Assembly: GCF_002741015.1 (NCBI RefSeq)
Contig: NZ_CP016616.1
Location: 5,110,501 to 5,174,500, forward strand
DNA from: Microvirga ossetica
Lineage (GTDB): Bacteria > Pseudomonadota > Alphaproteobacteria > Rhizobiales > Beijerinckiaceae
DNA length: 64,000 nt
Direction: 5' to 3'
Below are positions 1 through 64,000 of the stretch, piece by piece. Each line of letters begins with the position of its first letter. Within the stretch, counting starts at the first letter, position 1. A program made the position numbers and the translations under genes. The notes below the pieces were generated by a model. The model did no database searches. It worked only from the letters and a program-made list of their open reading frames with translations, and was not told the origin of the DNA.

Positions 1-213
1 GGCGTAGAGGCCGTAGATTCCCGGCAGCCCGGATGCCACGGCGTAGGCGATGCCTACCGGGACGAGCATCGTCGCCAGCACCAGTCCAGCTACGAGATCG
101 TGCCGAAGCCATCCTGCTTCGTACCGGAGGAGGGTGCGCAGCCCGGGCATCCAGCGCAACCACCCGGCCCGATCACTCGGCCCGCGGTCATTCCCGCGTG
201 CGGTCAGGGTCAT
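1..213 (-). CDS. SulP family anion transporter, N-terminal part (cut by window edge)
   Basis: The first 71 codons of a SulP-type inorganic anion (sulfate or bicarbonate) transporter of the inner membrane. After a hydrophilic lead, the visible residues run into the first membrane segment with the family pattern LVAGLVLATMLVPVGIAYA followed by GLPGIYGLYA. I chose the ATG at 213 because GGGAGG lies six bases before it; in-frame ATGs at 240 and 231 lack this. It is the last visible gene of a minus-strand run (BASS transporter, PPK2, SulP) and probably shares their promoter. The rest of the protein, including any STAS domain, is outside the window, so substrate cannot be judged. Confidence 0.8.
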   Translation of the reverse strand, partial: MTLTARGNDRGPSDRAGWLRWMPGLRTLLRYEAGWLRHDLVAGLVLATMLVPVGIAYAVASGLPGIYGLYA

Positions 214-294
214 CACCGGCCTCCCGAGCATTCCGTCCATCTGCGGGCGCAGTCGCGTGGCGTCCGCAGATCTCCCGATTGGACCGCCGGTCGT

Positions 295-1134
295 TCAATA
301 CTGGGCCGGCACAACGTTGTTTGCGGGCAAACCCTCTTCGACCCGCTTGGGCTTCGGTTCGGCCTTCGGCACCCGCGGCAGGTCGACCTTGACCTTCTCG
401 TACGGAATCTTACTGAGCATGTGCGCGATCAGGTTGAGGCGCGCCCGGCGCTTGTCGTCGGAAGGTACGATGTACCAAGGGCTGACAGGCGTGTCCGTGC
501 CGCGCAACATGTCCTGGTATGCGACCGTGTAGTCCCACCAGAGACGCACCGACTCGGTGTCCATCGGGCTGAGCTTCCAGTGCTTGACCGGATCGTCGAT
601 CCGGTCGGCGAAGCGGCGCCGCTGCTCGTCCTGGCTGACATCGAGAAAGTACTTGAGCAGGATAATGCCGTTGTCGACGATCTCTCTCTCGATCGACGGT
701 ACGAGACGCATGAAGCGCTCGTACTCGTCCTTGCTGCAGAATCCCATCACCCGTTCCACGCCGGCCCGGTTGTACCAGGACCGGTCGAACAGCACGATCT
801 CGCCGGCGGCCGGGAAATGTGCCATGTATCGCTGGATGTAGAGCTGGCTCTTTTCCCGCTCTGTCGGTGCGGGCAAAGCGATGTGCCGAAACACTCTGGG
901 ACTTACCCGTTGCGTGATCCGGCTGATCACGCCGCCCTTGCCGGCGGTGTCGCGGCCCTCGAAGATCACGATGACACGGGCTCCCGTCGCTTTGACCCAG
1001 GTTTGCAGGCGGACGAGTTTCACCTGGAGCTTCCTCAGCTCGCTCTCGAATTCCTTCCGCTTCATGGGCGAGGGGATATCGTCCGCCTCCTCGAGTGCGG
1101 GTCCTTTCCTTTTCACGGCATCTTTCTGGCTCAT
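295..1134 (-). CDS. ppk2: Polyphosphate kinase 2 (PPK2 family)
   Basis: A 279-residue single-domain PPK2, which transfers phosphate between polyphosphate and nucleoside diphosphates in the cytoplasm, often to regenerate GTP or ATP. The Walker A loop GRDTAGKGG is near residues 60-68, and the Walker B and lid motif FDRSWYNR is near 116-123. Length fits the short class I enzymes. AAGGAG sits six bases before the ATG. It lies between the BASS transporter and SulP genes on the same strand with short gaps, so all three are probably co-transcribed. Polyphosphate-driven NTP supply fits the acetate-kinase and fermentation genes nearby. Whether it prefers ADP or GDP cannot be read from sequence alone. 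Confidence 0.93.
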   Translation of the reverse strand: MSQKDAVKRKGPALEEADDIPSPMKRKEFESELRKLQVKLVRLQTWVKATGARVIVIFEGRDTAGKGGVISRITQRVSPRVFRHIALPAPTEREKSQLYIQRYMAHFPAAGEIVLFDRSWYNRAGVERVMGFCSKDEYERFMRLVPSIEREIVDNGIILLKYFLDVSQDEQRRRFADRIDDPVKHWKLSPMDTESVRLWWDYTVAYQDMLRGTDTPVSPWYIVPSDDKRRARLNLIAHMLSKIPYEKVKVDLPRVPKAEPKPKRVEEGLPANNVVPAQY

Positions 1135-1182
1135 CTCAGGCTCCTTTCGATCTGGTCCTCCGCAATCGTTTCGAAGGCCTCG

Positions 1183-2067
1183 TCATGTCCTCGCGTTACC
1201 TCCCCACCGCACGTCCACTGGCGACAGGTTTCGCCGCCACCAGAGGGCCAGCAGGAAAGATCCGAGCAATTGGACGAGGCCGTAGGCCAGAACCGCCGTG
1301 AGAGCCGATGTGCCGACGACGGTGCCGGCTGCAATGACGAGGCCAAGGCCGACGTTGCGGATCGATGTCGTAAGCACCATCGCTTTGCGGTCTTCATCCC
1401 GCTGTCCGCCGGCAAACCATCCAATTCCAAGACTGATGCCCAGCAGGATCATCATGCTTGCAAACCCGCTGAACCGGATCCGGAGCAGCTCTGGGAATTG
1501 CGTCACCAGGATCGCCGCCAGCGTCGCCGCATTCAGAATCTTGCTCACTGCAATAGCAGGTCCCAGCAGCCTAGCCGCCAGATCCGGCCGCCAATGATTC
1601 ACGGCGAGCCCGCAGCACAAGGGCAGGAACTGGGTGGCAAGGATGGCTCCAATCATCCCGAGCGGGTCCACCCGGATATCCGCGCCGCCCGTGATCGGGG
1701 GGAGAAGGAGGAACAGAAGCAATGGTGCCATCAGCACCGAAGAGCTCGCCATGATCATCATCAGACCCACCGACATTGCGGACTTGCCGCCGGCGAGGGT
1801 GGTCAGGGGAGGGGCATAGGGGGCGCCCGGGCAAACGGCGAGGATCAGGATTCCGGTGGCGGCCAGCGGGTCAGCGTCCACGAGAAGCAGCAGGAACATC
1901 GCTGCCGCGGGGACGGCCACGTAATTGGCCAAGCTGGCGCGAAGGACTAAGCGCGTGTCATGCGCCACCTTGATCACGTCCGCGAGCTGGGCACCGAGGC
2001 CGGTGACCAGCATGAGTTCGATCAGCGTCACGGAGACGAGCGGACCGATCACTTGGTCGAGGCTCAT
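1183..2067 (-). CDS. Bile acid:sodium symporter (BASS) family transporter
   Basis: A 294-residue hydrophobic protein with about nine membrane helices and the BASS pattern around the CPGAPYAPPLTTLAGGKSA segment (about residues 78-96). The family couples Na+ to uptake of organic anions such as bile acids, pyruvate or pantoate; the substrate here is unknown. AGGAGG lies seven bases before the ATG. It is the first gene of the minus-strand run with ppk2 and SulP, and a copy of the 34-bp AraC-type element lies about 120 bp upstream at 2188-2221, pointing toward this gene. Confidence 0.8.
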   Translation of the reverse strand: MSLDQVIGPLVSVTLIELMLVTGLGAQLADVIKVAHDTRLVLRASLANYVAVPAAAMFLLLLVDADPLAATGILILAVCPGAPYAPPLTTLAGGKSAMSVGLMMIMASSSVLMAPLLLFLLLPPITGGADIRVDPLGMIGAILATQFLPLCCGLAVNHWRPDLAARLLGPAIAVSKILNAATLAAILVTQFPELLRIRFSGFASMMILLGISLGIGWFAGGQRDEDRKAMVLTTSIRNVGLGLVIAAGTVVGTSALTAVLAYGLVQLLGSFLLALWWRRNLSPVDVRWGGNART

Positions 2068-2187
2068 TCACGATCCTCCTGATCCATCCCGGTTCGGACC
2101 GGCATCCCTCCATCAGCGAGACATGGGCGCACTGGGCAGCTCCCGCCTTTGCTATATTGGATCATCATTACGCAAAGCGGCTCGATC

Positions 2188-2221
2188 CGCTTGACGCTTT
2201 GGGACAGAGCATTGACCCGAT
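2188..2221 (-). promoter_or_regulatory. 34-bp AraC-type element, copy 1 (upstream of BASS/ppk2/SulP)
   Basis: Read on the minus strand, the half-sites GGTCAA and GTCAAGC are in phase 21 bp apart with CTGTCCC between them, as in the other copies. The first half-site lacks the usual AAACT lead. TAATGA starts 18 bp after TCAAGC, where other copies have a -10-like hexamer. It faces the BASS gene, but also lies in the divergent gap 168 bp before the AraC gene at 2389, so it could serve autoregulation too. Confidence 0.6.
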
Positions 2222-2388
2222 GGGACGATGAGATGCCGGGTGCGCAGGAAAATTCTTCTAGTTGCCGCAATCGGGCGCTAACCTATCTTAGCTTGATGAA
2301 GATCAAAGCATCCGTCTCGAATTTGGTGTTTGATTGCGCCGACTGTGCGGCTTCGGGATAGCGATCTTTAGAACTCTGCGAGGCAGTC

Positions 2389-3492
2389 ATGATGATCAAT
2401 GACATCGTGTCTCCGGCTACAGGAAGCAGCGAGGAGAATTCCACATCGGGGCAGCCAATCCTCCTGGCGGGCCGCGGGCGGACTCTCCCTCCCGGCTATA
2501 TTCATCTGGGGGTTTCCAAGGAAATCGCGCCGACCCTGCGAGATTTCGGCGTCGAGCCCGATCCGGTCATCCGGGAGGCGGGGCTCGATCCCCATCTCTT
2601 CGAGGACGGCACGAACGTCATCCCCCATATGGCCTTGGGCCGGCTGCTTACCTTGAGCGTGGCTCGCACGAATTGCCCGCATTTCGGGCTTCTGGTCGGT
2701 CAGCGCGCCACGATCCTGTCCCTCGGCATGGTGGGGCGCCTGATGCAGCATTCCGAGACCCTGGGCGACGCCATGCGTGCTCTCGTGTCGAACCTGAGCA
2801 TCCAGAATCGGGGCGCCGTCCCGTCGCTCGCGATCAGTGGCGATGCGGCCTATTTCACATTCTCGGTCTACCAGCCCGAGGCGGAGAGCGCGGATCAGAT
2901 CTCGGACGGGTCCCTCGCCGTCGCAGTGAATGCCATAAGAGCCCTCTGCGGCTCTCACTGGAACCCGATGGAGATATTGTTGCCTCGTATTACTCCTGCG
3001 GATCAGGAACCGTTTCGGCGCCATTTCAGAGCTCCGGTGAGGTTCAACCAGGAAAGCGCCATCATCGTCTTCCCAGCCCGCGATTTGGGTCTGCGCATCG
3101 CCGGGGCCGATCCTCTGTTGCGGGCCATGCTGGAGGAGAGGATCCGGCAACTGAAGGGCGCGCAAGGTTCCGAATTCTCGGACGACATTAGGCGGTTGCT
3201 GCGTATGCGGCTGACGAGCAATCACTGCTCGGCCGATGACATCGCCCATTTGCTCACGATGCACCGGCGCACCCTGAGCCGCCGCTTGAAAGGCGGCGGC
3301 ATGGGCTACAGGGCGATCACGAACGAGATCCGCTTCGAGATCGCGCGTCAGTTGCTGCAGGATACCCAAGTGCCGCTCACCCAAATTGCGGCGGCCCTCG
3401 GCTATTCCGAAGCGAGCGCCTTCACCCGCGCCTTCCGGCGCTGGTCGGGCCAAACGCCGACAACATGGCGGGCTGAAGGCCATCCTGGCTGA
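2389..3492 (+). CDS. AraC family transcriptional regulator with N-terminal ligand domain
   Basis: A 367-residue regulator. Residues about 40-235 match the arabinose-binding-like sensor found in OruR/ArgR-type AraC proteins, and about 260-360 form the two helix-turn-helix units, with MHRRTLSRRLK in the first and the ending GYSEASAFTRAFRRWSG in the second. GAGG precedes the ATG. AraC proteins of this class usually activate by binding direct repeats about 21 bp apart near the -35 site. Six such 34-bp elements occur in this window, one in this gene's own upstream gap, which makes it a prime candidate for their activator. The inducer is unknown. The DNA-binding part is clearly related to the short AraC protein at 5076. 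Confidence 0.9.
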   Translation: MMINDIVSPATGSSEENSTSGQPILLAGRGRTLPPGYIHLGVSKEIAPTLRDFGVEPDPVIREAGLDPHLFEDGTNVIPHMALGRLLTLSVARTNCPHFGLLVGQRATILSLGMVGRLMQHSETLGDAMRALVSNLSIQNRGAVPSLAISGDAAYFTFSVYQPEAESADQISDGSLAVAVNAIRALCGSHWNPMEILLPRITPADQEPFRRHFRAPVRFNQESAIIVFPARDLGLRIAGADPLLRAMLEERIRQLKGAQGSEFSDDIRRLLRMRLTSNHCSADDIAHLLTMHRRTLSRRLKGGGMGYRAITNEIRFEIARQLLQDTQVPLTQIAAALGYSEASAFTRAFRRWSGQTPTTWRAEGHPG

Positions 3493-3507
3493 GCTCCGCC
3501 GCGGCTT

Positions 3508-3541
3508 AAACTGTCAAGAGATTGTCCCCACCGGTCAAGCA
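3508..3541 (+). promoter_or_regulatory. 34-bp AraC-type element, copy 2 (upstream of DUF2092 gene)
   Basis: One of the best copies: AAACTGTCAAG, then ATTGTCCCC, then CCGGTCAAGCA. The two TCAAG half-sites are exactly 21 bp apart. TACAGT, a plausible -10, starts 18 bp after TCAAGC at 3559-3564. The ATG of the exported DUF2092 protein is 114 bp beyond the element. Confidence 0.72.
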
Positions 3542-3654
3542 CGATGTGAACATCGGCCTACAGTAATCCTATGGCTGGCCTATGATTCCGTGCGTACGAA
3601 GCACGGGAGCTTTCGCCGGCTCGCGCCTGGAATAAATCCAGGGAGGATCGCACG

Positions 3655-4467
3655 ATGAACCGAGGGATCTATTTGGGTCGCGGAACTCCGCTTGCGAGAA
3701 TCCTGTTCCGGCTCGCAGCTGTCGTGGCCATCGTCGGCGTGCCCATGAGTGCCGCGCGGGCGGAGGAGGGCGAGGCGAAAGCCATTCTGAAAGCCATGAC
3801 GGATTATGTCAGTCGCCAGGAGAATCTGTCTCTGAAATACGATACCGATATCGAGGTGGTGACGCCGGCCGTCGAGAAAATTCAGTTCAGCGCCTCGGGC
3901 GATGTCACCATGAGCCGCCCGAACAAGTTCCGCATCAGTCGCGCCGGTGGCTATGCCGATATCGAACTCGTATCGGATGGCTCCAGCGTGACCATCCATG
4001 ACCGCGGCGGCAATCGCTTCGCGCAAGTTCCCGGGGGCGGCGCCTTCGACGAGGTTGTCGACAGGCTCCGGAGCGACGCTTCGCTTGAACTTCCCGGAGC
4101 CGATCTCTTGCTGTCGAAATCCTATGAGGAACTCATGGCGGGGGTGCTCGAGGCCAAGCATATCGGCCGCGGCGTCGTCGAGGGTGTCGAATGCGAGCAT
4201 CTGGCCTTCCGTAATCTCGAGACCGACTGGCAGATCTGGGTCGAAGTCGGCGAGAAGCCGGTGCCGCGTAAATATGTCATCACAAGCAAGGCGGTTGGGG
4301 CCGCGCCCCAGTACACGCTGCGGCTCCGGGACTGGAAAACCGGCGTCGCGCCGGCGCCGGACGCGTTTGCGTTCAAACCGCCCGCCGGCTCCACCGGAGT
4401 CTCGATCACCGTGCTCGATGACATCGACGAAATTCCAGCGGGTGTCGTTCCCGGAGGCGCGAAATGA
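3655..4467 (+). CDS. DUF2092 family exported protein (LolA-like fold)
   Basis: A 270-residue protein with an N-terminal signal peptide ending about residue 37 (VPMSAARAEEGEAK). The rest matches DUF2092, which is predicted to adopt a LolA/LolB-like half-barrel and so may bind a lipid or hydrophobic ligand in the periplasm; no family member function is settled as far as I know. GGGAGG precedes the ATG at good spacing. The stop overlaps the start of the next small gene (ATGA), so the two are translationally coupled. A 34-bp AraC-type element lies upstream. The function is inferred from fold only. Confidence 0.8.
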   Translation: MNRGIYLGRGTPLARILFRLAAVVAIVGVPMSAARAEEGEAKAILKAMTDYVSRQENLSLKYDTDIEVVTPAVEKIQFSASGDVTMSRPNKFRISRAGGYADIELVSDGSSVTIHDRGGNRFAQVPGGGAFDEVVDRLRSDASLELPGADLLLSKSYEELMAGVLEAKHIGRGVVEGVECEHLAFRNLETDWQIWVEVGEKPVPRKYVITSKAVGAAPQYTLRLRDWKTGVAPAPDAFAFKPPAGSTGVSITVLDDIDEIPAGVVPGGAK

Positions 4468-4769
4468 TCAGTTCAGACTTCAAGGTGATGTCCCGTGCCG
4501 CGCTCGCGCTTTTGGCCGGCGGTTTCGCCCTGTTCTGGAGCGGTGATGCACCGGTTCCGTCGGGCTCGTTGATCAGCCAGGCGGAGGCCAGGATCGGACG
4601 GCCGGCAACACCCATGAGCTATGCCGGTGTCGCGCGGCGGACAACCCGCAGGGGCGTCGCCTACGGGGCGGCAGCCGGAGCCGCTGCGGCAGGCACTTAC
4701 TACTATGCGACCCCAGGCTGCCGGCAGGTGGTGAATTCGTACGGGCAGATCGTAACCCGCTGCCCATAA
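4464..4769 (+). CDS. Small exported or membrane-anchored protein, unknown function
   Basis: A 101-residue protein starting four bases inside the DUF2092 gene. Residues 8-28 are hydrophobic (signal or anchor), a second Ala/Gly-rich stretch GAAAGAAAAGTYYYA lies near residues 68-82, and the end has the paired cysteines CRQVVNSYGQIVTRC. Short proteins of this pattern are common in Hyphomicrobiales, but I know no function. Coupling to the DUF2092 gene suggests they act together in the envelope. Confidence 0.7.
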   Translation: MISSDFKVMSRAALALLAGGFALFWSGDAPVPSGSLISQAEARIGRPATPMSYAGVARRTTRRGVAYGAAAGAAAAGTYYYATPGCRQVVNSYGQIVTRCP

Positions 4770-4968
4770 AACAAGCCCGCGCTCAAGCTGCTCTCCCGAT
4801 TGCGGGCGCGGAGATTTTGGATGTTGCCGGGGGTTGTTCGCCAGCGTTCGCGAAGGACGTGCTTGGCGAACTGCTCAACCAGAGCGACTCAAAGAATGCT
4901 TCGTGAGTTGCTTCGTGAAAGCCCGACATCGTCGCAGATTGCGATGGAGACTGCTTATCTTCGGTTCC

Positions 4969-5002
4969 TAAGTGTCACGAGCAAGGCAAGGCCGATCGAG
5001 CA
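4969..5002 (+). promoter_or_regulatory. Degenerate copy of the 34-bp AraC-type element
   Basis: TGTCA and CCGATCGAGCA fall at the same positions as in the six good copies, with the half-sites 21 bp apart. The central TTGTCCC is lost and no -10 hexamer follows at 18 bp. It ends 73 bp before the ATG of the short AraC gene at 5076. It may be a weak or repressor-type site, or chance; the rest of the 4770-5075 gap shows no gene. Confidence 0.3.
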
Positions 5003-5075
5003 CATGTGGTGAGGGATCGCTGCGACGTAGACGGTTCGGTAGCAGCAGGGCTGCCAAAATGGGGGGTAAGGAGCG

Positions 5076-5567
5076 ATGGAGATGCCATCCGCCCGCGGAC
5101 CAGACGAACCGAATTCGAGCCAAGGCTTTGGTTCAATCACCGAGGATCTGCGTCGGGTTCTTCGTACCGAACTGCTCCGGGGCGCCTGCTCGGCCACCAC
5201 GGTCGCCGGCCTTTTCTCGATGCATCGCCGCACCTTGCATCGTCATCTTCGTATGGAGGGCCGCGCATTCCGGCAGGTGGCCGATGGAATTCGCTTCGAG
5301 ATTGCGTGCGAGCTCCTCGAAAACACCGATATGGCTCTCGGTCAGGTCGCTGCAGCCCTGCAATACTCAGAGCTGAGCGCCTTCACACGAGCATTCCGGC
5401 GCTGGTCCGGGCAGAGCCCTTCGGCGTGGCGCACAAGTCATAGCCGTGTTCGGAAATCGCGGCGGCTCCGCTCGCCACGCGGCCCCGCTTTGCCTCTGGA
5501 TCCTGACAACCGCTCCGATCACGCAGGCAAGCTCTCCTGGCAGCATCCGAAAGGCAGCCCTGAGTAA
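5076..5567 (+). CDS. AraC-type protein reduced to the DNA-binding domain
   Basis: A 163-residue protein. Residues about 20-110 hold both AraC helix-turn-helix units (SMHRRTLHRHLR, then QYSELSAFTRAFRRWSG), closely related to the C-terminal domain of the regulator at 2389. It has no sensor domain, and the DNA upstream does not encode a missing one in any frame I can follow. The C-terminal 50 residues are Arg/Pro/Ser-rich and unlike the family. It may be a ligand-independent activator, a competitor for the same 34-bp sites, or a decayed duplicate. GGTAAGGAGCG lies before the ATG. Confidence 0.7.
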   Translation: MEMPSARGPDEPNSSQGFGSITEDLRRVLRTELLRGACSATTVAGLFSMHRRTLHRHLRMEGRAFRQVADGIRFEIACELLENTDMALGQVAAALQYSELSAFTRAFRRWSGQSPSAWRTSHSRVRKSRRLRSPRGPALPLDPDNRSDHAGKLSWQHPKGSPE

Positions 5568-5734
5568 GCCGTCCAGACGCGGATGATCGCACCATGCATT
5601 GAGAATGCCTCGCGGAACAACTATCCGTTCGGGCGTGCCGACCGGGGGAAGCCTGCTCTTGCAGGGATAACGCCATGGATCTCGCGCATCCAAGGTCGAG
5701 CAATGCTCGCGCTCATTTCCCGCCGGGCAGTCCT

Positions 5735-5768
5735 AAACTGTCAAATTAATGGCCCAACCGGTCAAGCA
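5735..5768 (+). promoter_or_regulatory. 34-bp AraC-type element, copy 3 (upstream of pta-ackA)
   Basis: AAACTGTCAA, a variant core ATGGCCC, then ACCGGTCAAGCA, with half-sites 21 bp apart. CATACT starts 18 bp after TCAAGC. The element lies 150 bp before the phosphotransacetylase ATG, in a 350-bp gap (5568-5917) where I see no other gene. It is the only good copy whose core departs from TGTCCC. Confidence 0.65.
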
Positions 5769-5917
5769 GCGGGTTGAGGACGAGCCATACTTGCCTCTGC
5801 AAGACGGGCGTCGCGGACATAAGCCCAGGCATTGTTCCGGCACGCCCCTTTGTCACACCCGGCGAGAACCCGGCGGTCAATCGCAACGCCCATCGGCAGC
5901 AGAACGTGGAGGCAATC

Positions 5918-6898
5918 ATGACGATTGCGGTTTCAGCCCAGGGTGTGTCTCAGCATGGTCAGCGGCAGCACGACAAGTACGACCGACTCGTGGCGACCGC
6001 GCAATCTGTTCCGAAGTTGAAGGTCGCGGTTGCCCACCCCTGCGATCCGGCATCCTTGGGCGCCGTGCTCGAGGCGGTCGCGCTCGGCCTGATCGAGCCG
6101 ATCCTCTGCGGGCCCAAGGCCAAGATTGAGGCGGTGGGAGAGGCGCTCGGCAAGGATATCTCTGGGTTGCGCATCGTGGATGTGCCGCACAGCCATGCTG
6201 CTGCGGCAGCGGCCGTCGACCTCGTGAAGGCCGGCGAGGCGGAAGCCTTGATGAAGGGCAGCCTGCATACGGACGAGCTCATGGGCGCCGTGGTTCGCCG
6301 TGAGGGCGGCCTGCGGACCGCCCGGCGGATCAGCCACTGCTTCGTCATGGACGTTCCCGGCCATGAGACTGCGCTCATCATCACCGATGCTGCGGTGAAT
6401 ATTGCGCCGACGCTGGAGGACAAGGTCCATATCGTCCAGAACGCCATCGACCTTGCCCGGGCTCTGCGGGTCGATCCGGTGCTGGTGGCGATTCTATCGG
6501 CGATGGAGACCGTGAACCCGAAGGTGCCCTCGACCATCGAGGCTGCGGCATTGTGCAAGATGGCGGACCGCGGGCAGATCACGGGCGGTATCCTCGACGG
6601 CCCCCTCGCGCTCGACAACGCCATCGACCTCGGTGCGGCGACGATCAAGAAAATCCAGTCGCCGGTTGCCGGGAAGGCCAACGTGCTTGTGGTCCCGGAC
6701 CTGGAGGCCGGCAACATGCTCGCCAAGAGCCTGACCTTCCTCGCCGATGCGGATGCCGCCGGCATCGTGCTCGGCGCCCGCGTCCCGATCATCCTCACGA
6801 GCCGGGCCGATTCGACGATCACCCGGCTGGCCTCCTGCGCCGTAGCCTCACTCGTCGCCGAAGCGCAACGCTCGCAGCTTTCCATTCCGGAGGTCTGA
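5918..6898 (+). CDS. pta: Phosphate acetyltransferase / phosphate acyltransferase
   Basis: A 326-residue enzyme of the phosphate acetyl/butyryltransferase family, which makes acetyl phosphate and CoA from acetyl-CoA and phosphate in the cytoplasm. Family landmarks are MKGSLHTDELM (about residues 110-120), the HETALIITDAAVNI region, and the C-terminal segment with GKANVLVVPDLEAGNML. I chose ATG 5918 because GTGGAGG lies just before it; an in-frame ATG at 5774 would add 48 non-homologous residues. It is followed three bases later by acetate kinase, so the pair forms the acetate-producing, ATP-generating branch. Many relatives in this order act on acetyl-CoA; butyryl specificity is possible. Confidence 0.9.
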   Translation: MTIAVSAQGVSQHGQRQHDKYDRLVATAQSVPKLKVAVAHPCDPASLGAVLEAVALGLIEPILCGPKAKIEAVGEALGKDISGLRIVDVPHSHAAAAAAVDLVKAGEAEALMKGSLHTDELMGAVVRREGGLRTARRISHCFVMDVPGHETALIITDAAVNIAPTLEDKVHIVQNAIDLARALRVDPVLVAILSAMETVNPKVPSTIEAAALCKMADRGQITGGILDGPLALDNAIDLGAATIKKIQSPVAGKANVLVVPDLEAGNMLAKSLTFLADADAAGIVLGARVPIILTSRADSTITRLASCAVASLVAEAQRSQLSIPEV

Positions 6899-6901
6899 TC
6901 C

Positions 6902-8110
6902 ATGACACCGGTCCTGATCGTCCTCAACGCGGGGTCATCGAGCCTCAAGTTCCAGGTCTTCGACATGCCGGATGGGGAGGAACCTCAGCTTGTCTGGAGA
7001 GGTCTATACGAGGGTCTGGGCGGCGATGCGCGTTTCACCGTCAAGGATGCGAGCGGAAGCATTCTGGACGAGAGCTCCTGGGGCCAGGGCGAGGAGATCG
7101 GGCATGAGGAATCGCTGATGCATCTCATCGCGTGGTTGCGCGAGCATCAGGAAGGGCGCAAGCTCGTCGCCATCGGACACAGGGTCGTCCACGGTGGCGC
7201 GACCTATTCCGGCCCGGTGCTGGTCGACGAAACCGTCCTCCAGGCGCTTGAGGCGCTGGTGCCGCTCGCGCCTTTGCATCAGCCCCATAACCTGGAGCCG
7301 ATCCGGATTGTGCGACGCCGCCTTCCGGGGATGCCGCAGGTTGCCTGTTTCGATACTGCCTTCCATCAAACCCAATCGGACATCGCGACTTTGTTCGCCC
7401 TGCCGCGCGAAATGCGCGATCGCGGCGTTCGGCGTTACGGCTTCCACGGGCTGTCCTACGACTACATCGCGTCCATCCTGAAAGACTACGATCCCCGTCT
7501 CGCCGAGGGCCGGGTGATCGTCGCGCATCTCGGAAACGGCGCGAGCCTGTGCGCTCTTCGAAACGGCAGGAGCATTGCGACAACCATGGGCTTCTCCGCT
7601 CTCGACGGCCTCCCGATGGGAACGCGCTGCGGCGCCGTCGACGCCGGCGTCATCTTCTTCATGTTGCGGGAGATGAAGCTCAGTCCGGAGGCAGCCGAAC
7701 GCATGCTCTACACCAAGTCCGGGCTTCTTGGCGTCTCCGGCCTGTCGAATGACATGCGGGTCTTGAGGACCAATGCGGCAACGAACCCGGATGCCAAGCG
7801 CGCCATCGAGCTGTTCATCTATCGCATCACGCGCGAAATCGGATCGCTGGTCGCGGCCTTGGGCGGCATCGACGGTCTCGTCTTCACGGCCGGGATCGGA
7901 GAGAACGACGCGGCGACACGCGCCGAGGTGGTCGACGGCCTCGCATGGGCCGGCCTTACCCTCGATGAATCTGCCAACGGCACCGCCGGCCCGCGGATTT
8001 CCTCGGGATCCGGCTCGTCGGTGTGGGTCGTTCCAACAAACGAGGAACTGGTGATCGCACGGCAGACGCGCAGCGTTCTGGGCGACACCCAGGCTCGGCT
8101 TGCATCCTGA
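6902..8110 (+). CDS. ackA: Acetate kinase (acetate/propionate kinase family)
   Basis: A 402-residue cytoplasmic kinase that turns acetyl phosphate and ADP into acetate and ATP. Visible motifs are NAGSSSLKFQ at the N-terminus, VVHGG near residue 97, DTAFHQT near 153, HLGNGAS near 208, MGTRCGAVDAG near 240 and FTAGIGEN near 325. The TRCGAVDAG segment replaces the commoner TRSGDLDPG, as I recall from other alphaproteobacterial paralogues. Start has GGAGG eight bases upstream, inside the end of pta. It is part of the pta, ackA, unknown, DUF3141, fabI run. Confidence 0.94.
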   Translation: MTPVLIVLNAGSSSLKFQVFDMPDGEEPQLVWRGLYEGLGGDARFTVKDASGSILDESSWGQGEEIGHEESLMHLIAWLREHQEGRKLVAIGHRVVHGGATYSGPVLVDETVLQALEALVPLAPLHQPHNLEPIRIVRRRLPGMPQVACFDTAFHQTQSDIATLFALPREMRDRGVRRYGFHGLSYDYIASILKDYDPRLAEGRVIVAHLGNGASLCALRNGRSIATTMGFSALDGLPMGTRCGAVDAGVIFFMLREMKLSPEAAERMLYTKSGLLGVSGLSNDMRVLRTNAATNPDAKRAIELFIYRITREIGSLVAALGGIDGLVFTAGIGENDAATRAEVVDGLAWAGLTLDESANGTAGPRISSGSGSSVWVVPTNEELVIARQTRSVLGDTQARLAS

Positions 8111-8126
8111 ACAGGGAGATTATGTC

Positions 8127-8639
8127 ATGGAAACACTGAAGACCAAGCCTGAAGGCGGCAATGGCGGGCAGGAATTGGGTGACGAGACATTCATGTCGGC
8201 AGAGGACCTTCGGAACTACATGACCGAGATGCAGATGGCGAAGGCCACCACGTCGGTCGATGGCATGGACCGCGCCGGGAAGGCCCGCGAGGAATTGATC
8301 AAGCGGCTCGCCGAGCCGCTCGATCTCACTCCCGAACGATTGAAGGAGATCCTCGAACCGCTGCAGGCCAAGCTGAGAGCGGCGGCAGCACGCGGACAGA
8401 CCGAATTGATGGTCATGCGGTTCCCCAATACACTTTGCACCGACAAGGGCCGCGCGCTCAACAACGCGGATCCAACTTGGCCCGAAACCCTCACGGGTCG
8501 CCCGCGTCAGGCCTATGAATTGTGGCGCGATCAGCTGAGAGCCGCAGGCTTCAGACTGAATGCGATGATCATCGAATGGCCTGGCGGATTGCCGGGCGAC
8601 ATCGGCTTCTTCCTCAGATGGGGCGAACAAAAAAAGTGA
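8127..8639 (+). CDS. Conserved hypothetical protein of the pta-ackA operon
   Basis: A 170-residue soluble protein without signal peptide or membrane segment that I do not recognise as a named family. The middle is helical and charged (DRAGKAREELIKRLAEPLD), and the C-terminal half contains a compact segment rich in Trp and Gly (IIEWPGGLPGDIGFFLRWGE). AGGGAG lies eight bases before the ATG. Its place between acetate kinase and the DUF3141 protein, with short spacing on both sides, suggests a role in the same acyl-CoA/acyl-phosphate or PHA metabolism. Confidence 0.7.
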   Translation: METLKTKPEGGNGGQELGDETFMSAEDLRNYMTEMQMAKATTSVDGMDRAGKAREELIKRLAEPLDLTPERLKEILEPLQAKLRAAAARGQTELMVMRFPNTLCTDKGRALNNADPTWPETLTGRPRQAYELWRDQLRAAGFRLNAMIIEWPGGLPGDIGFFLRWGEQKK

Positions 8640-8674
8640 TCGCTTCTGGAAGGCTACCGTGGGTGGATGACATA

Positions 8675-11089
8675 ATGCAAAAGATCGGGTCTGGAACTGA
8701 GCGAAGCCAAGATGGGGCTCAAGCGAGACTCGTGCAGGTCACTCGTGCGCAAGCAAAGTTGGCCGAGGTCTATCGGGAGCGGTGCACAAACGCGGGGCAG
8801 CGTTACCTCGATGCGGCGAAGGCCGCGGGTGAATTGTTGGCCGACAGGCCGATCCGCTCGGCTTCGCCGCTGGACCTGTGGCGGGACGCCGGCAACTACT
8901 GGCTCGACTTCACGCAACGCTCCATCCTGTTCTGGGACACCCTGCGCCAGCGCGGCAACAACTGGCTCGAACATGAGAAGGCCGGAAAGCCGCCGCTCCT
9001 GGATTTCGAGTGGGAAATGATTGCCGATGCCCGCACGTTCGAGAAGCCCGCGAACTATGCCCTCGTCCAGATCACGCCGCCGGATGGCGTCGAGACGGAC
9101 CCGGAGCGCCGGCCCTTCGTCATCATCGATCCGCGGGCCGGCCATGGGCCCGGCATCGGCGGGTTCAAGCAGGACTCGCAGGTCGGGGTGGCGCTCAAGG
9201 CAGGGCACCCAGTCTACTTCGTGATCTTTTTTCCCGAACCGGTGCCTGGGCAGACCCTCGCGGATGTCTCGCGCGCCGAGGCGGAATTCCTCCGCATTGT
9301 CGGCGAGCGCCATCCGAAGACGCGCAAGCCGGTCGTGGTCGGCAACTGCCAGGGCGGTTGGGCCTCCATGCTCGTCGGCGCGCTCGAACCGGACCTCGTC
9401 GGTCCCATCGTGATCAATGGGGCGCCGATGTCCTACTGGGCCGGCAACGATAGCGAGAATCCGATGCGTTATGCGGGCGGCACGCTCGGCGGCGTCTGGC
9501 CCGCGCTCCTGGCCAGCGATCTCGGCGCCGGCACGTTCGACGGCGCCCACCTGGTCGAAAACTTCGAGTCTCTCAATCCCGCCAACACCTACTTCGACAA
9601 GTACTACAACCTCTTCTCGAAGATCGACACCGAGCCGGAGCGCTTCCTCGAATTCGAGCGCTGGTGGGGCGGCTTCTTCCTGATGGGCCGGCAGGAGATC
9701 AAATGGATCGTCGAGAACCTGTTCGTCGGCAACAACCTCGCGGACGGCGACGCTGAATGGTCCGAGGGGCGCGCCTTCGACCTGCGGGCAATCCAAACGC
9801 CGATCATCGTGTTCGCGTCTCTCGGCGACAACATCACGCCGCCGCAGCAGGCCTTCAACTGGGTGGCCGATATCTATCCGACCACCGAAGCCCTCAAGGC
9901 GAACGGACAGGTCATCGTCGGCCTGATGCACCAAAGCGTCGGCCATCTCGGCATCTTCGTCTCGGGTGCTGTCGCCAAGCGCGAGCATACCCAGATCGTC
10001 GACCTGATCGAGTACATCGAGCATCTGCCGCCAGGTCTCTACGGCATGCAGGTCGAGGAGCAGAAGACGAATGAGGGTGTGCGCTACGACGTCATGCTGA
10101 CCGAGCGCCGGGTCGAGGACCTTCAGGTTCTGCAGAAGTACGGCCGCAAGGACGAGATGCCGTTCCGGGCGGTCGAAGCGACCTCCGAGACTCTCGCCTC
10201 CGCCTACGAAACTTTCGTCCATCCCGCCCTCGCGGCGATGGTGACACCCGCCGGTTCGGCCGTGAGGCGTGCGATGCATCCACAGAGGGCGCAGCGCTGG
10301 GCGGTGTCGGATCTCAACCCCTTCCTGTGGCCGCTCAAGGGCATGGCCGATATGGTGCGGGCGAACCGCACGCCGCGCGACAACGATGGTCCGATGGCGG
10401 CGATGGAGCACTGGACGGCCGCCATGACCTCCGCGTCGTTGGATCTCTATCGCGACCTGCGCGATGCGACAGCGGAGAACACCTTCTTCCGCACCTACGG
10501 CCCGGCCAGCATCGGCATGGTCGCGCAGGACAAGGACACCGTCGCGGCGGAACCAGTGGACGCGCGGAATGCTCCTCTGGTCAAGGAAGCGCTGTCGCAT
10601 ATCGAGGACGGCGACCCGACGCAAGCCATCGTTCGTACAGCGCTCCTGCTGATGAAGGCCGGTACCGGGCGGCGGCGACTCTCGGCCATGAAACGGGCAC
10701 GCGAGCTTGTCGGCAAGGATATCGGCCTTGTCGATATGACGGCGGAGGCTGCCCGCGGGATCATCCGAGAGCAGTCCTACATCGTCGATTTCGAGCCGGT
10801 GAAGGCGCTCATGGCGCTGCCGAAGCTGCTGCGGACATCCGAGGACCGGCGCAGGCTGCTCGAGCTGCTCGACCGCCTGGAGGGCCAGATCGAGGCCAAT
10901 GCCAAGCAGGTCACGCTGCTGGGCGAGATCCGGCGCCTCCTCTCCGGGGACGGGACCGATGACAACTCGAAGAGCAGGCCAATCACGGCGACGCGGCCCG
11001 AGAACCCCACGGGCCGGCCCAAGGCGATGGCGAGGCCGGGCACCGCCCGTCGATCCGGTGACACCCGACGCACGAGGGCAAGTTCATGA
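8675..11089 (+). CDS. DUF3141 protein, PHA-synthase-like alpha/beta hydrolase
   Basis: An 804-residue cytoplasmic protein. Residues about 110-480 form an alpha/beta-hydrolase domain resembling poly(3-hydroxyalkanoate) synthases. The nucleophile elbow is VVGNCQGGWA (Cys about residue 227), with the likely acid in ASLGDNITPPQQ and the base in QSVGHLGIF, giving a Cys-Asp-His triad as in PHA synthases. The C-terminal 300 residues are helical and specific to DUF3141. I chose ATG 8675; the DNA before it overlaps the previous gene. The family is annotated as PHA-synthesis related, but its reaction is unproven. It overlaps fabI by four bases. A phasin gene lies 3 kb downstream. Confidence 0.82.
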   Translation: MQKIGSGTERSQDGAQARLVQVTRAQAKLAEVYRERCTNAGQRYLDAAKAAGELLADRPIRSASPLDLWRDAGNYWLDFTQRSILFWDTLRQRGNNWLEHEKAGKPPLLDFEWEMIADARTFEKPANYALVQITPPDGVETDPERRPFVIIDPRAGHGPGIGGFKQDSQVGVALKAGHPVYFVIFFPEPVPGQTLADVSRAEAEFLRIVGERHPKTRKPVVVGNCQGGWASMLVGALEPDLVGPIVINGAPMSYWAGNDSENPMRYAGGTLGGVWPALLASDLGAGTFDGAHLVENFESLNPANTYFDKYYNLFSKIDTEPERFLEFERWWGGFFLMGRQEIKWIVENLFVGNNLADGDAEWSEGRAFDLRAIQTPIIVFASLGDNITPPQQAFNWVADIYPTTEALKANGQVIVGLMHQSVGHLGIFVSGAVAKREHTQIVDLIEYIEHLPPGLYGMQVEEQKTNEGVRYDVMLTERRVEDLQVLQKYGRKDEMPFRAVEATSETLASAYETFVHPALAAMVTPAGSAVRRAMHPQRAQRWAVSDLNPFLWPLKGMADMVRANRTPRDNDGPMAAMEHWTAAMTSASLDLYRDLRDATAENTFFRTYGPASIGMVAQDKDTVAAEPVDARNAPLVKEALSHIEDGDPTQAIVRTALLLMKAGTGRRRLSAMKRARELVGKDIGLVDMTAEAARGIIREQSYIVDFEPVKALMALPKLLRTSEDRRRLLELLDRLEGQIEANAKQVTLLGEIRRLLSGDGTDDNSKSRPITATRPENPTGRPKAMARPGTARRSGDTRRTRASS

Positions 11090-11892
11090 ACGATCAGCCC
11101 TCAGAACTCCCCAAAGCAGCCATCCAATCGAAGATTCTGCACGGCAAGCGGGCCCTCGTCATCGGCATCGCCAATGAGCACTCGATCGCCTATGGCTGCG
11201 CCCGGGTCTTCCGTCAGCTCGGGGCGGACCTTGCCGTGACCTACCTGAACGAGAAGGCCCGGCCCCATGTCGAACCGCTTGCCAAGGAGCTCGGGGCATC
11301 GATCTTCGCCCCCTGCGATGTCGGCCGGAACGGCGAGCTTGAAGCGGTCTTTCAGCAGATCCGCGAGACCTGGGGCAGCCTCGACATCGCGCTCCATTCC
11401 ATCGCGTTCGCGCCGAAGGAGGACCTGCAGGGGCGTCTCCTCGACAGTTCGAGCGAGGGGTTCAAGGTGGCGATGGATATCTCCTGCCACTCGTTCATCC
11501 GCATGGCGCGCCTCGCCGAACCCTTGATGACCGAGGGCGGGACCCTGCTCGCCATGAGCTATCACGGCGCCAACAAGGTCGTCCCGAACTACAACCTCAT
11601 GGGTCCGGTGAAAGCGGCATTGGAAAGCGCCGTTCGTTACCTCGCCTATGAACTGGGCGACAAACACATAAGAGTGCACGCCGTGTCGCCCGGTCCGTTG
11701 AAAACCCGGGCGGCTTCCGGCTTGAAGGACTTCGATGTCCTTCTCACCGAGGCCATCGAGCGATCGCCCATCGGCGAACTGGTCGACATCGACGACGTGG
11801 GGCTCACGGCCGCCTTTCTGACGACCCCGTTCGCCCGGCGCCTCACTGGGACGACAACCTATGTCGATGGCGGGCTCAGCATCATGGCCTGA
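11086..11892 (+). CDS. fabI: Enoyl-[acyl-carrier-protein] reductase (NADH), FabI type
   Basis: A 268-residue FabI, reducing trans-2-enoyl-ACP in fatty-acid elongation. The nucleotide loop GIANEHSIAYG is near residues 27-37, and the active-site pattern NYNLMGPVKAALE (Tyr then Lys seven residues on) is near 164-176. The ending TGTTTYVDGGLSIM is typical. It starts inside the stop of the DUF3141 gene (ATGA). This is probably a second copy, since housekeeping fabI is usually elsewhere. I recall a pta, ackA and fabI grouping from Sinorhizobium meliloti, where it was linked to phosphate limitation. Confidence 0.92.
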   Translation: MNDQPSELPKAAIQSKILHGKRALVIGIANEHSIAYGCARVFRQLGADLAVTYLNEKARPHVEPLAKELGASIFAPCDVGRNGELEAVFQQIRETWGSLDIALHSIAFAPKEDLQGRLLDSSSEGFKVAMDISCHSFIRMARLAEPLMTEGGTLLAMSYHGANKVVPNYNLMGPVKAALESAVRYLAYELGDKHIRVHAVSPGPLKTRAASGLKDFDVLLTEAIERSPIGELVDIDDVGLTAAFLTTPFARRLTGTTTYVDGGLSIMA

Positions 11893-12192
11893 AAATGGTC
11901 CCGCGCGTGAGTGCTCGATCATGGGAAGGTCGCCCCATGGAGCGCTCCATTTGAACCATGATCAATTACCATCCGTCGCCGACCGAATCCTCAGGGAGCA
12001 GCCGAGCGAACCGACAAGCTGCATCGGCTTTCCGAATGCTCGCGCGGCGTTGCTAGATCTGGGGAAGAGGACTACGCTCGGACAAGGACTTGCCGCCCCC
12101 CGAAGCCGAGCGATCCTGCACGATTTGGTTGAGGCGAGCGCACAGAGGACGACCCTTGAGGTTGTCTCCGTATCGTCGATGGGAGAGCCGCT
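11893..12192 (+). other. Gap after fabI, no gene seen
   Basis: About 300 bases without a convincing coding region. It has an inverted pair GATCATGG (11917-11924) and CCATGATC (11956-11963) enclosing the perfect palindrome ATGGAGCGCTCCAT at 11938-11951, which could end the pta-fabI transcript. No copy of the 34-bp element is present before the next gene. Confidence 0.4.
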
Positions 12193-12675
12193 ATGAGTCC
12201 GTCACTTCATTCCGCCGCCCCTCATCATCTGCCGTCCTTCGTTACCGCCCCCGGCGAAACGGATGTCCTGATGGTGGTCATGGCCGTGGTTCTGGTCATT
12301 GCCGTGCTGGCCGTGGGGCTGCTGTTCCTGCGCCTGCACACCTTGCCCGAGCGCATGGCGCATAAATCCCATAAGCTTCAGTTCGAAATCGTCGCCGTGT
12401 TGGGCCTGCTCGCCCTTTTCACCCACATGCACATCTTCTGGGTCGCAGGTCTGCTGCTGGCGCTCATCGATATTCCTGACTTCGGGAATCCTCTCCGCAG
12501 GATAGCCGGATCGCTCGAGAAGATCGCCGGTCTGAAGCCAGGCGAAGGCGCCTACGGGGCCCCGGATGAGGTCGGTGTCGATACGGAGCCAGCCGAAGCC
12601 GCAGGCGAGGGTGAAGTCGAAGTGCCGAAGACCATCCCATTACCCAGGATGCCGAAGGAGCGGACCCATGCTTGA
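12193..12675 (+). CDS. Membrane protein paired with an HlyD-type efflux protein
   Basis: A 160-residue inner-membrane protein with two predicted helices (about residues 30-53 and 68-95) joined by a short charged loop, and an acidic Glu/Pro-rich tail. I do not recognise a named family. It overlaps the following HlyD-type gene by eight bases. The arrangement resembles small YibI/YiaW-like membrane proteins that precede YibH/YiaV-type membrane fusion proteins, so a role in the same efflux complex is likely. Confidence 0.72.
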   Translation: MSPSLHSAAPHHLPSFVTAPGETDVLMVVMAVVLVIAVLAVGLLFLRLHTLPERMAHKSHKLQFEIVAVLGLLALFTHMHIFWVAGLLLALIDIPDFGNPLRRIAGSLEKIAGLKPGEGAYGAPDEVGVDTEPAEAAGEGEVEVPKTIPLPRMPKERTHA

Positions 12676-13900
12676 GCTTCTTTTCTGCTCCATGCTGACG
12701 ATCTTTCCTGATTATCTCTATCGCCGTTTTGCTCAAGGCAAGCGCATCGGTAAGGAAATCACGCTCTTTTCAGTCTGGTTCGAATTGAGGTGGGGCATCA
12801 TCGCCTGCCTGATGCTCACCATCGGGCTGATCACCGTGATCTTCTACAATCATCCCTCGACGACCAACGCGACCGCCTTTTTCCGCACCGTTCCGATCCT
12901 GCCGGAGACGAACGGGCGCGTCGCCGAGGTCTATGTCGGCCTCACTGGCGAGGTCAAACAGGGCTCGCCGATCTTCCGGCTCGACAGCTCGGCCCAGGAG
13001 GCGGCCGCGGAGTCCGCCAAGCGCAAGATCGCCGAGACCGATGCAGCTCTGATCGTCGCGCGGACCGATGTCCTTGCCGCTGAGGCCAAGATCCAGGAGG
13101 CCAGGAGCGCCCATCAGCAGGCAGTGGACGAACTGGCGACCAAGCAGGAGATCTACCGTCGCAACCCGGGCGCCGTCGCCGTCAGGGATATCGAAAAACT
13201 CGAGGTTGCCGTGCAAGGGCGCCAGAGCACGATCGATGGCGCTACGGCCGCCAAGCAGACAGTCGAGGCACAGATCTCCACGCTCCTGCCGGCCCAGAAG
13301 GCGAGCGCCCAGGCCGCCCTGGCTCAGGCCGAGGTGGATCTGGCAAAGACCGTCATTCGCGCCGGCGTGAGCGGACGGGTGGAGCAGTTCACGTTGCGGG
13401 TGGGCGACATCGTCAACCCGTTCATGCGTCCCGCCGGGGTCTTGATTCCCGAGGGTGCCGGGCGGGGACGCCTGCAGGCCGGCTTCGGGCAGATCGAGGC
13501 GCAGATCATGAAGGTCGGCATGGTGGCCGAAGCCACCTGTGCCTCAAAGCCCTGGACGGTGATCCCGATGGTGGTGACCGATGTGCAGGACTTCATCGCC
13601 GCGGGCCAGCTCCGCAGCGGTGAGCAACTGATCGAGGCGCAGCAGGTCGTGCGGCCTGGCACGATGCTGGTCTATCTCGAGCCTCTCTACGAGGGCGGAT
13701 TCGACGGCGTGACGCCTGGCAGCAGCTGCATTGCCAATGCCTATACCAGCAACCACGATCTGATTGAGTCCGGCAATGTCGGCACCGTCAAAGGCTTCGT
13801 TCTCCATGCGGTGGATGCGGTCGGACTCGTGCATGCCATGATCCTGCGGATCCAGGCGCTGGTATTCCCCATCCAGACCCTCGTGCTCGGCGGGCATTGA
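12668..13900 (+). CDS. HlyD family membrane fusion / efflux periplasmic adaptor
   Basis: A 410-residue protein. One membrane helix (about residues 35-58) anchors it, followed by the biotinyl-lipoyl-like half motif (NGRVAEVYVGLTGEVKQG), a long coiled coil (about 105-230), and the return strand VIRAGVSGRVEQFTLRVGD. This is the adaptor of tripartite or EmrA-like export systems bridging inner and outer membranes. I chose ATG 12668 inside the end of the preceding gene because the protein alignment begins there. No transporter or outer-membrane channel is adjacent, so the partner and substrate are unknown. A long perfect hairpin follows the stop. Confidence 0.85.
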   Translation: MLELLFCSMLTIFPDYLYRRFAQGKRIGKEITLFSVWFELRWGIIACLMLTIGLITVIFYNHPSTTNATAFFRTVPILPETNGRVAEVYVGLTGEVKQGSPIFRLDSSAQEAAAESAKRKIAETDAALIVARTDVLAAEAKIQEARSAHQQAVDELATKQEIYRRNPGAVAVRDIEKLEVAVQGRQSTIDGATAAKQTVEAQISTLLPAQKASAQAALAQAEVDLAKTVIRAGVSGRVEQFTLRVGDIVNPFMRPAGVLIPEGAGRGRLQAGFGQIEAQIMKVGMVAEATCASKPWTVIPMVVTDVQDFIAAGQLRSGEQLIEAQQVVRPGTMLVYLEPLYEGGFDGVTPGSSCIANAYTSNHDLIESGNVGTVKGFVLHAVDAVGLVHAMILRIQALVFPIQTLVLGGH

Positions 13901-13913
13901 GATCGATGCCAGT

Positions 13914-13940
13914 GAGTATCTCCTCGACGAGGAGATACTC
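13914..13940 (+). terminator. Perfect hairpin after the HlyD-type gene
   Basis: GAGTATCTCCTCG and its exact reverse complement are separated by a single A, giving a 13-bp stem 13 bases after the stop codon. It is followed by CCCC rather than a T-run, so intrinsic termination is uncertain; it could also be an mRNA-stabilising or protein-binding palindrome. Confidence 0.5.
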
Positions 13941-14012
13941 CCCTGCCGATCACGTGCGAACCATGCGGGACGACGGAGATCGCATGGTGGCGGTGCAGTT
14001 CTCAGCCGCCTA

Positions 14013-14082
14013 GCGCATCGTGCGGACCCAGAGGGCCGCGTCAGCGAAAAGTGGTTCCGGTTTTCCGCTCCGAATGATGCGC
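14013..14082. repeat. Imperfect inverted repeat of a dispersed intergenic family
   Basis: GCGCATCGTGCGGA (14013-14026) and TCCGAATGATGCGC (14069-14082) pair over 14 bp with two mismatches, around a centre with AAAGTGGTTCCGGTTTTCC. This pattern recurs between genes in many Hyphomicrobiales genomes, from memory. It may act as a mobile miniature element or transcript end. Confidence 0.55.
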
Positions 14083-14147
14083 CAACTCTAGAAAAATGAG
14101 AGCAAGCCTTACGTTCTGACAATGGAATCGTTCGAGGAGGACAGTCC

Positions 14148-14489
14148 ATGACCACTCTATCAAAGAGGTCGACGACGTCGGATACGATGCGCAGCGCCGG
14201 TGAATTCGCCTTGCCGAGGGACACCAGTCAGGCTCTGGCGAAGGCTGCGGAAACATGGTTTGCGGCAAGCGCCGAATGCCAGCGCGAGATGATGGGCTTC
14301 ATGTCGATGCGGCTTGAGAAGGACGGTGAGACCGCCCGCGAAATGCTGGATTGCAAGAATCCTGCAGACGCGACGGCAATCCAGTCACGCTGGATCGAGG
14401 AGACCTTCCGTGACTACAATTCCGAAATGACCAAGCTGATGACCATCTGCACCAAGTCCGTAAGCGGCGGCGGCCGCGCTGGAGGATGA
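14148..14489 (+). CDS. Phasin family protein
   Basis: A 113-residue, mainly helical protein matching the Phasin_2 family: the core runs from about residue 26 to 100, with repeated Ala/Glu-rich helices and the pattern SRWIEETFRDYNSEMTKL. Phasins coat polyhydroxyalkanoate granules; some act as general granule or stress proteins. GAGGAGG lies before the ATG. It is a single-gene unit here, but its presence 3 kb after the DUF3141 PHA-like gene supports a carbon-storage theme for this region. Confidence 0.8.
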   Translation: MTTLSKRSTTSDTMRSAGEFALPRDTSQALAKAAETWFAASAECQREMMGFMSMRLEKDGETAREMLDCKNPADATAIQSRWIEETFRDYNSEMTKLMTICTKSVSGGGRAGG

Positions 14490-14586
14490 CGGTTCTTACC
14501 TTCGGCGCGATGCTGTTCGCCGCGATCAGCGCGATGCGGAATCGGACCGTGAGGCGCTGAGAGCTGGCGCGCGATCCTTCCGTCAC

Positions 14587-14620
14587 AAAGTGCCAAGCGC
14601 TTGTCCCAAGTGATCAAGCA
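14587..14620 (+). promoter_or_regulatory. 34-bp AraC-type element, copy 4 (upstream of Gly/Tyr-rich protein)
   Basis: AAAGTGCCAAG, core CTTGTCCC, then GTGATCAAGCA; the first half-site is CCAAG instead of TCAAG, but the 21-bp phase is kept. CACACT starts 18 bp after TCAAGC. The next ATG is 90 bp on, the shortest distance of the set. Confidence 0.6.
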
Positions 14621-14709
14621 GTCTCTTCAAATGCGGTCACACTATGCTCTGCTCATAACGGCTTGCTCTGGGACCATGCCTTGGTCCAGGCCGGAGATGG
14701 GAGGATTGC

Positions 14710-15363
14710 ATGAACAAGCTTCTCTTGGCTCTGGGTGCTCTTTTGGCAGGCGCTCTTCTGATCCCTGATATGGCCGAGGCTCAGCGCGGCGGTCGCGGTG
14801 GAGGCGGCGCCCGTATGGGCGGGGGTGGGTTCGGCGGCGGTGGCTTCCGGGGCGGGGGCAGCTTCGGAGGCAGCGGCTTCGGTGGAAACAGGATGTATAT
14901 TCCTCGCGGCGGCGTAGGCGGAGCCGGGGTCGGAATGGGCAACCGGGGCTATCGTGGTGCGGCCATTGCTGCGCGCCCGGGCCGCGTAGCCGGCATTGGC
15001 CCCGGTGGCCGCTTCGACAACCGCATCGGCAACGGCCGTTACGACGGGCGTTATTATGGTCGCTACGGGCGTTACCCTTATTACGGCGGTCGCAATCCCT
15101 ACTATGGCGGATACTATGGAGGCTATCCGTACTATGGTGTGGGTGCCGGGCTGGTCACGGGCAGCATCATCGGGGCGGCAGCCACGTACCCGTACTACAA
15201 CTACCCATACTCCACATACCAGACGCCGGTCGCGTCAGCCATTGGCGGATATTGCGCAACCTCCGTCCGGACATGTGCCTTGGTCAATCCTGCTGCGGTC
15301 GGGACCGGGTGCTCCTGCCGCACCTCGGGAGGCAGAGCCCGCGGCACCGTGATCGGACAATGA
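14710..15363 (+). CDS. Gly- and Tyr-rich exported protein
   Basis: A 217-residue protein with a signal peptide ending about residue 24 (LIPDMAEAQ). A Gly-rich segment (about 25-80) is followed by a Tyr/Gly-rich one (about 105-175, repeated YYGGY and YPYY units), and the C-terminus has four cysteines in GGYCATS, VRTCALV and GCSCRTSGG. It looks like a surface or matrix protein; no function is known to me. GGGAGG precedes the ATG, and a 34-bp AraC-type element lies 90 bp upstream, so its expression may follow the fermentation genes. Confidence 0.75.
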   Translation: MNKLLLALGALLAGALLIPDMAEAQRGGRGGGGARMGGGGFGGGGFRGGGSFGGSGFGGNRMYIPRGGVGGAGVGMGNRGYRGAAIAARPGRVAGIGPGGRFDNRIGNGRYDGRYYGRYGRYPYYGGRNPYYGGYYGGYPYYGVGAGLVTGSIIGAAATYPYYNYPYSTYQTPVASAIGGYCATSVRTCALVNPAAVGTGCSCRTSGGRARGTVIGQ

Positions 15364-15462
15364 CCTTCGCACGCCGATGGGGCGTCCGGCGGGTCGAGCG
15401 ATCAGAGAAACTTGCCTGAGCCGGGAACCTCCCGCTGCCAGGAATTGCAGGAGAGAACCCAG

Positions 15463-18219
15463 ATGCGCAAGGTCCTCGCGATCGCGTTCGTTCCGATGAT
15501 CGCAGCCCTGCCGGCGCTGGCCGAGCCAGGAGTGACGACGACCAGCGTCAACTTCCGCTCGGGACCCGGGACAAATTTCTCGTCCATCCGGACGCTCCCG
15601 ACAGGAGCGGATGTCGACATCGGCGAGTGTGACGAGTCGGGCAACTGGTGTGCCATAACGGTCGAGAGCCAAAGCGGCTTCGTGAGCGGCCGTTATCTGC
15701 AGAAGAGTCAGGAGCCTGACGGATGGCCGCGCGCCTACGAAACCGGCAAGGGGCGCATGATCCTCTATCAGCCGCAATTCACGGAGTGGACTGACTTTAA
15801 AACCATCGAGGCCCTGGTGGCAGCCCAATTCGTGAAGGCACCGGATGCCAACCCGGTCTTCGGCGTGATCGGCCTGAAGGGTAAGACGTCCTTCGACGAG
15901 GATGCCGGGGAGATCGAGATCGCGGACATAACGGTCACGGAGTTGAACTTCTCCGGCCTCGGCCGCGAGGACTTGGCGGCACTTGCGGTGGAGACCGGCA
16001 AGCTCCTGCCGACCGGCCCGGTCACGGTGACGGAGGCCCGCGTAACGGCGAGCCTCGCCGAGCAGAAGCGTATGACGGACGTCGTCGGACTCAAGGCCGA
16101 CCCGCCGCAGATTATTGTTTCGACGACACCGGCAATTCTGCTCCAGACCGACGGAGGCGCCGCCTATGCACCCGTGAAGGGCAGGGCGGGTCTTTCCTTC
16201 GTAGTCAACACGAACTGGGATCTTTTTCGCATCGACGAGGGCGGTGCTCTTTATCTGCGGAACGACACGCATTGGCTGACTGCCGGCGCGATCGGCGGTC
16301 CGTGGACCGCCGTCACCGAGCTTCCCCCGCTGCTGCGGGACCTGCCTGACGACAGCTGGGCCAATGCCCGTGCCGCTGTGCCGCCGGAGCCGTACCAGGA
16401 TGGCAAAGTGCCCAGGATCATTGTCACGGACACCCCCGGCGAGATGATCCTTTTCGAAGGTGAACCCGCGCTTCAGGATATTTCCAAGACATCGCTTCGG
16501 TGGGCCTCGAATACGGAGTCCGACGTGTTCTTCGATAAAGCCGGGAGGCAGTGGTACGTGCTCCTGTCTGGCCGATGGTTCCGCGCTCCGAAGCTGGACG
16601 GACCATGGACCTTCGCCACGCCCGATCTTCCCGCCGATTTCCGGAATCTCCCCGAAGATGCTCCTTACTACGCCGTTCGGTCGTCCGTACCCGGCACATC
16701 AGAAAGCGCGGAGGCACGTCTCAAGGCCAGCATTCCCACCACTGCCCGGGTCGAAGTGGGATCGATCACGCCGAGCGTCGCCTATGCAGGCGAGCCGCAA
16801 TTTGCACCGGTCGAGACGACCGATCTCTCCTACGCGACGAACACGACCGACAGCGTGATCCGCGTCGGCGAACTTTACTTCCTTCTCCAGGACGGCGTCT
16901 GGTTCGTGGCGAACAGCCCGGACGGCCCATGGCAGCTCGCCCGCGAAGTACCCGACGCGATCTACGCGATACCGCCGTCGTCGCCGGTCTACAACGTCAC
17001 CTACGTTCGTGTGTATGACACTGAGCCCGATGCGGTCTGGTACGGCTACACCATGGGCTATCTGTCCGGCTTTCTGTCCTGGGGTACTTACGTCTACGGC
17101 ACTGGCTGGTCCTACCCGCCGTACTGGTACAATTGGCCGGGATATGCCTACCCGATCTACTATCCACGGCCGGTCACCTGGGGCATCGGAGCTTACTACA
17201 ACCCGGTCCGAGGTATGTATGGCCGCTACGGCTATGGCTACGGTCCTTATCGCGGCATCGCCGGGGTGCGGGCATGGAATCCGCGCACGGGCACCTATGG
17301 CCGCGCGGGCGCAGCCTGGGGCCTGCGCGGGTCGGCCGGATTCGTCGGAGCCTATAACCCACGCACCGACGGCGCCGGATACATTGCCGGTGGCCGCAAC
17401 GTATACGGCGCCTGGAAGTCGGCCGGCGTCAAACGCGGGTCGGAGTGGGCACGGGTGACGGCTCGAGACACCGCAGCTGGCGGTTCGGCGGTGCGTTGGA
17501 ACAGCTCCGACGGGCAGGGCTTTATTCGCGAGGGGCGGCGCGGCGATCTCTACGCCGGGCGCGACGGCAACGTCTACCGCAACACCGGCGACGGATGGCA
17601 GCGCTTCGACGGGGGGTGGCAGGACGTATCACGGCCGGAACCAAAGGATCTTCTCCAACGCGGCGAGGGGCGCGAGGGCCTCTCGCCTGAGGCCCGTGAC
17701 AGGCTGCAGGAGCGTGGGGGAGGCGAGGCTCTTCGAGGCCTCGCCGGCGCCGGTGCCGCAGGCGCCGCCCTTGGCCAGCGGCTGGGCACCGGCGGCGAAT
17801 CGGCTCGCCGGGATCGCATCGACGGGGGCAGCCGAGAGCGGGCGCAGGAGCGGATCGATCAGCGCCCGACGCCTCAGCAGAGACCATCCACTTCATCTCG
17901 AGCGGCAGGACAGGATCGGCCTGCGGCAGGGCAGCGTCAGACGGCGCAGCAGCGCCCGGCAGCGAAGCCTCGTCCCACGGCGTCACAACGTCCCGCGGCG
18001 CAGCGACCGAATTTGAGCCAGCCGCTGCCATCGAACCTGATGCGGGATGTCCAGGCTCGAAATGTTGGACATCAGAGACAGATCGCGAGCCAGCAATTCT
18101 CCCGGCCATCTTCTGCTCAATTCTCGCGTTCGACACCATCCTTTGCACCGCGGGGCGGCTTCGGAGGAGGTGGTTTTGGTGGAGGTCGCGGCGGAGGCCG
18201 TGGCGGCGGCCGCCGATAG
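15463..18219 (+). CDS. Large exported protein with SH3 domain, repeats and Tyr/Gly-rich tail
   Basis: A 918-residue protein with a signal peptide (cleavage near residue 19). A bacterial SH3 domain occupies about 22-78 (VNFRSGPGTNFSSIRTLP, then GFVSGRYLQ). Three copies of a roughly 90-residue module start near 217, 319 and 443, each ending in a W-F/L plus GPW motif. A Tyr/Gly/Trp-rich stretch follows (about 525-605), then a Gln/Arg/Pro-rich low-complexity part (about 790-850) and a Gly-rich end. I chose ATG 15463 for its GGAGAG site and signal peptide. It is probably a cell-surface or wall-associated protein; the role is unknown. It differs in build from the shorter Tyr-rich neighbour. Confidence 0.78.
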   Translation: MRKVLAIAFVPMIAALPALAEPGVTTTSVNFRSGPGTNFSSIRTLPTGADVDIGECDESGNWCAITVESQSGFVSGRYLQKSQEPDGWPRAYETGKGRMILYQPQFTEWTDFKTIEALVAAQFVKAPDANPVFGVIGLKGKTSFDEDAGEIEIADITVTELNFSGLGREDLAALAVETGKLLPTGPVTVTEARVTASLAEQKRMTDVVGLKADPPQIIVSTTPAILLQTDGGAAYAPVKGRAGLSFVVNTNWDLFRIDEGGALYLRNDTHWLTAGAIGGPWTAVTELPPLLRDLPDDSWANARAAVPPEPYQDGKVPRIIVTDTPGEMILFEGEPALQDISKTSLRWASNTESDVFFDKAGRQWYVLLSGRWFRAPKLDGPWTFATPDLPADFRNLPEDAPYYAVRSSVPGTSESAEARLKASIPTTARVEVGSITPSVAYAGEPQFAPVETTDLSYATNTTDSVIRVGELYFLLQDGVWFVANSPDGPWQLAREVPDAIYAIPPSSPVYNVTYVRVYDTEPDAVWYGYTMGYLSGFLSWGTYVYGTGWSYPPYWYNWPGYAYPIYYPRPVTWGIGAYYNPVRGMYGRYGYGYGPYRGIAGVRAWNPRTGTYGRAGAAWGLRGSAGFVGAYNPRTDGAGYIAGGRNVYGAWKSAGVKRGSEWARVTARDTAAGGSAVRWNSSDGQGFIREGRRGDLYAGRDGNVYRNTGDGWQRFDGGWQDVSRPEPKDLLQRGEGREGLSPEARDRLQERGGGEALRGLAGAGAAGAALGQRLGTGGESARRDRIDGGSRERAQERIDQRPTPQQRPSTSSRAAGQDRPAAGQRQTAQQRPAAKPRPTASQRPAAQRPNLSQPLPSNLMRDVQARNVGHQRQIASQQFSRPSSAQFSRSTPSFAPRGGFGGGGFGGGRGGGRGGGRR

Positions 18220-18368
18220 CGAGAGCGTTGTCGGCGAGCCGAAGAAGAGAGATGATTCCACGTCACCGGCATCATCTCCGGACCTCGGAGGCATCGAACC
18301 GATGCGGACGGCAGGGGTTCTTCTTACATGGGAGTTCGGCCGAACTCCGGAAATCGGGAGATCCTCCC

Positions 18369-18734
18369 ATGGATCGGCTTCTGGTTATCGTCGTACTTGC
18401 TATGACATTGACTCTCAACAGCGACCCGGCCTCGGCGCAGCAGCGGTTCGATGGCGACTGGACAATCCAGGCCGTTCCGCAGACGGGCGCCTGCAAGAGA
18501 GCCCGGCGTTATGCGGTGATCGTCAAGGACGGCAACATTCGGAGCAGTACCTCAGGGCGGGCCGGCATCACGGGCGGGCTCGATCCAAGCGGGCGCGTTC
18601 AAGGGAGCGTTGTCCGCAACAAGACGAGAGTGGATGTGACAGGCAGCTTGTCGGAGCAGTCGGGTTCCGGCGATTGGGTCATCGCGGGACGGGTGGCCTG
18701 CTCGGGACGATGGACTGCCGAAAAACGAGACTAG
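18369..18734 (+). CDS. Small exported protein, unknown function
   Basis: A 121-residue protein with a signal peptide (cleavage near residue 24, DPASAQQ) and a beta-rich body beginning FDGDWTIQAVPQTGAC and ending WVIAGRVACSGRWTAEKRD, with two cysteines that could pair. It resembles small beta-barrel-like exported proteins of Hyphomicrobiales, without a known role. Its TAG stop uses the TA target and first G of the IS630 element; without the element the stop would be TAA, so the protein is unchanged by the insertion. Confidence 0.72.
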   Translation: MDRLLVIVVLAMTLTLNSDPASAQQRFDGDWTIQAVPQTGACKRARRYAVIVKDGNIRSSTSGRAGITGGLDPSGRVQGSVVRNKTRVDVTGSLSEQSGSGDWVIAGRVACSGRWTAEKRD

Positions 18735-18813
18735 AGCCTCGGACCGGAAATGAGACTCCTGGCTTCTGTGCGAGGCCGAGCTGTGATTCACTGCCTGGAC
18801 TGGGAGGTGGATT

Positions 18814-19206
18814 ATGGGTCATTGCTATTCCCTGGATCTGCGGGTGCGCGTCGCCGACTTTGTCGATGCAGGTCATTCCTGCCGGGCGGCAGCCCAGCAC
18901 TTTGACGTCAGCGAGAGTTTCGCCATCAAGCTGGTGCAGCGGAAGCGGCGGTTCGGCTCGCCGGCACCGGCCCGGCAAGGCCGTCCGCCCGGACGCGGCA
19001 AGCTGGTGCCCTATGAGAGCTTCTTGATCCAGACGGTCGAGGCCGAGCCGGCCATCACCATGCCCGAGCTGGCCGCAAGGCTGCTGACTGAGCATGGGAT
19101 CGTTGCGGCTCCCGCGATGCTCTCGCGCTTCCTGTGCCGGCACGGCTTCTCATATAAAAAAATGCCTGATGGCGGCGGAGTGCGCACGCGCCGATGTGCG
19201 GGATGA
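18814..19206 (+). CDS. IS630 transposase, N-terminal frame
   Basis: A 130-residue product holding the helix-turn-helix part of an IS630 transposase ([28 protein letters not shown]) and the linker up to the sequence RHGFSYKK. The match then leaves this frame at a run of seven A residues (about 19157-19163), and the last 15 residues are unrelated to the family. Skipping one A there (+1) would continue into the catalytic frame, so it is either a programmed frameshift or a one-base insertion. Confidence 0.8.
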
Positions 19207-19771
19207 GCGCCGGGTCTGGCATGCCCAGCGCCAGCCGCGCATGCGCCAGGAGACGCACCGGCTGGTGTTCCTGGACGAGACGTATGTCAACACCAAGATG
19301 ACGCGCCTGCGCGGGCGGAGCCGCAGGGGCCAGCGCCTACGCATGAAAGCTCCCTTTGGACACTGGAAAACCCATACCTTTCTGGCTGGGCTACGGTGCA
19401 ACGAGTTGTGCGCGCCGTGGATCATCGATGGCCCGATCACCCGGTTGGCGTTCGAGGCTTACATTGAGACGCAGCTCGCGCCGACGCTGCGCAAAGGCGA
19501 TGTGGTGATTCTCGACAACCTGGCTGTCCACAAGAGCGAGAAGGCCGCTCAGTGTCTGAAGCAACGCGGAGCCTGGTTCCTGTTTTTACCTGCTTATTCG
19601 CCTGATCTTAATCCAATTGAACAGGCCTTTGCCAAGATCAAAGCGCACTTGCGCAAGGCCGAGGCCCGAACGTTCGACGCGCTCTGGCGAGCGCTCGGTG
19701 AGATCTGCAACCTGTTCGAACCACAAGAGTGCTGGAACTACCTTAAGGCTGCCGGATATGCGTCCGTTTAA
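19094..19771 (+). CDS. IS630 transposase, catalytic DDE frame
   Basis: Family similarity begins in this frame after the A-run, at [12 protein letters not shown] near 19163. The DDE catalytic core is intact: [17 protein letters not shown] (first Asp), [12 protein letters not shown] (second Asp) and the ending [17 protein letters not shown] (Glu). Translation as a fusion with the N-terminal frame gives a normal-length IS630 transposase. The ATG at 19094 is probably not a real start, since the residues before the A-run in this frame are unlike the family. Confidence 0.82.
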
Positions 19772-19961
19772 CCGTCCGATGCTCTAAGGCTCGACCTTAC
19801 AGCCAGCAGCGAACGAGTGCGTTCCCGGTTTGCAGCAGCTGGGATCGGTCATGGCAGTGACCGCAATAGAAGAGATGTGCGAAAGCTCATCCGCGATCAG
19901 ATTGCTCAAACCCGCCTCATGAAGCGGGATTGCTGAATGAGCTTCCTGGATCTGCAGCCGC

Positions 19962-21404
19962 TCAGAAATCGCGCTGGACGCGCAGACGGCCTTCCCAGGT
20001 GTCTTCCGATCCGCTCGAGCGGAAGGCGCCGGTCGGATCGCCGGCGGCGGTGGTGATCGGGACCGCAACCCGCTCGCGGGGATCGACCCTGATGTAGAGC
20101 GCTTCGACGCCGATGAGGAACTCCTTCACCGGTGTCCAGATCACGTTGGCGCCAACGCGAGTCTCGTCGAAGTCGACGAGGCCCGTGGTCGTTCCCGCCG
20201 TTCCGGCAGCGATCGTCGCCACGGTCGTGGGCACCACGTATTGCGCCACTCCAGGAGCATCGAAACGCATCCAGGAGCCGAAGACGTTCGTCTGGATCGT
20301 CGGCGTCCAATTGTGATTGAGGCCGCCGGCGATGGCATAGGCCTTGTTGGCCTTGAACTCGCCCGTGAACGGGTCGACGAAGGCATCCGTGATAGGCATC
20401 GACAATGTCCCGGCACCGATGAAGCCATCGCTGATCGCGTCCGACTGTCCGCCATTGAGGTAGCCGATTGCTCCATCCGTATAGGTTGCCATCATCCATA
20501 CGGTATCGCCCACTCCGAGAGCCGGCACATTGGCATAGCCGAGAGCGGCAACGGCAAAACCGTAATCCGTGTCCGCGAAGGTCGGATTGGGCAGGCCGGT
20601 GATCGGGTTGAGCACCGGGGCGGTCACACCGCCCACCGTCGTCACGCCGGCCGATACATCGCGAATTTGATGCAGGGCAGCGGACAGCTGCGCTCCGCCC
20701 CAGGTGCCGGTGTAGCGCAGGTTCGCAACCACGTCCGGCATGAGCTCCCCAGCATAGGTGGAGGCGATCGGCGCAAAGACCGGAGACGTCGATGCAACGC
20801 CGAACAAGGGAAAAGCGAGATCGTTGTTGACGCTGCGCTGGGTCCCATCTTCCAGCGACAGGGTGGCGGAGAAGCCGTTGCCGAACGAGTAGGTATAGGC
20901 GAACAGGTTCACTTCGGCATTGGAAGGATCATCGAATTTCAGATCGCCGAAGTTGGGGGCCGGCAGGTCCGGGTCCGTGAAGAACGAAACCGCGCGACCG
21001 GCGGTCAGGCCGCCGAACTGGACGAAGGCCTGGTTAATCTCAGGACTCGTGGGGTTAAATCCGTAGGCGCCCGTGTTACGGGTCATCTCCATGCGGATAT
21101 AGGTGCGCAGCATGCCGTAGGCGGTGGCGGTCCGTGCGTCGATGTTGATGCGGCCGCGGGCACGGAAACCTATCGTGTCCTGCGAACGGTCGATCGGTTC
21201 GACATAGAGGTACTCGGCGCGGACACGGCCGCCAACGCGCAGGCAGGTTTCGGTGCCGGGAATGTAGAAGAAGCCGTTGCCATGGGTGGAGCAGATACGG
21301 ACATACTCGACGGGCGCTACGGATTTCGCAGGCAGATCCGCGGCCTGAACCCCAGTGCTGACAATCGCCACGGATCCGAGCAACAGTAATCGAACAGATG
21401 TCAT
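19962..21404 (-). CDS. Outer-membrane porin (Porin_2 family, Omp2b-like)
   Basis: A 480-residue precursor with a signal peptide ending at VQAADLP, then the hallmark APVEYVRICSTHGNGFFYIPGTETC with two cysteines, LRVGGRVRAEY, and a C-terminal phenylalanine (LRVQRDF), as in Hyphomicrobiales trimeric beta-barrel porins. It lets small hydrophilic solutes cross the outer membrane. I chose the ATG at 21404 because GGGAG precedes it and the signal peptide starts there. It is a single-gene unit between the IS630 element and the serine dehydratase-pfl operon. Confidence 0.92.
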   Translation of the reverse strand: MTSVRLLLLGSVAIVSTGVQAADLPAKSVAPVEYVRICSTHGNGFFYIPGTETCLRVGGRVRAEYLYVEPIDRSQDTIGFRARGRINIDARTATAYGMLRTYIRMEMTRNTGAYGFNPTSPEINQAFVQFGGLTAGRAVSFFTDPDLPAPNFGDLKFDDPSNAEVNLFAYTYSFGNGFSATLSLEDGTQRSVNNDLAFPLFGVASTSPVFAPIASTYAGELMPDVVANLRYTGTWGGAQLSAALHQIRDVSAGVTTVGGVTAPVLNPITGLPNPTFADTDYGFAVAALGYANVPALGVGDTVWMMATYTDGAIGYLNGGQSDAISDGFIGAGTLSMPITDAFVDPFTGEFKANKAYAIAGGLNHNWTPTIQTNVFGSWMRFDAPGVAQYVVPTTVATIAAGTAGTTTGLVDFDETRVGANVIWTPVKEFLIGVEALYIRVDPRERVAVPITTAAGDPTGAFRSSGSEDTWEGRLRVQRDF

Positions 21405-21563
21405 CGTGTAACTCCCGCGCCGATCCTCACCCGCACTGGTCAAAATCTGTGCAGATAGGCGAGGTACCGTCAAGGCATCTTTCAGAAGAGGACGTCGAGG
21501 AAGGTATTGGATTTACCTAGTGTTGCTTAGCGGCCTCACTTCATCGAGGTTGCAAGCCGATCC

Positions 21564-23132
21564 TCAGCCCAGCATGAGCTGAACGGCAATGATTTTGACG
21601 ACGGTCATGCTTGGGAAGCAAATCGCATAGCCGATGTCGGTCCTCTCCGTTGGTGCTAAACGTCCTGCTGCGACGACGATCGCAGGATTCCCGGTCGAAC
21701 CGGCACAGACGCCGAGCAGGTCGTCGAATGGGATGCGCAGCAGATAGCCTCCGATGAGGATAATCAGGACCAAAGTCATCAGCACCGCTGCCCCGCCGAG
21801 AAGAATCTGGACCCCATTCGATGCCACGGTTTGGACGAAAGGAGCACCGGCACCGAGGGCGACCGCCCCGATGAATATCGACAGGCCTAAATTCCGCAGA
21901 ACCAGGTTCGCGACCACCGGCATTCTCCAGCCGATCGGGCCCGTCCGACCCAGCCAGCCGAGGATCAGCGCCATGACGAGCGGCCCGCCGGCCACGCCCA
22001 GACTGAAGGTGCTGCCGCCGGGCAGAGGTAACGGGATCATGCCGAGGAGAAGCCCGAGCGCTATCCCCACACCGATCGAGACGAACGACAATTCGGCATT
22101 GCCCTTGATGCTGTCGCCGAAATGGCGCTGCACTTCGGCTTTACGATCGGTGGGAACGGCTGCCACGAGGAGATCGCCCAGCTCGATCGTCAGGTCGGAC
22201 GACGCCATGATATCGACATCGCCCCGGCGTACGTGCGAAATCACGACTGGAAAATCGGGGAGGGGAATGTCCTGCAGGGACTTTCCGACGAAGGCTGCTT
22301 TGGAGACGTAAACCCGCACCACATCATAGTTCGCCCGGTCTCGGCTCAGGCGACCTGGTTCCTCATGGCCCACTATCGTCTTGGCTTGCTCGATGCTGGT
22401 CGGGCTGCCAACCAACAGCAGCCCGTCACCCTCATGCAATCGTGTCCCGGTCACGGGCGGTGCGTTCACGTGCTGCTGACGAACTGCGACAATTTTCACA
22501 TCAGCGGGCAGGGATGCAGAGATCTCGTCGATGGTCCGATCCTCGCATTCGGATTCGAGGGTGAACTCCGCAACCCGAACATTCTGCGAAGGTGGATCGA
22601 ACTTGGGTTTGACCAGCGCTGCCATGAGAGTCATCAGGACGATCGGCCCCACCACGCCGAATGGATAGGAGACGGAATAGCCGATTGCTGGATCCTGGTT
22701 GCCTGCCGCAGCCAGCGCCGCTTGCAGCGTCGGGGTGCTCGTGCCGGAACCCGCGAAGAGCCCGGCTGCAGTCCCGAGCGAGATGCCGAGCGGGTCCGCG
22801 AGCAACCACGCGACTCCGAGAGACGCGAGAACGCCGAAAGCCGCGAGAGCAATGTATTTGATCCCGGGACCGCGGAGACTGGCGAAGAATTGCGGCCCGT
22901 ATTGGATGCCGACCCCGTACACGAACATCACAAGGCCGATGGTTCCAACCATTCCGGGAGGCGCCGCCTTTGGAGCAATGGCACCGATGATTAGGCCGCT
23001 GAACAAGACCGCGCCGGCGCCGAACGAAACGCCCGCGAACGAAATCTGCCCAATCGCATAGCCAGCAGCGATGGCGAGGAACAGCGCCAGCAAGGGCGAG
23101 GCCTCAAGCAACGTGCGAACGATTTCGAGCAT
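21564..23132 (-). CDS. AspT/YidE-type anion exchanger (aspartate:alanine exchanger family)
   Basis: A 522-residue inner-membrane protein with two sets of about five helices (residues 8-175 and 355-520) flanking a soluble middle with two TrkA-C-type domains. That is the AspT/YidE/YbjL layout. The family includes AspT (aspartate in, alanine out) and succinate exchangers, so exchange of an organic or amino acid is likely. I chose ATG 23132 because GAGGGG lies just before it. It follows the PFL activase by ten bases, the last gene of the serine dehydratase-pfl operon, and could import substrate or export a fermentation product. Confidence 0.85.
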   Translation of the reverse strand: MLEIVRTLLEASPLLALFLAIAAGYAIGQISFAGVSFGAGAVLFSGLIIGAIAPKAAPPGMVGTIGLVMFVYGVGIQYGPQFFASLRGPGIKYIALAAFGVLASLGVAWLLADPLGISLGTAAGLFAGSGTSTPTLQAALAAAGNQDPAIGYSVSYPFGVVGPIVLMTLMAALVKPKFDPPSQNVRVAEFTLESECEDRTIDEISASLPADVKIVAVRQQHVNAPPVTGTRLHEGDGLLLVGSPTSIEQAKTIVGHEEPGRLSRDRANYDVVRVYVSKAAFVGKSLQDIPLPDFPVVISHVRRGDVDIMASSDLTIELGDLLVAAVPTDRKAEVQRHFGDSIKGNAELSFVSIGVGIALGLLLGMIPLPLPGGSTFSLGVAGGPLVMALILGWLGRTGPIGWRMPVVANLVLRNLGLSIFIGAVALGAGAPFVQTVASNGVQILLGGAAVLMTLVLIILIGGYLLRIPFDDLLGVCAGSTGNPAIVVAAGRLAPTERTDIGYAICFPSMTVVKIIAVQLMLG

Positions 23133-23142
23133 AGATTTCCCC

Positions 23143-23964
23143 TCATCTTGCGCGGCAGCCTGCATCCTGAAACTGTCCGATCACCCGCGCCATCAGATCA
23201 GGAGAGGGAGACTGGGTGTCGGAAAGCTCGTAGTTAAGGCCCATGGCCTTCCATTTGAAGGTGCCCATCTGATGAAACGGCAGGACCTCCACCCACTCCA
23301 CGTTGCGCATGGGTGCGACGAAACGGGCGATGCCCTCGACATTGGCGGGATCGTCGGTCAGGCCCGGGACCAGCACGAACCGCACCCAGACCGGTTTGCC
23401 GAGAGCTGCCAGGCGCTCCGCGAATTGAATGGTCGGGCGTATGTCCTGACCGACGGCTCGGCGATAGGTTTCCGGGTCCCAGGATTTGATGTCGAGCAGT
23501 ACAAGATCGACATAACGCAGATACTCGTCGTCGGCGCGCGCTCCGAGGAAGCCCGATGTGTCCAGCGCCGTGTGCAACTCCATGCCCTTGGCGGCTGCGA
23601 AGAGCCGCTTGGTGAAATGCAGTTGGACCAGCGGCTCCCCGCCGGAAATCGTCAATCCCCCATCCATGGCCCGCAGCGGCGCGGCATAAGCCTGAAGCGC
23701 AGTTTTGGCACGCTCGAACGAGACGCGGGTTCCGTCCTTGAGGTGCCATGTGTCCGGGTTGTGGCAATAGAGGCATCGCAGCAGGCATCCGCTCATGAAG
23801 ACCGTCACGCGGATGCCAGGGCCGTCTACGGTCGACCCGGTCTCATAGGAGTGGATCCATCCGAAGTCGCCCCGGGGATCGTTGAAGGTATCGGTCTCCG
23901 GAGCGTCCGGGGACCGCGCCTGTTGCAGAGCGTACCGGCTGTGTGCCCAGGGCTCATCGGCCAT
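23143..23964 (-). CDS. pflA: Pyruvate formate-lyase activating enzyme (radical SAM)
   Basis: A 273-residue radical-SAM enzyme that makes the glycyl radical on pyruvate formate-lyase. The [4Fe-4S] motif is C-x3-C-x2-C at residues 60, 64 and 67 (GCLLRCLYCHNPDTW), and DGGLTISGGEPLVQ follows near 108-121. I chose ATG 23964 because GTGAGG lies nine bases before it; a GTG at 23979 overlapping the pflB stop would add five residues. It has the directly preceding pflB as partner. Confidence 0.93.
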   Translation of the reverse strand: MADEPWAHSRYALQQARSPDAPETDTFNDPRGDFGWIHSYETGSTVDGPGIRVTVFMSGCLLRCLYCHNPDTWHLKDGTRVSFERAKTALQAYAAPLRAMDGGLTISGGEPLVQLHFTKRLFAAAKGMELHTALDTSGFLGARADDEYLRYVDLVLLDIKSWDPETYRRAVGQDIRPTIQFAERLAALGKPVWVRFVLVPGLTDDPANVEGIARFVAPMRNVEWVEVLPFHQMGTFKWKAMGLNYELSDTQSPSPDLMARVIGQFQDAGCRAR

Positions 23965-23975
23965 GATGTCAAGCC

Positions 23976-26309
23976 TCACTCGCCATGGAAGGTCCGGCTG
24001 ATGACGTCCATCTGCTGCTCCCGGGTAAGGCGGACGAAATTGACCGCATAGCCCGAAACCCGGATCGTCAATTGCGGGTACTTGTCCGGATGTTCCATGG
24101 CATCAATCAGAGTATCGCGGTTGAGGACGTTGAGGTTCATGTGGAACCCACCTTGGCCGCAATAGGTGTCGAGCACCTTCACCGCCTGTTTGATCTTTTC
24201 GCCTTGATCCTGTCGATTGAAGCTCGGCGTGATCGACACGGTGTAGCTGATGCCATCCTGCGCATCCGCATAAGGCAGCTTGGCGACCGACAGGCACGAG
24301 GCGAGCCATCCATGGCTGTCGCGGCCATGCATCGGATTGGCGCCCGGGGCAAAGGGCTCACCGGCCTTGCGCCCGTCCGGCGTGTCGCCCGTGTTCCTGC
24401 CATAGACGACATTGCTCGTGATGGTCAGCACCGACTGCGTATGGACTGCATTCCGGTAGGTCGGGTGCTTGCGGATCTTCTTCATGAAGGTGGAGACGAG
24501 GTCGGCCGCAATGCTGTCGACGCGGTCGTCGTTGTTGCCGTATTGCGGAAAGTCGCCCGTGATCTCATAATTGACGATCAGTCCGTCTTCACGGCGGATC
24601 GGCTTGACCTGCGCATGCTTGATCGCAGACAGGCTGTCGGCAATCACCGACAGACCCGCAATGCCGAACGCCATCGTGCGCAGGATCTGCTGGTCGTGGA
24701 GCGCCATTTCCAGGCGTTCGTAGTAATACTTGTCATGCATGTAGTGGATGCAGTTCATCGCGTGGACATAGGTCCGCGCCAGCCACTCCATCATGAAGTC
24801 GAACTTCGTCATGACGTCATCGAATTCGAGAACGTCGCCGGTTACGGGCGCCGTCGCCGGGCCGATCTGATCGCCGCTCACCTCGTCCCGCCCGCCATTG
24901 ATGGCATAGAGAAGACATTTGGCGAGATTGACGCGGGCGCCGAAGAACTGCATCTGGTTGCCGATGCGCATGGCCGAGACACAGCAGGCGATGCCGTAAT
25001 CGTCACCCCAATAGGGGCGCATGAGATCGTCGTTCTCGTATTGAATGGAGGACGTCTCGGCCGAAACCTTGATGCAGTAGCGCTTGAAGCCGTCAGGGAG
25101 CTGCTTCGACCATAGCACCGTTATGTTGGGCTCCGGCGCCGGGCCGAGATTGGTTAGCGTGTGCAGCATGCGGAAACTGGTCCGGGTGACCAGGGGACGG
25201 CCGTTGAGATCCATGCCGCCGACGCATTCCGTGGCCCAGTAGGGATCGCCCGAGAACAAGGCATCGTAGTCGGGCGTGCGCAGGAATCGGACGATGCGCA
25301 GCTTCTGGACGAGCTGGTCGATGAGCTCCTGGGCGCCTGCCTCATCGAGAGCGCCGCTCTCCAGGTCGCGCTCGATGTAGATATCGAGGAAGGACGAGAT
25401 GCGGCCGATGGACATGGCCGCGCCATTAGCCTCCTTGATGGCGCCGAGGTAGCCGAAATAGGTCCATTGCACCGCTTCACGGGCATTCGACGCCGGCTTT
25501 GTGATGTCGCAATCATAGCTCTTGGCCATGGTCGCCAGGTCGGCGAGCGCCCGCATCTGATCCGCCAGCTCTTCCCGCTCGCGGATGACGTCGTCCGTCG
25601 GCCATTTGGCGTCGAGGAGAACCCGCTCGGCACGTTTGGCCGCCAGCAGCCGGTCGGTTCCATACAGGGCCACGCGGCGATAGTCGCCGATGATCCGCCC
25701 CCGGCCGTAGGCATCCGGCAGACCGGTGATGATATGGCTGCGCCGGCAGGCCATGATCTCCGGTGTATAGGCGTCGAAGACGCCTTCGTTGTGAGTCTTG
25801 CGATACTTAGTAAAGATGTCGTGCACGATGGGATCCGGCTCAAAGCCGGCCGCCTTCAGCCCGGACTCGACCATGCGCAACCCGCCATACGGCATGATCG
25901 CCCGACGGAACGGCGCATCGGTCTGGAGTCCGACGATCAGCTCGTTGTCGCGGTCGATGTATCCGGGCTGATGAGCGGTGAGCGAGGATGGTGTCTTGGC
26001 ATCGACGTCCAGAACACCTTTCCGGATTTCCTCCTTGAAGTAGGGCTGGAGCTTGTCCCATACGGCCTTTGTTCGCTCGCTGGGTTCCACGAGGAAGCTC
26101 TCGTCGCCATCGTAGGGCGTGACGTTGCGCTGAATGAAATCGCGAACGTCGACGGCGTGCTGCCAACGACCAGGTGCGAAACCTGTCCATTCGCTCATGG
26201 AATCCGTCGCTTCCGCTGCGTCTGCGGGAGGGGAGACTGCCCGACGATGTTTTGGCTCTTGCTTCGGGGAACCCGTGGACGTCTGAGCAGCAATGGCTTC
26301 ATCTGGCAT
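23976..26309 (-). CDS. pflB: Pyruvate formate-lyase (formate C-acetyltransferase)
   Basis: A 777-residue glycyl-radical enzyme splitting pyruvate plus CoA into formate and acetyl-CoA. The adjacent catalytic cysteines are at about 442-443 ([10 protein letters not shown]), and the radical glycine at about 753 (RVSGYAVNF). The N-terminal 36 residues precede the usual start ([12 protein letters not shown]). GGGAGGAGG lies five bases before the ATG, supporting the longer form. The enzyme is oxygen-sensitive once activated, and no YfiD-like repair protein is seen nearby. It sits between serine dehydratase and its activase. PFL is uncommon in this largely aerobic group, so acquisition by transfer is possible. 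Confidence 0.96.
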
Positions 26310-26386
26310 GGCAGCCTCCTCCCATGAGAACCATGGGATATTGGTTCAACGCATCCTCGATCGCTCACCCTCACCGGCAGCGCTGC

Positions 26387-28030
26387 TCAGCAGAGAGTCA
26401 GGTTTTGCGCCAACCCTGCTTCGCTCGTCTCTTTGTACTTCGAGTTCATGTCTCGCGCGGTGTCGGCCAGCGTCTTGATCGTCGTGTCGAGATCGACCCG
26501 GTGCCGGCTTGCGATCTCATTGGTGGCAATCATCGCAGCGGTCCACGCCTTCACGGCACCGAAGGCGCAGCGCTCGATGCACGGCACCTGAACATAGCCC
26601 GCGACAGGATCGCAGGTCATGCCCAGATGATGCTCAAGAGCCGACTCGGCGGCATTCTCGATCACGCGCGGCGGGCTGTTCAGGACCTGCGTGATCAGCG
26701 CCGCGGTCATCGCCGATGCGACGCCGATCTCGGCCTGGCACCCGCCTTCCGCCGCCGCGAGCGTCGCGTTGTGCTTGCACAGATAGCCGACGGCCGCGCC
26801 AGCCAGAAGACCCTGCCGGATCTTGTCCATCGGCACCGCCCGGCCGCTCTGGGTCAGGGCATAGACGATGGCCGGCATCACCCCAGCCGATCCGCCGGTC
26901 GGCGCGGTGATAACCAGATGGCCGCGGGCATTCTCCTCTGAGGCGGCCAATGCGAAGGCCGAAACGAGCCCGATCGCCCGATCGCTCATATAGGTATCGT
27001 CCTGGGCACGCTCAAAGACAGTCGCAGCCTTGGATTGGAGCTTGATCGGCCCAGGAAGGACGTCGTCCTTGTAGGAAAGGCCGGTCTTCACCGTCGCGAT
27101 CATCGCGTTGGCGATCTTGTCCAGGAAGGCGTTGACTTGCTCCTCGGTCTTCCCGGAGACGGCTATCTCGTTCGCCATCACGACGTCGGCGATCGTGAGG
27201 TTGTTGTTCTCCGCGTGCTGCCGAAGTTCCTTCATCGTGGCGTAGGGATATTTCGGCTGTCCCTTCTTGGGCGGCTCGTAGCCCTTCCACTCGATGAAGC
27301 CGCCGCCAACCGAATAGTACTCCTGCTCATAGAGGACCTTGTCGCCCGCCATGAGCCTGCAGGTCATCATGTTCGGGTGTGCGAATTCGCCTTTCGGCGC
27401 ATCATAGATGACGTCGGCCAGGGATAGATCGAACGTCTTGCTTCCGAGCTTGACCGGATAGGTCTGCTGAGGCTTGGCGATCATCTCGTCGAGGAACATC
27501 GGGTCCACGGTGGCCGGTTCCTTGCCGACCAGGCCCGCCAGAGCGGCTCGTTCTGTCCCGTGGCCTTTCCCTGTTGCACTCAGGCTGCCAAAAAGATTGA
27601 CCTTGAGGCCCGTCGCCTGGGCCAGCTGGTCTGCCGGCAGCTTCGTGCAGCGCTGATAGAAATCGTATGTGATGCGCATCGGCCCGATCGTATGCGAGCT
27701 CGAGGGGCCGGGGCCGACCTTGTAGAACTCGTCCGCCACAGTCATGACCGGTCCCTTCGATGCCTTGACGACGTCGAGATCGGGCGAGAGGGCGGAACTC
27801 ATCTTGAGACCGGAATCGCCTCCCGCGGCCGCCTTGGCGGCTTGCTGAGCGCCAGCCTCCGTCGCGGCCTGCTGCGCGCGGGCCTCGGGGCTCCATGTCG
27901 TGCCGGTCATCACTGCCGCAGCGCCGATGGCGGCATTGCGCATGAGGAAGGCCCGGCGGTCGATCCCTGACGGCGCATCAGGTGTCTCTGGCGTGGCGGA
28001 GAGCGGCTCGTCCTTGCTGATGCTGGTCAT
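26387..28030 (-). CDS. sdaA: Iron-sulfur L-serine dehydratase with Tat-type leader
   Basis: A 547-residue enzyme converting L-serine to pyruvate and ammonia. The beta domain starts near residue 90 (EFYKVGPGPSSSHTIGPM) and the alpha domain contains ITAPTGGSAGVMPA. The [4Fe-4S] ligands are kept: Cys 431, 473 and 484, spaced 42 and 11 as I recall for the Legionella enzyme, and the last residue is Cys 547, matching the tail-in-mouth ligand. Unusually, residues 1-53 look like a Tat signal: IDRRAFLMR, a hydrophobic stretch, then EARAQQ. AGGAGG precedes the ATG. First gene of the pfl operon, it would supply pyruvate for PFL. Export would be odd for such an enzyme. Confidence 0.93.
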   Translation of the reverse strand: MTSISKDEPLSATPETPDAPSGIDRRAFLMRNAAIGAAAVMTGTTWSPEARAQQAATEAGAQQAAKAAAGGDSGLKMSSALSPDLDVVKASKGPVMTVADEFYKVGPGPSSSHTIGPMRITYDFYQRCTKLPADQLAQATGLKVNLFGSLSATGKGHGTERAALAGLVGKEPATVDPMFLDEMIAKPQQTYPVKLGSKTFDLSLADVIYDAPKGEFAHPNMMTCRLMAGDKVLYEQEYYSVGGGFIEWKGYEPPKKGQPKYPYATMKELRQHAENNNLTIADVVMANEIAVSGKTEEQVNAFLDKIANAMIATVKTGLSYKDDVLPGPIKLQSKAATVFERAQDDTYMSDRAIGLVSAFALAASEENARGHLVITAPTGGSAGVMPAIVYALTQSGRAVPMDKIRQGLLAGAAVGYLCKHNATLAAAEGGCQAEIGVASAMTAALITQVLNSPPRVIENAAESALEHHLGMTCDPVAGYVQVPCIERCAFGAVKAWTAAMIATNEIASRHRVDLDTTIKTLADTARDMNSKYKETSEAGLAQNLTLC

Positions 28031-28166
28031 AGGCGTATCCTCCTGTTGAGGGCCTAGGCACGATAGAAATTGGAGACGTCCCCGTTATCATCTCAAGACG
28101 AGACGGAGGGGGTGTCGTCTCTCGCGCCCTGCCTTTTGGTGTCATTCTAATCAAGCCGTAAGCCTC

Positions 28167-28200
28167 CGCTTGATAGGAGGGGACAATCCCTTGACAGTTT
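28167..28200 (-). promoter_or_regulatory. 34-bp AraC-type element, copy 5 (upstream of serine dehydratase-pfl)
   Basis: On the minus strand: AAACTGTCAAG, GGATTGTCCCC, then CCTATCAAGCG, half-sites 21 bp apart. TAGAAT, the best -10 match of the set, starts 18 bp after TCAAGC (28144-28149). It lies 137 bp before the serine dehydratase ATG. A further GGCTTGATT occurs just downstream. Confidence 0.75.
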
Positions 28201-28386
28201 GAGCCATTCTAGTCGGGTAGGGGTGATGAGGCGGCAAGCCTCGACCGGGTCACTTCCCGGATCCGGACCCCCATCGTCTGGCTGATTGAGGAGCGCAACT
28301 TCTCACGCGATCTCTCAGCACCGCTCGACGGCGTCGGAAGCGCACTGGCCACGCCGTGGAATGACCGCCCGGTCACCTGTCGGCCC

Positions 28387-28420
28387 AAACTGTCAAGCAA
28401 TTGTCCCCGCCGATCAAGCA
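28387..28420 (+). promoter_or_regulatory. 34-bp AraC-type element, copy 6 (upstream of CAX antiporter)
   Basis: AAACTGTCAAG, CAATTGTCCCC, then GCCGATCAAGCA, half-sites 21 bp apart. TAGGGT starts 18 bp after TCAAGC at 28438-28443. It lies 152 bp before the ATG of the interrupted cation antiporter gene. Confidence 0.72.
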
Positions 28421-28571
28421 CAAGCATGCGGCCGGGATAGGGTCGGGCCGAGAGGAAGTGAGAAAGGCTGCCCGGTGCTCGACCGGCGGGGTTTGCCACT
28501 CCACAAGAACCGACGGCGGCGATGAACGGAACCCTCAGGCTCACACGCGGGAAATCCATGGGGACGAGATC

Positions 28572-29198
28572 ATGACGGACAAGCCATATCCCGACAGGCG
28601 CGCAGGGGCTGGTTTATCTCTGCTCAGGCCCTCCCTACTATGGCTTCTGATCCTCGCGCCCATCGCGGCGTTTCTCGATCACGCCGACACTCTTCCGGCA
28701 GGAGTAATCTTTTTCTGCGCTGCGCTCGCGATCGTGCCGTTCGCGAAGCTCATCGTCCAGGGGACCGAGCAGGTCGCCGTGCACACGGGTGCAACGATCG
28801 GAGGTCTTCTCAACGCCACCTTCGGCAATCTCCCGGAACTGATCATTACCATGGCTGCCCTGCGGGCGGGCCTGCTGGAGATGGTGCGCGCCTCGATCGT
28901 TGGTGCGTTGCTTGCCAATCTTCTGATGGCTCTCGGTTTCTCCTTTTTACTCGGCGGCCTGCGCCACCACAGCCAGGACTACAACCCGAACGCGGTACGG
29001 GCTTACTCGTCCACCATGGTGCTGGCTTGGATCAGCTTGGCGCTCCCGAGCGCGTTTCATCGCGCCCTGGACTCGGAACCCTACCTTGGCGTGCACGCTA
29101 CCTTGGACCTGATCGTGGCAGTCGTCCTGCTGGGTCTCTACGGGCTTTTCCTGCTCTATTCTCTAAGCTCGACTTTGGCCAATTTCGCGGGCCAGTAG
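28572..29198 (+). pseudogene. CAX-type Ca2+/H+ antiporter, 5' part (split by IS701 element)
   Basis: The N-terminal half of a CaCA/CAX cation:proton antiporter. It has about six membrane segments and the first alpha repeat with the family motif GLLNATFGNLPELIITM near residues 90-106. True antiporter sequence ends at LLYSL (codon ending 29165); the last ten codons come from the insertion sequence. The 3' part resumes at 31287. Joining across the target duplication restores LLYSLRTHPEMF in frame, so the gene was intact before insertion. Whether two half-proteins can still assemble is unknown. A 34-bp AraC-type element drives it. Confidence 0.9.
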
Positions 29199-29210
29199 GC
29201 CACCTGCGGG

Positions 29211-29870
29211 TCAGTCCGGATCGGCAAATCTCACAAGGCTCATGAGCGCGTCCATTACGGCAATCCGATAGATTGCGGTAGCAAACCGGCGATCATTGGC
29301 AATTGCGTCGGCATCGCCATGCACGCGCTCCAGCATGGTGTCGAACACCTCCTCCATCATCTCCACATCCACCGGCACGACAACCCCACACGTCATCGCA
29401 AAGGCCTCCGGAGTACTCAGCCGCATCGCCAGCGATGTGCCAGGATGAGCCGTCTGCTCCAGATGCTCATCGACCAGCCAAACCTCTTCCTGGCGCATGA
29501 GATCCAGCACCACCAAGCCGGCCGTCTCGTGGCGACGCTCAACCCGCCAGACCGAGAAGCGGGCCCGCAGCAGAGCCTGCAGCATCACGTCCTCATCCGA
29601 GCCGGGCACCACGACAGCGTTGCGGGTATAGCGGTCCATCCCGCGCGAGCGGCCCGGCGGGGCGGTGTAGAGAGCCAGGTCGTAGGCCAACGTCACCTCG
29701 TCCAGGCTCTCGGCCACCAGCATCTTGCCAGCCGTGAGCCCCAGCCGGCGCGCCTGCTCCATCAGGGCCGAATCCGGTACGCAGCGAAGAGCCTCGTTGT
29801 GATGGTGGGTGCTGATCGCGCGGAGATGACGATAGCGCGTCAGGATCTCGGTCCGACCCATTTCGGCCAT
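29211..29870 (-). CDS. Passenger protein of the IS701-type element, unknown function
   Basis: A 219-residue protein that I do not recognise. No signal peptide or membrane helix is visible. It has a His/Arg-rich N-terminus (RYRHLRAISTHHHNEALRC), a central alpha/beta stretch, and an acidic helical part (VEMMEEVFDTMLERVHGDADAIAND). GGGAGG lies five bases before the ATG. It is divergent from the transposase with only 45 bases between, which include the inverted repeat CAGGCTC-TT-GAGCCTG (29881-29896). Lying within the terminal repeats, it moves with the element; it may regulate or assist transposition, or be cargo. Confidence 0.75.
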   Translation of the reverse strand: MAEMGRTEILTRYRHLRAISTHHHNEALRCVPDSALMEQARRLGLTAGKMLVAESLDEVTLAYDLALYTAPPGRSRGMDRYTRNAVVVPGSDEDVMLQALLRARFSVWRVERRHETAGLVVLDLMRQEEVWLVDEHLEQTAHPGTSLAMRLSTPEAFAMTCGVVVPVDVEMMEEVFDTMLERVHGDADAIANDRRFATAIYRIAVMDALMSLVRFADPD

Positions 29871-29915
29871 GGCGACCTCCCAGGCTCTTGAGCCTGATTG
29901 TGGGAGATCGTGGCC

Positions 29916-31271
29916 ATGCCCGTCCAGCCCCATGTTCCTGACCTCCTGTCCACCTGGCTGGCTCCGTTCCGGTCCGGCCTGACCGGACCAACCTTCCGCC
30001 ATGCCCTTGTGCTCGTCCTGGGGGCTCTTCTCACCCCGGGCCGTCGCACCGTCACGGCCATGCTCACCGTTGTTGGCCTCGCCCGCACCCGCAGCTTCAC
30101 GAACTATCACCGTGTGCTCAACCGCAACCAGTGGTCCAGCCGCGAGGTGGCGCGCCGTCTGCTCGGCCTGCTGGTGGCAGCTTTTGTGCCGACCGGGCCA
30201 GTGGTGATTGGCCTGGATGACACCCTTGAGCGTCGCTGGGGTGCCCGGATCAGGGCCCGTGGCATCTACCGGGATCCGGTCCGCTCCTCCCATGGCCACT
30301 TCGTCAAAGCCTCGGGATTGCGCTGGCTGTCCATCATGATGCTCGCTCCCATCCCGTGGGCCGGTCGCGTGTGGGCCTTGCCCTTCCTGACGGTGCTGGC
30401 GCCCTCCGAGCGCTTCTCGCGTGAGCATCGCCAGCGTCACAAGGCGCTCACGGACTGGGCCCGACAAGCCCTTCTCCAGGTCGCCCGCTGGCTGCCGGAC
30501 CGGCGCCTCGTGGCAGTGGCTGATCAGAGCTACGCGGCGATTGAGCTGCTGAACGCGGTTCGGCATCGCCTGTGCATGATCACGCGCCTGCGCCTGGATG
30601 CGCGCCTGTTCACGCCGGCTCCGCGCCGTCGGCCCGGAACCCGAGGACGCCCTCGCGTTGTTGGTCAACGTCTTCCGAGCCTGGCCGAACGCCTGGCCAA
30701 TCCCAAGACGGCGTGGCGGCAGGTTTGGGTCGACGGCTGGTACGGCGGTGGCGAACGCCTGATTGAGTTCATCTCGGGCACGGCGATCTGGCACCATCCC
30801 GGCAAGCACGTGCCGATCCGCTATGTTCTGGTGCGGGACGTGGCCGGCCTCCTCAAGCCACAGGCGTTTCTGTGTACGGACCTGCAAGCCGATCCTCTTG
30901 AGATCGTGCGCTGGTTCGTGCGGCGCTGGAGCACCGAGGTGACCTTTGCCGAGGCTCGCAGACACCTGGGGATGGAGACGCAACGCCAATGGTCGGACAA
31001 GGCGATCGCCCGCACGACACCAGCCCTGCTGGGGCTGTTCTCGCTGGTCAGTCTCTGGACCGCTGACCCCGCCATTCGGCGCTTGGCTCGCCCGCAGTGT
31101 GCCGCTTGGTACAATAAGCGCACCATCACCTTCAGCGATGCTCTGGCGGCCGTCCGACGCTCGCTCTGGGCCGCCGCAGTTTCTGATGCGTCACGCCGGC
31201 CCGCCAACATGACAAAAGGCCAAATCGATGTTCTGAAGCGATTGACGGCGACACTCTGCTATCCAGCATAA
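29916..31271 (+). CDS. IS701 family transposase
   Basis: A 451-residue DDE transposase. The catalytic motifs visible are VVIGLDDTLERRWG (first Asp, about residue 93), the VAVADQSYAA region (second Asp, about 205), and WSTEVTFAEARRHLGMETQRQW with the conserved Glu (about 338). GGGAG lies nine bases before the ATG; a TTG six codons earlier is possible. The frame is complete, so the element may still be active. The stop lies 15 bases before the right end of the element. Confidence 0.9.
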   Translation: MPVQPHVPDLLSTWLAPFRSGLTGPTFRHALVLVLGALLTPGRRTVTAMLTVVGLARTRSFTNYHRVLNRNQWSSREVARRLLGLLVAAFVPTGPVVIGLDDTLERRWGARIRARGIYRDPVRSSHGHFVKASGLRWLSIMMLAPIPWAGRVWALPFLTVLAPSERFSREHRQRHKALTDWARQALLQVARWLPDRRLVAVADQSYAAIELLNAVRHRLCMITRLRLDARLFTPAPRRRPGTRGRPRVVGQRLPSLAERLANPKTAWRQVWVDGWYGGGERLIEFISGTAIWHHPGKHVPIRYVLVRDVAGLLKPQAFLCTDLQADPLEIVRWFVRRWSTEVTFAEARRHLGMETQRQWSDKAIARTTPALLGLFSLVSLWTADPAIRRLARPQCAAWYNKRTITFSDALAAVRRSLWAAAVSDASRRPANMTKGQIDVLKRLTATLCYPA

Positions 31272-31829
31272 ATGGCCAAAGTCGAGCTAAGAACCCATCC
31301 GGAAATGTTCGCTGAACTGAATACTCCTGCGATGCATGAGGAGGCCGGTGGGCATCCGAGTATCGCGCGTGGCGTTGCGACGTTACTCGTTGCGTCGCTG
31401 GGTGCGGCATGGATGAGCGAGATCCTTGTCGGCGCCGCCGAGCAGGCCGGGGAGTCGTTAGGCATGTCGCAGATGTTCATGGGCGTGATCGTGCTTGCGC
31501 TCGTCGGCGGTGCGGCCGAATCCGGATCGGCCATCGCCATGGGGCGGGCCAATCGGGTCGATCTCAGCATCGGCATCGCCATGGGAAGCTGCGTGCAGAT
31601 TGCCCTCTTCGTCGCTCCGATCCTGGTGCTGGTCGCCCCAGCCATGGGGCAGGCGCAGTTCCAACTGGTGTTCTCCCAGGCCGAGATGTGGATGCTGTTC
31701 GGGGCAGTCCTTCTGGGAGCGACCGTTGCCACAACCGGGCAATCCAACTGGTTCAAGGGCGTCCAACTCTTGGCGCTCTATCTCATCATCGCGGCCGTGC
31801 TTTACCTGATCCCTGCCGCCGCGCCTTAG
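31272..31829 (+). pseudogene. CAX-type Ca2+/H+ antiporter, 3' part
   Basis: The C-terminal half of the antiporter split at 29163. After RTHPEMFAELNTPAMHEE come about five membrane segments and the second alpha repeat with LVGGAAESGSAIAMG, the partner of the first-half motif. The insertion sequence's right end supplies an in-frame ATG (31272) and four codons, but no ribosome site, so translation as a separate piece is doubtful. The gene for a potassium-channel-like protein follows nine bases later and may have shared the operon. Confidence 0.88.
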
Positions 31830-31838
31830 AGAGGGACC

Positions 31839-32270
31839 ATGCTGCGACAGCTTCTCCTGGGCGGCGCCATCAGCCTGGGCAACATCGCGATCCACGCGGT
31901 CGTGATGGCGGTGGTCGTTAGCACCGCCCGCCACACGCTGGCCTGGAAACGACGCCGGTCCCAGTCCTGGCTCTCCGCCGTCATGGTCGCAACCGTCGGG
32001 GTCCTGCTGCTCGCGCATGTTGCCGAGGTGATCGCATGGTCGCTCGCTTATGCGATCTTAGGCGCGGCTCCTACCGAAGCGGACGTCCTGTACTTTGCTT
32101 TCGTCAACTACACGACCCTTGGCTACGGCGACGTCGTGCCGGTCGAGCGCTGGCGTCTGCTCGGCCCGATAACAGCCATGAACGGTGTGCTGCTCTTCGG
32201 CTGGTCGACAGCGGTCATCTTCGAGGTATTGAGGCAGGCTATGCGCAGCCGCGACGAGGGCCTCCAGTGA
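31839..32270 (+). CDS. Two-pore-helix potassium channel family protein
   Basis: A 143-residue inner-membrane protein with two N-terminal helices, a pore loop and a final helix. The selectivity filter is TTLGYGDVVP (about residues 88-97), the potassium-channel signature. No cytoplasmic RCK or cyclic-nucleotide domain is present. Being nine bases after the CAX gene, it was probably co-expressed with that antiporter before the IS701 insertion, suggesting joint ion or pH control; the insertion may now reduce its expression. Confidence 0.85.
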   Translation: MLRQLLLGGAISLGNIAIHAVVMAVVVSTARHTLAWKRRRSQSWLSAVMVATVGVLLLAHVAEVIAWSLAYAILGAAPTEADVLYFAFVNYTTLGYGDVVPVERWRLLGPITAMNGVLLFGWSTAVIFEVLRQAMRSRDEGLQ

Positions 32271-32760
32271 CGAGGCAACTTGGTGTCGCTTTGGATCATT
32301 CGCGGTCGGTGCGGATCAGAGTATCCTCGTCGCTGGACATCTCAGGATTGGGGTGAACTACCACTGAGCCTGATGAACCACGATTTCTCGCTTGGAAAGT
32401 CAGATTGTAGATTTGCTCGGACTACTCGGCTCCTCCGTAAAGGGTCTGGCGTCCGGGAACGACAGCCTTCGGCACATCCGAGACATTGCGCGTTTGTCAG
32501 CTCGCTAGTCCTAGTCGGATAATCCGAACGTCGAAGGCATGGTTCATGGAAGAGAGCAACACTTCCGATAACAGCGGGAGCGTTATATCTAGAGCTAATC
32601 TACTCCACTAATGGGACTTGTCGGAAGTATGGCTCCGCCGGCGAATGTGCTTGATAAGAGGCCAAGACACCCCCTCAAGGCGGGGTAACATACGCTCCCA
32701 ACAGCTTTGTTCTCAGAAGCTAGCCGGAAGCTACGACCCTGCTTCGCTATGGGTCGGCAG
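32271..32760. other. Gap with no recognisable gene before the uvrA fragment
   Basis: About 490 bases in which I find no credible coding region, RNA gene or 34-bp element. Composition is lower in GC than the flanks around 32380-32620. A short inverted pair CCCTGC (32738-32743) and GCAGGG (32757-32762) sits at the point where UvrA similarity begins. This looks like scar DNA left by a deletion or rearrangement. Confidence 0.4.
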
Positions 32761-34129
32761 GGCATCCACCCAGGTGCGCTCGAACCTGTTCGGTGTGGTC
32801 TATGTGCTCGACGAGCCGTCGGCCGGGCTTCATCCCGCCGATACGGAGGCGCTGCTGAATGCGCTTGGGCAGCTGAAGGCGTCCGGGAATTCGCAGTTCG
32901 TGGTCGAGCACAATCTCGACGTGATCCGTCACGCCGACTGGATCGTCGATGTCGGTCCGGGCGCCGGCGAGCAGGGCGGCTTCGTGCTCTATAGCGGCCC
33001 ACCGGACGGGCTCGGACAGGTCGAGGCCTCGCAGACACGGCGCTTCCTGTTCGGCGAAAGCCCTCTCCCGCCTCGGGAGCCGCGCGCGCCGAAAGACTGG
33101 CTGCGCCTCGCCGGCATCACGCGCAACAACCTGGACGGGCTCGATGTCGCGTTTCCCTTGGGCGTGTTCACGAGTGTCACGGGAGTATCCGGCTCCGGCA
33201 AGTCGAGCCTGGTCAGCCAGGCCCTGGTCGAACTGGTCGCGGAGCATCTCGGCCATGACATCCTCGCGCAGGAGGAAGAGGGGGAGGAGCTCGAGCGGGC
33301 GGCGGTCGTCCCCGCCAGCGGCCGGATTGTCGGCGGCATGAAAGGGATCAAGCGCCTGGTGCGGGTTGACCAGAAGCCGATCGGGCGCACGCCGCGCTCG
33401 AATCTTGCCACCTATACCGGCCTTTTCGATCATGTCCGCAAGCTCTTTGCCGCAACCAGGCAGGCGCGCGCCCGTCGCTACGATGCGGGACGCTTTTCCT
33501 TCAACGTCGCCAAGGGACGCTGTCCCCATTGCGAGGGCGAAGGCTTCGTGATGGTCGAGCTGCTGTTCCTGCCGAGCGTTTATGCACCTTGCCCGACCTG
33601 TCATGGGGCGCGGTACAATGCCGAGACGCTGAAGATCAAATACCAGGATAGGTCCATCGCCGACGTGCTCGGAATGACGGTCGACGCGGCCTGGGAGTTC
33701 TTCGCCGACGAGCCGCATCTGCATCGCTCCCTCACGATCGTGCGCGAGGTGGGTTTGGGCTATCTGCGGCTTGGCCAACCCGCGACCGAATTGTCCGGAG
33801 GGGAGGCGCAGCGGATCAAGCTTGCGACGGAGCTGCAGCGGATCCAGCGCGGCGACACGCTCTACGTCCTCGACGAGCCGACCACCGGCTTGCACCCGGC
33901 CGATGTGGAAAGGCTCATCTCCCAGCTCGACGGGCTCGTCGAAGCCGGCAATACCGTGATCGTGGTCGAGCACGACATGCGTGTCGCGGCGCGAAGCGAC
34001 TGGGTCATGGATCTCGGTCCGGGAGCCGGTGACGAGGGCGGGCGAGTGGTGGCATCGGGGCCGCCGGACGAAGTGGCAAGAACATCGGGCAGCCGGACGG
34101 CGCCTTATCTGGCGCAAGCTCTCGCTTGA
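32761..34129 (+). pseudogene. 5'-truncated UvrA-type excinuclease ATPase
   Basis: About 456 codons of the C-terminal half of a UvrA paralogue. It begins with STQVRSNLFGVVYVLDEPSAGLHPAD, the end of the first ATPase unit. It keeps the second Walker A (GVSGSGKSSL), a zinc module (CPHCEGEGF, CPTCHG), the second signature LSGGEAQRIKLA and Walker B (LYVLDEPTTGLHPAD). The first Walker A, first zinc module and first signature are missing, and the DNA upstream is unrelated. Full UvrA2-type proteins have about 800-850 residues. It is unlikely to act in repair; the remaining frame is open, so the loss may be recent. Confidence 0.82.
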
Positions 34130-34135
34130 CACATT

Positions 34136-35824
34136 TCAGCTCAAAGTGGCGACGCTCATGTCTCCCTGTTCGGACAGGCGCGGGCCGAATTGGGAGGTGC
34201 TGACCGTAGCGCGGCCCGTGATGAGCTCGGCGCAGCGGCTGCCCAGCATCATGGCGGGGGCGTTCGTGTTGCCCGCGTTGATGTTGGGCATGGCCGAGAG
34301 GTCGCAGACGCGCAGGTTCTCGATGCCGCGGACGCGGAGCCTGGAATCGAGCACGGCCATCGGGTCGCTGGCTGTCCCCATTCGGCACGTGCCGCTCGGG
34401 TGATAGTTCGTTTTTACGAAGCGACGGCAATGCTTCATGATCGCCTCATCGCTCAGATCGTTCGGATCGGGGATCGAGATGCGCTCGATGCGCTCGGCCA
34501 AAGGACTGGTCCGGAAGGCGCGGATGAAGAATCGCTGACCATCAATCATGTTCCGGGCATCGTCGGGATGCTTCAGCAGATTGGGCGAGACGAGCGGCAT
34601 ATCGTCCGGATCGCTCGAGCGCAGGCGGACATAGCCGCGGGATTTCGGCTTCACCACCACCGTCGTGATCGTCAGCCCATAGGTGTCGTCGACAAGACCT
34701 AGCGTGTCGCGATCGAGATAGATGATGGGCACGCAGAAGGCTTGGATCGTGGGTTCCGCGTTCGGATCGGCCGGATTGACGAAGGCGCCGGCCTCGACAC
34801 CGGCCGAGAGGATCGGGCCCGACCCGAAGAGCCGGAAATGAAGGCCGTTGAGGAGCATTCGCCAACCGACGCCCTGTCGGTAGTAGCCATACGGCCCATT
34901 CGCCTTCGCAATGAGCGGCACCTCCGGGTGGTCGATCAAATTCTCTCCGATACCGGGCAGGTCGGCGATGCAGGTGATTCCGTGCTCCCGCAGCTGATTG
35001 GCAGGGCCGATTCCGGACAGCATGAGAAGCTGCGGCGTGACGAGCGCGCCGGATGCGACGATGACCTCGCCATCCGCATAGACTTGATGATCCACACCCT
35101 TGGCGTCCCTATAGGTGACCCCTACGGCGCGACCGTTCTCGATCTCGATCTTGCGCACACGCGACTGGAGGCGGATGACGAGGTTCGGGTTGTCCGCGAG
35201 TGGCGCCAGGAAGGCATAGGCCGCGCTGCTGCGCCTGCCGCGCCGGTTCATGAACTGATAGAATCCGACTCCGCGCTGCTTCGGTCCGTTGAAGTCCGGG
35301 CTGAACGGCTCGCCCAGGGCTTGGATGGCCTGAACGAACCAGCGGGACATGTCGTTGATATGGCCGGGATCGGAGACGAGAAGCGGCCCGTCAGCGCCAT
35401 GCAGCTCGTTATAGAGCCTGTTGTTGCCTTCCATGGTGTGGAAATGGGGCAGAACATCGGCCCAGCTCCAGCCGGGATAATCGTTCTCCCCGTGCAGCAT
35501 GTCGTGCCACTCGTCGTAGTCGGACGGTCGGCCGCGCATATAGACCTGCGCGTTCACCGACGAGCCGCCGCCGAGAACGTTGGCCTGCGGAATATCGTGG
35601 ACCCGGCCGTCCAGATGCTCCTGCGGCACCGTGTGATGATACCGCATGTATTTGCTGCCATTGATCATCTTGAAGATGCCGGGCGGCATGTCCAGGAGCC
35701 GATGACGGTGGGAGTATCCGCCTTCGAGCAGCAGCACGCGCGCACCTTCGTTCACCAGCCGCGCCGCGGCCACGGAGCCCGAAGATCCCCCGCCGACGAT
35801 GATGTGGTCAAAACGCTCTTTCAT
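34136..35824 (-). CDS. GMC family FAD-dependent oxidoreductase
   Basis: A 562-residue cytoplasmic flavoenzyme of the choline/alcohol dehydrogenase (GMC) family. The FAD loop GGGSSGSVAAARL is at residues 11-23, the GMC signature near 85-95 (NVLGGGSSVNAQVYMRG), and the active-site region YHPSGTCRMG near 490 with NINAGNTNAPAMM near 525. The substrate is probably a sugar-derived or other alcohol. It is the last gene of the ribose-type ABC operon, 63 bases after the dehydratase, and converges with the uvrA remnant. AGGTGAAG precedes the ATG. Confidence 0.92.
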   Translation of the reverse strand: MKERFDHIIVGGGSSGSVAAARLVNEGARVLLLEGGYSHRHRLLDMPPGIFKMINGSKYMRYHHTVPQEHLDGRVHDIPQANVLGGGSSVNAQVYMRGRPSDYDEWHDMLHGENDYPGWSWADVLPHFHTMEGNNRLYNELHGADGPLLVSDPGHINDMSRWFVQAIQALGEPFSPDFNGPKQRGVGFYQFMNRRGRRSSAAYAFLAPLADNPNLVIRLQSRVRKIEIENGRAVGVTYRDAKGVDHQVYADGEVIVASGALVTPQLLMLSGIGPANQLREHGITCIADLPGIGENLIDHPEVPLIAKANGPYGYYRQGVGWRMLLNGLHFRLFGSGPILSAGVEAGAFVNPADPNAEPTIQAFCVPIIYLDRDTLGLVDDTYGLTITTVVVKPKSRGYVRLRSSDPDDMPLVSPNLLKHPDDARNMIDGQRFFIRAFRTSPLAERIERISIPDPNDLSDEAIMKHCRRFVKTNYHPSGTCRMGTASDPMAVLDSRLRVRGIENLRVCDLSAMPNINAGNTNAPAMMLGSRCAELITGRATVSTSQFGPRLSEQGDMSVATLS

Positions 35825-35887
35825 TGCTTCACCTGGTTCCCTGTGGCCGAAGCGTGCGACGCCGGACGTCTCCGGCCGATCCGCGGC

Positions 35888-36976
35888 TCATGCCTTGATC
35901 GTCTCAAGCCCCTTCCAGTCGAAGGCGATGCCGTGGCCGGGCCGGTCCGGCGCCAGGGCAAAACCGTCCTGAATCTTGAGAGGCTCGGCAATGTAGCGTT
36001 CGAGCCCGAAACCGTGGGCTTCGAGATAGGAGCGGTTCGGACAGGCCGCGAGGAGATGAACGGTCACGTCATGCGCGCCGTGGCTGGTCACGGGCAGGTT
36101 GAAGGCCTCGGCCAGATGCGCGATCTTCATGAACGGGGTGACGCCGCCGCAATTGGTGACGTCCGGTTCCGGATAGGTCACGCCGCCGCCGGCCACGTAG
36201 AGCTTGAATTCCCAGAGCGTGCGCAGATTTTCGCCCGCCGCGATCGGAAGTCCGCCCTCACGCACGATGCGGGCGTGACCCGCCGGATCGTCGGGAATGG
36301 TCGGTTCCTCGAGCCAAGTGAGGTCGGAGGGCTGAAGGGCCCGCGCAGCGCGGATTGCGCCGTCGACGCTCCACTTCATGTTCGCGTCGGCCATCAGCGG
36401 GAAGCCGGTGCCCAGATGCTCGCGCATCGCCTGCACGCGCTCCACGTCCTCGAACAGATTGGCGCGGCCCACCTTCATCTTGATGGCGCGGAAGCCTTTC
36501 GCGAGATTGTCGTCCGTCTGGCGCAGGAGCTTGTCGAGGGGCAGTTCGAGGTCGATGCCGCCCGCATAGCAGGGCACGCGAGGATCATAACCGCCGAGGG
36601 CTTTCCAGAGCGGAAGGTTGGCGCGCTTCGCCTTGAGATCCCACAGGGCCATGTCGAAGGCCGAAAGCGCCAGGACTGTCGGGCCGCCGCGGCCGCCGTA
36701 GTGGAGGGCCCACCAGGCCTTGTGCCAGAGGCGCTCGATCTCGTCGGCCTCTTCGCTGTCCATGATCTCCGGCATTTCGCGAGCGAGGACCGCGTGGATG
36801 GCGGCGCCGTTGCGCCCGATCGTGAAGGTGTAGCCGACACCCTCCGCCCCGTCGGCGTCGCGAATGCGTACGGTGTTGAGTTCGAAAGCGCGCATCTCGC
36901 CATGCATGGAGTCGGTCAGAACGGTCGGCAGCGGGATGCGGTAGAAGCCGGGTTCGATGGAAGTGATCCGGGGCAT
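35888..36976 (-). CDS. Mandelate racemase/muconate lactonizing enzyme family protein
   Basis: A 362-residue enolase-superfamily enzyme, probably a sugar-acid dehydratase or racemase. The barrel bears KMKVGRANLF (catalytic Lys pair, about residue 163), metal ligands in LMADANMKW (Asp), WLEEPTIPDD (Glu) and IAAGENLRT (Glu), and SHGAHDVTVH near the C-terminal end. AGGA precedes the ATG. It lies between the second ABC permease and the GMC oxidoreductase. Substrate cannot be assigned from sequence; the operon suggests an imported sugar or sugar acid. It is distinct from the family member at 48154. Confidence 0.9.
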   Translation of the reverse strand: MPRITSIEPGFYRIPLPTVLTDSMHGEMRAFELNTVRIRDADGAEGVGYTFTIGRNGAAIHAVLAREMPEIMDSEEADEIERLWHKAWWALHYGGRGGPTVLALSAFDMALWDLKAKRANLPLWKALGGYDPRVPCYAGGIDLELPLDKLLRQTDDNLAKGFRAIKMKVGRANLFEDVERVQAMREHLGTGFPLMADANMKWSVDGAIRAARALQPSDLTWLEEPTIPDDPAGHARIVREGGLPIAAGENLRTLWEFKLYVAGGGVTYPEPDVTNCGGVTPFMKIAHLAEAFNLPVTSHGAHDVTVHLLAACPNRSYLEAHGFGLERYIAEPLKIQDGFALAPDRPGHGIAFDWKGLETIKA

Positions 36977-37018
36977 GGTTGTCCTACGTTCGCGTCGTTG
37001 TCGAATGCGTTGCCGCCC

Positions 37019-37993
37019 TCAGGCCGCCTCTTCGGTGCGCATACTCAGACGCGCCTGGATGGCGACGACGAGCAGCAGGAACGCGCCGCGGATGACCGAC
37101 TGCCAATAGGCGGACAGGCTGATCCAGCCGAGGCCGTTCTCGAAGTTAAGGATGTTGAAGATGAGCCCCAGCAGGAGCACGCCGGCGAGGGTCGAACCGA
37201 CGGAGCCGACACCGCCCGTCAGGAGCGTGCCGCCTACGACGACGGCCGCGATGGCGAAGAGTTCCCAGCCGACGCCCTCGATGGGCTGGCCTGCGCCGAA
37301 CTGCGCCGCGAGGATCACGCCTGCAAGGCCTGCGAGGCCGCCGCTCGCCAGATACACGAGCGCCTTCACCCGGTTCGCAGGCAATCCCATGAGGCGTGCC
37401 GCATCCTCGTTTCCGCCGATGGCGAGGACAGTGCGCCCGAATGAGGTGAGATTGAGGATGAGAGAGCCGAGGAGATAGGCGAACAGCGCGATCCAGGCCG
37501 GGATTGGAAAGCCGAGAAAATCCCCCTGACCGAGCTCGGTAAAGCCCGATTCATAGGACACCGAGACGGACTGGTTTCCCGCCAGCAGCAGCGCGCATCC
37601 GCTCGCCGCCAGCATCGTCGCGAGCGTCGCGATGAAGGGCAGAATGGCGAGCCGGGTGATGATGAAGGCGTTGCAGGCGCCGACCGCGAGCCCCGCAGCC
37701 AGTCCGCCGAGCAATCCGGGCAGGACGCCATAGGAAGAGAGCAGGGCGGCGACGACGCTGCCGAGAGCTGCCGTGGACCCGACCGACAGGTCGATGCCGC
37801 CGGTGATGATGACGAAGCACATCCCCAGTGCGACCAGCGCGAACATGCTGTTGTAGCGCAGGACCGACAGCACATTGAATGCACCGAGGAAGTTGTCGTA
37901 CCGAAGCCAGCCGAACACGATGAGAGCCAGAAGCGCGAGAAGCACGCCGTAGCGACCGATGCCCTGAAACAGCTTGAGCGAGGTGGTGTTCAT
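37019..37993 (-). CDS. Ribose-type ABC transporter permease (second of two)
   Basis: A 324-residue inner-membrane permease of the BPD_transp_2 family (RbsC-like), about nine helices, with FVIITGGIDLSVGST near residue 62 and the coupling motif AIGGNEDAARLMGLPANRVK near 195-214. It pairs with the permease at 38002 to form the channel for carbohydrate import. I chose the ATG at 37993 for its GAGG site six bases upstream and family alignment. Two different permease genes rather than one suggest a heterodimer, as in some xylose or rhamnose systems. Confidence 0.92.
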   Translation of the reverse strand: MNTTSLKLFQGIGRYGVLLALLALIVFGWLRYDNFLGAFNVLSVLRYNSMFALVALGMCFVIITGGIDLSVGSTAALGSVVAALLSSYGVLPGLLGGLAAGLAVGACNAFIITRLAILPFIATLATMLAASGCALLLAGNQSVSVSYESGFTELGQGDFLGFPIPAWIALFAYLLGSLILNLTSFGRTVLAIGGNEDAARLMGLPANRVKALVYLASGGLAGLAGVILAAQFGAGQPIEGVGWELFAIAAVVVGGTLLTGGVGSVGSTLAGVLLLGLIFNILNFENGLGWISLSAYWQSVIRGAFLLLVVAIQARLSMRTEEAA

Positions 37994-38001
37994 CGGCAAC
38001 C

Positions 38002-39003
38002 TCAGCGATGGCTCTGCCGCTGCAGCCAGACGGCCAGAACGATGATGACGGCCTTCGCCACGAGGGCCGCCGCATCCGGAACGCCATTGGCAAGCAACGT
38101 ATAGCGGACGAGCTGAATGATGAGCGCACCGACCAAAGTGCCTATCACTGTGGCGCGGCCGCCGGTGAGAAGCGTGCCACCCACGGCCACCGCCGCGATG
38201 GCATCGAGTTCCATGCCGAGGCCGACGAGATTGGCATCGGCGGCGGAGTTGCGAGCGATCACGATGAGACCTGCGATGCCGGAAAGCACTCCGCTGATGA
38301 GGTAAACCCGCTGCTTCACGGAGGTGACGGGGATTCCGGCAAGCCGGGCCGCGCGTTCGTTGCCGCCGATTGCCAGGATCTGTCTGCCGAAGACGGTTCG
38401 CCGGAGCATCCAGGCCGCAAGCGCTACGATGACGATCATCAGGATGGCCTGGAAGGGAATTCCGGAGACCCGTCCCAGGCCGATGAACTGAAAGCTCGGC
38501 AGGTTGAACACCTGCAGATTGCCGTTCGTGAACACCTGAGCGATGCCGCGCCCGGCGATGAAAAGCACGAGGGTCGCGATGATTGGTTGGATCCGCAGGC
38601 GCGTTACCAGCCATCCGTTGAACCAGCCGAGCGCTCCCGTCACCAGAACGGGTATGACGAACGCCAGCGCGATGCCGATGGCCGGGTGGGGCAGGGGAAA
38701 AAGCTTGCCGAGAAAGATCAGCGGCGCCAGCGCTCCCGCAATCGCCATGAGGGCACCGACGGAAAGGTCGATTCCACCGGTGGCGATGACCAGAGTCATC
38801 CCGACGCCGACGATCACGATGGTGCAAACCTGGGTGAGATTGACGTTGAGCGTCTGCAAGGTGGCGAAGTTGGGCGTGACGGCGAGATTGATCAGGATCA
38901 GGAGCGCCAGGGCGATCCAGGCGCCATGGCGCGTCAGCAGGGTTCTGACATCGACGCGGGGAGCCCTTTGTGCCGGAGGAAGGGTCGTGGCGGTTTCAGC
39001 CAT
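38002..39003 (-). CDS. Ribose-type ABC transporter permease (first of two)
   Basis: A 333-residue permease of the same family, with TLVIATGGIDLSVGALMA near residue 75 and ILAIGGNERAARLAGIPVTSVK near 215-236. The ATG at 39003 lies eight bases inside the end of the ATPase gene, so they are translationally coupled. It ends nine bases before the next permease starts. Together with 37019, 38996 and 40594 it makes a complete importer. Confidence 0.92.
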   Translation of the reverse strand: MAETATTLPPAQRAPRVDVRTLLTRHGAWIALALLILINLAVTPNFATLQTLNVNLTQVCTIVIVGVGMTLVIATGGIDLSVGALMAIAGALAPLIFLGKLFPLPHPAIGIALAFVIPVLVTGALGWFNGWLVTRLRIQPIIATLVLFIAGRGIAQVFTNGNLQVFNLPSFQFIGLGRVSGIPFQAILMIVIVALAAWMLRRTVFGRQILAIGGNERAARLAGIPVTSVKQRVYLISGVLSGIAGLIVIARNSAADANLVGLGMELDAIAAVAVGGTLLTGGRATVIGTLVGALIIQLVRYTLLANGVPDAAALVAKAVIIVLAVWLQRQSHR

Positions 39004-40525
39004 GAGCGGCCTCCGGGGCGCTCTCATGCCCATGAGCCATGGCCGCCATGACGCTCTGCTCGTTCAACGCCTCACCCTTCAGTTCCGCGGCCGTATAGCC
39101 ATCGCGGAGAACGAAGATGCGGCTTGTCGCCTCCACCACCTCTTCCAGTTCCGAGGAAATCATCAGCACGCCGAGCCCCTGGCCGGCCAGCTCCCGGATC
39201 AGGCTGAGGATCTCGGCCTTGGCGCCCACATCGATGCCGCGGGTCGGCTCGTCGAGGATGAGAAGCTTGGGGTTCATGCAGAGCCAGCGCGCCAGCAGCA
39301 CCTTCTGCTGGTTGCCGCCCGAGAGTTCACGGATCCGCTGCTCCGGCCCGGAGCAGCGAATGCCCAGGCGCTTGATGAAACGGTCGACGATCTCGCGGCT
39401 GCGAGCCTCGTCCACGATGCCGCGTCGCGACAGATGCGGCATGAGCGCCAGCGTGAGGTTCTCGCGCACCGACATGTCGGGGATGATGCCTTCGAGCTTG
39501 CGGTCCTCCGAGCAGAAGCCCATGCCGGCCTGGATGGCGTCCGAGGGGGAGGCAATTGCGTTCTCACGGCCGGCGAAGGTGATCGTGCCGGAATCCGGCT
39601 TTTCGGCACCGAAAACGGCGCGGACGGACTCCGTCCGGCCTGCACCGAGCAGTCCGGCGAGACCGACGATTTCACCCGAGCCGACCTCGAAGCTGACGTC
39701 GCGGACCTTGCGCCCGGCGGCGAGATTTTGAACCGTCAGAACTGTCTGGCGACCATCGCCGATTGATGGGTCTGCATCGTGCGATTCCCGCAGAACCTGG
39801 GTGAGTTCGCGACCCAGCATGGACGTGACGAGATCGAGCCGCGATAGCTGGGTCATCGGGGCGACCTGTACGGTTCGGCCATCGCGCATGATGGTGACGC
39901 GGTCGCAGACGGCGTAGAGTTCGTCGAGCTTATGGCTCACGAAGATCACCGAGACGCCGGCTGCCTTGAGCTGGCGGATGACGCCGAAGAGCACCCGGAC
40001 TTCGCGCTCATCCAGGGAGGATGTGGGCTCGTCCATGATGACGAGCTTGGCTTCGAACCCGATCGCGCGGGCAATGGCGACCATCTGCTGCACGGCGGTC
40101 GGATAAACCATGAGCGGGCGATGCACGTCGATGTCGATGTTGAAGCGTGCGAGGAGGGCGCGCGCATCTGCATGCATGGCGGGCCAGTCGAGAAGGCCGA
40201 AGCGGCGCTTCTCCCGACCGAGGCAGATGTTCTCAGTCACGGATCGATAAGGCACCAGGTTGATCTCCTGGTAGATCGTGCTGATCCCGGCCCTCTGCGC
40301 CTCCTGCGGCGACGAGAACTCGACCGGATTTCCGTCGAACAGGATTTCGCCGGCATCCTTCCTGTAATAGCCGGTCAGGATCTTGATCATGGTCGACTTG
40401 CCGGCGCCGTTCTGACCGATCAGCGCATGAACCTCGCCTCTCTCCACCACGAGCTCGGCTGCGCGCAAGGCCGGGATGCCGGCGAAGCGCTTGTCGATGC
40501 CGTGCATGGTGAGGAGCGGCGCCAT
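38996..40525 (-). CDS. Sugar ABC transporter ATPase with two nucleotide domains (RbsA/XylG-like)
   Basis: A 509-residue cytoplasmic ATPase. The first domain has GQNGAGKSTMIKIL near residue 38 and Walker B LVIMDEPTSSLD; its signature is altered to YPTAVQQMVAIARA. The second domain has GLAGLLGAGRTES as a degenerate Walker A, the signature LSGGNQQKVLLARWL, and LLILDEPTRGIDVGAK. This asymmetry is normal for RbsA-type proteins. I chose ATG 40525 (MAPLLTMHGIDKRF) by family alignment. It powers uptake through the two permeases. Confidence 0.93.
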   Translation of the reverse strand: MAPLLTMHGIDKRFAGIPALRAAELVVERGEVHALIGQNGAGKSTMIKILTGYYRKDAGEILFDGNPVEFSSPQEAQRAGISTIYQEINLVPYRSVTENICLGREKRRFGLLDWPAMHADARALLARFNIDIDVHRPLMVYPTAVQQMVAIARAIGFEAKLVIMDEPTSSLDEREVRVLFGVIRQLKAAGVSVIFVSHKLDELYAVCDRVTIMRDGRTVQVAPMTQLSRLDLVTSMLGRELTQVLRESHDADPSIGDGRQTVLTVQNLAAGRKVRDVSFEVGSGEIVGLAGLLGAGRTESVRAVFGAEKPDSGTITFAGRENAIASPSDAIQAGMGFCSEDRKLEGIIPDMSVRENLTLALMPHLSRRGIVDEARSREIVDRFIKRLGIRCSGPEQRIRELSGGNQQKVLLARWLCMNPKLLILDEPTRGIDVGAKAEILSLIRELAGQGLGVLMISSELEEVVEATSRIFVLRDGYTAAELKGEALNEQSVMAAMAHGHESAPEAAHG

Positions 40526-40593
40526 GAAAGTTCCGGGTTCTGTCGGCCAAACGAAAGAGGCGCTGCCCGCATCGGCCGGCAGCGCCTTGGCGT

Positions 40594-41574
40594 TCAGTAC
40601 GCGTCGGCGATGAGCTGGGCCGCGTTCGACTTGTCGAAGAAGCGGTCGGTGTTCACTACCCACGGCTGGATCTGCTCGCCTTTGGAAAAGCGAGCCAAGG
40701 TCTCGAAGGCTTTCGGTCCGAACTTAGGATTGCACTCCACGGTGGCGAGCATCTTGCCGTCGATGATGGCCTGCAGCGCATCGCGCGTGCCGTCGACGGA
40801 GACGACGATCACGTCCTTGCCCGGCTTCTTGCCGGCGGCCTCGAGAGCCGCGATGGCGCCAATCGCCATCTCGTCGTTGTGAGCATAGATCGCCGTTGCG
40901 TCGGGGTGGGCCTGCAGCAGCGTCTCGGCGACCTGACGGCCCTTGTCGCGGGCGAAGTCGCCGGACTGGGACGCCACGATCTTCATGCCCGAATGAGCCT
41001 TGATGTAATCCTCGAAGCCCTTGCGCCGATCATTGGCCGGCGAAGAGCCCGTGGTGCCTTCGAGCTGGATGATCTTGGCATTGCCATTGACGGCCTTGGT
41101 CAGGGCCTCAGCCGCGCGCTTGCCTTCGTCCACGAAGTCGGACCCGATGAAGGTGACATAATCCCGACCGGCCTTGGCGAGGCTCTGGTCCACGTTGCGG
41201 TCAAGCAGGACGACCGGAATGCCCGCCTTCTTGGCTGCCATGACGGCAGGGATGAGGGGCTTCTCCTCGCGCGGGGCCAGGAAGATCAGATCGACGCCCT
41301 GGGCAATCATCGAGTTGACATCGGCCACCTGCTTGGCGGCCGAACCGGCTGCGTCCGTATAGACGAGCTGGTGTCCGAGCTTCGCGGCTTCAGCCTTCAT
41401 GCTCTCCGTCTGGGCAATGCGCCAGGGATTGTTGGACTCCGTCTGAGCGAAGCCGACCTTGTATTTGTCCTTCTGCTTCAGCTTGGGCAGCTCCTGCGCC
41501 GACACGCCGCCAAGTCCCAGGCCAAGGGCAGCCACACCCGTCGCAAGTGCAAGGAAAGTTCGTCTCAGCATCAT
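40594..41574 (-). CDS. Periplasmic sugar-binding protein (RbsB/Peripla_BP_4-like)
   Basis: A 326-residue precursor with a signal peptide ending near residue 26 (GVSAQELP). The mature part has the RbsB-type fold: YKVGFAQTESNNPWR at the start, IFLAPREEKPLIPAV, TAIYAHNDEMAIGAI and VSVDGTRDAL near the C-terminal lobe. GGAGG lies before paired ATGs at 41574 and 41571. It binds the substrate for the ABC importer; its specificity is unknown. Confidence 0.92.
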   Translation of the reverse strand: MMLRRTFLALATGVAALGLGLGGVSAQELPKLKQKDKYKVGFAQTESNNPWRIAQTESMKAEAAKLGHQLVYTDAAGSAAKQVADVNSMIAQGVDLIFLAPREEKPLIPAVMAAKKAGIPVVLLDRNVDQSLAKAGRDYVTFIGSDFVDEGKRAAEALTKAVNGNAKIIQLEGTTGSSPANDRRKGFEDYIKAHSGMKIVASQSGDFARDKGRQVAETLLQAHPDATAIYAHNDEMAIGAIAALEAAGKKPGKDVIVVSVDGTRDALQAIIDGKMLATVECNPKFGPKAFETLARFSKGEQIQPWVVNTDRFFDKSNAAQLIADAY

Positions 41575-41651
41575 CTTCCTCCATGAAGGTTTTCGCCCCT
41601 CTTGCCGGGGTTCGTTGTGTATTGCTGCAGCCCGTTCAGGGCTGCAGGTCT

Positions 41652-43124
41652 TCACCAGCGGACATAAGTGGTCTGCTTCCGCAGGTAGCCGTCGAAACCG
41701 TACTTGCCGTCCTCGCCGCCGAGGCCCGAATGCTTCCAGCCCGTATGGAAACCCTGGACGAGTTCCCCACAGGGGCGATTGACGTAGAGCTCACCGAATG
41801 AAAGCTCGCGGGAGAGGCGCATGACCCGGCGCAGATCGTTCGTGTAGACATAGGCCGACAGGCCGTAGCTCGTGTCGTTGGCGAAGGTCAGCGCCTGTTC
41901 GAAGCTGTCGACCGTCATCACCGGCGCCACCGGGCCGAAGATTTCCCGCTGCATCACCGGTGTCCGGTTGCTGTGAACCCGAAGCACGGTCGGCTCGAAC
42001 CAGTGACCGCGTGCAAATTCGCCTTCCGTCAGCCGGTGTCCGCCGGCGAGCACCTCGGCGCCTGCCCCTATCGCCTCGTTGACGATCTCCTCGACCTTGT
42101 CGACCTCTGGCCGATTCACCTTCGGTCCCATATCGGGATTCGTCATGGGATCGGCGAGCTTCAGCGCTTTCACACGCGAGACGAACTTGTCGAGAAAGGG
42201 TTCCGCAATGGCCTTGTGCAGATACATGCGCTCGTTGCAGGTACAGATCTGTCCGCAATTCGTGAAGCGCGAGATGATCGCGGCCTCGACGGCCGCATCG
42301 ACATCGGCATCCTCGAGGACGATGAAGGGTGCTTTGCCGCCCAGTTCCAAACGGACGACCTTCAGATCCTGCGCGCCTGCGGCATAGATCTCCCGCCCCG
42401 CGCGCACGCTGCCCGTCATGGTGACGAGATCGCTCAAGGGAGAACGCACGAGGGCATCGCCGACGGTACGCCCGTCGCCGGTCACCACGTTGAGCACACC
42501 TTTCGGCAGCCCGACCTCATGGGCGAGCCGGGCAATCTCGATGGCGGACAGGGGAGTGGATTCATGGCCCTTCACGACGATGGTGTTGCCTGCGACAAGG
42601 GCGGGACCGATCTTGCGGGCCGCCAGGGCCGCCGGGTAGTTCCAAGCCGTCAGGCCGACAACCACGCCGAAGGGCACGCGGCGGATCCAGACATCCTCGT
42701 TCGGATGGTCCGATGGGAGAAGATCGCCCTCGATGCGTCGCGCGTGCTCGGCCGCATAGGTGAGAAACGTCACGACGGCGTCGATCTCGCTCTCAGCTTG
42801 GTTCAGGGGCTTTCCCTGTTCGAGCACCACAATGCGTGCGAGGTGCGCCTTCTCCCGGCGGACGGCCGCGGCAAGATTGAGGATGTAGCCGGACCGCACG
42901 ATGGGTGGCAGAGCGGCCCAGGCAGGCTGGGCAAGCTTGGCGGCCTCCAAGGCAGCCGTCGCATCGTTCACCGAGCCGGCAGGAACGGTTGCGAAAACCG
43001 ACTCGTTCGCCGGATTCTCGACTTCCAGTCGACCAGGCGCCTGACCATCCGTCCAGGCTCCATCGATATACATTTGATAGTGGGTCACATTTTCCACGTG
43101 ACGGGTTCCGGCCGGAGCGGTCAT
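41652..43124 (-). CDS. Aldehyde dehydrogenase, lactaldehyde/glycolaldehyde (AldA)-like
   Basis: A 490-residue NAD(P)-dependent aldehyde dehydrogenase. The catalytic Cys lies in NCGQICTCNERMYLHK (about residue 290), the Glu in LELGGKAPFIV (about 256), and the end QGFHTGWKHSGLGGEDGKYG is strikingly like E. coli AldA from memory. AldA-type enzymes oxidise lactaldehyde from fucose/rhamnose breakdown or glycolaldehyde. I chose ATG 43124 for GGAGG six bases upstream. It is the first gene of the ABC-dehydratase-GMC operon, so an aldehyde product of the imported sugar is expected. Confidence 0.88.
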   Translation of the reverse strand: MTAPAGTRHVENVTHYQMYIDGAWTDGQAPGRLEVENPANESVFATVPAGSVNDATAALEAAKLAQPAWAALPPIVRSGYILNLAAAVRREKAHLARIVVLEQGKPLNQAESEIDAVVTFLTYAAEHARRIEGDLLPSDHPNEDVWIRRVPFGVVVGLTAWNYPAALAARKIGPALVAGNTIVVKGHESTPLSAIEIARLAHEVGLPKGVLNVVTGDGRTVGDALVRSPLSDLVTMTGSVRAGREIYAAGAQDLKVVRLELGGKAPFIVLEDADVDAAVEAAIISRFTNCGQICTCNERMYLHKAIAEPFLDKFVSRVKALKLADPMTNPDMGPKVNRPEVDKVEEIVNEAIGAGAEVLAGGHRLTEGEFARGHWFEPTVLRVHSNRTPVMQREIFGPVAPVMTVDSFEQALTFANDTSYGLSAYVYTNDLRRVMRLSRELSFGELYVNRPCGELVQGFHTGWKHSGLGGEDGKYGFDGYLRKQTTYVRW

Positions 43125-43265
43125 CGTGAGCCTCCGACACAAGACGCCCCTGGAAGGGGAAAGGCGGAGCCCGGCCCTGTCGTGCCTGCTGATGGCGTCA
43201 CTCGTGTTTCCTCCGAGCTTGCTCAAGCTGAGCAACGTCAAACCAAACGTCGATTTTCGATCTAT

Positions 43266-43278
43266 TTGGTAAGACCGA
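43266..43278. promoter_or_regulatory. Putative FCD-regulator operator, copy near the aldehyde dehydrogenase operon
   Basis: GGTAAGACC at 43268-43276, within TTGGTAAGACCGA, matches the GGT-N3-ACC pattern of the second site at 43384. It lies about 145 bp before the aldehyde dehydrogenase start, on the side of the minus-strand operon. Confidence 0.45.
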
Positions 43279-43383
43279 AACTAGGATGACGCAGCGGAAT
43301 GTTGGCTGTCAAGGCGATTGTCTCGCGGAATGGATCTATAATCCTGTCCAACTGACCAAGTTTGACATGTTGAAGGATGGTCT

Positions 43384-43396
43384 TTGGTCGGACCAT
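43384..43396. promoter_or_regulatory. Putative FCD-regulator operator, perfect palindrome before its gene
   Basis: TGGTC-G-GACCA at 43385-43395 is a perfect palindrome of the type bound by FadR/FCD GntR regulators. It lies 76 bp before the regulator at 43472. With the site at 43268 it suggests control of both divergent units by that regulator. Confidence 0.55.
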
Positions 43397-43471
43397 ATGT
43401 TAGCCGGTGCAAAGGGGAGTTGTCTTCATTCGATGGGCCTATCGGCACGGATGATCTAGTGAGGGGCAAGC

Positions 43472-44233
43472 ATGAATCGTGGATTGGGGTTGCTTGGCAA
43501 GGATCAGGTCGGGCGCCGATCGGATGTCGTCACGGCGGAGCTCGTGCGGATGATTCAATCCGGCGATCTTCAGGTGGGCGATCGCCTTCCCGCCGAACGA
43601 GAGCTGATGCACCGATATGGCGTGAGCCGGTCGGCCATCAGAGAAGCCATTGCCTCGCTGGCCAATCGTGGCCTTGTCATGACCCGCCTGGGACACCGTC
43701 CCATTGTGCGCAAGCTCGATTATGAGATCGCAATCGACAAGGTCGGAAAACTTGTCGGGCATCTTGTTGTGGACCGGGATGGAGTCTGGAACCTGTTCGA
43801 CTCCCGCATCTTCCTCGAGGCGGCACTGGCGCGCTGGGCCGCCGGCCATGCACGGCGTGATGACATCGACGAGCTTCGAGCTGCATTGGAAGCCAATCGT
43901 CGGGCCATAGGCAATTCATCCCGGTTCGACGAAACCGATGCTGACTTCCACGCCGTCCTCTACCGGATCCCCGGCAATCCCATTTATCCGGTCGTTCACA
44001 AGGCTTATGTGGAGTGGCTCATCCAGCACTGGCGTTCCATGAAGCGTGGTGCGGATATCGACCAGATGAACTATGCAGGGCACGAAGCGATCTTCGATGC
44101 CATCGCAGCACGTGACCCGGACAGCGCGGAAGAGGCGCTGCGGCGCCACCTCGTCGCGGCGTGGGAGTTTGTGCGGTCGACATTTGCCAATAGGAGTCAG
44201 GTAGCCGGTCAACGACCGACTGCCGACGCTTGA
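43472..44233 (+). CDS. GntR family regulator, FadR/FCD type
   Basis: A 253-residue repressor-type regulator. The winged helix is at about residues 17-80 (GDRLPAERELMHRYGVSRSAIREAIASL), and the FCD ligand domain at about 105-235 has the metal-binding pattern with conserved Asp and His residues (FDETDADFHAVLY, AGHEAIFDAI, LRRHLVAAW). GAGGGG precedes the ATG. It is divergent from the aldehyde dehydrogenase/ABC operon, and two GGTNNGACC sites lie between them. It probably senses a sugar acid of the pathway. Confidence 0.92.
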   Translation: MNRGLGLLGKDQVGRRSDVVTAELVRMIQSGDLQVGDRLPAERELMHRYGVSRSAIREAIASLANRGLVMTRLGHRPIVRKLDYEIAIDKVGKLVGHLVVDRDGVWNLFDSRIFLEAALARWAAGHARRDDIDELRAALEANRRAIGNSSRFDETDADFHAVLYRIPGNPIYPVVHKAYVEWLIQHWRSMKRGADIDQMNYAGHEAIFDAIAARDPDSAEEALRRHLVAAWEFVRSTFANRSQVAGQRPTADA

Positions 44234-44416
44234 TCGTCATAGCTTGGCAATTGGGATTTTCCTGCTTGGATGTAGTGGAGCCTTTGGTCCAGCGAATGTC
44301 TCGCTCGTGCCCAGCGCCGTCGGACACCATGGCTGTATCTTCAGACAGATTCCGAAACCAACAACTCTAACCCGCGTTGACCAACCGTAGCAGTCTATCA
44401 TCGTGAGGATAGGTGT

Positions 44417-45079
44417 ATGCGTCGGTTCCTGCGTGACAACGGACTGTCGATCACGTTGTTCGTCCTGTTCCTGGTCTCTCTTGTCGGCCAGGCCCTTACG
44501 GGCTGGAGAGCTAACGCGGAGGAACTCCGCATGCATGAACTTCCCGCTATTGGCCTTCCGGAGTACCTGACCAGCGGCCACTTCATCTCGGCGGTGTTCG
44601 AGAATTGGGAAAGCGAGTTCCTTCAGATGGCAGCCTACGTGCTGCTGACCATTTTCCTATTCCAGAAAGGTGCGGCCGAGTCCAAGAAGCCCGATGATGA
44701 CAACCCCGAGGACGAGACGCCGGAGAAGCGCCGCAGTGACCCCACTGCGCCCTGGCCGGTCCACCGCGGCGGACTGCTGCTGAAGCTCTATTCGCACTCG
44801 CTGAGCATCGCTCTAGTGGCGCTGTTCGTCCTATCCTTCTGGCTGCATCTGGCAGGCAGTACACAGCGGACGAACGAGGAAGCGCTTCAGCACCATCAGC
44901 AGATAAAGTCCATGGTTGAGATGCTGGCCGAGCCGGAGTTCTGGTACGAGAGCTTCCAGAACTGGCAGAGCGAGTTCCTGTCAATCGGGGTGCTGTTGGT
45001 GCTCGGCATCTACCTGCGTGAGCGCGGATCACCAGAGTCCAAGCCCGTAGCCGCGCCGCACACCGCGACGGGGCACTGA
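44417..45079 (+). CDS. Membrane protein with two duplicated halves (DUF6766-like)
   Basis: A 220-residue protein with four membrane helices in two similar halves: each has a helix, a segment ending SxxFENWESEFLQ or SFQNWQSEFLS, then a second helix (LLTIFLFQKGAAESK and LVLGIYLRERGSPESK). A hydrophilic acidic loop joins the halves. I believe this is the DUF6766 family; the function is unknown. AGGATAGG precedes the ATG. It stands alone between the GntR gene and an alpha/beta hydrolase. Confidence 0.78.
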   Translation: MRRFLRDNGLSITLFVLFLVSLVGQALTGWRANAEELRMHELPAIGLPEYLTSGHFISAVFENWESEFLQMAAYVLLTIFLFQKGAAESKKPDDDNPEDETPEKRRSDPTAPWPVHRGGLLLKLYSHSLSIALVALFVLSFWLHLAGSTQRTNEEALQHHQQIKSMVEMLAEPEFWYESFQNWQSEFLSIGVLLVLGIYLRERGSPESKPVAAPHTATGH

Positions 45080-45211
45080 CGAGCCACGAGGCAAGCGCTG
45101 GCGGGCCAAGTCGCAACCGTCGGATATCACCGGCAAGCTTCTTTGCTGCAGTGCAGCAACCCATCGGGATCCGGGACGTTGTCTGCTCTGGATGTGGATG
45201 GAGAGCGACAC

Positions 45212-46339
45212 ATGAGGAGCTTGGGGACCGGAGTTGACCGAAATGGGTCTCGGCATGGTGGTGCGGCAGGAATTGGTGGCGCCATGTCGGATCAGGGGCT
45301 CATGCGGAAGCGCACTGGAGGCTACCCTGTTCAGGAGCGTCACGAGTTCCGGCAATCTCTTCAGGTCAGCCGCTCGAGGTCGCGCGGGTGGCTTGCTCCT
45401 GTTCTGCTGGGCTCAGCTGCGGCTCTCGGAGGAGCGGTCATTTATAACCGTTGGCAAGCTCGCGATGCCGAGCGCCAATATCCGCCAATCGGCCGCTTTC
45501 TCGATGTCGATGGAGTGCGTCTGCACTACATCGAGCGCGGCCAGGGAGATCCGCTGGTGCTGATCCATGGCAACGGCACCATGATTCAGGACTTTACTGT
45601 CAGCGGCCTCGTCGACCGGCTGGCAGATCGCTATCGGGTGATCGTCATAGACCGCCCCGGCTACGGCTACAGCTCGCGCCCGCGCCAGCTCTGGACGCCC
45701 TATGCCCACGCCCGTCTGTTTCGCGAGGCATTGGCGCAGCTCGGAGTCGAGCAGGCTGTAGTCTACGGGCACTCCTGGGGCACGCTCGTGGCCATGGCCC
45801 TCGCACTGGAGTTTCCCTCGCTGGTGCGTGGTCTCGTTCTGGGTTCGGGCTACTACTATCCCACCCTGCGTGCAGACACGTTCCTGTTTTCGCCACCGGC
45901 GATCCCGGTGATCGGCGATGCCATGCGCTACACAGTCTCTCCGCTCGTTGCACGCGCGATCCTGCCGGGCATGATCAAGCAGATGTTCCAGCCGGCCGCC
46001 GTGCCGGATCGCTTCGACCGCCTGTTCCCGAAGCCGCTGATGCTGCGCCCGGGGCAGCTTCGAGCCGCAGCAGAGGACGCGGCGCTGATGGTTCCGTCAG
46101 CCATGGAATTGAAGCGACACTACCGTAGCATAACGATGCCGGTGACGATCATCACGGGTGCGGACGATCAGATCGCGGATGTAGAGCGCCAATCCTCGCG
46201 GCTGCACCGAGAGCTGCCGCAGAGCGAATTCATCGCTCTTCCCGGTTTGGGTCACATGATTCACCACCTGGCTCCGGAGGCCGTCGTCGAAGCAATTGAT
46301 CGCACTCAGCAACAATCCGACTCCGCGCAGGTCCCATGA
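45212..46339 (+). CDS. Membrane-anchored alpha/beta hydrolase
   Basis: About 375 residues. A basic N-terminus and one helix (APVLLGSAAALGGAVIYN) probably anchor it, followed by an alpha/beta-hydrolase domain. The oxyanion region is LVLIHGNGTMIQDF, the nucleophile elbow VVYGHSWGTLVAM (Ser), the acid likely in ITGADDQIADVE, and the base His in PGLGHMIHH. Substrate is unknown; epoxide-hydrolase- or lipase-like esters are options. I chose ATG 45212, with GGAGAG six bases before it; ATG 45284 is also possible. Confidence 0.82.
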   Translation: MRSLGTGVDRNGSRHGGAAGIGGAMSDQGLMRKRTGGYPVQERHEFRQSLQVSRSRSRGWLAPVLLGSAAALGGAVIYNRWQARDAERQYPPIGRFLDVDGVRLHYIERGQGDPLVLIHGNGTMIQDFTVSGLVDRLADRYRVIVIDRPGYGYSSRPRQLWTPYAHARLFREALAQLGVEQAVVYGHSWGTLVAMALALEFPSLVRGLVLGSGYYYPTLRADTFLFSPPAIPVIGDAMRYTVSPLVARAILPGMIKQMFQPAAVPDRFDRLFPKPLMLRPGQLRAAAEDAALMVPSAMELKRHYRSITMPVTIITGADDQIADVERQSSRLHRELPQSEFIALPGLGHMIHHLAPEAVVEAIDRTQQQSDSAQVP

Positions 46340-46366
46340 TTGAACATCCTGTGCCCTCCGACGATG

Positions 46367-46645
46367 CTACTCGGAGGTGGATGCAGCGTCGCGGAATATC
46401 TCCCTAAGAGCGCCCCTCAGTGTCGGGTGCGCCGGCCGACCCTCGACCGGCGTGAGAAAGTCATTGATCCCGAAGCGCTGCGTTCCATGTGCAGCCCGTC
46501 CATCTTGATCAGGGCTCTCGTCGATCCAGGTATGTTCCACATAAAGGCTCGGCGCCTCGGTCTCGAGAACGAGGTGCCACCAGTCGCCTAGGTTCTCCGC
46601 CGGACGATCCGGCGCAAAGGCCATCTCACGCTTGAAGACAGGCAT
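46367..46645 (-). CDS. Small conserved hypothetical protein
   Basis: A 92-residue soluble protein of unknown function, with LGDWWHLVLETEAPSLYVEHTWID in the middle, a pattern I recall from short uncharacterised alphaproteobacterial proteins. The C-terminal 25 residues are basic and helical. AAGGA precedes the chosen ATG. It has no coupled neighbour on its strand and overlaps no better gene. The 46646-46894 gap that follows is apparently empty. Confidence 0.6.
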   Translation of the reverse strand: MPVFKREMAFAPDRPAENLGDWWHLVLETEAPSLYVEHTWIDESPDQDGRAAHGTQRFGINDFLTPVEGRPAHPTLRGALREIFRDAASTSE

Positions 46646-46894
46646 CTGCTTCCTTGGTGAACGATCCTCACAGCTCCGGACAGGCCGATGATACAACGAC
46701 GTAGAAACGTCTGCGGATCGGTCAAGCGGGGAATTTGTGCCTCTGAGGGCTCGGCCGCGCCGTAAGCTTCCGAGGTCGAAGAGAAGACTTGGCGTGCGGA
46801 CCGTCGGGACCAGTAGCCACCTAGACCCGCACGATGCGCTAGAGCCTCGACCCAGGGCTCGCCGAGAGCACGCCTACAGCCTCTTCCTTCCGGC

Positions 46895-47230
46895 TCAAGC
46901 TTTCAAGTGAACGGTCGCGAGGACGGTGCATTCGGCATCTGGCGGAAAGTCCGCAGCGACGCGCAGCCAATTGCCGAAGTGCTTCACGCGAAGAACGGCA
47001 ATTCCACCCTCGCGCGAAGGCATCGGGATCTCGGTGCCTTCGGCCACCCAGCGCATGCCGTCAGGCGAGATCTCGACCCGCGCCAAGGGTTGTTCGCCCT
47101 TGGGCTCCTTCAATGCTCGCACGAAGATGACGGCCTCGCGGGCCCAACCCGCTTCGAAAGGCTCTGTCGCCGCGCGACCCGACCAGCGCTCGTTGCGGCC
47201 GACCACAAGGGTAATGTTCTCGGGCAGCAT
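46895..47230 (-). CDS. Unknown protein coupled to a catabolic operon
   Basis: A 111-residue, probably all-beta protein that I do not recognise (ITLVVGRNERWSGRAA at the start, LARVEISPDGMRWVAEG in the middle, VLRVKHFGNWLRVAADF near the end). The build suggests an Ig- or discoidin-like sandwich. Its start overlaps the stop of the preceding gene by one base (TGATG). It is the last gene of the enolase-superfamily dehydratase unit. No signal peptide is seen. Confidence 0.68.
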   Translation of the reverse strand: MLPENITLVVGRNERWSGRAATEPFEAGWAREAVIFVRALKEPKGEQPLARVEISPDGMRWVAEGTEIPMPSREGGIAVLRVKHFGNWLRVAADFPPDAECTVLATVHLKA

Positions 47231-48135
47231 CAGAAATCTCCCGAGATGCAGACGGAATCGACATACAGGAAAGCGCGCTTATCCGCATCGGTTTCGGCGA
47301 AAAGGCAGAAGTTCAGCATGCACCAGAGATTTTTCATTGCCGGTATGCGGATCGACTCGAAGCCCGACATGTCGAACGTGCGATCGTTGCAGCGGAAGGA
47401 CAGGGCTTTCATCTCCGCCAGATCGAAATCGAAAGCGAGATAGGTCCAGTTTATCTTGGTCGGGATCTCGTTGTAGCACAGGCGCTGCGCGCCTCCGGGC
47501 AAGTCCTCCCAGTCTTCCTCCGCCAGATGATAGTGGCTGAGGGTCTTGTTGGTGTTGCCGATCGGCTTCAGTTCGGTGGTCCGGCGCTTGAACTGCCACT
47601 TCTGCACATGTTGACCGTCCAGCGCATTGAGGAAGCGCAGATGGGGCATCACGCGCTCGCCGCCATCGTCCTGGTCGCCCGACTGCAGATCGAACAGGAA
47701 GCCGACGGAACGCACGTCGGTTTCGCTGAGCTTGAGTTCCGTCGCCTCCGGCTTGAAGGTGAAATAGACCTCGAACCGGATCCTACCACGCTGGCGGAAG
47801 GTGTGCCGCTTGATGGCGACGTTCTGCGCTCCCTTGCGCGGACGCGTCGCGATTTTGAGGGCGTAGGACGATCCCATGCCGCCATGCGATCCGGAATCCC
47901 AATGCGGCAGCGTCGAGAGCATTGCGCTCGTATGCTGAGCGTAGCCGGGCAGCATCGTATCGAGATCGTTCTCGTAATTGCCGACGAGCTGCGACCAGCC
48001 GCAATAGCCGGTGGAAAAGCAGTCGTGACTGATGATGCGCGGCAGGGGATCGAACCGGCTGAGCTTGGGATCGGCGCGCAGCAGCGCAAGCCGCATGGCC
48101 TCGGTCAGGTCGTTCGTCGGCATAGTCGAAGTCAT
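47230..48135 (-). CDS. Conserved protein of unknown function beside a sugar-acid dehydratase
   Basis: A 301-residue soluble protein without signal peptide. It has many aromatic and Gly residues (HDCFSTGYCGWSQLVGNYE, HWDSGSHGGMGSSYALKI) and a probable large beta-sandwich, as in proteins that bind carbohydrates. I cannot name the family. I chose ATG 48135 because GGAG lies six bases before it; ATG 48147 has a site only one base away. It follows the dehydratase by about 18 bases and overlaps the 111-residue gene, so the three probably act on the same compound. Confidence 0.72.
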   Translation of the reverse strand: MTSTMPTNDLTEAMRLALLRADPKLSRFDPLPRIISHDCFSTGYCGWSQLVGNYENDLDTMLPGYAQHTSAMLSTLPHWDSGSHGGMGSSYALKIATRPRKGAQNVAIKRHTFRQRGRIRFEVYFTFKPEATELKLSETDVRSVGFLFDLQSGDQDDGGERVMPHLRFLNALDGQHVQKWQFKRRTTELKPIGNTNKTLSHYHLAEEDWEDLPGGAQRLCYNEIPTKINWTYLAFDFDLAEMKALSFRCNDRTFDMSGFESIRIPAMKNLWCMLNFCLFAETDADKRAFLYVDSVCISGDF

Positions 48136-48153
48136 TCTCGTCTCCATGCTCCG

Positions 48154-49290
48154 CTATGCGCGAAGCCGCGCGACTGCATCCCAGTCGATCTCGATGCCGA
48201 GCCCGGGGCCGGTCGGGACCGGCAGCATGCCGTTCTTCTGCCGGTCGGCGCCGGGCGCTGCGCCTGTCAGAGCGGTCTTGAACGGGCTGGAATCCGTCTC
48301 GCATTCCATGGCGCGAATGTTCGGCATCGCCGCGGCAAGATGTACGCTCGCCGTTTCGCAGACGATGCCGGACATGCCGATATGGGGCGCATATTGAACA
48401 TCATGCGCGGCAGCGAACTCGGCCATGCGACGCGTCTCGCTGATGCCACCGGAACGGGCAACGTCCGGCTGAAGGTAGGAGAGCGTCTGGTTGGCGACGA
48501 GCCGCATCGCCTGATCAAGCGTATAGTTGCTTTCGCCTGCCGCAAGCGGCGTGGCGCATCGGCGGTGAAGCTCTTCGTAGCCGGCCTCGTCCTCCGGCCT
48601 CAGTGGCTCTTCGAACCAGAAATAGGCGTTGTCGGACAAAGCGCGGCCCACTTCGACTGCCTCTTCCAGCGTATAGGCCCAATTGGCATCGACGCAGAGC
48701 TCGATCTCGTCGCCCGCACGTTTGCGCAGGCGGGCAATGCGCCGGCATGCATCCCTGACCGGGTTCGCGATCTTGATTTTGATCCGCGGGAATCCCTTCT
48801 CCAGGTAGCCGTCGAGCTCACGGTCCATGAACTCGTCGCTGCCCCAGTTCACGGAAGCCGCATAGACAGGCACTTCCGTGCGGCCCATGCCGCCGAGCAG
48901 GCGATGAACCGGCAGGCCGGCCACCTTGCCGAGGATGTCCCAAAGGGCGATGTCCACCCCGGAGATCGCCTCGAACAGCATGCCGCCGGCGCGTCCGGAA
49001 AGAGCACGCCGCATCGTGCGCCAATGGGCTTGGATATCGGTGGGATTGCCGCCGACCAGGCGCGGCTTCAGCGAGGTCTCGATCAGCTCCGCATAGGCCT
49101 TCGGGGAAAAGCGCGCCAGCGCCTCACCGACGCCCGTGATGCCGGCATCGGTTCGTACCTCGACCAGTACGATCGAGACGTCAGTATACGTCCCCCACGA
49201 GGTCACGGTCGGCCGCGGCAGTCTCTGCGTCAGCGGATGGGCGATCACGTCGGTGATGCGGATCTCCGCGCTGTTCGTTCCCGTCGGCAC
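48154..49290 (-). CDS. Enolase-superfamily sugar-acid dehydratase/racemase (MR/MLE type)
   Basis: A 378-residue enzyme. It shows RIKIKIANPV (catalytic Lys pair, about residue 170), metal ligands in ELCVDANWAY (Asp), FWFEEPLRPED (Glu) and LAAGESNYT (Glu), and the catalytic His in YAPHIGMSGIV, as in mandelate-racemase-subgroup dehydratases. The start is a GTG with GGGAGG five bases before it; a nearby ATG is out of frame. It heads a minus-strand unit with two unknown proteins and is divergent from a GntR regulator, SDR and sugar ABC importer, so the substrate is likely a sugar acid imported by that system. Confidence 0.9.
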   Translation of the reverse strand: MPTGTNSAEIRITDVIAHPLTQRLPRPTVTSWGTYTDVSIVLVEVRTDAGITGVGEALARFSPKAYAELIETSLKPRLVGGNPTDIQAHWRTMRRALSGRAGGMLFEAISGVDIALWDILGKVAGLPVHRLLGGMGRTEVPVYAASVNWGSDEFMDRELDGYLEKGFPRIKIKIANPVRDACRRIARLRKRAGDEIELCVDANWAYTLEEAVEVGRALSDNAYFWFEEPLRPEDEAGYEELHRRCATPLAAGESNYTLDQAMRLVANQTLSYLQPDVARSGGISETRRMAEFAAAHDVQYAPHIGMSGIVCETASVHLAAAMPNIRAMECETDSSPFKTALTGAAPGADRQKNGMLPVPTGPGLGIEIDWDAVARLRA

Positions 49291-49341
49291 CCATTCCTCC
49301 CGTCACGCGACGATGAACCTAACGCAGAACGAGACTGCCTG

Positions 49342-49362
49342 GCAACTAAAAAACCTAGTTGC
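49342..49362. promoter_or_regulatory. Putative GntR operator between divergent units
   Basis: GCAACTA (49342-49348) and TAGTTGC (49356-49362) form a perfect 7-bp inverted repeat with a 7-base A-rich centre. It lies 51 bp before the dehydratase GTG and 46 bp before the chosen regulator ATG, an ideal place to control both. Confidence 0.5.
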
Positions 49363-49408
49363 TATGTTGGTCACGGGCATGTTATCGATGAGGAAAATCG
49401 GGATCCCC

Positions 49409-50176
49409 ATGAGCGCAGGATCGGCCAGAAAGCGACTCTTCTCCACCAAGCCGGTTACGCCGGCTCGGCTCGCGGATACCGTGTCAGATGCGATCGCGGC
49501 AGCCTTGTTCGACGGTCGCATCGCGCCCGGGGAGGCGCTGCCGGCCGAAGGCGAGATCGCCCGCGAGTTCGGTGTCTCCAAGCCCATCGCCCGCGAGGCG
49601 CTGCGCCAGCTGACGGCAGCAGGCTTGATCTTCACCCAGCAGGGCAAGGTCGCGCGCGCCAAGGCGATGAACGGCGAGCCGATGGAGCGCATCTACGGCT
49701 ATGCCGCGCGCTCGAGCCTCGAGCGGCTGCGCGAGGCCAACGAGATGCGCCGCGTGATCGAGACGGGGATCGGCCGGTTGGCGGCGGAGCGTCGCGATCC
49801 GGCAGGGCTGGCCGCAATGGAGCGGGCGCTGCATGACATGGCCGGCTCCATAAAAGAGCCGTCGGATTTCACCGAGGCCGATATCCTTTTCCACCTCGGC
49901 ATCGCGCTTGCCACGGGCAACACCATGATCCGTGTTCAGATGGAGGGCATGCGCTCCGTCCAGCGCGAGGTCTCGGAACTCTTCTCGCGCCGCGCCAACC
50001 GCACCGATGCCGACTGGAACGCGACCGTCGAGCGTCATCGCGCCATCTACGAAGCGATTGCAACCGGTGCGCCGGATCTCGCCGAGCAGAAGATCATCGC
50101 TCATTTCGAGGCGGCGGACATCGCGTCGCTCGAAGTCGCCGAGAAGCTTGTCGGGGCAGGGGATACGCAGCGATGA
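49409..50176 (+). CDS. GntR family regulator, FadR/FCD type
   Basis: A 255-residue regulator. The winged helix is near residues 18-80 (GEALPAEGEIAREFGVSKPIAREALRQL), and the FCD domain near 100-240 has DFTEADILFHLGIA and VERHRAIYEAIATG with the usual metal-binding Asp/His positions. The start is uncertain: ATG 49409 lacks a strong ribosome site, and ATG 49388 would add seven residues. Its stop overlaps the SDR start (ATGA). It probably represses the dehydratase and ABC units through the GCAACTA palindrome. Confidence 0.88.
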   Translation: MSAGSARKRLFSTKPVTPARLADTVSDAIAAALFDGRIAPGEALPAEGEIAREFGVSKPIAREALRQLTAAGLIFTQQGKVARAKAMNGEPMERIYGYAARSSLERLREANEMRRVIETGIGRLAAERRDPAGLAAMERALHDMAGSIKEPSDFTEADILFHLGIALATGNTMIRVQMEGMRSVQREVSELFSRRANRTDADWNATVERHRAIYEAIATGAPDLAEQKIIAHFEAADIASLEVAEKLVGAGDTQR

Positions 50177-50970
50177 GCGGCGCCTTCTCACTCCTCGGCC
50201 GCCGCGCGCTCGTGACCGGCGCCAATTCGGGCATCGGGCGGGCCATCGCCCTGGGCTTGGCGAGGCAGGGCGCGGACGTGGCGGTCCACGGTCACGGCGA
50301 CCGGAGCGGGCTGGCATCGGTCCGTGCCGAGATCGGCGCCATCGGCCGCGCCGCGATCGATTTCGAAGCGGATTTCCTGGACCCCTCTGCGCCCGAAGCG
50401 CTCGCGCGCCGGGTTACGAACGCGTTCGGGCCCGTCGACATCCTGATCGCCAATGCGGCCATCGAGCATCGCACGTCTTGGCAAGATGTGACGGGCGATC
50501 ATCTCGCGCGCCACTTCACCGCAAATTTCGCCTCGCTTGTTGCGCTCTGCCGCGCTCTTGTCCCTGCGATGGCGGAGCGTGGATGGGGGCGCGTCGTGGC
50601 CACGGGCAGCGTCATGGCGGCCCGGCCGCGTGCCGAGACCGTCGCCTATGCCGCGTTCAAATCGGCGCAGCTCACCGCCATTCGCGCCATCGCCCGTGAG
50701 GTCGCCCTTCGCGGAGTGACCATGAACGTGATCTCTCCGGGCGCGATCGAGACGGAGCGTATGGCGGACCGCTATGCCGATGCCTCGTTCCGCCGTGCCG
50801 TTGCCGCCAAGATTCCCGTCGGGCGCCCCGGCCGGCCGGAGGATTGTGTCGGCCCCGCGATCTTCCTGTGCTCGGACGAAGCAGCCTATCTCACCGGGGT
50901 GGACATACCGGTCGACGGCGGTTGGACGATTGGCGATGCGCCGGGCACGCTGCCGGGGGAGACCGCTTGA
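50173..50970 (+). CDS. Short-chain dehydrogenase/reductase
   Basis: A 265-residue NAD(P)-dependent classical SDR. It shows TGANSGIGRAIALG near residues 15-28 (nucleotide loop), ILIANAA near 92, Ser in ATGSVMA near 140, and YAAFKSA (Tyr and Lys) near 155-161. The end has YLTGVDIPVDGGW. A sugar or sugar-acid oxidation is likely from context: it sits between the GntR gene (overlap ATGA) and the sugar ABC genes. The HGHGDRS segment after the second strand suggests NADP+ may be preferred. Confidence 0.92.
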   Translation: MSGAFSLLGRRALVTGANSGIGRAIALGLARQGADVAVHGHGDRSGLASVRAEIGAIGRAAIDFEADFLDPSAPEALARRVTNAFGPVDILIANAAIEHRTSWQDVTGDHLARHFTANFASLVALCRALVPAMAERGWGRVVATGSVMAARPRAETVAYAAFKSAQLTAIRAIAREVALRGVTMNVISPGAIETERMADRYADASFRRAVAAKIPVGRPGRPEDCVGPAIFLCSDEAAYLTGVDIPVDGGWTIGDAPGTLPGETA

Positions 50971-51044
50971 GTGTCCGTGCGAGCACGGCCTTTCAGAGAG
51001 TTGGGTAGGTTCGAGTTCAGATAAAAGCTGCAGGGAGGAGAACG

Positions 51045-52289
51045 ATGAAAGCCACAATGAAGAGAATGACGACCACGGTGCTGGCGCTCGGACTGATGTC
51101 GGGCTCTGTCGGCGCCGCGGAGCTCCGTTTCACCATCTGGACGGGCAACGAGGCGCATCTCAAGATGCTCAACGGGTTCGTGGACAGCTTCAAGGCGAAG
51201 CGCCCCGATGTGACCGTCAAGTACGAGACGATTCCGCCGGGCGACTACACCCAGAAGCTCACCTTCCAGCTGGCCGGCGGCAACCCGCCGGACGCCGGGT
51301 GGCTGATGGAGGATGCCGCACCGACCTTCGCTGCGGCGGGCGTGCTAGAAAATCTCGCCCCGGCATTGAACAAAGCTCAAGGTTACGATTTCGCGGACTT
51401 TTCCAAGCCTGCGCTCGGCCTCTGGACGGCCGGCGACAAGGTCTACGGGGTGCCGTTCTCGACCTCGCCATTCGTGATCTTCTACGACAAGGACCTGTTC
51501 GACAAGGCGGGCCTAGAAGATCCGAATGCCCTTGCAGCCAAGGGCGAGTGGAACATGGCGAAGTTCCAGGAAGTGTCCAAGAAGCTCAAGGATGCCACCG
51601 GCAAGTGGGGCTTCGAGTTCAAGGATGGCCAAGGCTACGATACACGCATCATGCACGCATTGATGCCGCCGATCCGCGCCGCCGGCGGGGACGTGTGGGC
51701 CAGCAAGCAGTGCGGCTTCGACAAGCCTGAGGCGGTGGCAGCCGTCACGCAGCTGCACGACATGGTCTTCAAGGATAAGTCGATCGTGCCGCCCGGCGAA
51801 CAGGGGGACTACTTCTCCGGCGGCTCCGCCATGACCATCAACCAGATCTCGCGCGCCTCGCTCATGCCGAAGGCAGGTTTCAAATGGGGCATCGCTCCGC
51901 TGCCGACAGGTGCGGGCGGCGAGTCGCCGGTCATCGGGCAGGCCGGCATCGTCGTGTTCTCAGCCGGCAAGCAGAAGGAGCTTGCTGCCGAGTTCGTGGC
52001 TCACATGACGACCAAGGAGAACGTCGCCGCCGCGGCGCAGTTCTTCCCACCGGCGCGCAAGACCGTGCTCGACAGCGATGCCTTCACCAAGTCCAACAAC
52101 CTCATCCCCCCGGACCAGATGAAGGTCGTGGCCGACGCCATTTCCAAGGGCAAGGTGTTGCCGGCCCATGAGAAGAGCCCGCAGATCCTCGCCGCCATGA
52201 AGCCGCGCGTCGACGCCCTGTGGCGCGCCAATGCCGATGTGGCAGCTTCCTTGAAGGCCGTCTGCACCGCCATCCAACCGTTGCTCTGA
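51045..52289 (+). CDS. Sugar ABC transporter substrate-binding protein (family 1)
   Basis: A 414-residue precursor with a signal peptide ending near residue 25 (GSVGAAELRF). The mature part matches SBP_bac_1 proteins (WTGNEAHLKMLNGFVDSFKAKRPDVTV, PFVIFYDKDLFDKAGL), which bind oligosaccharides or sugar derivatives in the periplasm. GGGAGGAG precedes the ATG. It is followed at 10 bases by the first permease, so the importer is one operon with the SDR upstream. Confidence 0.93.
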   Translation: MKATMKRMTTTVLALGLMSGSVGAAELRFTIWTGNEAHLKMLNGFVDSFKAKRPDVTVKYETIPPGDYTQKLTFQLAGGNPPDAGWLMEDAAPTFAAAGVLENLAPALNKAQGYDFADFSKPALGLWTAGDKVYGVPFSTSPFVIFYDKDLFDKAGLEDPNALAAKGEWNMAKFQEVSKKLKDATGKWGFEFKDGQGYDTRIMHALMPPIRAAGGDVWASKQCGFDKPEAVAAVTQLHDMVFKDKSIVPPGEQGDYFSGGSAMTINQISRASLMPKAGFKWGIAPLPTGAGGESPVIGQAGIVVFSAGKQKELAAEFVAHMTTKENVAAAAQFFPPARKTVLDSDAFTKSNNLIPPDQMKVVADAISKGKVLPAHEKSPQILAAMKPRVDALWRANADVAASLKAVCTAIQPLL

Positions 52290-52299
52290 GGGCTGGATA

Positions 52300-53226
52300 G
52301 TGGCGGGTACGCTACCGATACGGGACACGGCGCACCGCGAGGATGCGCCGTGGCTCACCTTGAGGATGCGTGAGGCGATGGAGGCATGGCTCTTCATCAG
52401 CCCCACGCTGGCCGGCTTCCTCATCTTCTTCGTCGGGCCGCTGATTGCGGTGGTCTGGTATTCGTTGACCGAGTGGAACCTGCTCACCCAGCAGGCCACC
52501 TTCGTCGGACTCGACAATTACAGCGACGCGCTGTTCCGCAATCCCGATTTCTGGCACGTCGTCCGCAACTCGGTGATCTTCGCCGTCGGGCTGGTGCCTC
52601 TCAACATGGCGCTTGCCCTCTTGCTGGCGCTTGCCCTCTCGCGACGTTTCCCGGGCGTGATCGTCTTCCGCACCGTTTTCTTCGCACCGGTGGTCACATC
52701 GGCCGTAGCCTGGGCGATCGTCTGGAAGTTCCTGCTTCAGGGGGAGGCGGGATTCATCAACCAGATCCTCGCTCAGGTCGGCATCGACGGGCCCAATTGG
52801 CTGCGCGAACCGAATTGGGCGATGGCGGCCGTGATCGTGACCCGCGTCATCAAGATGGTGGGCCTCAACATGATCCTCTACATCGCGGCGCTGCAGGCGA
52901 TCCCGCGCGACTATGAGGCGGCGGCCCGGCTGGAGGGGGCATCGGGCTGGCAGATCTTCCGCTGGATCGTCTGGCCGCTCCTGGGTCCCACGACGCTGGT
53001 CATCATGGTCATCACCACGATCGGGTCGTTCAAGGTCTTCGACCACATCTATCAGATGACCGGCGGCGGACCTGAGAACGGTACTCTCGTCCTCGCGTAC
53101 TACATCTATCAGCAAGGTTTCCAGTTCTTCGACGTCGGCTATGCGTCGGCGCTCGCCATGATCATGTTCGTCATCGTCATGGTCCTGACAATCGTCCAGC
53201 TCGTGCTGCGCCGGAGGGACACGTGA
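52300..53226 (+). CDS. Sugar ABC transporter permease (UgpA/MalF type)
   Basis: A 308-residue inner-membrane permease, six helices, with the coupling motif YEAAARLEGASGWQIFRWIVWPLL near residues 205-228. It begins with GTG, GAGGG lying seven bases before; a later ATG (MREAMEAW) would lose about 22 residues before the first helix. It overlaps the second permease by four bases. Confidence 0.92.
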   Translation: MAGTLPIRDTAHREDAPWLTLRMREAMEAWLFISPTLAGFLIFFVGPLIAVVWYSLTEWNLLTQQATFVGLDNYSDALFRNPDFWHVVRNSVIFAVGLVPLNMALALLLALALSRRFPGVIVFRTVFFAPVVTSAVAWAIVWKFLLQGEAGFINQILAQVGIDGPNWLREPNWAMAAVIVTRVIKMVGLNMILYIAALQAIPRDYEAAARLEGASGWQIFRWIVWPLLGPTTLVIMVITTIGSFKVFDHIYQMTGGGPENGTLVLAYYIYQQGFQFFDVGYASALAMIMFVIVMVLTIVQLVLRRRDT

Positions 53227-54077
53227 CTTCGTTTCTCACGCGGCGTCGGATCCGCATTCTCAATCAGGTTTGCTGGACGGTCGCGCTCTGCATTGCCGCT
53301 ATTCCCTTCGTCTTCCCGTTCCTTTGGATGGCCTCTTCCGGCTTCAAGAGCGCGGCTGAAATCTTCGGGTCGCCCAGCATCGTTCCGCGCGAATGGCAAT
53401 GGTGGAACTTCACCGAGGTTTTCAACCATCAGCCCTTCGCGCGCCAATACTTCAACTCGCTCTACATCGCCGTCACCGTGACCGCCTTGACGCTGCTCGT
53501 CTCGTCGCTCGCCGGCTATGCACTGGCGCGCATGCGATTTGCCGGAGCGGCGCTGATCGCACTCTTCCTGGTGACCGCGCTGATGGTTCCCGAAGAAGTG
53601 ACAATCATCCCAAACTTCTTCCTGATGCGTTGGGCCGGCCTCGTGGACACGCATTGGCCGCTGATCCTGCTGCCGACCTTCGGGCCACAGGGCATCATGG
53701 CGACCTTCCTCATGCGGCAGTATTTCCTCGCCTTGCCGAAGGAGCTCGAGGATGCGGGCAAGATGGATGGCCTTTCGCGGCTGGGTGTCTGGTGGAGCAT
53801 CGCTCTGCCCATGTCCCGGCCCGCGCTTGCGGCTGTTGCCATTATCACATTCCTCAATTCCTGGAATCTCTTTCTGGAGCCGCTGATCTTCGTCTCGTCG
53901 CTGGAGAAGTTCACTTTGCCGCTGGCGCTGTCGAACTTCACGGATCCGTACGGCATGCCGCTCTGGCACCTGCAACTGGCCGCCACCAGCCTTGCCGTCA
54001 TCCCGATCCTCGTCGTCTACCTAATCGCCCAGCGCCAGATCATCGAGAGCTTCGCGCTCTCCGGCGTGAAGGGCTAG
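53223..54077 (+). CDS. Sugar ABC transporter permease (UgpE/MalG type)
   Basis: A 284-residue permease, six helices, with the coupling motif [23 protein letters not shown] near residues 176-198. The start is GTG within the stop of the previous permease (GTGA), so translation is coupled. It pairs with 52300 as a heterodimeric channel. Confidence 0.92.
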
Positions 54078-54109
54078 GCCGCAATCCTCGCCGCATATCG
54101 GACATTGCC

Positions 54110-55165
54110 ATGACCAGCCTCTCCCTCAGCAACGTCAAGAAGCACTTCGGCAGGGTCGATGTCATCCGTGGCGTCGATCTCTCGGTCGACGATGGTGAGT
54201 TCGTCGTCTTCGTCGGACCCTCCGGCTGCGGGAAGTCCACGCTGCTGCGGATGATTTCGGGCCTGGAAGATATCAGTTCCGGCGTGCTCAGGATCGGGGA
54301 TCGGATAGTCAACGAGGTGCCGCCGGCCCGCCGCGGGGTTGCGATGGTGTTCCAGTCCTACGCGCTCTATCCGCATCTCAACGTACGCGACAACATGGGA
54401 TTTGGCCTCAAGGTGCGGAAGGTGCCGGTCGACGAACGTGCCCGCCGTGTGGGGGAGGCTGCCCGCACCCTCAAGCTGGAACCTCTTCTCGATCGCTATC
54501 CGCGCGAGCTCTCCGGTGGGCAACGGCAACGCGTCGCTATCGGCCGCGCAATCGTCGGCAACCCGGCGGTGTTCCTGTTCGACGAGCCACTGTCGAATCT
54601 GGATGCGGAACTGCGCGTCCACATGCGCTCCGAGATCGCATCGCTGCACAAGCGTCTCGGCAGCACCATGATCTATGTGACGCATGACCAGATCGAGGCC
54701 ATGACGCTGGCCGATAAGATCGTGGTGCTGCGTGACGGGCTGGTGGAGCAGGTCGGCACGCCGCGTGAACTCTACGAGCGACCCGGCAATCTGTTCGTGG
54801 CGCAGTTCATCGGCAGTCCGAAAATGAACATACTTCCGATCGACTCGATTGCGGAATCTTTGCCCGGCCGTCCCGACCGCGCGAGCCATGTCGGCATGCG
54901 GCCCGAGGATCTCGAGCTGACCGATCCCGGTTCGGGCCTCGTCAGCGGGAGGGTGCTGCTCAGCGAATATACCGGCGCGTCCTCGCTGCTGCATGTGGAA
55001 CTGCCCAGCGGCGAGATTTTCCTCGTGGCGTACGATGGCCAGACGATCGATGCGGATACCGCCTTGGGACTCGCCATCGCGCCGGACCGATTGCACTTTT
55101 TCGACAATGCCGGCCGGCGGGCCAATCAGCGAGATCTGCCGCTGACAGGCTATGAGGCAAGATAA
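54110..55165 (+). CDS. Sugar ABC transporter ATPase (UgpC/MsmK/MalK-like)
   Basis: A 351-residue ATPase. It has Walker [15 protein letters not shown] near 38, the signature [15 protein letters not shown] near 135, Walker [16 protein letters not shown] and the switch His in [10 protein letters not shown], with a C-terminal TOBE-type regulatory part (about 235-350) typical of MalK-like proteins. I chose ATG 54110 by family alignment, 32 bases after the permease stop. Its 3' end overlaps the convergent M20 gene by 16 bases. Confidence 0.93.
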
Positions 55166-56331
55166 CGCTCTACCAACCGGGCCCAAAGCGCGGCGCCGGT
55201 GGTCAAGCTAGCGTCGGCGAAGTCGTATTTCGAGCTGTGCAGAATGGAGGAATTCAGGCCGTTGCCAAGGCGCAGGAAGCTTCCCGGCTTACGTTCGAGA
55301 AAATAGGCGAAGTCCTCGCTTCCCGGAATGAGGTGGCAGGTTGAGACTCGGTCCGTTCCGATCAGCTCCTCTGCGACGCCGCGGGCGAAGGCCGTCTCCG
55401 CGTCCGAGTTGACGACGACCGGGTATCCGCTCTCGTACTCGATCTCGGCGGTAGCGCCGTGGCCTTCGACGACGGATTGCGTAAGCTTGACGATACGCGC
55501 CCGCAGGAGGTCGCGAATCTTCGGATCGAAGGAGCGGACGCTGAGCGCGAGCTTCGCATATTCCGGGATCACGTTGACGGCGTTGCCCGCATGGATCGTT
55601 CCGACGGTGACGACCGCGGTCTGGGTCGGATCGACATTCCGCGACACGATGGTCTGAAGCGAGACGACAAGATTACAGGCGATCACCACGGGGTCGACCG
55701 TCAGGTGGGGACGCGAGGCATGGCCGCCGATCCCCCTGATGGTGATATTGGCGGTATCCGCCGAGGCCATCATCGGACCGGAGCGCAGAAGGATGTTGCC
55801 TTCCGGCGCGCCGGGATGGTTGTGCAGGCCGAAGATCGCGTCGAAGGGAAAGCGCTCGAACAGGCCGTCGGCGATCATCGCCTGGGCGCCGCTGAATTTC
55901 CCGGCCTCTTCGGCCGGTTGGAAGATCAGGGTGACGGTGCCGTCGAAGCGGCGGGTGCGGGCAAGATACTCGGCTGCACCCAGCAGTACCGTTGTATGTC
56001 CGTCATGGCCGCAGGCATGCATCTTGCCGAGATTTTGACTTGCATATGTCAGGCCGGTTTCTTCCGCGATCGGAAGAGCATCCATGTCGGCACGGATGGC
56101 GATGCCCTTCTTCCCGGTGCCGGCGCTGAGACGCGCGACAACGCCGTGGCCGCCGACGTTGCGGGTCACTTCGTAGCCCCAGCTCTCGAGCTTCTCGGCA
56201 ACGAAACGTGCCGTTTCCGCCTCTTCGCAGGAGAGCTCCGGATTGGCGTGGAGAAAGCGGCGGATGCCGGTGAGCTCCGCTTCCATGGCTTCGAAGTCCA
56301 AGACTCTGGCAAAAACGTTGTCGTTGAGCAT
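55150..56331 (-). CDS. M20 family amidohydrolase (hippurate/N-acyl amino-acid hydrolase-like)
   Basis: A 393-residue metallopeptidase-type hydrolase that splits N-acylated amino acids or similar amides in the cytoplasm. Metal-binding residues lie in [12 protein letters not shown] (about 104-115), QPAEEAG (about 138), and near the end PGSEDFAYF, with a dimerisation domain (about 185-300) between. It is the last gene of the amino-acid ABC operon, 57 bases after the ATPase, suggesting that the importer brings in an acylated or amide compound that this enzyme opens. Confidence 0.9.
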
Positions 56332-56388
56332 GATTTTATCGCGGTTTCGATGAATGAATGGCTTCGAGGAAAGGCGGTCGGTCGGTGA

Positions 56389-57168
56389 CTAAAGAAAGCG
56401 CGACAGGAAGGCCTTCGTACGAGGATGTTGCGGGTTGCCGATCACATCCTCCGGGTTGCCCATCTCGACGACCTTGCCGTCGTCCATGAAGACCACCCGG
56501 TCGGCCGCCTCACGGGCAAAGCCGATCTCGTGAGTGACGACGATCATCGTAAGTCCCTGCTGGGCAAGATCGCGCATGGCAGCCAGCACTTCGCCAACCA
56601 ATTCGGGATCGAGCGCCGATGTCGGCTCATCGAACAGCATCAGCTTGGGCTTGATCGCCAAAGCGCGGGCGATCGCAACGCGCTGCTGCTGGCCGCCGGA
56701 AAGCTGGCGCGGATAGCTGCCCGCCTTCTCCGACAGGCCGACCCGCTCCAGAAGCTTCAAGGCGTTCCGAGTGGCTTCCGGACGACTTTCACCGTGGATG
56801 CCCACAGGCGCCTCGATGATGTTCTGCAGCACCGTCATATGCGGATAGAGGTTGAACTGCTGGAACACCATGCCGATCTTCCGGCGCTGGCGGGCGATGC
56901 CGTTCGCCGAGAGCTTTTCCAAACGATCCTTGCGGAGTCGGTAGCCGATCTGCTCGCCGTCTACCGCGATAAAGCCCTTGTTGATGGCTTCCAGGTGGTT
57001 GATGCAGCGCAGGAGCGTCGATTTTCCGGAGCCGGAAGGGCCGAGGATGACAACGACCTCGCCCGGCATGATATCCAGGTCGATGCCCTTCAGCACTTCC
57101 AGTTGGTCGAAGGACTTATGTACATCACGTACCTGAACGAGAGGCTTCGCGGTCTGGACGGCAGTCAA
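56389..57168 (-). CDS. Polar amino-acid ABC transporter ATPase
   Basis: A 259-residue ATPase of the HisP/GlnQ type, with Walker [15 protein letters not shown] near 39, [16 protein letters not shown] near 152, Walker [16 protein letters not shown] and VTHEIGFA near 212. It starts with TTG overlapping the permease stop (TTGA), with GGAGG seven bases before; no ATG or GTG start fits the family alignment as well. It powers the permease at 57165. Confidence 0.93.
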
Positions 57169-58100
57169 TGGGTTGCCTCCTGAACAGTAGCGCCGGTGAG
57201 GGCCGGTTTCTCGGCGGCTCCGTTTCGGCGGTCGCTCCGGCCGTAATAGGCCTCGATATAGCTCTGCCCGACATTGAGGATAGAGGTGATGAGGAGGTAC
57301 CAGATGACGGCCACAAGCAGCATCGGGACGATCTCAAAGGTGCGGTTGTAGATCGATTGCACGGAGTAGAGCAGATCGGCCATCGCGATCACGCTGACGA
57401 GAGAGGTGGCCTTGATCATGCTGATAAGCTGGTTGCCGGTCGGCGGAACGATCGAACGCATGGCTTGCGGAATGATGATGCGCCACAGGGCACGGGCTCT
57501 CGTCATGCCGAAAGCTTCGGCCGTTTCGGTCTGGCCGCGATCCACGGAAAGAAGACCGCCGCGGATGATCTCCGCCATATAGGCCGCCTCGTTGAGCGCT
57601 AATCCGACGATTGCAGCCGTCATCGGCGTGATTACCGAATTCGTGTCCCAGCTTGCCAAGGTCGGACCGAAGGGAATCGCGATCGAGATCTGCGGGAACA
57701 GGGTCGAGAGATTGTACCAGAAGATCAGCTGCACGAGCAGGGGCGTGCCGCGGAAGAACCAGATGAACAGTCCTGCGAAGGAGTTTGCCAGCCGATCCTT
57801 GGACATGCGGGCGATGGCGAGGCCCAGCCCAAGGACCGTGCCGAGCGCCAAGGCAATGACAGTCAATCCAAGACTCACATAGAGGCCGCTGATCACCGTC
57901 GGATTGAAGAAATAGGCGGCGACGACGGGCCAGCCGAAGTTTTCATTGTGCGCGACGATCCAGGCGAAATCCACAGTAACGAGAAGGATCACAACCCAGA
58001 GGATTAAACGCCCCGTACGGAAAGGGGCGTGCGCCGTTACCACGTCCCGGAAGGGCGCATCGCCGGAGGGCGATGCGCTCGTCAAATGAAGCTGGCTCAT
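57165..58100 (-). CDS. Polar amino-acid ABC transporter permease
   Basis: A 311-residue permease with a longer N-terminus (about 35 residues) before the first helix, then five to six helices and the coupling motif [30 protein letters not shown] near residues 165-195. Only one permease gene is present, so it likely works as a homodimer. Its ATG overlaps the binding-protein stop (ATGA). Confidence 0.92.
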
Positions 58101-58987
58101 TTCGGGAGGATCCCACCGAGATTGATGCCGGGCTCCTTGATCATGTTATTCTCAAGGTTCCACTTCTTCATGATCGCAGCATAGGTTCCGTTGCTCATCA
58201 GATGCTTGATAGTATCGAGGAGCAGTGGCCCGAGCGGCGAGCCCTTGGGCACGACGGCGCCCTGATAGAGATCCTCGAAGCCATTCTTCTGACCGACGCC
58301 GGTCAGTTCAAGCTGGCCGTTGGCTTGGGATACGAAGTAAGTAAGGGGCGCCTGGGAGGAGAAGAAGGCATCGGCGCGCTTCGAACGAACGGCCAAGATC
58401 GAGCTCGGCTGGTCCGTATAGGATTGAACCGTGATGGCTTCCTTGCCGTCGGCCTTGCACTTGTCCGCCTGAACCTGGATCACGCGTTCGGCGGAGCCGC
58501 CCGCCATGACAGCGATGCGATTGCCACAGGCGCTGTCCAGCGAGGTGATGCTCTTGGGGTTGCTCTTCTGGACGGCGAAGACAACGAACTCCTGGACCCA
58601 GTCGACGAAGTCATTGGCTTCTTCGCGGCTCTTGAAGTCGCCGATGGGACCGAACGCGAACTGGTAGCGTCCGGAATTGATGCCGGCGAGCAGCGCCGGC
58701 AGGCCACCCACTGTGGCGTGCTCGATCTTGACACCGAGAACCTGGCCGATTGCGTCTGTCAGATCGTTGCTGGCGCCAGTCATCTCGGTGCCGGTGACGA
58801 TCTCATAGGGAGGGAACGAACCATTGTTGACCGAGATCATCTTGCCTTCAGTCCGGATGGCCTCGGGCAAACGTGCCCGCAATTGCTCATTCACGCTCTG
58901 CTTCGGGATCGCTGCTTCCTGGGCAAGAACAGGGCTTGCCAACATCAGGGCAGCTATGGTGACGGAAGCGATCATTTTCGAATTCAT
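58097..58987 (-). CDS. Polar amino-acid ABC transporter binding protein
   Basis: A 296-residue precursor with a signal peptide ending near residue 23 (SPVLAQEAA) and the SBP_bac_3 fold: GKMISVNNGSFPPYEIV near 52-68 and the DLTDAIGQVLGVKIEHA motif. It binds an amino acid or derivative in the periplasm. It overlaps the permease gene by four bases and lies 58 bases after the dihydroxyphthalate-decarboxylase-like gene. Confidence 0.92.
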   Translation of the reverse strand: MNSKMIASVTIAALMLASPVLAQEAAIPKQSVNEQLRARLPEAIRTEGKMISVNNGSFPPYEIVTGTEMTGASNDLTDAIGQVLGVKIEHATVGGLPALLAGINSGRYQFAFGPIGDFKSREEANDFVDWVQEFVVFAVQKSNPKSITSLDSACGNRIAVMAGGSAERVIQVQADKCKADGKEAITVQSYTDQPSSILAVRSKRADAFFSSQAPLTYFVSQANGQLELTGVGQKNGFEDLYQGAVVPKGSPLGPLLLDTIKHLMSNGTYAAIMKKWNLENNMIKEPGINLGGILPK

Positions 58988-59045
58988 GCGACGGGCCCTT
59001 TCGGTTTGGGGAATGCTCAGTTCATGGGTAACGCTGACAAGATTC

Positions 59046-60014
59046 TCACTTCGAATGTGCGTGCCAGGGAAAGAGTTCGGCGGGCGTCAGCAATCGCGGC
59101 AGAATCTTCTGCTCGTAAAGCTCGGTGGCGAAGTCGCCGATCATTTTCCCGTTCGCCTCGAGTCCGCTGATATTCCAGGAGGGGGGCAAATCGGTGGCGC
59201 AGCGACGCAGTTCGTCGATCATCCAGGGCGTCGTGTCGGCGTATTTCTCGCGCTTCTGCAGCCACATGCGTTGAGATGCGTCGATCAGATCGTTGAGCTC
59301 GTCCATAACCCATGGATGCTCCTGCACGATTGCGGCCTTGAAACCGATCAGGTGCATGCCCGGCACATAGCCGACGTCGTGAAAGTAGGCGACTTCAGAC
59401 GCCCTGAAGTCGTCGAGCACTTGCCGGAAGGGTGAGTCCTGGTCGAAGAACCCTGGCGGCATGAAAGGAGTGAGGACGGCGTCCAGGCCGCCATTCTCCA
59501 GAAGCTCCACCATGGGTCTTTCGCCCGGAGTGGCTTCGATGCGGCCCGGGCGACCGAAACCGTCAAGCCGGTCGGTGATGGGATGGGCCTCGGTCAGCCG
59601 GCCTGCATACCACATGGCATCTTCGATCCCGACGCCTTCGCGCCGGATGGCTGCGCGGGTCCAGGTATTGCCGGAGTCCCGCCAGCCCGTCACGCCGATC
59701 TTCTTGCCGCCAAGGTCCGAGAGCTTGCGGATCGAGCTCTTTTTCGTGGTGATGATGCACCGGTGGCGGAAGCCGCGCATGATAAAGTTCGGCATGCCGA
59801 CGACACTGTCGTCGCCATCGTGCCGCAGCTGCGCGTAGCGGCTGAACGACATCTCCGCAGCGTCGTACGATGGATCGAGAGCGACGTTCGAGATGAGGGT
59901 GCCTACGCGATCGACCTTGATATCGAGGCGAGGTGACCGAACATCACCAAGCACCAGAGGTGTCATGTAGTCCCAGTCACGGAGGGCTAGTCTGAGGGTC
60001 AGAGGCATCAGCAT
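59046..60014 (-). CDS. 4,5-dihydroxyphthalate decarboxylase-like protein (NMT1/SsuA superfamily)
   Basis: A 322-residue protein without signal peptide, resembling annotated 4,5-dihydroxyphthalate decarboxylases, which share the periplasmic-binding fold but act in the cytoplasm. Landmarks are LALRDWDYMTPLVLGDV at the start, DAAEMSFSRYAQLR near 51-64, FRHRCIITTKKSSIRKLSDLGGKKIGV near 82-108, and the proline-rich FMPPGFF near 190. Actual decarboxylase activity is not shown for most such proteins. It is the first gene of the amino-acid ABC operon and divergent from the MocR gene at 60110. A binding-protein role is the main alternative. Confidence 0.75.
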   Translation of the reverse strand: MLMPLTLRLALRDWDYMTPLVLGDVRSPRLDIKVDRVGTLISNVALDPSYDAAEMSFSRYAQLRHDGDDSVVGMPNFIMRGFRHRCIITTKKSSIRKLSDLGGKKIGVTGWRDSGNTWTRAAIRREGVGIEDAMWYAGRLTEAHPITDRLDGFGRPGRIEATPGERPMVELLENGGLDAVLTPFMPPGFFDQDSPFRQVLDDFRASEVAYFHDVGYVPGMHLIGFKAAIVQEHPWVMDELNDLIDASQRMWLQKREKYADTTPWMIDELRRCATDLPPSWNISGLEANGKMIGDFATELYEQKILPRLLTPAELFPWHAHSK

Positions 60015-60109
60015 TTAACTCGCAGCAAACCTATCATTCTTTCAATTAAAATGTTCATATTGAATTGATCAAATACTATTATGTTATTGAACATTAAAAT
60101 TGGTGTCGC
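60015..60109. promoter_or_regulatory. AT-rich divergent control region with repeats
   Basis: A 95-base AT-rich gap unlike the GC-rich surroundings. ATGTTCA (60051-60057) and TGAACAT (60088-60094) form an inverted repeat, and TTCAAT/ATTGAA units occur at 60041, 60060 and 60086. Multiple short repeats before a MocR gene fit self-regulation plus control of the divergent operon. Confidence 0.55.
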
Positions 60110-61435
60110 ATGACCGAAAGTCGAAACGCCCATTGGTTTGCCGAGAGATTGACGGACAGGACCATTCGCGGGATCGCTCTGGAAACCAGAGCCCTGATCC
60201 GTGCCGGCGCGCTTCCGGTTGGTACAAAGTTGCCCCCGATCCGCGATCTCGCGTTCGCGCTCGGTGTTAGTCCGGCGACCATTTCGGAAGCTTGGAGCGA
60301 ACTGCGCCGTCACAAAATCATCAGTGGGCGAGGGCGAAATGGCACTTGGGTCAGCGGTGACCGTTTCGTCGCCAAGCCGCATCGCCTCGGAAGCTCCGGC
60401 ATCTACGGCGATGGCATCCTGAACTTGACCGCAGCCGTTCCCGACATGCGCCTGTTGCCGCCGCTTGCCGAGGCTATGGCTTATGGTGCCTCGGCGGAGA
60501 ATCTCAACAGCTACGAGCGCAACCGAATCCTGCCGGAACTCGAGGAAGAAGTCAGGAAAAAATGGCCCTACGAGCCGGAGGCGTTCCTGGCGACGAATGG
60601 CGGATACAACGCTGTCTATACATTGGTCCATGCACTGCTGCCTCCGGGCGCATCCGTTGCGATCGAAGATCCGACCGGCATGCGCCTCCTCGATATTCTG
60701 GAAGACCGGGGAGTTCGCATCGTGCCTGTTCAATGCGATGGCGAAGGACCAATGCCGTCAGCTCTTGAGACCGCGATGAAATCCAAGCCTATCGCCTTCA
60801 TTTTCCAGCCGCGGCTGCATTCAGTCACCGGCCAGGGTGTCAGCCAAGCGCGCCTGGAGGCTCTCGCTGCGGTTCTAAAAGATACCGACACGCTTATCGT
60901 CGAAGACGACGGCATCGGCGATATTTCGGCGGCCCCACGTCACTCTCTGGGTGCCTACTTTCCGAACCGGCTCATCCACATCCTGTCGTTCTCGAAGACG
61001 CATGGGCCGGATTTGCGTCTTGCAGTCCTTTCCAGCTCCCGAACCATCATAGATCAGATACAATCCTATCGAAGCTTCAGTGCCGGCTGGACGAGCCGTA
61101 TTCTCCAGGCTGCCACAGCCTGGCTGCTGCGCGATCCGGAGACACAGGAATCGGTTGATCGCGCGCGAATGCTCTACCATGAGCGACGCGCCAATCTGGT
61201 CAATGCTCTGCAGCAGAGAGGTATTGGTGCAATGCACGGCGAGGGTCTGTGCGCCTGGGTTCCGGTGTCCTCGGAGCCATTCGCTATGGTGACGCTCGCC
61301 GCCCATGGTATTGCCGTCCATCCAGGTGCCAAGTTCTCGATCCTGCCGACGTACTATCTGCGGGTTGCAACGGCTACTCTTTCCGATCGCTATGAGAGTG
61401 TCGCGGACTCGATTGCGTTGGCTGCCGGCACCTGA
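60110..61435 (+). CDS. MocR-type regulator (GntR helix-turn-helix plus aminotransferase fold)
   Basis: A 441-residue PLP-dependent regulator. The winged helix is near residues 20-85 (GTKLPPIRDLAFALGVSPATISEAWSEL), and the fold-type I aminotransferase part follows (about 105-440). The PLP lysine lies in HILSFSKTHGPDLRLA (about 303), and VEDDGIGDISA supplies the conserved Asp. MocR proteins usually bind PLP and an amino acid and regulate adjacent genes. It is divergent from the dihydroxyphthalate-decarboxylase-like/amino-acid ABC/M20 operon, which is therefore its likely target. Confidence 0.92.
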   Translation: MTESRNAHWFAERLTDRTIRGIALETRALIRAGALPVGTKLPPIRDLAFALGVSPATISEAWSELRRHKIISGRGRNGTWVSGDRFVAKPHRLGSSGIYGDGILNLTAAVPDMRLLPPLAEAMAYGASAENLNSYERNRILPELEEEVRKKWPYEPEAFLATNGGYNAVYTLVHALLPPGASVAIEDPTGMRLLDILEDRGVRIVPVQCDGEGPMPSALETAMKSKPIAFIFQPRLHSVTGQGVSQARLEALAAVLKDTDTLIVEDDGIGDISAAPRHSLGAYFPNRLIHILSFSKTHGPDLRLAVLSSSRTIIDQIQSYRSFSAGWTSRILQAATAWLLRDPETQESVDRARMLYHERRANLVNALQQRGIGAMHGEGLCAWVPVSSEPFAMVTLAAHGIAVHPGAKFSILPTYYLRVATATLSDRYESVADSIALAAGT

Positions 61436-61673
61436 GTGGACAGCATGCGCGGGACGATCGATGATCGCGGGACCGCAGAGGAAATGACGGCGCTGGAATG
61501 CCTGAATAGCTTCCGGCGGCCGCCACGCTCGTGATAGCCTTCCAGGCTGCGAAGGTGCGGCTGGCGCCAGCATACGCGCCAACGATGCTCTGGACATTCG
61601 GACGTGTCCAGGCCTGCCGGCTCGAGGCTCGGGTGGACATTCCTCGGATTTTCAGGTTCTGCGGAGGTGCGCG

Positions 61674-62692
61674 ATGAAACGAAGTCCGGTCCTCGTCGAT
61701 CTTGCTCTCCAGGGCGGCGGATCCCACGGTGCGTTCACATGGGCGTTCTGGATCGGCTTCTTGAAGAGCCCTGGCTTCACATAGAAGCCATCTCGGGCAC
61801 ATCGGCCGGTGCGATGAACGCGGCAGTTCTGGCGGATGGCTGGCTCGAGGGCGGTGCCGAAGGTGCCCGCAATGCGCTCGACCGATACTGGCAACGCGTG
61901 TCGCACGCCGCAGCGTTCAGCCCTTTACAGCGCTCGCCGTTGGACCGTCTCTTGGGTCGCTGGACGCTCGACACGTCTCCGGCTTATGTCGCGATGGACC
62001 TCGCATCACGGCTTCTCTCGCCCTACGACATCAACCCGGCGGGCTTCAATCCGCTCCGACGCATTCTGGCGGAGAGTATCGACTTCGACCGTCTGAGCCG
62101 CTCCCCGATCCGGCTGTTCATCACAGCGACCAGCGTTCGAACCGGTCGCGGGCGGATTTTCCGGAACGGCGAGATCACACCCGACGTGCTTCTTGCGTCT
62201 GCCTGTCTTCCGACGATGTTCGCCGCTATCGAGATCGACGGCGAACCCTATTGGGACGGTGGCTACGCCGGTAATCCTACCATCACGCCGTTGGTTCGCG
62301 AAAGCGACGCTCATGACACCATCCTGGTGCAGATCAATCCGCCCGAGCGAAAGGAGATACCGCGCACTGCCACCGAGATCCTCAATCGTCTCAACGAGAT
62401 TTCCTTCAACTCTCCCTTGATGAAGGAACTCCGCATGATTGCCCTTCTGCGCCAAGTGGCGGACCCGGGGACAGGAGAGGGCACTCGCTGGGCCCAGATG
62501 CGGACGCACCGGATCCGGAGCGACATGTTGGCTGAATTCGGGGCGTCGTCGAAGCTCAATGGTGAATGGGACTTCGTGTCGATGCTGCGGACGGAAGGAC
62601 GCCGGGCCGCTGGTGAATTCCTTGACACCAGCGCCGACGATCTCGGCAAGCGCTCCACGGCCGATCTGGATATCCTGCTAGCGGAGTGTTGA
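61674..62692 (+). pseudogene. Patatin-like phospholipase, split by a one-base frameshift
   Basis: A patatin-like acyl hydrolase. The ATG at 61674 has GGAGG six bases before it and encodes the oxyanion loop ALQGGGSHGAFTW, but that frame stops about 14 residues later. From 61742 a second frame continues as GVLDRLLEEPWLHIEAISGTSAGAMNA (nucleophile GTSAG) to the catalytic Asp in YWDGGYAGNP and the normal end. Inserting one G into the GGG at 61741-61743 restores a single protein of about 340 residues. So it is a recent pseudogene, a sequencing error or, less likely, a frameshift site. Without the loop the second frame should be inactive. Confidence 0.82.
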
Positions 62693-62905
62693 CCTGAAGC
62701 ATGTTGGAGGCGCAGCAGCCCCTGCGACGCTGAGGCGTTCTATAATGCTGATTTGTCTGAGATTAATCTAGGCAATGCCTTGCTCGGATAAGATATGTCC
62801 CTATAAAAGTTAGGCTTTCTCTTCCCCGTTTCGACGAAGCCAGCGGGTGGCTTGCTGGTTGAGGCGGTGTGGCTGGATACGGTTAGTAAACCTCATGGGG
62901 CATTC

Positions 62906-64000
62906 ATGGCATTGGTCAAGACGTCCGAACTCTCGGGCAAGGGCAACTCACGACCGGCAGGTAACGAGACTGTTCCCCAAGGGGCTCATTCTCCCGTAAG
63001 GGGAGCGGCATCCCAACGCCGGACCCTCGAGCGTGTGAGGGCACGGCAGCAGAAGGCGGCGGAACGCATCGGCGCCGCCACCGAAGAACTGGCGAGCGGA
63101 GTTGCCGAAGCGTCATCCGCGGCCGAGGAACTGCGGCGCTCCATGGAACAGATCGCCAGCGGCGCCGAGGAGGCGGCCGGCGCTTCCCAGCAATCGCTTT
63201 CGGCCATGGTGAGCCTGAGTGCCTCGTTTTCCGAGGCGCGAGCCCATGCCGAGGCCACCCAGGCGAGAACGAACGGCCTTCAGAGCCTTCTGATCGAGAC
63301 GGGAGCCCAGATCGACGCGTCCGTGTCCGCCGTGGAGACCAACGCGACGCGCCAAAAATCCATGGTCAACGTGGTCTCGCTTCTCGAAAAACAAGCAACC
63401 GAGATCGGCGAGATCACCCGTGTAGTCGGGGACATTTCGGATCAGACCAATCTTCTGGCGCTGAATGCGGCCATCGAGGCGGCCAGGGCCGGCGACAGCG
63501 GGCGTGGCTTTGCCGTCGTCGCGGATGAAGTTCGGGCTCTTGCCGGCACTTCCGAGAAAAGCGCGCAGGTTATTCAGACCCTCGCGGAAGGCATCGTCGG
63601 CGAGGTTCGATCCGTTGCAGAGCGGATTAAGGCTTCAGCCGAAACAGCATCCGGCGAGGCTCGGATCGGCCGTGCCGTGGTGGGGGCTCTGGACAAGATC
63701 CGAACCGATGTGTCCCTCCTGGCCGAGGGGAGCCAGGCCATTCTCGTCGCGGCCGTCGAGGCCGACGCCGCCATCCGAGAGGCGCAACGCGGGGCCGAGC
63801 AGGTAGCGAGTGCGGCCGAGGAGCAGGCCGCGGCGGCAGCCGAGGCTCAGCGGGCGGTCCAGCAGCAGAGTGCTTCCCTCGATCAAAGCCAGCAGACTGC
63901 GCAGTCGCTGGCCGCTCTGGCGGACGATCTTCAGGCAGGCACGGCTGGAGCCACCAGTGCCGAGCAGGTCGGGTCGGCAGCAGAGGAGCTGTCGGCGGCC
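62906..64000 (+). CDS. Soluble methyl-accepting chemotaxis protein, N-terminal part (cut by window edge)
   Basis: The first 365 codons of a chemoreceptor-type protein that leaves the window open. It has no membrane helix; the N-terminal 45 residues are basic and low in complexity, followed by long Ala/Glu-rich coiled coil. The signalling hairpin is [45 protein letters not shown], near residues 168-212, the CheA/CheW-binding tip. It probably signals from the cytoplasm. No sensor domain is seen before the coiled coil. The 213-base gap before it (62693-62905) has no gene that I can see. Confidence 0.88.

Follow-up and report, generated by a model that had tools for sequence, protein, structure and literature searches.

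Sites and genes in the window

The window, a stretch of 64,000 nucleotides of DNA from the soil bacterium Microvirga ossetica, contains six copies of a 40-bp element and, among them, a gene for an AraC-family regulator (2389–3492, plus strand). The regulator combines an N-terminal Arabinose_bd sensor domain (PF12625, E 3e-36) with the C-terminal double helix-turn-helix (HTH) of the AraC/XylS family (HTH_18; PF12833, E 7e-20) and is the likely binder of the element. A paralogue (5076–5567, plus strand) matches HTH_18 (PF12833, E 2e-18); the PF12625 sensor domain was not found in this HTH-only protein by Pfam. Counterparts 70–81% identical to it are encoded at all ten named loci examined. Transposase genes are also present in the window.

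Site 1 (2188–2227, minus strand) is divergent from the 2389 gene and precedes the putative target genes of an SBF-family transporter (1183–2067, minus strand) and polyphosphate kinase 2 (PPK2; 295–1134, minus strand), the latter likewise behind a site in genus g40. Its putative −10 hexamer, TAATGA (2165–2170, minus strand), is weak. Site 2 (3502–3541, plus strand) begins 9 bp past the AraC stop codon and is followed by TACAGT (3559–3564, plus strand) and a putative target encoding a DUF2092 periplasmic protein (3655–4467, plus strand). Site 3 (5729–5768, plus strand), with the hexamer CATACT (5786–5791, plus strand), stands before pta (phosphate acetyltransferase; 5918–6898, plus strand, start picked from the reading frame), its putative target, and ackA (acetate kinase; 6902–8110, plus strand). 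Genes for a DUF3141 protein (8522–11089) and a fabI-like enoyl-ACP reductase of the SDR type (11086–11892) follow on the same strand.

Site 4 (14581–14620, plus strand; CACACT at 14638–14643, plus strand) precedes a putative target encoding a predicted secreted protein with no Pfam match (14710–15363, plus strand). Site 5 (28167–28206, minus strand; TAGAAT at 28144–28149, minus strand) lies before genes for L-serine ammonia-lyase, a putative target (26387–28030, minus strand), pyruvate formate-lyase (pfl; 23976–26309, minus strand; TIGR01255 above cut-off) and a radical SAM protein, presumably the PFL activase (23143–23979, minus strand). Site 6 (28381–28420, plus strand; TAGGGT at 28438–28443, plus strand) precedes a putative target of the Na/Ca exchanger family (28572–29198, plus strand, start picked from the reading frame).

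A possible decayed seventh copy (4963–5002, plus strand) lies before the HTH-only gene at 5076. Its score of 14.8 is weak on its own because the reversed-window control gives one hit of at least 12 (none of at least 14); the case for it is made from relatives, since the equivalent place in the ten named Microvirga loci holds a strong site in seven, a weak site in two and none in one.

Geometry of the element

The first-pass annotation had listed six copies of a 34-bp element in which a TGTCCC core separates two half-sites. All six copies are present at the coordinates and strands given above, and we judge them real and not chance matches. The length of 34 bp was too short, missing a first TGTCCC, and the full element is a 40-bp tandem repeat of period 21 bp, TGTCCC-N8-AA-N5 twice over. 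Two positions of the extra 5′ TGTCCC box that lay outside the search pattern carry G and C in 18 of 19 sites each. Self-similarity of the element reaches 0.66 at lag 21 and is at most 0.38 at every other lag from 5 to 31. The full element, with its 5′ TGTCCC, thus identifies the central TGTCCC as the start of the second 21-bp repeat and not as a core between half-sites.

A consensus derived from the six copies themselves, searched with up to three mismatches, recovered five of them (the more diverged 2188 copy being the exception) and had no match in 100 shuffles. Profile R1, whose 63 non-redundant training sites come exclusively from Microvirga loci or the window's genome, finds the six copies again among 40 sites genome-wide; these six belonged to the training set. 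Counts inside Microvirga are therefore not independent of the training, whereas those for genera g40 and g43 and for the other families are independent of it.

The −10 hexamers are as first described and start 17 bp after the full 40-bp site. Among 36 distinct sites in this genome, TANNNT occurs at offset 17 in 21 and at offset 18 in 5; all remaining offsets to 59 account for 5 together. With a proximal repeat at the −35 position and a −10 hexamer at fixed spacing, the layout is that of class II AraC-activated promoters. At 13 loci the region before pta shows a footprint of conservation (mean pairwise identity 0.87 in the site and 0.97 in the −10, versus 0.34 upstream); the CATACT hexamer there, first described as weak, is well conserved.

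Linkage of sites to AraC paralogues

A genome-wide pattern search gave 22 matches and none with the reversed pattern, and R1 found 40 sites at E up to 0.003, of which 36 are distinct; some are identical copies on several contigs. The genome encodes 21 close paralogues of the 2389 regulator, of which 11, counting 2389 itself, are full-length and at least 52% identical and ten are HTH-only; their recognition regions are similar. Twenty-nine of the 40 sites lie within 5 kb of one of the 21, where fewer than 0.93 would be expected from genome coverage only, and no site comes within 10 kb of any of nine distant AraCs. Seven of the ten HTH-only genes sit behind a site; for three of the 11 full-length genes, the 2.5 kb downstream and the 700 bp upstream are free of sites. 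Hits scattered inside genes or lacking AraC companions, the pattern named in advance as adverse, were not what we found: sites accompany the regulator, and 14 of 40 lie mostly inside open reading frames of a crude gene model whose coverage of the regions is 78%.

Across Microvirga, all 30 genomes that encode a close AraC have sites (E up to 0.01), and the seven lacking one have none (counts here and for the family are from per-genome rows and tallies). An rpoB search covered 29 of the 37 Microvirga genomes and G172; with G004 (no match) and G026 (fragments) excluded, the final tree holds 27 Microvirga genomes and G172. On this 28-genome tree six of the seven AraC-less genomes represent separate absences. 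AraC and site presence coincide in all 27 rows counted in an independent-pairs test, which leaves out G012 (one site, a 56% AraC); because the two vectors are identical, its p of 0.03 is only a count of six pairs. pta is also missing from six of the seven genomes that lack AraC and sites, and block loss may thus account for part of the joint absence; the joint pattern may also have arisen through gain by transfer rather than loss. Genomes with more AraC matches also carry more sites (rho 0.88 over 37 genomes and 0.75 over the 29 that have several sites), both values being uncorrected for kinship or genome size.

In the family, all 13 genomes that encode an AraC of at least 52% identity have sites, as do 2 of the 186 others. 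Nineteen of the 186 without a close AraC encode one of lower identity, and 18 of these 19 have no site. Weak sites occur despite the absence of a close AraC in G103 and G237, and G198 has a single site, which is distant from its AraC. In a scan of 397 genomes of the order, the top-ranking foreign site (G504, E 2e-6) is found 125 bp away from an AraC gene whose product is the best AraC match in the other 396 genomes. Around AraCs of 35–60% identity, 6 of 18 regions have their best hit within 190 bp of the AraC gene and divergent from it, with scores from 38.5 down to 9.2 (reversed controls reach at most 5.0 over these regions and 7.7 over 1.37 Mb of loci). No hit lies near the AraC in the other 12, which include L203 (60%) and L187, L191, L192 and L193 (43–44%).

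The linkage and co-occurrence support the AraC interpretation well, though not the single regulator of the first-pass annotation: 11 full-length and ten HTH-only relatives may share one site.

Proposed regulation, alternatives and regulon history

We consider it highly probable, on sequence evidence, that the element is bound by a clade of AraC-family activators with an Arabinose_bd sensor and HTH_18, the 2389 protein among them. Two protomers would bind head to tail, one on each 21-bp TGTCCC-N8-AA-N5 unit. TCAAGCA forms the end of the proximal unit and falls at the −35 position, with 17 bp between it and the −10; from this we propose that the bound AraC contacts RNA polymerase and substitutes for a −35 element (class II activation). 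Proximity, co-occurrence, separate absences and footprints together argue strongly for binding and promoter activation of this kind. The regulator has multiplied in Microvirga, and the HTH-only paralogues, mostly behind sites themselves, would bind the same element, most likely as sensor-free amplifiers.

The repeat unit is of the ARG-box type (TGTCNC-N8-AA repeated at 21 bp). The ARG box of Pseudomonas ArgR, an AraC/XylS-family protein, is TGTCGCN6GNAA in tandem, 5 bp apart, giving a 21-bp unit whose second repeat is generally less conserved (PMC10963909). Compared with the ARG box as given there, the present element has C rather than G as its fifth base, together with a conserved GTCAAG(C) tail and two strong repeats. 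No arginine gene was recognised among the genes scanned (those behind 23 of the 40 sites, with Pfam or NCBIfam), and ArgR carries a different N-terminal domain. XylS at Pm is likewise an AraC/XylS activator that binds as two monomers to two direct repeats of 21-bp period, the proximal one overlapping the −35, and contacts RNA polymerase; its boxes differ (TGCA-N6-GGTA), and it is a single regulator of a single promoter. At the marbox, several AraC paralogues, some HTH-only, share one common site (MarA/SoxS/Rob), whereas here sensor-bearing and HTH-only forms coexist, are more numerous, and most HTH-only genes lie behind a site. The best NCBIfam match of the 2389 protein is QhpR (NF049968, residues 86–361), at 222.9 bits versus a cut-off of 250, so by the curated rule it is not QhpR; no amine dehydrogenase gene was recognised among the genes scanned. 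The solved relatives nearest in sequence that cover most of 2389 are distant: VirS (8rcx, E 3e-25) and an AraC family regulator (5chh, E 9e-20). A literature search, with most subscription journals outside its coverage, found nothing on the motif or regulon.

It is very improbable that the true binder is a DNA-binding protein of another class (FNR/FixK, a sigma factor or a response regulator), with the AraC genes mere neighbours or targets. AraC-type genes can indeed be either, as site 1 and the HTH-only genes illustrate, and a perfect FNR/FixK-type box, TTGATGAAGATCAA, lies at 2293–2306. But a 21-bp direct repeat at the −35 position, with no palindrome, is AraC-like; the site tracks the 2389-type clade across family and order in a co-occurrence analysis run on AraC; sites are absent from the 10 kb on either side of each of the nine distant AraC genes; and of 24 AraC upstream regions, the window's included, just 3 have a FixK-type box. 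FNR/FixK was accordingly rejected as a general regulator of the AraC gene and, since no TTGAN6TCAA box lies upstream of pta homologues at 10 loci, as a regulator of the pta promoters. Mobile-element ends were considered as the origin of the copies because some are identical, on several contigs of this genome; the window also has transposase genes. Spread by such elements, or functionless repetition, is nonetheless extremely improbable: orthologous sites have kept their place while the flanks diverged, and the −10 is retained at fixed spacing.

It is a real possibility, if not the outcome we favour, that the window sites respond to the sensor-bearing 2389 protein alone and that other paralogues use slightly different ones, giving several small regulons. 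Most sites are close to their nearest paralogue, and some near a subclass of 52–53% identity (C1:5070766, C1:5512877) read TGTCCTCATCGGTCAAG or TGTCGTCATCGGTCAAG, unlike the TGTCCCAAACTGTCAA type; yet the recognition region (HRRTLSR, YSEASAFTRAFRRWSGQ) is almost identical in paralogues above 70%, and R1 scores both types of site. Slightly less probable is that the HTH-only paralogues are antagonists that compete for sites in a negative feedback. Their lack of a sensor domain and the position of 7 of 10 behind sites are as expected of a feedback inhibitor, whereas the C-terminal domain of XylS alone activates as efficiently as the full protein (PMC5481539).

The predicted regulon would join pta-ackA-fabI, serine dehydratase-pfl, PPK2, nap, ion transport and envelope genes. 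The original label of fermentation suits the window as well as the nap operon; it does not describe the regulon as a whole, in which other gene classes lie behind sites: DUF2092, DUF1254/1214, sulfatase, FGE-like, HWE-kinase and regulator genes. (Reading frames behind sites were picked from open frames, not annotation; besides the 23 scanned, 7 more are HTH-only AraC genes.) Sites of some distant relatives stand before DUF2092, DUF1254 or sulfatase genes, and pta, PPK2, pfl and nap look like later recruits. We tentatively suggest, at somewhat less than even confidence, that an ancestral AraC envelope regulon (DUF2092, DUF1254/1214, sulfatase) was redirected, within Microvirga and two allied genera, towards mixed-acid fermentation, polyphosphate and nitrate respiration. 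The regulator would have multiplied in some Microvirga, in the window's genome above all, to about 11 sensor-bearing and ten sensor-free paralogues reading the same 40-bp site, the sensor-free ones inside the regulon as feed-forward or feedback elements.

Microvirga includes legume symbionts, and the analysis offers a testable regulator–site pair for fermentation and nitrate-respiration genes in this genus and names the genes it would join. It also presents a natural case in which a transcription factor multiplies, sensor-free copies included, while its site stays fixed, and the six separate cases in which regulator and sites are both absent make a clean comparative system.

Architecture and conservation of the element

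The six copies of a 34-bp element described in the first-pass annotation are all present at the positions it assigned; as 40-bp sites they occupy 2188–2227 (minus strand), 3502–3541, 5729–5768, 14581–14620, 28167–28206 (minus strand) and 28381–28420. A pattern built from these copies matched five of them at up to three mismatches and gave no match in 100 shuffles. When up to three mismatches were allowed, a 31-bp pattern matched 22 times across the six contigs (9.63 Mb) of the Microvirga ossetica genome; the reversed pattern had no match. Alignment of 19 distinct sites (18 from the 31-bp search, duplicates removed, and the 2188 copy) revealed conservation outside the search pattern: a TGTCCC-like box at positions -8 to -3 relative to the pattern start (G in 18/19, C in 18/19), an AA after it, and a downstream -10-like TANNNT.

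The full element, taken as the majority consensus of 63 non-redundant sites, is TGTCCCAAAnTGTCAAGnnAnTGTCCCAAnCGGTCAAGCA. Self-similarity of the profile peaks at a 21-bp lag (0.66, against no more than 0.38 for any other lag between 5 and 31), indicating two tandem units of the form TGTCCC-N8-AA-N5. Of 36 distinct sites in the genome, 21 have TANNNT at offset 17 and five have it at offset 18, whereas the remaining offsets between 0 and 59 account for five in total; the second unit therefore ends, with TCAAGCA, at the position of a -35 hexamer. In 13 pta promoters, mean identity is 0.87 in the site, 0.97 in the -10, 0.48 in the spacer and 0.34 in the 80 bp upstream. The corresponding values for 12 DUF2092 promoters are 0.85, 0.81, 0.46 and 0.59, the upstream region here being partly the coding end of an AraC gene. 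A possible subclass of sites (C1:5070766, 2941710, 5512877 and 1326190) carries CATCGG in place of the AAACTG of the others; these precede FGE-like or DUF1254 ORFs, and two lie near the 52–53% AraC subclass.

Genes and AraC paralogues associated with the sites

R1, a profile that describes the 40-bp element by sequence alone, found 40 sites in the genome at E values up to 0.003, including all six window copies. Only 14 lie mostly inside a gene of a crude gene model, although that model covers 78% of the examined regions. ORFs behind the sites were chosen from open frames, and those behind 30 of the 40 were scanned or known as HTH-only AraC genes; several of the scanned ORFs gave no Pfam match. 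Behind the window sites are SBF transporter-PPK2, DUF2092, pta-ackA-DUF3141-fabI-like, a predicted secreted protein, serine ammonia-lyase-pfl-activase and a Na/Ca exchanger. DDE transposase genes flank the pfl region on either side (19094–19771 and 29898–31271). Outside the window, nap genes lie behind sites (napE, a ferredoxin-like napF candidate, napD, and napA, recognised by reading the translation). Other sites precede two DUF1254/1214 proteins, a sulfatase, an FGE-sulfatase-like protein, an LTXXQ protein, two HWE-kinase proteins, HTH-only AraC genes and an RTX-repeat protein whose frame begins 623 bp away.

The AraC-family protein encoded at 2389..3492 (plus strand; Arabinose_bd and HTH_18 domains) belongs to a set of 11 full-length relatives in the genome at ≥52% identity, nine at ≥71%, itself counted; ten short relatives carry the HTH part only. 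A perfect FNR/FixK-type box, TTGATGAAGATCAA (2293–2306), lies 82 bp before the 2389 gene and is the sole strict match in the window. Recognition regions are nearly alike in paralogues above 70% identity and similar in the HTH-only ones. For 29 of the 40 sites, at least one of the 21 paralogues is no more than 5 kb away (expected, fewer than 0.93), and no site comes within 10 kb of nine distant AraC genes. Seven of the ten HTH-only genes have a same-strand site within 161 bp upstream, four of the seven being near-copies of each other. None of the 11 full-length genes has a same-strand site within 700 bp upstream; the 2389 gene has a divergent one, and three have no site nearby.

The HTH-only gene of the window (5076..5567, plus strand) is preceded by a weak site at 4963–5002. 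A strong site occupies the same place in seven of ten named loci examined, and the window's copy has probably decayed. In four near-identical HTH-only genes (C1:2057006, C2:590109, C2:1107374 and C5:66994), the first possible start codon lies 26–29 bp after the site, thus only a few bases past the expected transcript start; either these transcripts are leaderless or a later start codon is used.

Distribution of regulator and site

The first-pass annotation had proposed examining whether sites co-occur with orthologues of the 2389 regulator, and within Microvirga they do: 30 of 37 genomes have both sites and a close AraC, and seven have neither. An rpoB tree built from 28 genomes includes six of the seven Microvirga genomes with neither, and these require six separate changes. 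In six of the seven genomes without AraC and sites pta is also missing; the seventh (G005) carries no AraC closer than a distant relative, and its pta has no site before it. A single site and a 56% AraC are present in G012, whose pta also lacks a site. Relatives of the 2389 protein in named genomes number 24, all from Microvirga.

Of 199 family genomes, 13 encode an AraC at ≥52% identity, and each of these has sites. Two genera outside the R1 training set have sites: g40 (four genomes with sites), where they precede PPK2 and pta, and g43 (one), where they precede a phasin, DUF2092 and pta. These sites lie no more than some kilobases from their AraC gene, except in G075, where pta and its site are on another contig. 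Nineteen of the other 186 encode a less similar AraC. Weak sites occur in two of the 186: G103, where no AraC reaches E 1e-40, and G237, with AraCs of 36% and 32%. At one locus in each (L182 and L183, other family genera), pairs of similar tandem sites precede genes for beta-keto acid cleavage enzymes. Because a close 2389-type AraC is missing there, a similar site may be recognised by a related regulator. Among 397 order genomes at E values up to 3e-4, sites occurred besides M. ossetica only in G103 and G504. The G504 site is 125 bp from the AraC gene of that genome, which is the top AraC match of the 396 genomes other than M. ossetica.

We also examined the neighbourhoods of 18 AraC genes or gene pairs at 35–60% identity, from other genera or second paralogues. 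Six contain a match within 190 bp of the AraC gene and divergent from it (scores 38.5, 26.3, 24.8, 22.6, 14.9 and 9.2; reversed control, at most 5.0), one with a second weak match (8.5) on the other side; the remaining 12 have no match near the gene. Sulfatase, DUF2092 and DUF1254/1214, families also found behind Microvirga sites, lie behind three of the six; no ORF was recognised near the fourth best. We infer an old regulon core of envelope genes, to which pta, PPK2, pfl and nap were added later.

Proposed activation and signal

In the preferred model, AraC protomers would sit head to tail on the site and bring about class II activation, as XylS does at Pm (PMC5481539). The HTH-only paralogues are more likely to be amplifiers than antagonists, because the XylS C-terminal domain activates on its own (PMC5481539). 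Low oxygen is suggested as the signal by pfl and nap behind sites and by the FixK-type box before the 2389 gene, but such a box occurs in only three of 24 AraC upstream regions examined, the window included.

Literature searches found no description of the 40-bp Microvirga motif. Its half-site geometry equals that of the ARG box of Pseudomonas ArgR, as given in PMC10963909. What seems unusual is the number of regulators that appear to read one site.
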